From an uncultured Anaerolineaceae bacterium (GTDB lineage: Bacteria; Chloroflexota; Anaerolineae; Promineifilales; Promineifilaceae), in NCBI GenBank assembly GCA_937967805.1, contig CALBTC010000043.1:1-12387 (forward strand): a stretch of DNA of 12,387 bases, in the 5' to 3' direction. A program made the translations under genes and the position numbers. Of this stretch, positions 1 through 12,387 are shown one piece after another. How positions within the stretch are numbered: position 1 is the first letter of the stretch; each line of letters begins with the position of its first letter. The notes beneath the pieces were generated by a model, which saw only the letters and a list, made by a program, of their open reading frames with translations, was not told the origin of the DNA and did not search any database.

Positions 1-128
1 TTTTCTGTGGCGCGATTAGTATTGGGTGTGTGTTTGTTTGCTCTGTTTATCGAGCTTGTGCATTGCTGCGATCGTCCTATTGTTTGTCGCTAGTTGCAGT
101 GCTCAGTAATCGGTAATCAGTGAACGGT
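1..128. other. Window edge and leader of the lipoprotein gene; possible tail of an upstream gene
   Basis: No confident gene lies here. On the plus strand, frame 1 is open from base 1 to a TAG at 91-93 and reads as a short hydrophobic stretch ending in a basic tail. It could be the C-terminus of an upstream membrane protein, but frame 3 is also open for a similar length, so this cannot be decided. The segment is T/G-rich. Bases 104-123 form a short repeat-like string with two GTAATC units 7 bp apart, of a type often seen as intergenic filler in environmental genomes. No convincing promoter was seen. Confidence 0.3.
104..123. repeat. Short AT-rich intergenic repeat (GTAATC units)
   Basis: GTAATC occurs at 106-111 and 113-118 within a CAGTAATC/GGTAATCAGTG string. 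It lies just before the lipoprotein start and contains the GTG at 120, which could be mistaken for that gene's start. The call of a dispersed repeat family rests on memory of similar strings in other environmental genomes. Only one copy of this family is in the window. Confidence 0.35.
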
Positions 129-782
129 ATGCGTTTGTTTTGGCGAGAAATTGTTTTGTTGGTTTGTTTGTTGCTGTTGGTGGCCTGCGCCGATGCAACG
201 GGCGTGCCGGGGGCATCCGGGGCGGACGTCATTTATGCCGATGGCTTTGTGCCCGGCGATACGGGCAATTGGGTGATTGAAGGGGACAACGCCGGGAAAA
301 CCTCATTGATCAACGAGCAGCTTGTGATTGATTTGACCGATAACCACATTATGCAGTTTTCTACCCTGCCCGACATCACCTTCGACAACTTTATTTTGGA
401 GGTGGATGCCCGGCTGCTGGAGGGAGATTTAGGCAGCAGCTACGGCGTGTTGTTCCGTATGCAGGACACGACCCGCTTTTACCGTTTCGAGATCACCGGC
501 GACGGCCTGTACATGGTGGAGCGGCGCGACGGCGAACAGGGTTGGACCCGCTTTGTCGACCGCTGGACGGAATCAACGGCCATCAAGCAAGGGCTGGGCA
601 GCGTGAACCGGCTGCGCGTGGAGGCGTTGGGACAAACGATTTCCCTGTACGTCAACGATGAGCCGCTTTACCAGTTTAGCGACACCGCCTACAGCAGCGG
701 CACCATTGCCCTGGACGCGGGTACGTTTGTGCAGCCCAAGGCGCAGGTGGCGTTTGATAATCTGGTGGTGCGACGGCCGTAA
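129..782 (+). CDS. Lipoprotein with a LamG/DUF1080-like jelly-roll domain
   Basis: This is a predicted exported, lipid-anchored protein of 217 residues. The N-terminus has Arg2/Arg6, a hydrophobic core and a lipobox L17-V18-A19-C20, so cleavage before Cys20 is expected, followed by a short linker. The rest (about residues 35-217) is beta-rich. It contains an FYRFEI-G-GLY core and a C-terminal VAFDNLVV strand, the pattern of concanavalin-like/3-keto-disaccharide hydrolase (DUF1080) domains that often bind or process sugars. No catalytic residues could be assigned. ATG at 129 is preferred over GTG at 120, because 120 lies in repeat-like sequence and the ATG gives a clean signal peptide. The stop codon overlaps the next start (TAATG), so the two genes are probably translationally coupled. 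The function is not known; sugar binding is only a family-level guess. Confidence 0.8.
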   Translation: MRLFWREIVLLVCLLLLVACADATGVPGASGADVIYADGFVPGDTGNWVIEGDNAGKTSLINEQLVIDLTDNHIMQFSTLPDITFDNFILEVDARLLEGDLGSSYGVLFRMQDTTRFYRFEITGDGLYMVERRDGEQGWTRFVDRWTESTAIKQGLGSVNRLRVEALGQTISLYVNDEPLYQFSDTAYSSGTIALDAGTFVQPKAQVAFDNLVVRRP

Positions 783-1633
783 TGGACGTACGCACTGCGG
801 TGGAAACGGCCGTTTCTGCCCAACTCCAGGAGATAACCCCGCTCTCCGGCGGGCAAATCGGGCAGGTATTCCGCGTAAAGCTGGCCGATGGCACGCCGCT
901 GGTGGTGAAGTTTGACGATGGGCCAGAGCCGCAGTTGGACATCGAAGGCAACATGCTGCGCTACCTGGCCCAGCGGACGGAACTGCCCGTGCCGGGTGTC
1001 GTTCATTCCCAGCCGCATTTACTCATCATGGAATGGCTGCCGGGGCAGAGCCGCTTTTCGCCCCAGGCCGAGGCCGACGCGGCCGAACACCTGGCGGCCC
1101 TGCACGGGGTGACCGCAGATACGTTTGGCTTTCCTTTCATGACCCTCATCGGCGCGTTTACGCAGCCCAATCCGGCCACAGAAAGCTGGCTCGACTTTTT
1201 CCGTGAACAGCGCATTTTTCATTTGATGGGCGAAGGGCTGCGGCTGAGGCGGCTGCCGCAATCATTTGTGCCCCGTCTGGAAAAGCTGTGTGGCCATTTG
1301 GACCGATGGCTGGCGGAACCGGAGCGACCGTCCCTCATCCACGGCGACATTTGGACCACCAACGTTTTGGCACAAAACGGCCGCATTACCGGTTTCCTGG
1401 ACCCGGCCATCTATTTTGGCATTGATGAAATGGAGCTGGCCTACATTGCCTTGTTCAACTCGTTTGGCACGCCATTTTTTAGACGGTATGAAGAGATACG
1501 GCCGTTGCCGCCCGGCTTTTACGAGGAACGGCGGCATCTCTACAGCCTGTACCCCTTACTCAGCCACGTCTGCCACTTTGGCGGCAGCTACGTGGGCATG
1601 GTTGATTCAGTCCTGCGCCGCTTCGGCTATTAG
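782..1633 (+). CDS. Fructosamine kinase family protein (FN3K-like)
   Basis: This is a cytosolic kinase of 283 residues with the protein-kinase-like/aminoglycoside phosphotransferase fold, close to the usual fructosamine kinase length of about 285-290. Visible features are a nucleotide-loop region near residues 20-35 (LSGGQIGQVFRV), the ATP-contacting lysine K43 in LVVKF, the catalytic loop H187-G-D189-I-W-T-T-N194, and the metal-binding D207 in FLDPAIYFG followed by the family-typical E-MELAY. The family phosphorylates ketosamines on glycated proteins or small amines, which destabilises the adduct (protein repair), but the true substrate cannot be read from sequence. It overlaps the upstream lipoprotein by one base and is probably co-transcribed with it. 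A general aminoglycoside-type phosphotransferase is the alternative, but the DPAIYFG and MELAY motifs favour FN3K. Confidence 0.9.
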   Translation: MDVRTAVETAVSAQLQEITPLSGGQIGQVFRVKLADGTPLVVKFDDGPEPQLDIEGNMLRYLAQRTELPVPGVVHSQPHLLIMEWLPGQSRFSPQAEADAAEHLAALHGVTADTFGFPFMTLIGAFTQPNPATESWLDFFREQRIFHLMGEGLRLRRLPQSFVPRLEKLCGHLDRWLAEPERPSLIHGDIWTTNVLAQNGRITGFLDPAIYFGIDEMELAYIALFNSFGTPFFRRYEEIRPLPPGFYEERRHLYSLYPLLSHVCHFGGSYVGMVDSVLRRFGY

Positions 1634-1639
1634 AAAAGA

Positions 1640-1720
1640 TTAACCGCGGAGGACGCGGAGAGCACGGAGGGGGTAATGTTGGAGAATAACTCTGCGTTCT
1701 CCGCGCTCTCCGTGGTAAAA
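1640..1720. repeat. Hairpin-forming intergenic repeat, copy A
   Basis: The left arm (about 1640-1670) is built from 9-10-nt units of the kind CGCGGAGGA, GCGGAGAG, CACGGAGG. The right arm (about 1690-1717) is its imperfect reverse complement (GTTCTCCGCG, CTCTCCGTGG). It shares the loop string GGAGAATAA and most of its right arm with copy B at 2803-2868. The left arm supplies a strong Shine-Dalgarno-like GGAGG (1666-1670) just upstream of an ATG at 1676. This type of imperfect palindrome is widespread in environmental bacterial genomes and often creates spurious peptide ends in annotations. Confidence 0.75.
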
Positions 1721-1726
1721 AAGATC

Positions 1727-2605
1727 ATGAATGACTTTCCAGAGCTGCATACGTTGTGGGATTACAACGATCCGGCGGGAACGGCCGCTCGTTTTCAGGC
1801 GCTTTTGCCAAAAGTAGCGGCCTCTAATGACCGTGCCCATCACGTTGAGCTGTTGAGCCAGTTAGCTCGCACACACAGCCTGCGCCGCCAGTTTGATGAA
1901 GCACACCAACTGCTGGATGAAGCAGAAGCGATGCTGACCGAGGCAATGATCGTGCCCAAAATTCGCTGCCTGCTGGAGCGAGGGCGGGCGTTTAATTCGG
2001 CGGGCGAACCGGAGCGGGCGCTGCCGCTGTTTCATGAGGCGTTTGGCTTGGGAACGGCCGTTACCCCCCAGGCCGATTTCCACACCATCGACGCCGCCCA
2101 TATGATCGCCATTGCCGAGCCGGAAGCGGCCGACCAGCTTAGATGGAACGAGAAAGCCCTGGTGTTGGCCGAAGCCACGCCCGATGAGCGGGCAGGCGGC
2201 TGGCGCGGTTCCCTCTACAACAATCTCGGCTGGACCTACCACGACATGGGCAACTACGAGCAGGCGCTGACCATTTTTGAAAAAGCACGGGAATGGCGCG
2301 AGGCGCATCATCAGGACAAGCCGGAAACCATTCGCATCGCCAAATGGTGTGTGGGGCGCACGCTGCGCTCGCTCAACCGGCTGGAAGAGGCGCTGGCGTT
2401 GCAGCAGGCGCTGCTGGCCGAAAATGGGCAAAGTGACGGCTTCATTTTCGAGGAACTGGGTGAATGTTTGTGGGCATTGGATCGGCGAGAAGAAGCACGG
2501 CCGTATTTTGCCCAGGCTTATGCAGAATTGTCCAAGTTAGATTGGTTGGTAACTTCGGAGCCGGAACGCCTAGAGCGGCTGGCGCGGCTTGGAGGTGAAA
2601 AGTAA
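1727..2605 (+). CDS. Tetratricopeptide repeat protein
   Basis: This protein of 292 residues (from ATG 1727) is mostly helical, with several TPR-like helix pairs. The clearest are about residues 18-53 (ELLSQLARTHSLRRQFDEA), 161-195 (LYNNLGWTYHDMGNYEQALTIF), 203-231 (RTLRSLNRLEEALAL) and 238-270 (ELGECLWALDRREEARPYF). There is no signal peptide, so it is probably cytosolic and acts in protein-protein contacts; the partner is unknown. The frame is also open to an ATG at 1676 with a strong SD. The 17 extra residues come from the right half of hairpin repeat A, so they are probably not ancestral even if translated. The last residues (GGEK) and stop fall in AAAAGT-type low-complexity sequence. One ACGGCCGT is at 2054 and another at 2497. 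Confidence 0.82.
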   Translation: MNDFPELHTLWDYNDPAGTAARFQALLPKVAASNDRAHHVELLSQLARTHSLRRQFDEAHQLLDEAEAMLTEAMIVPKIRCLLERGRAFNSAGEPERALPLFHEAFGLGTAVTPQADFHTIDAAHMIAIAEPEAADQLRWNEKALVLAEATPDERAGGWRGSLYNNLGWTYHDMGNYEQALTIFEKAREWREAHHQDKPETIRIAKWCVGRTLRSLNRLEEALALQQALLAENGQSDGFIFEELGECLWALDRREEARPYFAQAYAELSKLDWLVTSEPERLERLARLGGEK

Positions 2606-2620
2606 AAAGTGAAAAGTGGG
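2591..2620. repeat. AAAAGT-type low-complexity spacer
   Basis: GTGAAAAG-T/AAAAAGT-GAAAAGTG units with a period of about 8 nt bridge the end of the TPR gene and the next small gene. They provide the TPR stop codon (TAA 2603-2605). Similar strings are common intergenic filler in environmental genomes. Only one tract is in the window, so membership of a repeat family is an inference. Confidence 0.4.
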
Positions 2621-2622
2621 CA

Positions 2623-2835
2623 GTGGCGGAACGGTTGACAGAGATGTATGCGGTGGGAACGGCCGTACAAATTTGGCCGGGTGAGCAGGCGTGGTTGCGT
2701 GGGGTGGTGATTGCCCATCAGCCACCGGCCGTTTGGGTGCAAACGGAAGACGGCCGTGCCTGGTTTGTCACCAACCGCCGCCGCATTCGCCCAGAAGAAA
2801 CGAACCGCGGAGGACGCGGAGAGAAAGGAGAATAA
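2623..2835 (+). CDS. Small hypothetical protein, probable SH3-like beta fold
   Basis: This is a short reading frame of 70 residues (GTG at 2623). An ATG at 2644 gives 63 residues and may be the true start; neither has a strong SD. The core alternates hydrophobic and polar residues with four tryptophans (VQIWPG, WLRGVVI, VWVQTEDG, WFVTNRRRIRP), the look of a small beta-barrel such as an SH3-like or YSIRK-free surface domain. The stop and the last ten residues (NRGGRGEKGE) come from hairpin repeat B, so the native protein probably ends near IRPEET. It carries two ACGGCCGT sites (2659, 2750), as the flanking genes do, which supports it being long-resident coding DNA. It lies between the TPR and methyltransferase genes on the same strand. 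The function is unknown, and it could be a chance frame. Confidence 0.5.
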   Translation: MAERLTEMYAVGTAVQIWPGEQAWLRGVVIAHQPPAVWVQTEDGRAWFVTNRRRIRPEETNRGGRGEKGE

Positions 2836-2868
2836 ACTCCGTGTTCTCCGCGTCCTCCGCGGTGAAAA
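2803..2868. repeat. Hairpin-forming intergenic repeat, copy B
   Basis: A perfect 19-bp inverted repeat, ACCGCGGAGGACGCGGAGA at 2804-2822, pairs with 2845-2863. It extends inward with a few mismatches to GGAG (2827-2830) pairing with CTCC (2837-2840), leaving a six-base AATAAA loop. It would form a strong cruciform or RNA hairpin. One arm carries SD-like GGAGG and the other carries CCTCC. It shows clear similarity to copy A at 1640-1720. It overlaps the 3' end of the small gene and lies 20 bp before the methyltransferase start. It has no T-run after the stem, so it is not a typical intrinsic terminator. Confidence 0.85.
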
Positions 2869-2883
2869 ATTTTGAGAGGGATG

Positions 2884-3609
2884 ATGCGTGAAGAAGTGGT
2901 GCAGCGTTTGCTGGACCTGAACCGGGAATTTTATGACGCCCAGGCGGATTCTTTTTCCGGCAGCCGGGTGTCGCCGCAGCCGGGATTTGCCCGCCTGCTG
3001 CCCCATCTACCCCGGCCGTGCCCCCGCTTTTTGGACGTGGGCTGCGGCAACGGCCGTTTCGCCCAGTTTCTGCAATCCCACAACCGTATTGGCGAATTTA
3101 TCGGCGTCGATTTCAGCGCAGAGCTGCTGGCCGATGCCGCCCAAAATGCGGAGGGCACATTTTACCGGCGAAACTTGTTGGAGCCGGGCTGCCTGGACGG
3201 CCTGGGCATCTTCCCTGCTGTTTCTTGCCTGGCGGTGCTGCACCATTTGCCGGGCAAGGCAAACCGGGTGCGGTTGTTGCGGGAGATTCGGGAGCATTTG
3301 ACGGGGAACGGCCGTCTGCTCATTTCTAACTGGCAGTTTATGGACAGCGCTCGCCAGCGGCGCAAGGTGCAAGATTGGGCCGAAATTGGCCTGGCGGCGA
3401 CCGATGTGGAGCCAAACGATTATCTGCTGGCTTGGCGGCGCGGCGGTTTTGCCTTGCGCTACGCCTGCCACATTGATGCTGAGGAAACGGCCGAACTGGC
3501 CGAATCTGCCGGGTTTGCCATTGTTGATCAGTTCCGCAGCGATGGCAAAGAAGGCAACCTGAGCCTTTACACCGTGTTGACACCCACCCTGCCAATGCTA
3601 CAATCTTAA
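2884..3609 (+). CDS. Class I SAM-dependent methyltransferase, Trm9-like
   Basis: This is a cytosolic methyltransferase of 241 residues. Motif I is D51-V-G-C-G-N-G57, the acidic ribose-binding residue is D76 in GVDFS, and the motif IV/post region is SCLAVLHHLPG (H120-H121), followed by REIREHLTGNGRLLISNW. The N-terminal NREFYDAQADSF and the C-terminal DYLLAWRRGGFALRY-H-D plus NLSLYTVL resemble the methyltransferase domain of Trm9/ALKBH8, which modifies wobble uridines in tRNA. That substrate is an inference from pattern; a small-molecule or lipid methyltransferase is possible. Start choice: TTG 2872, ATG 2881 and ATG 2884 are in frame. ATG 2884 is best spaced from GAGAGGG (2874-2880). The last codons contain a strong promoter for the next operon. 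Confidence 0.85.
   Translation: MREEVVQRLLDLNREFYDAQADSFSGSRVSPQPGFARLLPHLPRPCPRFLDVGCGNGRFAQFLQSHNRIGEFIGVDFSAELLADAAQNAEGTFYRRNLLEPGCLDGLGIFPAVSCLAVLHHLPGKANRVRLLREIREHLTGNGRLLISNWQFMDSARQRRKVQDWAEIGLAATDVEPNDYLLAWRRGGFALRYACHIDAEETAELAESAGFAIVDQFRSDGKEGNLSLYTVLTPTLPMLQS
3577..3604 (+). promoter_or_regulatory. Near-consensus sigma-70-type promoter for the yqeY operon
   Basis: A perfect -35 box TTGACA (3577-3582), a 16-bp spacer and a -10 box TACAAT (3599-3604), preceded by an extended -10 TG at 3596-3597. It overlaps the 3' end of the methyltransferase gene and points at yqeY. Transcription would start near 3611, giving a leader of about 120 nt. The match is seen directly; activity is inferred. 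Confidence 0.65.
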
Positions 3610-3642
3610 TTGCGCTGTAAGGAGCGGAACCAGGCTGAGCCA

Positions 3643-3676
3643 AAGGTGCCTTATGAAGGTGCCTTATTTGGTAAGG
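3643..3676 (+). repeat. 13-bp tandem repeat in the yqeY leader, with a possible hairpin
   Basis: AAGGTGCCTTAT occurs at 3643-3654 and again at 3656-3667 (period 13). Downstream, CCTTA (3662-3666) can pair with TAAGG (3672-3676) around a five-base loop. The first CCTTA (3649-3653) could compete for the same partner. It lies inside the predicted 5' leader of yqeY. No riboswitch class was recognised. Confidence 0.45.
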
Positions 3677-3729
3677 GTGGTTAGCTTTGTACAGATAACA
3701 GGTTAAGACATTTGGAAAAAGGTCAGCAG

Positions 3730-4179
3730 ATGAGTATTAAAGAAACGTTGCAAAAAAATCGAATTGCGGCCATGCGCGAAGGCGATACAGCAAAACGAAA
3801 TGCCATCGGCCTGCTGCTGGCGGCCATTAAACAAGAAGAAGTGGATAACCAGACAACATTGGATGATAAAGGCGTAATGGACGTTTTACTGCGGCAAGCC
3901 AAGCAGCGGCGTGAAAGCATTGCCGATTATGAAAAAGCGGGCCGTCCTGAAATGGCGGCCAATGAAGAAGCAGAACTAAAAATTATTGAGTCGTATTTGC
4001 CACAGCAAATGAGCCGTGAGGAAGTTGAGGCCGTCGCTGCGGAGATCATTGCCGATTTAGGTGTGACAGATGCAAAGGGCATGGGACAGGTAATGGGGAA
4101 GCTGATGCCCAGATTGAAAGGACAGGCAGACGGCCGTTTGGTCAATGAAGTCGTGCGCGAACTGCTGCAAAATCAGTAA
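3730..4179 (+). CDS. yqeY: GatB/YqeY domain-containing protein
   Basis: This protein of 149 residues is the usual length of stand-alone YqeY proteins, which share the C-terminal domain of the GatB amidotransferase subunit and are suspected of a tRNA-related role; the biochemical function is not settled. Visible family features are the N-terminal SIKETLQKNRIAAMREGDTAKRNAIGLL, the AIKQEEVDNQ helix, the IADYEKAGRPEMAANEEAELKIIESYLPQQMS segment and the C-terminal GKLMPRLKGQADGRLVNEVVRELL. ATG 3730 is chosen over TTG 3712, because the family begins here and AAAGGT (3719-3723) is a reasonable SD. It is the first gene of a four-gene operon, behind a strong promoter and leader, and ends 15 bp before pgpH. 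Confidence 0.93.
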   Translation: MSIKETLQKNRIAAMREGDTAKRNAIGLLLAAIKQEEVDNQTTLDDKGVMDVLLRQAKQRRESIADYEKAGRPEMAANEEAELKIIESYLPQQMSREEVEAVAAEIIADLGVTDAKGMGQVMGKLMPRLKGQADGRLVNEVVRELLQNQ

Positions 4180-4194
4180 CCCTTCCTGACAAAA

Positions 4195-6372
4195 ATGACA
4201 GCTCAAAAAGACGAGCGACCCCGTTGGCAAAAATGGCTCCAAGGCTCCTTGCTTTGGGTCTTCGCCACCGCCGTAACCCTGGGTCTTACCATTATTTTTA
4301 GCTTCAACCTGGTCACCGCCACTGAGGTCCAGGTGTCTCAGGGTGCTCCGGCCAGCGAAGATATTCTGGCGCCTCGTTCTATTACCTATGAGAGCGACGT
4401 GCTGCTGGCCACCGCCCGCGAAAATGCGCGTGCTGCCGTGCAGGAAGTATACACGCGGCCAGGCAATGACATTGGCCGCAATCAACTAAACTTGGTGAGC
4501 GCCGTTCTTTCTTTTACTGATGTAGTAAGAGCCGATGCCCTGGCCACCAAAGAAACGAAACTCTCTTATCTGCAGGCGATTGAAGCGTTAACCATCCAGG
4601 AACAAGTGGGGCTAGATTTGTTGGAGCTTTCTGCTGCGGATTATGAGGTGGTGAAGGATGAAATATCGCGCATTGTTGGTGATTTGATGCGCCAGGATAT
4701 TCGCGAGAGCCAAATTCGTGATTACCAGATTATTGCTCGACGCGAGGCCAGCCTGGAATTAACGCCGAAGCAAGAAAATGTGGTGACCAATCTTGCACCC
4801 CAGTTTATTGTGCCGACGGTGTTTCCTGACCCGGAAGCCACGGCCGAACTGCGTGAAGAGGCGGTGCAGAATGTGGGCACGTTCCCGGTGAGCATTGCCA
4901 ACAATGAGCGCATCGTGCGCCAGGGTGACATTGTTACGGCACTGGACATTGAGAAGTTGACGCAGTTGGGCTTGCTGCAAAGCCGGCTAGATTGGCGGGA
5001 TGTGGCGGCCGTTTTTGTGGCGTCGCTTCTGTCTGTGGTGCTGATAACAATGTATTGGCATCAATTTTACTGGCCGCGCGTGCGGGACAACGGCCGTTCC
5101 CTGACGGTGCTGGCCAGCCTGATTTTGGTCTTTGCCGCCATGGCCAAGCTGATGGTCACCGGTGGCAGTTTTCTCACGTACATTTTCCCCATGGCGGCGT
5201 TTTCCATGCTGTTGAGCGTTATTTACGATGTGCGTTTTTCCATCACGGTCACGATCATGATGGCGGCGCTGATTGGTTTTTTGACGCCAAATTCATTAGA
5301 GCTGGCAGCGTATACGGCCGTTGGCGGCCTTTTGGCTATCCTCACTTTGCAAGATGCTCAGCGGATTAACGCCTTCTTTCGGGCGGGTCTGGCGGCGGCC
5401 ATCGGCGCCTGTGCCGTTATCCTGGTGTTTCGCCTGAACCAGGAGATGATCGACGTGATCAATATGCTGGAATTGATGGGGTACGCGTTTGTCAACGGCA
5501 TGTTGTCTGCTGCGCTGACGCTTGTTGGCTTCTTTATTTTGGGCAGCCTGTTTGGCATTACCACCACGCTGCAACTGCAAGAGTTAGCCCGGCTGGATCA
5601 CCCCCTGCTGCAAGAGCTGCTGCGCCGCGCACCGGGTACATACCATCACAGCATCATGGTGGCCAATTTAGCCGAGCAGGCGGCGGACCAAATCAAGGCG
5701 AACAGTGCCCTGATTCGAGTTGGCGCGTTTTACCACGACATCGGCAAGATGAACCGCCCCCCGTTTTACAGCGAAAACCAGGAAGGGATAAATCCGCACG
5801 ATGCGCTGGACCCCCAAACCAGTGCCCGCATCATTTTAAGCCATGTGCCTGACGGTTTAGAACTGGCCAAACGGTATAAGCTGCCTTACCGGATTCACCA
5901 ATTCATTGCCGAGCATCACGGAACGCGCCTGGTGAAAGGCTTTTTGTTTAAAGCGCAGGAGCAGGCGGCAGAAGATGAAGAGATCGACGCGGAGAAGTTC
6001 CGTTATCCTGGCCCCCGGCCGCAAACGCGGGAAACGGCCGTTGTCATGCTGGCCGATGTCATAGAATCCACCTCCCGCGCCTTGCAGCCAAACAGTGAAA
6101 AAGCGATAGAGAAGCTGGTGAACTCATTGATAGATGAGGATTTGACTGAAGGTCAACTGGATGAATCCGGCTTAACGTTGGGGGATATCCGGCTGATTCG
6201 GGAGTCGTTTATTAAAACGTTGAAAGGGCGCTTCCACGTTCGGGTCAAATACCCAGGCAATGAGGAACTGTTGTCGGCCGAGGAACAGGCGGTGGTGGAA
6301 ACGGCCGTCAGCCAACCACGATTGCCGGCTGATGTTGTACAATCCCAGCTAAGGGAGGACATGTCGTCGTGA
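4195..6372 (+). CDS. pgpH: 7TM receptor HD-domain phosphohydrolase (PgpH/YqfF family)
   Basis: This is a membrane protein of 725 residues and a probable c-di-AMP phosphodiesterase. It has an N-terminal membrane segment (about 14-37), then an extracytoplasmic 7TMR-HDED domain (about 40-265) with the conserved DILAPRSI-Y-SD entry and RIVRQGDIVT exit. A bundle of membrane helices follows (about 267-460), then a cytoplasmic HD domain. HD metal ligands are visible: H484/H485 in GTYHHS, H514-D515 in YHDIGK, H574-H575 in EHHGT and D621 in MLADVIE. The family hydrolyses c-di-AMP to pApA in Firmicutes; that substrate is inferred here, since no cyclase is in the window. GTGA overlap with ybeY indicates translational coupling. 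The SD of this gene is weak. Confidence 0.93.
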   Translation: MTAQKDERPRWQKWLQGSLLWVFATAVTLGLTIIFSFNLVTATEVQVSQGAPASEDILAPRSITYESDVLLATARENARAAVQEVYTRPGNDIGRNQLNLVSAVLSFTDVVRADALATKETKLSYLQAIEALTIQEQVGLDLLELSAADYEVVKDEISRIVGDLMRQDIRESQIRDYQIIARREASLELTPKQENVVTNLAPQFIVPTVFPDPEATAELREEAVQNVGTFPVSIANNERIVRQGDIVTALDIEKLTQLGLLQSRLDWRDVAAVFVASLLSVVLITMYWHQFYWPRVRDNGRSLTVLASLILVFAAMAKLMVTGGSFLTYIFPMAAFSMLLSVIYDVRFSITVTIMMAALIGFLTPNSLELAAYTAVGGLLAILTLQDAQRINAFFRAGLAAAIGACAVILVFRLNQEMIDVINMLELMGYAFVNGMLSAALTLVGFFILGSLFGITTTLQLQELARLDHPLLQELLRRAPGTYHHSIMVANLAEQAADQIKANSALIRVGAFYHDIGKMNRPPFYSENQEGINPHDALDPQTSARIILSHVPDGLELAKRYKLPYRIHQFIAEHHGTRLVKGFLFKAQEQAAEDEEIDAEKFRYPGPRPQTRETAVVMLADVIESTSRALQPNSEKAIEKLVNSLIDEDLTEGQLDESGLTLGDIRLIRESFIKTLKGRFHVRVKYPGNEELLSAEEQAVVETAVSQPRLPADVVQSQLREDMSS

Positions 6373-6851
6373 CATCATACCGCATTCACGTACAGCAGAA
6401 AGAAAAAGTGGTTCATTCGATTGCGGCGGCATTGCGCACGGCCGTTACCGTCACGTTGCGGCACGAACAGATAAAGCCGCCCGCCGAAGTTACCCTGCTG
6501 CTCACCGATGACGATCAGCTCTGGGCCCTCAACAAAGAGTATCTCGGCATTGACAAGCCGACCGATGTTCTCAGCTTTCAAGCGGGCGAAGCGATGCCCG
6601 GCATGAAGGAAGACGAGACGTACCTGGGCGACATTGTCATTTCTCTGTCGATGGCCAAACGCCAGGCCAAACGGGGAGGACACAGTCTGAAATCTGAGCT
6701 GCAACTGCTTACGGTTCACGGCACGCTCCATTTGCTGGGCTACGATCATGAAGAAGCAGAAGAAAAAGACCGCATGTGGTGGGCACAGGCATCCATTTTG
6801 GCCCAGCTGGGTGCAGAGATTACCGGCCCGCCGGAGGATGAGGAGGTTTAG
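6369..6851 (+). CDS. ybeY: rRNA maturation endoribonuclease YbeY
   Basis: This cytosolic metalloprotein of 160 residues is of typical length. The signature H117-G-T-L-H121-L-L-G-Y-D-H127 supplies the three zinc-binding histidines. Upstream, LNKEYLGIDKPTDVLSFQ and YLGDIVIS are the other conserved YbeY blocks. The family acts in 16S rRNA 3'-end maturation and late ribosome quality control. The start is GTG 6369, sharing four bases with the pgpH stop. AAGGGAGGA at 6351-6359 is a strong SD at good spacing and lies inside pgpH. The C-terminal EEAEEKDRMWWAQASIL is also family-like. Confidence 0.95.
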   Translation: MTSYRIHVQQKEKVVHSIAAALRTAVTVTLRHEQIKPPAEVTLLLTDDDQLWALNKEYLGIDKPTDVLSFQAGEAMPGMKEDETYLGDIVISLSMAKRQAKRGGHSLKSELQLLTVHGTLHLLGYDHEEAEEKDRMWWAQASILAQLGAEITGPPEDEEV

Positions 6852-6859
6852 CCGTCTTG
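6841..6859 (+). promoter_or_regulatory. Strong ribosome binding site setting a TTG start for dgkA
   Basis: AGGAGGTT at 6841-6848 lies 8 bases before TTG 6857. No ATG or GTG is close enough, so the rare TTG start is well supported. The SD overlaps the last codons of ybeY. Confidence 0.75.
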
Positions 6860-7246
6860 TCCCCCGAGAATCACTCAGAAATTTATAATCGCGCCAAGAG
6901 CTTTCGGTATGCGTTTGATGGCTGGTGGTTTGTGCTGCGTACCCAGCACAATGCCTGGATTCATGCTGTCATTACGGGTGCGGTGGTGGTTGTTGGGCTG
7001 TGGCTGCGCCTGCCGCTGCGCGACTGGGCCGTGCTTATTCTCACATTCATGGCGGTGTGGATGGCTGAATTTTTGAACACCGCCCTGGAGGCCGTGGTGG
7101 ATATGACTATGCCGGAGGTGCATCCTCTGGCGAAGGTGGCCAAAGACGTGGCGGCTGCGGCCGTTCTGGTGGGGGCATTAGGCGCCATTTTGATTGGCTT
7201 GCTGCTGTTGGGGCCACCCCTGTGGCAGCGCCTGTTTGGCGCCTGA
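6857..7246 (+). CDS. dgkA: Diacylglycerol / undecaprenol kinase
   Basis: This small integral membrane kinase has 129 residues and three predicted helices (about 34-53, 57-75, 94-120). The family signature is clear: A70-E71-F-L-N74-T-A-L-E78-A-V-V-D82, then HPLAKVAKDVAAAAVLV. Upstream, NRAKSFRYAFDGWWFVLRTQHN-WIH is the typical amphipathic N-terminus. In Gram-positive-type bacteria this family mostly phosphorylates undecaprenol for cell-wall carrier recycling, and in proteobacteria diacylglycerol; which applies here is not decided by sequence. It is the last gene of the operon and ends 3 bp from the convergent proline dehydrogenase stop. There is no room for a stem-loop terminator between them. 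Confidence 0.94.
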   Translation: MSPENHSEIYNRAKSFRYAFDGWWFVLRTQHNAWIHAVITGAVVVVGLWLRLPLRDWAVLILTFMAVWMAEFLNTALEAVVDMTMPEVHPLAKVAKDVAAAAVLVGALGAILIGLLLLGPPLWQRLFGA

Positions 7247-7249
7247 AAA

Positions 7250-8275
7250 TTATTTAAGCAAATTAGCCAGGAAGAACCATAAATTGGCGGGCCGTTCTGC
7301 CAGCCGGCGCATAAAGTAAGGATACCAGGCGGTGCCATATGGTATGTAAATGCGCATCCGGTACCCCTGCTGGTGTATTTCTTGCTGCAAATCCCGGCGA
7401 ACACCATACAGCATCTGGAACTCAAACGCATCGGCATCAATTTGGTTTTGGCGGGCAAACTGGATAATTGCCCGAATCAAGGTTCCATCGTGGGTGGCAA
7501 AGCAAGGGAACATGCCCCGCTGCCTGGCTTCTTCGCTCAGCATTTGTTTGGCCAGGTGCAAAAAGTTGGCGTCGGTATCCGCTTTGTCAGGAAAGGCAAT
7601 ATCGGCCGATTCCTTGTACGCGCCTTTGCACAGCCGCACCCATGCCCCTTCCTGAATAAGCGCCTGAACGTCAGCCTCGGTGCGGTATAGGTATGCCTGA
7701 AGAACGATGCCAACCCGCTTACCAAATTGGTCCTCGTCGCGCAGGCGGCGATAAAGGTCAAGCGTTGTGTCGGTCACGCTGCTGTCTTCCATATCAATCT
7801 GGATGCGTGTATCATATTTTTCAGCGGCGGTAAGCACTTGCTGTAAATTGCTGTGAATGGTTTCTGGGCTAATGTGTAGCCCTAATTGGGTTGGCTTGAT
7901 AGAAACGTGGGCATTGACGCCATATTGGTGGATCTGTTGCATCAGGTGAATGATAGCTTCCCGCGCGACGGCCGCATCTTCCGCTGTATCGACGCTTTCC
8001 CCCAGAAAGTTGAGGGTGGCAGATAAGCCACTTTTGTTGACTGCCTGGCTGGCCTGGATGGCGTTTTGGCTGGTTTCACCGGCAATGAAGCGGCTGGCCA
8101 CCTGCCAGGCCGGAGGAAACTCTGTGGCGATCTGGCGCGCCCAGGCTGCTTTTGATAAGTATAACAAAAAGGAACGAAGCCATTGTTCGCTATATTTGTA
8201 AAGAATCAGTATGCTTATGATGAGTGTTGTGAAAAGTATGAAGACACGGGCAAAAGGGGAACGGTCTTGACGCAT
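7250..8275 (-). CDS. Proline dehydrogenase (monofunctional, FAD-dependent) with N-terminal membrane segment
   Basis: This 341-residue enzyme oxidises proline to pyrroline-5-carboxylate with FAD, the first step of proline catabolism. Visible blocks in the TIM barrel are VSIKPTQLG, IQIDMEDS, RVGIVLQAYL, RLCKGAYKE, FATHD, FEFQMLYGVR and YIPYGTAWYPYFMRRLAERPAN, with the proline-carboxylate-binding arginines in R323-R324 and R328. The monofunctional family is usually near 300-310 residues. Here about 30 extra N-terminal residues include a hydrophobic run (about 10-27) that looks like a membrane anchor. The start at 8275 has AAGGAT at 9-base spacing, and no ATG lies between it and the conserved start of the fold. 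No pyrroline-5-carboxylate dehydrogenase gene is adjacent. The gene has no ACGGCCGT site. Confidence 0.93.
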   Translation of the reverse strand: MRQDRSPFARVFILFTTLIISILILYKYSEQWLRSFLLYLSKAAWARQIATEFPPAWQVASRFIAGETSQNAIQASQAVNKSGLSATLNFLGESVDTAEDAAVAREAIIHLMQQIHQYGVNAHVSIKPTQLGLHISPETIHSNLQQVLTAAEKYDTRIQIDMEDSSVTDTTLDLYRRLRDEDQFGKRVGIVLQAYLYRTEADVQALIQEGAWVRLCKGAYKESADIAFPDKADTDANFLHLAKQMLSEEARQRGMFPCFATHDGTLIRAIIQFARQNQIDADAFEFQMLYGVRRDLQQEIHQQGYRMRIYIPYGTAWYPYFMRRLAERPANLWFFLANLLK

Positions 8276-8350
8276 TTCTATTTATCCTTACTTGGTAACA
8301 TTTAACATCTGTCTCGCCGCAGGCATCGCTTCGGCGAAATGGATCGGGCG

Positions 8351-8451
8351 GAACAGTAACTGTATGATACTTCAAATTATTTGGTCTAATCAAACCAGAA
8401 TAGTAACTATACAGACCCTAAGGGTCTTGCCGGAGGAACCTGAATAGTTAC
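8351..8451. repeat. Three GAA(C/T)AGT(A/T)AC motifs and nested inverted repeats
   Basis: The motif occurs at 8351-8360 (GAACAGTAAC), 8398-8407 (GAATAGTAAC) and 8442-8451 (GAATAGTTAC), spaced 47 and 44 bp. Between the last two, GTAACTAT (8403-8410) is the exact reverse complement of ATAGTTAC (8444-8451). Nested inside is the near-perfect palindrome AGACCCTAAGGGTCT (8413-8427). It sits in the divergent gap between proline dehydrogenase and the histidine kinase. It could be a regulator-binding array, an RNA hairpin in the kinase leader, or a small dispersed element. Confidence 0.5.
8364..8393 (-). promoter_or_regulatory. Possible promoter for the proline dehydrogenase gene
   Basis: Read on the minus strand: TTGATT (8393-8388), 18-bp spacer, TATCAT (8369-8364). 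Both boxes are close to sigma-70 consensus. The leader to the start at 8275 would be about 80 nt. One of the three GAA(C/T)AGT(A/T)AC motifs (8351) lies just past the predicted -10. Confidence 0.35.
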
Positions 8452-8456
8452 CCGGG

Positions 8457-11400
8457 ATGTTGCCTGCTGAAACTGATATGATTTCCGATTCTACCGATTC
8501 TTTTCCTCAACAGATACCAGACTTCCCGTTTGCCCAGGCGTTTGCCGCCAGGGCCGGAGTTATCTTTTGGATTGCCGATCCCGGTTCATACCGGCTTGTG
8601 TATGTGAGCCCCCATGTAGAAAAAGTGTTGGGTCTGGGGGTAGATGTATGGTTACGGCCGTTATTCTGGCAAACTCACTTGTTTGAGGGAGATAGGGAGC
8701 GGGTGCTGGCAGCATTGAATGAGGCGGTGACGAGTGGAACGGTGCAGCACATTGAGTACCGTATGGTCGCCAAAAATGGCAGTCTGGTTTGGCTGCGGGA
8801 CCGAATCTGCACGGTGGTTGAGGCGGACGTTACCTATCTTTGCGGCATGATAACGGATGTAACGGCGTTTAAAACGGCCGTCGATCATCATACCGGCGTC
8901 CAAGGCTACACCAGCATCTTTCTGGAGATTGTGACGTTGCTTTCCGGTAATGAAGAAATTAACCAGAAGCTTGATCAGTTGGCAGAAAAATTGTGTGATG
9001 TGTTTGGGTTAACGGCCGTTTCCATTCTAAATTGGGACGTCGTTAGCTATTTCACTCGCTTTGAAAGGCAAGATGGAGTGTCTTTCTCGCCAGAATATTT
9101 TCAAGAAAATCGCTTGAGCGAAATTATTGAAGGTTTGAGTTGGTGGCAATCACCGGCAAATCCGGTACTGTCTCAGCATGATGATCCCACATTGTCAGAC
9201 TGGGAAAAGAATCATTTGCTGCTGCATCGTGCCAAAGCCATCCTTTTTGTGCCCATACAAGCCAATGATGAAATCATTGGCTGCCTTGAACTTGCGAGTA
9301 ACCGGGCCGAGCAGTATTTTTCCCCAAGTGATATTGAGCTCACTGAATTTGTGGCCCAACAGACTGCGTTTGCTGTTGCCCGCGATCAGTTATTTAAAGC
9401 AGAAGCCCGTCGCCGGCGCGAGGCAGAAATATTGTTAGATGTGGCCGAGTTTGTTTCCAGCAGCCTGGATCGGGATGAGATTCTGGCGCGCGTGATGGAA
9501 ATCCTGCGGGTTTACCTGGATGATGTTCACAACTGCTCTATCTCGCTTATTACGGAAGATGGTTTGCAATTGGAGACCATCTTATCCTGGTATGCAGATG
9601 AGGCGTATGCGCTGCTGCCAAAAGGCAAACGAACGGAAATTGGAGACTCCTTTACAAGCCATCTGGCTTTAGAGAGTGGTGAGCCTATCTTCATTTCTGA
9701 CCTCAAAACAATTCCGTTTACCAATAATTTCACCACCTCAATGATAGAAATTGGGCTGCGGGCTATCTTGTGTGTGCCATTGAAAGTTAAGAACAAACCG
9801 GTGGGGACACTCCATGTTCATCATTGGCACAAGCCCCGGCACTTTTCCAGCGAAGAGATTGCTCTGTTGCAAGGGGTGGCCAATCAGGCGGCCATTGCCA
9901 TTGAAAATGCACGATTATTTGCCAATGAGCGGCGGCAGCTTAATTTATCCAGAACCTTGCAAAAAGTAGGGGCGCTGTTGACGACAAGTTTACAGCTTGA
10001 AGAAGTGTATGAGCATATTTTTGATCTGCTTAGCCGGGTGGTTGCTTACAAATCCGCATCTCTTTATCGGCTGGACAAGGCGAATGACCAATTTACGCTG
10101 GTAAAGGCGCGAGGCTTTCCGGCCTCGTTTTTGGATTCCCGTGATTTTGTTTTGCCATCTGATCACGTCTTTGCCCAAATTGCTATTCCGCCCGGATGGA
10201 CAGTTGCCGCAGATTTGAGAACTGTTTCTTCCTGGATAAACCTGGCAGGGGACGATAGGGCGCGTGCCTGGATTGGGGCCTTTTTGGTGGTCAAGGGTGA
10301 GATCAACGGTATTTTGAGTGTTGATGGTATGCGCGTCGATCAATATTCTGAGGAGGACGGCCGTATGGTAGCCACATTTGCCAACCAGGCGGCCGTGGCC
10401 ATTGAGAATGCCCGTCTGTATGATGAAACGATGCGGCAGGCGAAGGAGCTGGCCATCTTGCACCAGGTGTCTCAGGAAACGGCCGTTTCACTCAACATAG
10501 ATAACTTCCTGGAAAAAATAACCAAAACGGTAGGGGCTGAGCTGTTCCCCCATATTTTTGGCTTTGTGATGTACGATACTGAAACCCAGGAGCTGAGACC
10601 CCATGCTTCCTACGCCCCAGTAGCCGAAAAGTTTGAGGAAAAAGGCATTCCGCTAGATCACAGCATCGTTGGCCAGGTTGTGAAGAGCGGACGGCCGTAT
10701 TATGCTCCCAACGTGCTTGAAGATTCCCATTACTTTCCCACAGTGAGCAATGTCTTGTCTGAACTGGTTGTGCCGCTTAAGCTCAACCAGGAAGTGGTTG
10801 GCGTGATAGATGTTGCCAGCCCGGAAGCCGAAGCGTTTCCTCAGCGCGATATTGACTTTTTAACCACCCTGGCCGGTAATATCGCTGCCGTCATGGAACG
10901 GGCCAACCTGTATGAAACCTTACGAATACAGGCGGCTGGACTGGCAAAAGAAGTGGCCCAACGCACTCGTGAGCTAAAGTTAGAACGGGATAGGCTGTTC
11001 GCCATCTTAGAAAGTGCCGGTGAAGGCATTCTTCTAACTGATACCGAATCAAATATCATGTACGCCAATCCGGCGATGGAACGCCAGAGCGGTTACAGTC
11101 GGGAAGAGCTGCGCTCCAAAAACACCCGCATATTGGGCAGTCCGCAAATGCCAAAAACGGTCTATACTGAAATGTGGCAAAGCTTGCAGGCGCAAAAGAG
11201 CTGGATGGGTGAGCTTATCAATGAGCACAAGGATGGCCATACCTATGATGTCGCCGTCACGATTACGCCCATTGTGGCTGATAAAGGGGAAGTAACCGGC
11301 TTTGTCAGCGTTCATTCTGATATTTCGCGCCTGAAGGAACTGGAACGGCTTAAAACGGAATTTATTGCCAACGTTTCGCACCAACTGCGCACGCCGTTGA

Positions 11401-12062
11401 CCAATATCAAGACGTATGTTTCTCTACTCAAAAAAGGCAAGCCAGAAAATTTCCCCCGCTACTTTTCCGTGCTGCATGATGAGATTGATCGCCTGGCCCG
11501 GCTTATTCAAGATTTGCTGGATATTTCCCGGCTAGACGCGGAAAATGTGCCAAATCCTGAGGCGGCGGTAGATTTATGTGACTTTTGGGAAATGTTTTGG
11601 CCCCACTTTGAGGAGCGGGCCGAACGTGAAAACAGAACGTTGCAGCTTGCCTTCCCTGACGAAGTGGCAATGCAAGCGCCTATACTTTTTATAGAATCTT
11701 ACCAACTGGAGAAGATTTTTTCCCGGCTAATGGATAACAGTTTGTCTTACACATCTGAAGGTGGACTGATTCAGGTGTTGGCTTTGGGACAAGACTCGCT
11801 CACCGGCATGTTCAAAATCCAAGTCTGTGATGATGGTCCCGGTATTCCTGAAGCGGAACGGCCGTTCATCTTCGACCGCTTCTTCCGGGGTGCCCAGGCC
11901 ATCGAGTCCGGCCTGTCCGGCAATGGGTTGGGGCTGGCTATTGTCAGGGAACTGTTGACGCTGTATGGTGGTGAAATCTCCCTGGAAAGCGAGCCGGATC
12001 AAGGTGTTTGCTTTACTGTCCACCTGCCGCTGGTGCAACCTGATACAGAACAGTCAACATGA
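8457..12062 (+). CDS. Multi-sensor histidine kinase (PAS, four GAF, PAS, HisKA, HATPase)
   Basis: This 1201-residue cytosolic sensor kinase has no membrane segment. Domains: PAS about 26-140, GAF about 153-310, 325-490, 500-660 and 662-825, coiled coil about 825-848, PAS about 843-960, HisKA about 962-1030, and HATPase_c about 1070-1195. The phospho-accepting H975 is in FIANVSHQLRTPLT. The ATPase has N-box N1094, D-box D1125-D-G-P-G1129, an F-box (FIFDRFF) and G-box G1155-N-G-L-G1159, so it looks catalytically intact. GAF ligands are unknown; I saw no bilin-lyase-type cysteine motif. There is no receiver domain and no response regulator gene within the visible flanks, so the partner is elsewhere. 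Start: ATG 8457 has no well-placed SD (GGAGG at 8432-8436 is 20 nt away), and ATG 8478 is also possible. GC looks lower than in the first genes of the window. Confidence 0.93.
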   Translation: MLPAETDMISDSTDSFPQQIPDFPFAQAFAARAGVIFWIADPGSYRLVYVSPHVEKVLGLGVDVWLRPLFWQTHLFEGDRERVLAALNEAVTSGTVQHIEYRMVAKNGSLVWLRDRICTVVEADVTYLCGMITDVTAFKTAVDHHTGVQGYTSIFLEIVTLLSGNEEINQKLDQLAEKLCDVFGLTAVSILNWDVVSYFTRFERQDGVSFSPEYFQENRLSEIIEGLSWWQSPANPVLSQHDDPTLSDWEKNHLLLHRAKAILFVPIQANDEIIGCLELASNRAEQYFSPSDIELTEFVAQQTAFAVARDQLFKAEARRRREAEILLDVAEFVSSSLDRDEILARVMEILRVYLDDVHNCSISLITEDGLQLETILSWYADEAYALLPKGKRTEIGDSFTSHLALESGEPIFISDLKTIPFTNNFTTSMIEIGLRAILCVPLKVKNKPVGTLHVHHWHKPRHFSSEEIALLQGVANQAAIAIENARLFANERRQLNLSRTLQKVGALLTTSLQLEEVYEHIFDLLSRVVAYKSASLYRLDKANDQFTLVKARGFPASFLDSRDFVLPSDHVFAQIAIPPGWTVAADLRTVSSWINLAGDDRARAWIGAFLVVKGEINGILSVDGMRVDQYSEEDGRMVATFANQAAVAIENARLYDETMRQAKELAILHQVSQETAVSLNIDNFLEKITKTVGAELFPHIFGFVMYDTETQELRPHASYAPVAEKFEEKGIPLDHSIVGQVVKSGRPYYAPNVLEDSHYFPTVSNVLSELVVPLKLNQEVVGVIDVASPEAEAFPQRDIDFLTTLAGNIAAVMERANLYETLRIQAAGLAKEVAQRTRELKLERDRLFAILESAGEGILLTDTESNIMYANPAMERQSGYSREELRSKNTRILGSPQMPKTVYTEMWQSLQAQKSWMGELINEHKDGHTYDVAVTITPIVADKGEVTGFVSVHSDISRLKELERLKTEFIANVSHQLRTPLTNIKTYVSLLKKGKPENFPRYFSVLHDEIDRLARLIQDLLDISRLDAENVPNPEAAVDLCDFWEMFWPHFEERAERENRTLQLAFPDEVAMQAPILFIESYQLEKIFSRLMDNSLSYTSEGGLIQVLALGQDSLTGMFKIQVCDDGPGIPEAERPFIFDRFFRGAQAIESGLSGNGLGLAIVRELLTLYGGEISLESEPDQGVCFTVHLPLVQPDTEQST

Positions 12063-12080
12063 ATGCCAATCTCATGCCAA

Positions 12081-12124
12081 GCCGCCAAGTGCGCCAAACG
12101 GTCTTTGCGACTTTGCGTGAGGCC
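12081..12124. repeat. Imperfect inverted repeat of the CGCCAAG/CTTTGCG type
   Basis: The left part (12081-12099) has two roughly 9-nt units, CCGCCAAGT and GCGCCAAAC. The right part (12101-12124) has CTTTGCGA and CTTTGCGTGAGGCC, roughly its reverse complement. It has the same design as repeats A and B (9-nt units, imperfect palindrome) but a different sequence. It fills the 78-bp gap between the kinase and the glycosylase. There is no T-run placed as in an intrinsic terminator. Confidence 0.5.
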
Positions 12125-12140
12125 GTTTTCTGAAAAGACA

Positions 12141-12387
12141 ATGCCTAAACTACCGCAAGCCTTTTATGCTCATTCGGCCCGGACAGTGGCCCAGGCGCTG
12201 CTGGGCAAAAAGCTGGTGCGCCGGCTAGACGGCCGTCTCCTCAGCGGCATTATCGTGGAAACGGAAGCGTATTGTGACGGTGAGGAGCGCGATCTGGCCT
12301 GCCACGGCGAACGGGTGAACGATGCTCAACCGACGCCGCGAACGGCCGTCATGTTTGGTCCGGCCGGTTTTGCTTATGTCTACTTCA
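12141..12387 (+). CDS. DNA-3-methyladenine glycosylase (AAG/MPG family), N-terminal part, cut by window end
   Basis: The open frame runs from ATG 12141 past the window end (82 full codons seen of a usual 190-210). It encodes a base-excision repair glycosylase that removes alkylated purines. Family blocks are in order: [21 protein letters not shown], then GIIVETEAY with the catalytic glutamate E42 and intercalating-region Y44 (matching human Glu125 and Tyr127), H55 in DLACH (matching the base-stacking His136), and [16 protein letters not shown]. The segment between H55 and RTAVMFGP ([11 protein letters not shown]) departs from the more common ASH-G-TPRN pattern, but the key residues are kept. 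The SD is weak (GAAAAGA). Two ACGGCCGT sites lie here (12229, 12342); the second encodes TAV inside the conserved RTAVMF block. Confidence 0.92.

Follow-up and report, generated by a model that had tools for sequence, protein, structure and literature searches.

Why should a single palindromic octamer, ACGGCCGT, recur in gene after gene of one short stretch of DNA? The window analysed here, a stretch of 12,387 nucleotides, holds 24 exact copies between positions 773 and 12349 (Table 1). In 200 dinucleotide shuffles of the window the mean was 0.18 and the maximum 3, and the second-commonest palindromic octamer has 2 copies only. The number and coordinates reported by a sequence-only reading of this DNA are thereby reproduced; the same reading put the excess over base composition at 80–90-fold, and the excess is real, the figure obtained here being 96-fold. 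All 24 copies lie inside reading frames: 20 in ten main ORFs (9, 5 and 6 copies in phases 0, 1 and 2, respectively), two in an ORF of 70 amino acids at 2623–2835 and two in the open frame from 12063. Copies do therefore fall in all three phases, as had been noted, and the statement that nearly every plus-strand gene is marked also holds, since eight of the nine main plus-strand ORFs carry at least one copy. The exception is 6857–7246, and the minus-strand gene at 7250–8275 is without the motif. The extended form AACGGCCGTT, proposed as the preferred one, was seen in 8 of the 24 copies, but flanking-base preference differs by clade (pooled sample without contig L113).

Table 1. Copies of ACGGCCGT in the window, with their state in the three syntenic relatives in which conservation was judged (G268, G270 and G269).
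Copy	Position	Phase or reading	Frame	State in relatives
1	773..780	phase 2	end of ORF 120-782	kept in G268, G270, G269
2	806..813	phase 0	fructosamine-kinase-like ORF 782-1633	kept in G268, G270, G269
3	1498..1505	phase 2		kept in G268, G270; ACGGCCGC in G269
4	2054..2061	phase 0	TPR ORF 1676-2605	kept in G268, G270, G269
5	2497..2504	phase 2		kept in G268, G270, G269
6	2659..2666	T-A-V	70-aa ORF 2623-2835	kept in G268, G270, G269
7	2750..2757	D-G-R	70-aa ORF 2623-2835	kept in G268, G270, G269
8	3050..3057	phase 1	methyltransferase-domain ORF 2872-3609	kept in G268, G270, G269
9	3308..3315	phase 1		kept in G268, G269; ACGGCAGT in G270
10	4130..4137	phase 1	YqeY ORF 3712-4179	kept in G268, G270, G269
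11	5090..5097	phase 1	7TM-HD phosphohydrolase ORF 4195-6372	kept in G268, G270, G269
12	5314..5321	phase 0		kept in G270, G269; ACGGCCGC in G268
13	6034..6041	phase 0		kept in G268, G270; altered in G269
14	6301..6308	phase 0		kept in G268, G270, G269
15	6438..6445	phase 0	YbeY ORF 6369-6851	kept in G268, G270, G269
16	8654..8661	phase 2	histidine-kinase ORF 8457-12062	kept in G268, G269; altered in G270
17	8874..8881	phase 0		kept in G268, G270, G269
18	9012..9019	phase 0		kept in G268, G270, G269
19	10357..10364	phase 1		kept in G270 only
20	10479..10486	phase 0		kept in G268, G269; ACGGTCGT in G270
21	10691..10698	phase 2		kept in G268, G270; altered in G269
22	11858..11865	phase 2		kept in G268, G270, G269
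23	12229..12236	D-G-R	open frame 12063-12386	kept in G268, G270, G269
24	12342..12349	T-A-V	open frame 12063-12386	kept in G268, G270, G269

The closest relatives examined have 6,888–12,866 copies of ACGGCCGT per genome, all whole-genome counts referring to relatives of the window's genome and not to that genome itself. Among 56 genomes of the order, 30 have at least 1,700 copies and 26 more than 5,600, the median for the reversed string being 168; in 420 kb of genome G254 there are 1,950 copies per million bases. The all-N first contigs of G040, G170, G226, G271, G278 and G287 were left out. Contig L113 (G268:C1, 16.8 kb), which is motif-free and foreign-looking, was excluded from the codon shuffle and from the analyses of pooled spacing and non-coding DNA, near-misses and flanks, and was retained in the word count for base composition and dialects. 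A masked third-order Markov model predicted 14.0 copies in 559 kb, where 822 were found, and shuffling of synonymous codons in 290 ORFs, with proteins and codon usage fixed, gave 67.0 expected versus 620 found (9.3-fold). Two outcomes had been named as fatal to the signal, a genome count near the Markov expectation and an enrichment that vanishes once codon usage is modelled; instead the relatives are tens of times above the control, and the 9.3-fold excess remains. It is thus extremely improbable that the abundance merely reflects codon or dipeptide usage or base composition, as a GC-rich motif located mainly within coding DNA might suggest: the synonymous shuffle rules out a codon or dipeptide artefact, non-coding DNA of G254 is also enriched, genomes of similar composition use other words, and the sites are strongly conserved.

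The coding-only placement described from the sequence is true of the window but not a general rule, because the non-coding DNA of G254 is equally dense (1.9–2.1 copies per kb in strict non-coding versus 1.95 in coding-like DNA, 420 kb). A pooled 16.0-kb non-coding sample from A-type genomes has 0.56 per kb, compared with 1.78 elsewhere. No regular spacing was detected in the pooled sample or in G254, where copies are placed at random or slightly clustered, and 5–100 kb periodicity in the 420 kb of G254 had a power of 10.3, below the random 95% limit of 11.7. Gaps below 25 bp are scarce in the pooled sample (0.8% versus 4.4%), but this apparent avoidance was not repeated in G254 (23 versus 26.3), and no meaning is therefore given to it.

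The sites have been kept over long divergence. Conservation at orthologous synonymous sites, which had been proposed as a test, is very strong: third codon positions identical to the window make up 90–98% inside the sites and 52–63% outside them in the three syntenic relatives, and G268, G270 and G269 keep 22, 21 and 20 of the 24 sites, respectively. The conservation footprint is approximately eight bases. At the column of copy 11 (hdig column 1108), ACGGCCGT is present in 18 of 48 aligned sequences, the window counted. In a non-circular test of occupancy, using nine orthologous columns where the permitting residues also occur in other lineages, the motif was found in 96 of 106 A-type sequences and in 2 of 59 others. 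Phase-0 positions, read Thr-Ala-Val, are occupied by ACGGCCGT in 406 of 416 cases in the 420 kb of G254. Furthermore, motif pressure overrides protein sequence: Thr-Ala-Val occurs 412 times in 335 ORFs of G254 compared with 61 expected, a surplus of about 350 in 420 kb, and is the most over-represented tripeptide among those with at least 30 occurrences. A force strong enough to change proteins has to be considered when the evolution of genes and proteins in these lineages is interpreted. Among one-base deviants, those with an outer T (TCGGCCGT, 4.7-fold) or an outer G (GCGGCCGT, 2.9-fold) are enriched, whereas an outer C reaches only 1.2-fold. Inner deviants number 142 versus 189 expected (0.75-fold) and form no pool of decay products; this depletion is small, since inner near-misses in motif-free genomes are also at 0.85-fold.

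The outer base pair of the motif varies by lineage, to TCGGCCGA, GCGGCCGC or plain CGGCCG, with dialects A..T, T..A and G..C around CGGCCG, and one genome of the order uses TGCCGGCA instead. Of 16 sites written in the dialects of G256, G099 and G184 across three genes, only one coincides with a column having ACGGCCGT in A-type genomes; the other 15 argue against switching in place, and the site sets seem to have been rebuilt. The G256 site at rpoB column 1839 has TCGGCCGA in 15 further genomes of several types and is therefore not dialect-specific. Certain phage- and plasmid-like contigs, the viral ones chosen for motif density and assigned to hosts by the motif, carry ACGGCCGT at host density or above, reaching 3.4–3.5 per kb compared with 1.95 in G254; the dense viral-collection contigs gave no nucleotide match to the available host stretches. 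Masking of the selected triples left approximately 3.1 copies per kb in the phage, and occupancy in a phage contig, at 32 of 32, resembles that of the host, as would be expected if the process belonged to the cell and not to the chromosome. No motif-dense loci were found in viral contigs for TCGGCCGA (0/6), TGCCGGCA (0/18) or a control palindrome (0/18), so that phages of these dialects were not found in the viral contigs scanned. Coding and non-coding DNA alike bear ACGGCCGT, on chromosomes and some mobile-element contigs, nearly wherever proteins permit.

We conclude that ACGGCCGT is the highly iterated palindrome (HIP) of an order of uncultured Chloroflexota (Promineifilales, judging from how related proteins are named), a HIP1-like palindrome outside the cyanobacteria, with dialects. 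The parallel with HIP1 drawn in the sequence-only reading is strengthened by the outcome of the genome count and of the codon modelling. We know of no agreed cause of HIP1, for which a periodicity of 10–90 kb has been reported. Both HIP1 (GCGATCGC) and ACGGCCGT are GC-rich palindromic octamers with approximately 1–2 copies per kb, tens-fold over expectation, with one-base deviants commonest at the outer bases and a GATC methyltransferase usually present. The density of G254 lies within the approximately 500–2500 octamers per million of a HIP, and the singular tens-fold over-representation, the deviations at the first and last position and the conserved sites are likewise those of a HIP. HIP1 has the core GATC and belongs to cyanobacteria, whereas the core here is GGCC and the phylum another one; unlike HIP1, carriers of ACGGCCGT showed no shared cytosine methyltransferase in the families scanned, phage- and plasmid-like contigs are dense, and no significant periodicity is seen in 420 kb of one genome. 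A methyltransferase acting on the core is the usual correlate of a HIP, with exceptions in cyanobacteria. HIP1 was described in 1995 (reference in the accessible part of PMC6604393), and maintained sites are a further likeness, given the conclusion on HIP1 selection cited in that part. According to the available sections of PMC4390886, alternate HIPs (GGGATCCC, TCGATCGA, GGCGCC and others) sporadically replace the main palindrome, the first one being lost, and every highly over-represented cyanobacterial word is matched by one or more putative methyltransferases of suitable specificity. Sporadic word replacement and loss of the first palindrome are thus shared with the alternate HIPs of Elhai 2015, but here the switches affect the outer pair around CGGCCG in one order, in addition to one TGCCGGCA genome. 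No described counterpart of the ACGGCCGT system was found in the accessible parts of the open-access literature, in agreement with the earlier statement that none was known. The motif provides a second, independent system for an old cyanobacterial puzzle, in another phylum and with an unrelated word, and its dialect switches, carriers without a detected fitting methyltransferase, motif-free lineages and motif-rich phage contigs offer independent contrasts that can separate ideas based on methylation, repair, uptake and chromosome structure.

Profile scans of the 56 genomes revealed no methyltransferase or nuclease family, among those scanned, that accounts for all carriers. The m5C methyltransferase family PF00145 is present in 26 of the 56 and was rejected as the shared factor because 13 of the 27 A-type carriers, whose genomes may be incomplete, lack a match. 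Some match to PF01555 occurs in 52 genomes. Four of the 13 (G170, G254, G270 and G279) have none better than 1e-15, and the best in G254 and G279 is no better than 4e-4, which argues against a factor common to all, although weak matches may count. Methyltransferase-like genes adjoining NotI-family nucleases match PF01555 at only ~1e-6, so that a divergent enzyme could be missed; the weak matches of G170, G268 and G270, near that level, may be real divergent methyltransferases. The D12 methyltransferase (PF02086) is found in 45 of the 56 genomes, but all six proteins tested against NCBIfam belong to the Dam family, and two compared with the PDB matched DpnII methylase (2dpm) and DNA adenine methylase (2g1p) best; they would thus recognise GATC, which removes D12 as the common factor. 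MutS_I, present in 45 of the 56 genomes, motif-rich and motif-free alike, is uninformative; six of the 27 A-type genomes (G251, G257, G258, G003, G270 and G273) have no match, perhaps through incompleteness. The motif can apparently do without a cytosine methyltransferase common to its carriers. The methylation target suggested from the sequence is accordingly not supported in that form, PF00145 and PF01555 being patchy, and a divergent enzyme is possible. In Dcm/Vsr very short patch repair, enzyme-directed correction toward a site increases the site count, and the proposed correction of the motif is alike in being directed toward the site, but Vsr is found in only 8 of the 56 genomes and is rejected as explanation; carriers do not all have it together with a cognate m5C methyltransferase. 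The NotI family, in 4 of the 56, fares no better. The EagI site CGGCCG matches the motif core, and the NotI site GCGGCCGC the G184 dialect, but the NotI-family genes are sporadic. Restriction sites are usually avoided, whereas ACGGCCGT is enriched in 30 of the 56 genomes and in the dense viral-collection contigs.

Elhai's proposal for HIP, methyltransferase-directed mismatch repair, would here have a cytosine methyltransferase on CGGCCG steer repair and accumulate sites. The motif would behave like HIP1 and its alternates, whose occurrence goes with that of methyltransferases (available sections of PMC4390886); enzymes of the Dam family are found here just as they are in cyanobacteria, and a divergent enzyme could escape PF01555. 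Within the scan of PF00145, PF01555 and PF02086 in possibly incomplete genomes, the A-type carriers without PF00145, four of them also without a PF01555 match better than 1e-15, and the Dam identity of the six D12 enzymes make this improbable. Still less probable is spread of the motif as an uptake signal by preferential transformation, like DUS of Neisseriaceae and USS of Pasteurellaceae. The density of approximately 1–2 per kb, the accumulation by point changes and the constant-core dialects do resemble DUS (accessible parts of PMC3630211 and PMC1939737), as do placement partly in genes at about one copy per kb and dialects by lineage (PMC3630211 in part, and general knowledge). However, DUS and USS are non-palindromic (PMC1939737, same part) and tied to competence receptors, whereas ACGGCCGT is an 8-bp palindrome and phage contigs are densely marked. 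A nucleoid or chromosome-segregation signal, also raised from the sequence and proposed for HIP1 from its chromosomal distribution (Xu 2018, as cited in the accessible part of PMC6604393), is a poorer fit, given the dense occurrence of the motif on phage- and plasmid-like contigs; spacing is random or slightly clustered, without significant periodicity in 420 kb, and we consider such a signal very unlikely.

Directional repair, another cause suggested from the sequence, fits the data, and we tentatively prefer a process that acts directionally on DNA throughout the cell, probably a mismatch correction with a bias to the motif. A site-specific DNA-repair or conversion factor would work on all cellular DNA and settle mismatches between motif and near-match in favour of the motif, whichever strand is parental. 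Existing sites would be protected and new ones fixed, a ratchet turning notwithstanding amino-acid changes, and shifts in the specificity of the factor would yield the three dialects around CGGCCG. This reading draws on the excess that survives the synonymous-codon shuffle, the conserved sites and their footprint, the near-saturation of Thr-Ala-Val positions and of the nine columns, the override of protein sequence, the irregular spacing, the equal coding and non-coding density in G254, the missing pool of inner decay products and the mismatch-binding MutS of 45 genomes. Against it count the enrichment of TCGGCCGT and GCGGCCGT, which a strict ratchet would convert, the low density of the pooled non-coding sample, the six A-type genomes without a MutS_I match, and the identical equilibrium that weak selection on a bound site would give. 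No protein with motif-directed correction activity was found, the nearest known enzyme being Vsr. It is possible, if doubtful, that the process is a methylation-independent, cell-wide writing of DNA, in which a site-specific factor would fill nearly all allowed positions, rewrite proteins and mark chromosome, plasmids and phages, lineages changing their word through the factor. Selection through a binding protein is nearly as likely as biased mismatch correction, though in itself rather unlikely: a candidate dimeric protein would read the palindrome and treat the DNA carrying it as self, or protect it, from which chromosomes, plasmids and phages would gain. This is consistent with the synonymous-site conservation, the phage- and plasmid-like contigs that equal or exceed the density of hosts, the dialects, and the clade-specific flanking preference expected with shifting protein specificity. 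However, near-full occupancy and unregulated spacing exceed what a density requirement needs, occupancy is alike in host and phage, the dense viral contigs were preselected and their hosts inferred, and no binding protein was found. The ratchet predicts a biased change of ACGGCCGA to ACGGCCGT, and selection predicts specific binding without bias.

The type I restriction-modification cluster of G254 sits in two motif deserts, which also speaks for biased correction. Such genes are of a kind often recently acquired. Ribosomal RNA was rejected as the source of a desert, 40 kb being without an Rfam match, and motif-poor patches may flag recently acquired genes.

The octamer palindrome ACGGCCGT occurs 24 times in the window, whereas 200 dinucleotide shuffles average 0.18 copies and never exceed 3, and any other palindromic octamer has at most two copies. 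This bears out the sequence-only reading, which had reported 24 copies far above expectation, in all three phases. Every copy lies in a reading frame, and Pfam analysis of the ten main ORFs revealed ordinary domains throughout. The hexamer TGGCCA has 16 copies in the window, 4.6-fold over composition; it is raised in some relatives and not in others.

Domains of the window ORFs and locations of individual features
Feature	Source	Location	Details
Window ORF domains 1–5	Pfam		3-keto-disaccharide hydrolase, fructosamine kinase, TPR, methyltransferase, YqeY
Window ORF domains 6–10	Pfam		7TM-HD, YbeY, diacylglycerol kinase, proline dehydrogenase, GAF/PAS histidine kinase
NotI-family nuclease	G001	L343	
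NotI-family nuclease	G184	L345	
NotI-family nuclease	G266	L346	
NotI-family nuclease	G246	L344	
Type I restriction-modification cluster	G254	G254:C1, ~164–173 kb (L391)	HsdR, HsdS, HsdM domains
Contig with no ACGGCCGT	G268	G268:C1 (L113)	16.8 kb
rpoB loci		L303–L342	

The HD protein of the window is 82–93% identical to proteins whose names refer to Anaerolineaceae, Ardenticatenaceae, Promineifilaceae and Candidatus Leptofilum, names which suggest that the order of the carriers is Promineifilales. Its nearest counterparts among the comparison genomes are in G268 (94%), G270 (92%), G271 (86%, partial protein) and G269 (84%), with 11,907, 11,512, 6,888 and 12,866 copies of ACGGCCGT, respectively. 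The reversed string TGCCGGCA, which served as control, has a median of 168 copies in the order of genome G001 (50–400 in 42 of 56 genomes). The whole-genome count proposed earlier as a check came out in favour of the motif. At least 1,700 copies of ACGGCCGT are present in 30 of these 56 genomes and more than 5,600 in 26, the highest count being 15,176. These counts concern relatives of the window within one class; among 249 genomes sampled evenly across that class, nine exceeded 1,000 copies, and all nine belong to the order of G001. The feature is therefore genuine and extends across whole genomes; within the sampled part of the class it is limited to one order. Class members with 0–1 copies of both ACGGCCGT and TCGGCCGA in 3.3–5.5 Mb include G024, G056, G128, G158, G244 and G250, as though words containing CGGCCG were avoided.

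Genomes of the A type, those with A..T around CGGCCG, have 620 copies in 290 ORFs (345 kb), versus 67.0 after a synonymous shuffle in which proteins and pooled codon usage were held constant. The excess thus persists under a codon-aware model, as the sequence-only reading had asked, and codon usage is ruled out as its cause. With the motif masked in training, a third-order Markov model predicted 14.0 copies in 559 kb, where 822 were found. The placement within coding DNA claimed earlier holds for the window and fails in G254, an A-type genome studied over 420 kb, where strict non-coding DNA (5.7–19.0 kb, depending on cut-off) has 1.9–2.1 copies per kb versus 1.95 in coding-like DNA. Non-coding DNA of the pooled A-type sample has 9 copies in 16.0 kb (0.56 per kb versus 1.78 elsewhere), by our own arithmetic a similar fold excess given its lower GC. 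Copies in the pooled sample are spaced as expected by chance (CV 0.99, versus 1.02 for random placement); in G254 their spacing is either random or slightly clustered (CV 1.11, variance/mean 1.76 per 10 kb), and the 420 kb show no significant period of 5–100 kb. Selection and periodicity of HIP1, the highly iterated palindrome of cyanobacteria, were reportedly studied by Xu in 2018.

Across the syntenic stretch, DNA identity to the window is 82, 80 and 72% in the relatives G268, G270 and G269; the same genomes retain 22, 21 and 20 of the 24 sites, and 25, 20 and 12% of arbitrary octamers are identical. The motif is present in all four sequences at 16 of 35 site columns. Third codon positions match the window at 50, 49 and 46 of 51 positions within sites, omitting four sites in two ORFs absent from the gene list used, versus 63, 60 and 52% outside them, which confirms the conservation at synonymous sites that had been suggested as a check. 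Conservation drops at the octamer edges, most clearly in G269.

The motif is present nearly always wherever the protein permits: by phase, 336/353, 194/220 and 90/127 permitted positions are filled in the A-type samples, and 406/416, 246/276 and 90/130 in G254. These figures are partly circular, since enrichment of the permitting tripeptides is itself an effect of the motif; T-A-V occurs 412 times in G254 (61 expected), and HGR, DGR, NGR and YGR are likewise high. A non-circular test used nine columns in rpoB, fusA and the HD gene, chosen for permitting residues in at least two non-A genomes (motif-free, weak-hexamer, T..A or G..C types), and found the motif in 96/106 cases for A-type genomes versus 2/59 for other types. 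Individual rpoB columns carry ACGGCCGT in 25, 20, 17 and 15 of 39 genomes; carriers at the first include three genomes of the plain CGGCCG type and G261. The force acts on DNA, irrespective of coding and spacing, and is strong enough to alter amino acids.

Samples of 3–36 kb per genome revealed other dialects: TCGGCCGA in G256 and G099 (T type), GCGGCCGC in G184, and CGGCCG with a variable outer pair in G154, G284, G285, G286 and G207. The two T genomes have 82 TCGGCCGA in 68.6 kb of samples, and G184 has 75 GCGGCCGC in 49.7 kb; the assignments of G256 and G184 are based on samples. Genome-wide, G099 has 7,668 TCGGCCGA versus 125 for its control, and no other of the 396 class genomes counted exceeds 2,100 (G256 lies outside these 396). 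The word of G264 is TGCCGGCA itself, with 3,665 copies in 4.0 Mb (L094, L137, L138), and CGGCCG is nearly missing there (3 versus 27 expected). The 886 copies of TGCCGGCA in G265 may represent a weak version of the same word. In 28.8 kb of G184 ORFs, GCCGGC is absent (17 expected). In a three-gene tree of 55 tips, of which only the topology was used, the T genomes are placed near G154 and G264, G184 adjoins the hexamer clade, and a weak-hexamer clade sits inside the A-type genomes. The base flanking the octamer is likewise specific to clades: the clade of the window has A, genomes G254, G251 and G184 have C, and the T type has A or T.

Two IMG/VR scans for three nearby ACGGCCGT copies gave 31 stretches, representing 29 distinct loci, and 19 of these keep at least 0.5 copies per kb after the triples are masked (more than 1 kb left per locus). 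At one gap range each, no locus reached this density for a control palindrome (0/18), TGCCGGCA (0/18) or TCGGCCGA (0/6). These 19 loci are spread over 15 contigs, some of them near-identical, and so amount to about a dozen elements. One contig (L359, L366), encoding a terminase and a Mu-type portal, is a phage whose 26.8 kb hold 95 copies, a density of 3.5 per kb (about 3.1 after masking); its permitted positions are filled at 32/32, 32/35 and 17/21 by phase, much as in G254. Further dense contigs are plasmid-like, encoding ParA or partition proteins. Two related contigs of the viral collection (L349 and L360, 85% identical over 4.9 kb) have 8/8 sites in common versus 39.6% of other octamers. 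The scan picks dense contigs, so it cannot give the share of the hosts' phages with the motif; none of the dense loci matched the host stretches compared, and hosts are suggested by the motif alone. The force apparently extends to all replicons.

In abundance, palindromy, outer-base deviations and conservation ACGGCCGT resembles HIP1, and it is a highly iterated palindrome of that kind. Cyanobacterial HIPs are tied to methyltransferases in passages of Elhai 2015 (PMC4390886), whose text does not mention CGGCCG or Chloroflex. Octamers as frequent as HIP1 are given, as unpublished, for very few bacterial genomes in a passage of PMC3497702, and a passage of PMC6604393 cites Xu 2018 on HIP1 selection. 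In the portions of the open-access literature consulted, no report of ACGGCCGT or such motifs in Chloroflexota was found.

PF00145 methyltransferases occur in 26/56 genomes and are missing from 13 of 27 A-type genomes; in four of these 13 (G170, G254, G270, G279), no PF01555 match better than 1e-15 was found among the matches listed. PF02086, present in 45/56, was rejected as the shared factor, the proteins tested being of the Dam family. NotI-family nucleases occur in 4/56 genomes, including G184, whose own word GCGGCCGC is the NotI site, and a methyltransferase-like gene adjoins the nuclease gene in all three genomes with neighbours scanned (G001, G184, G266). In G001 and G184 this adjoining gene scores no better than about 1e-6 against PF01555, so faint hits to the family in other genomes may also be genuine enzymes. 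A type I N6-adenine methyltransferase is also encoded in G254, and Vsr is found in 8/56 genomes. Because the families scanned are limited and the MAGs incomplete, the carriers may have a dedicated methyltransferase of some other kind.

Mismatch MutS is present in 45/56 genomes, motif-rich and motif-free alike. A cell-wide directional process, for example mismatch correction that a site-specific factor would bias towards the motif, needs the fewest additions and is our tentative preference. Selection via a DNA-binding protein, to the advantage of whatever DNA resides in the cell, would reach the same equilibrium; we consider it nearly as likely as the directional process, and sequence data at equilibrium do not distinguish between them.

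Two of the longest motif gaps in G254 lie over its type I restriction-modification cluster, as expected if new genes have yet to gain sites, and motif-poor patches may date gene acquisition. The motif-free contig of G268 may have a foreign origin or have been gained recently, or it may be a contaminant. In several genomes the rpoB–fusA region is poorer in the motif than the genome average (G254, for example, has 6 copies in 7.9 kb there), and many contigs stop just past fusA, which we would guess is probably due to duplicated tuf.
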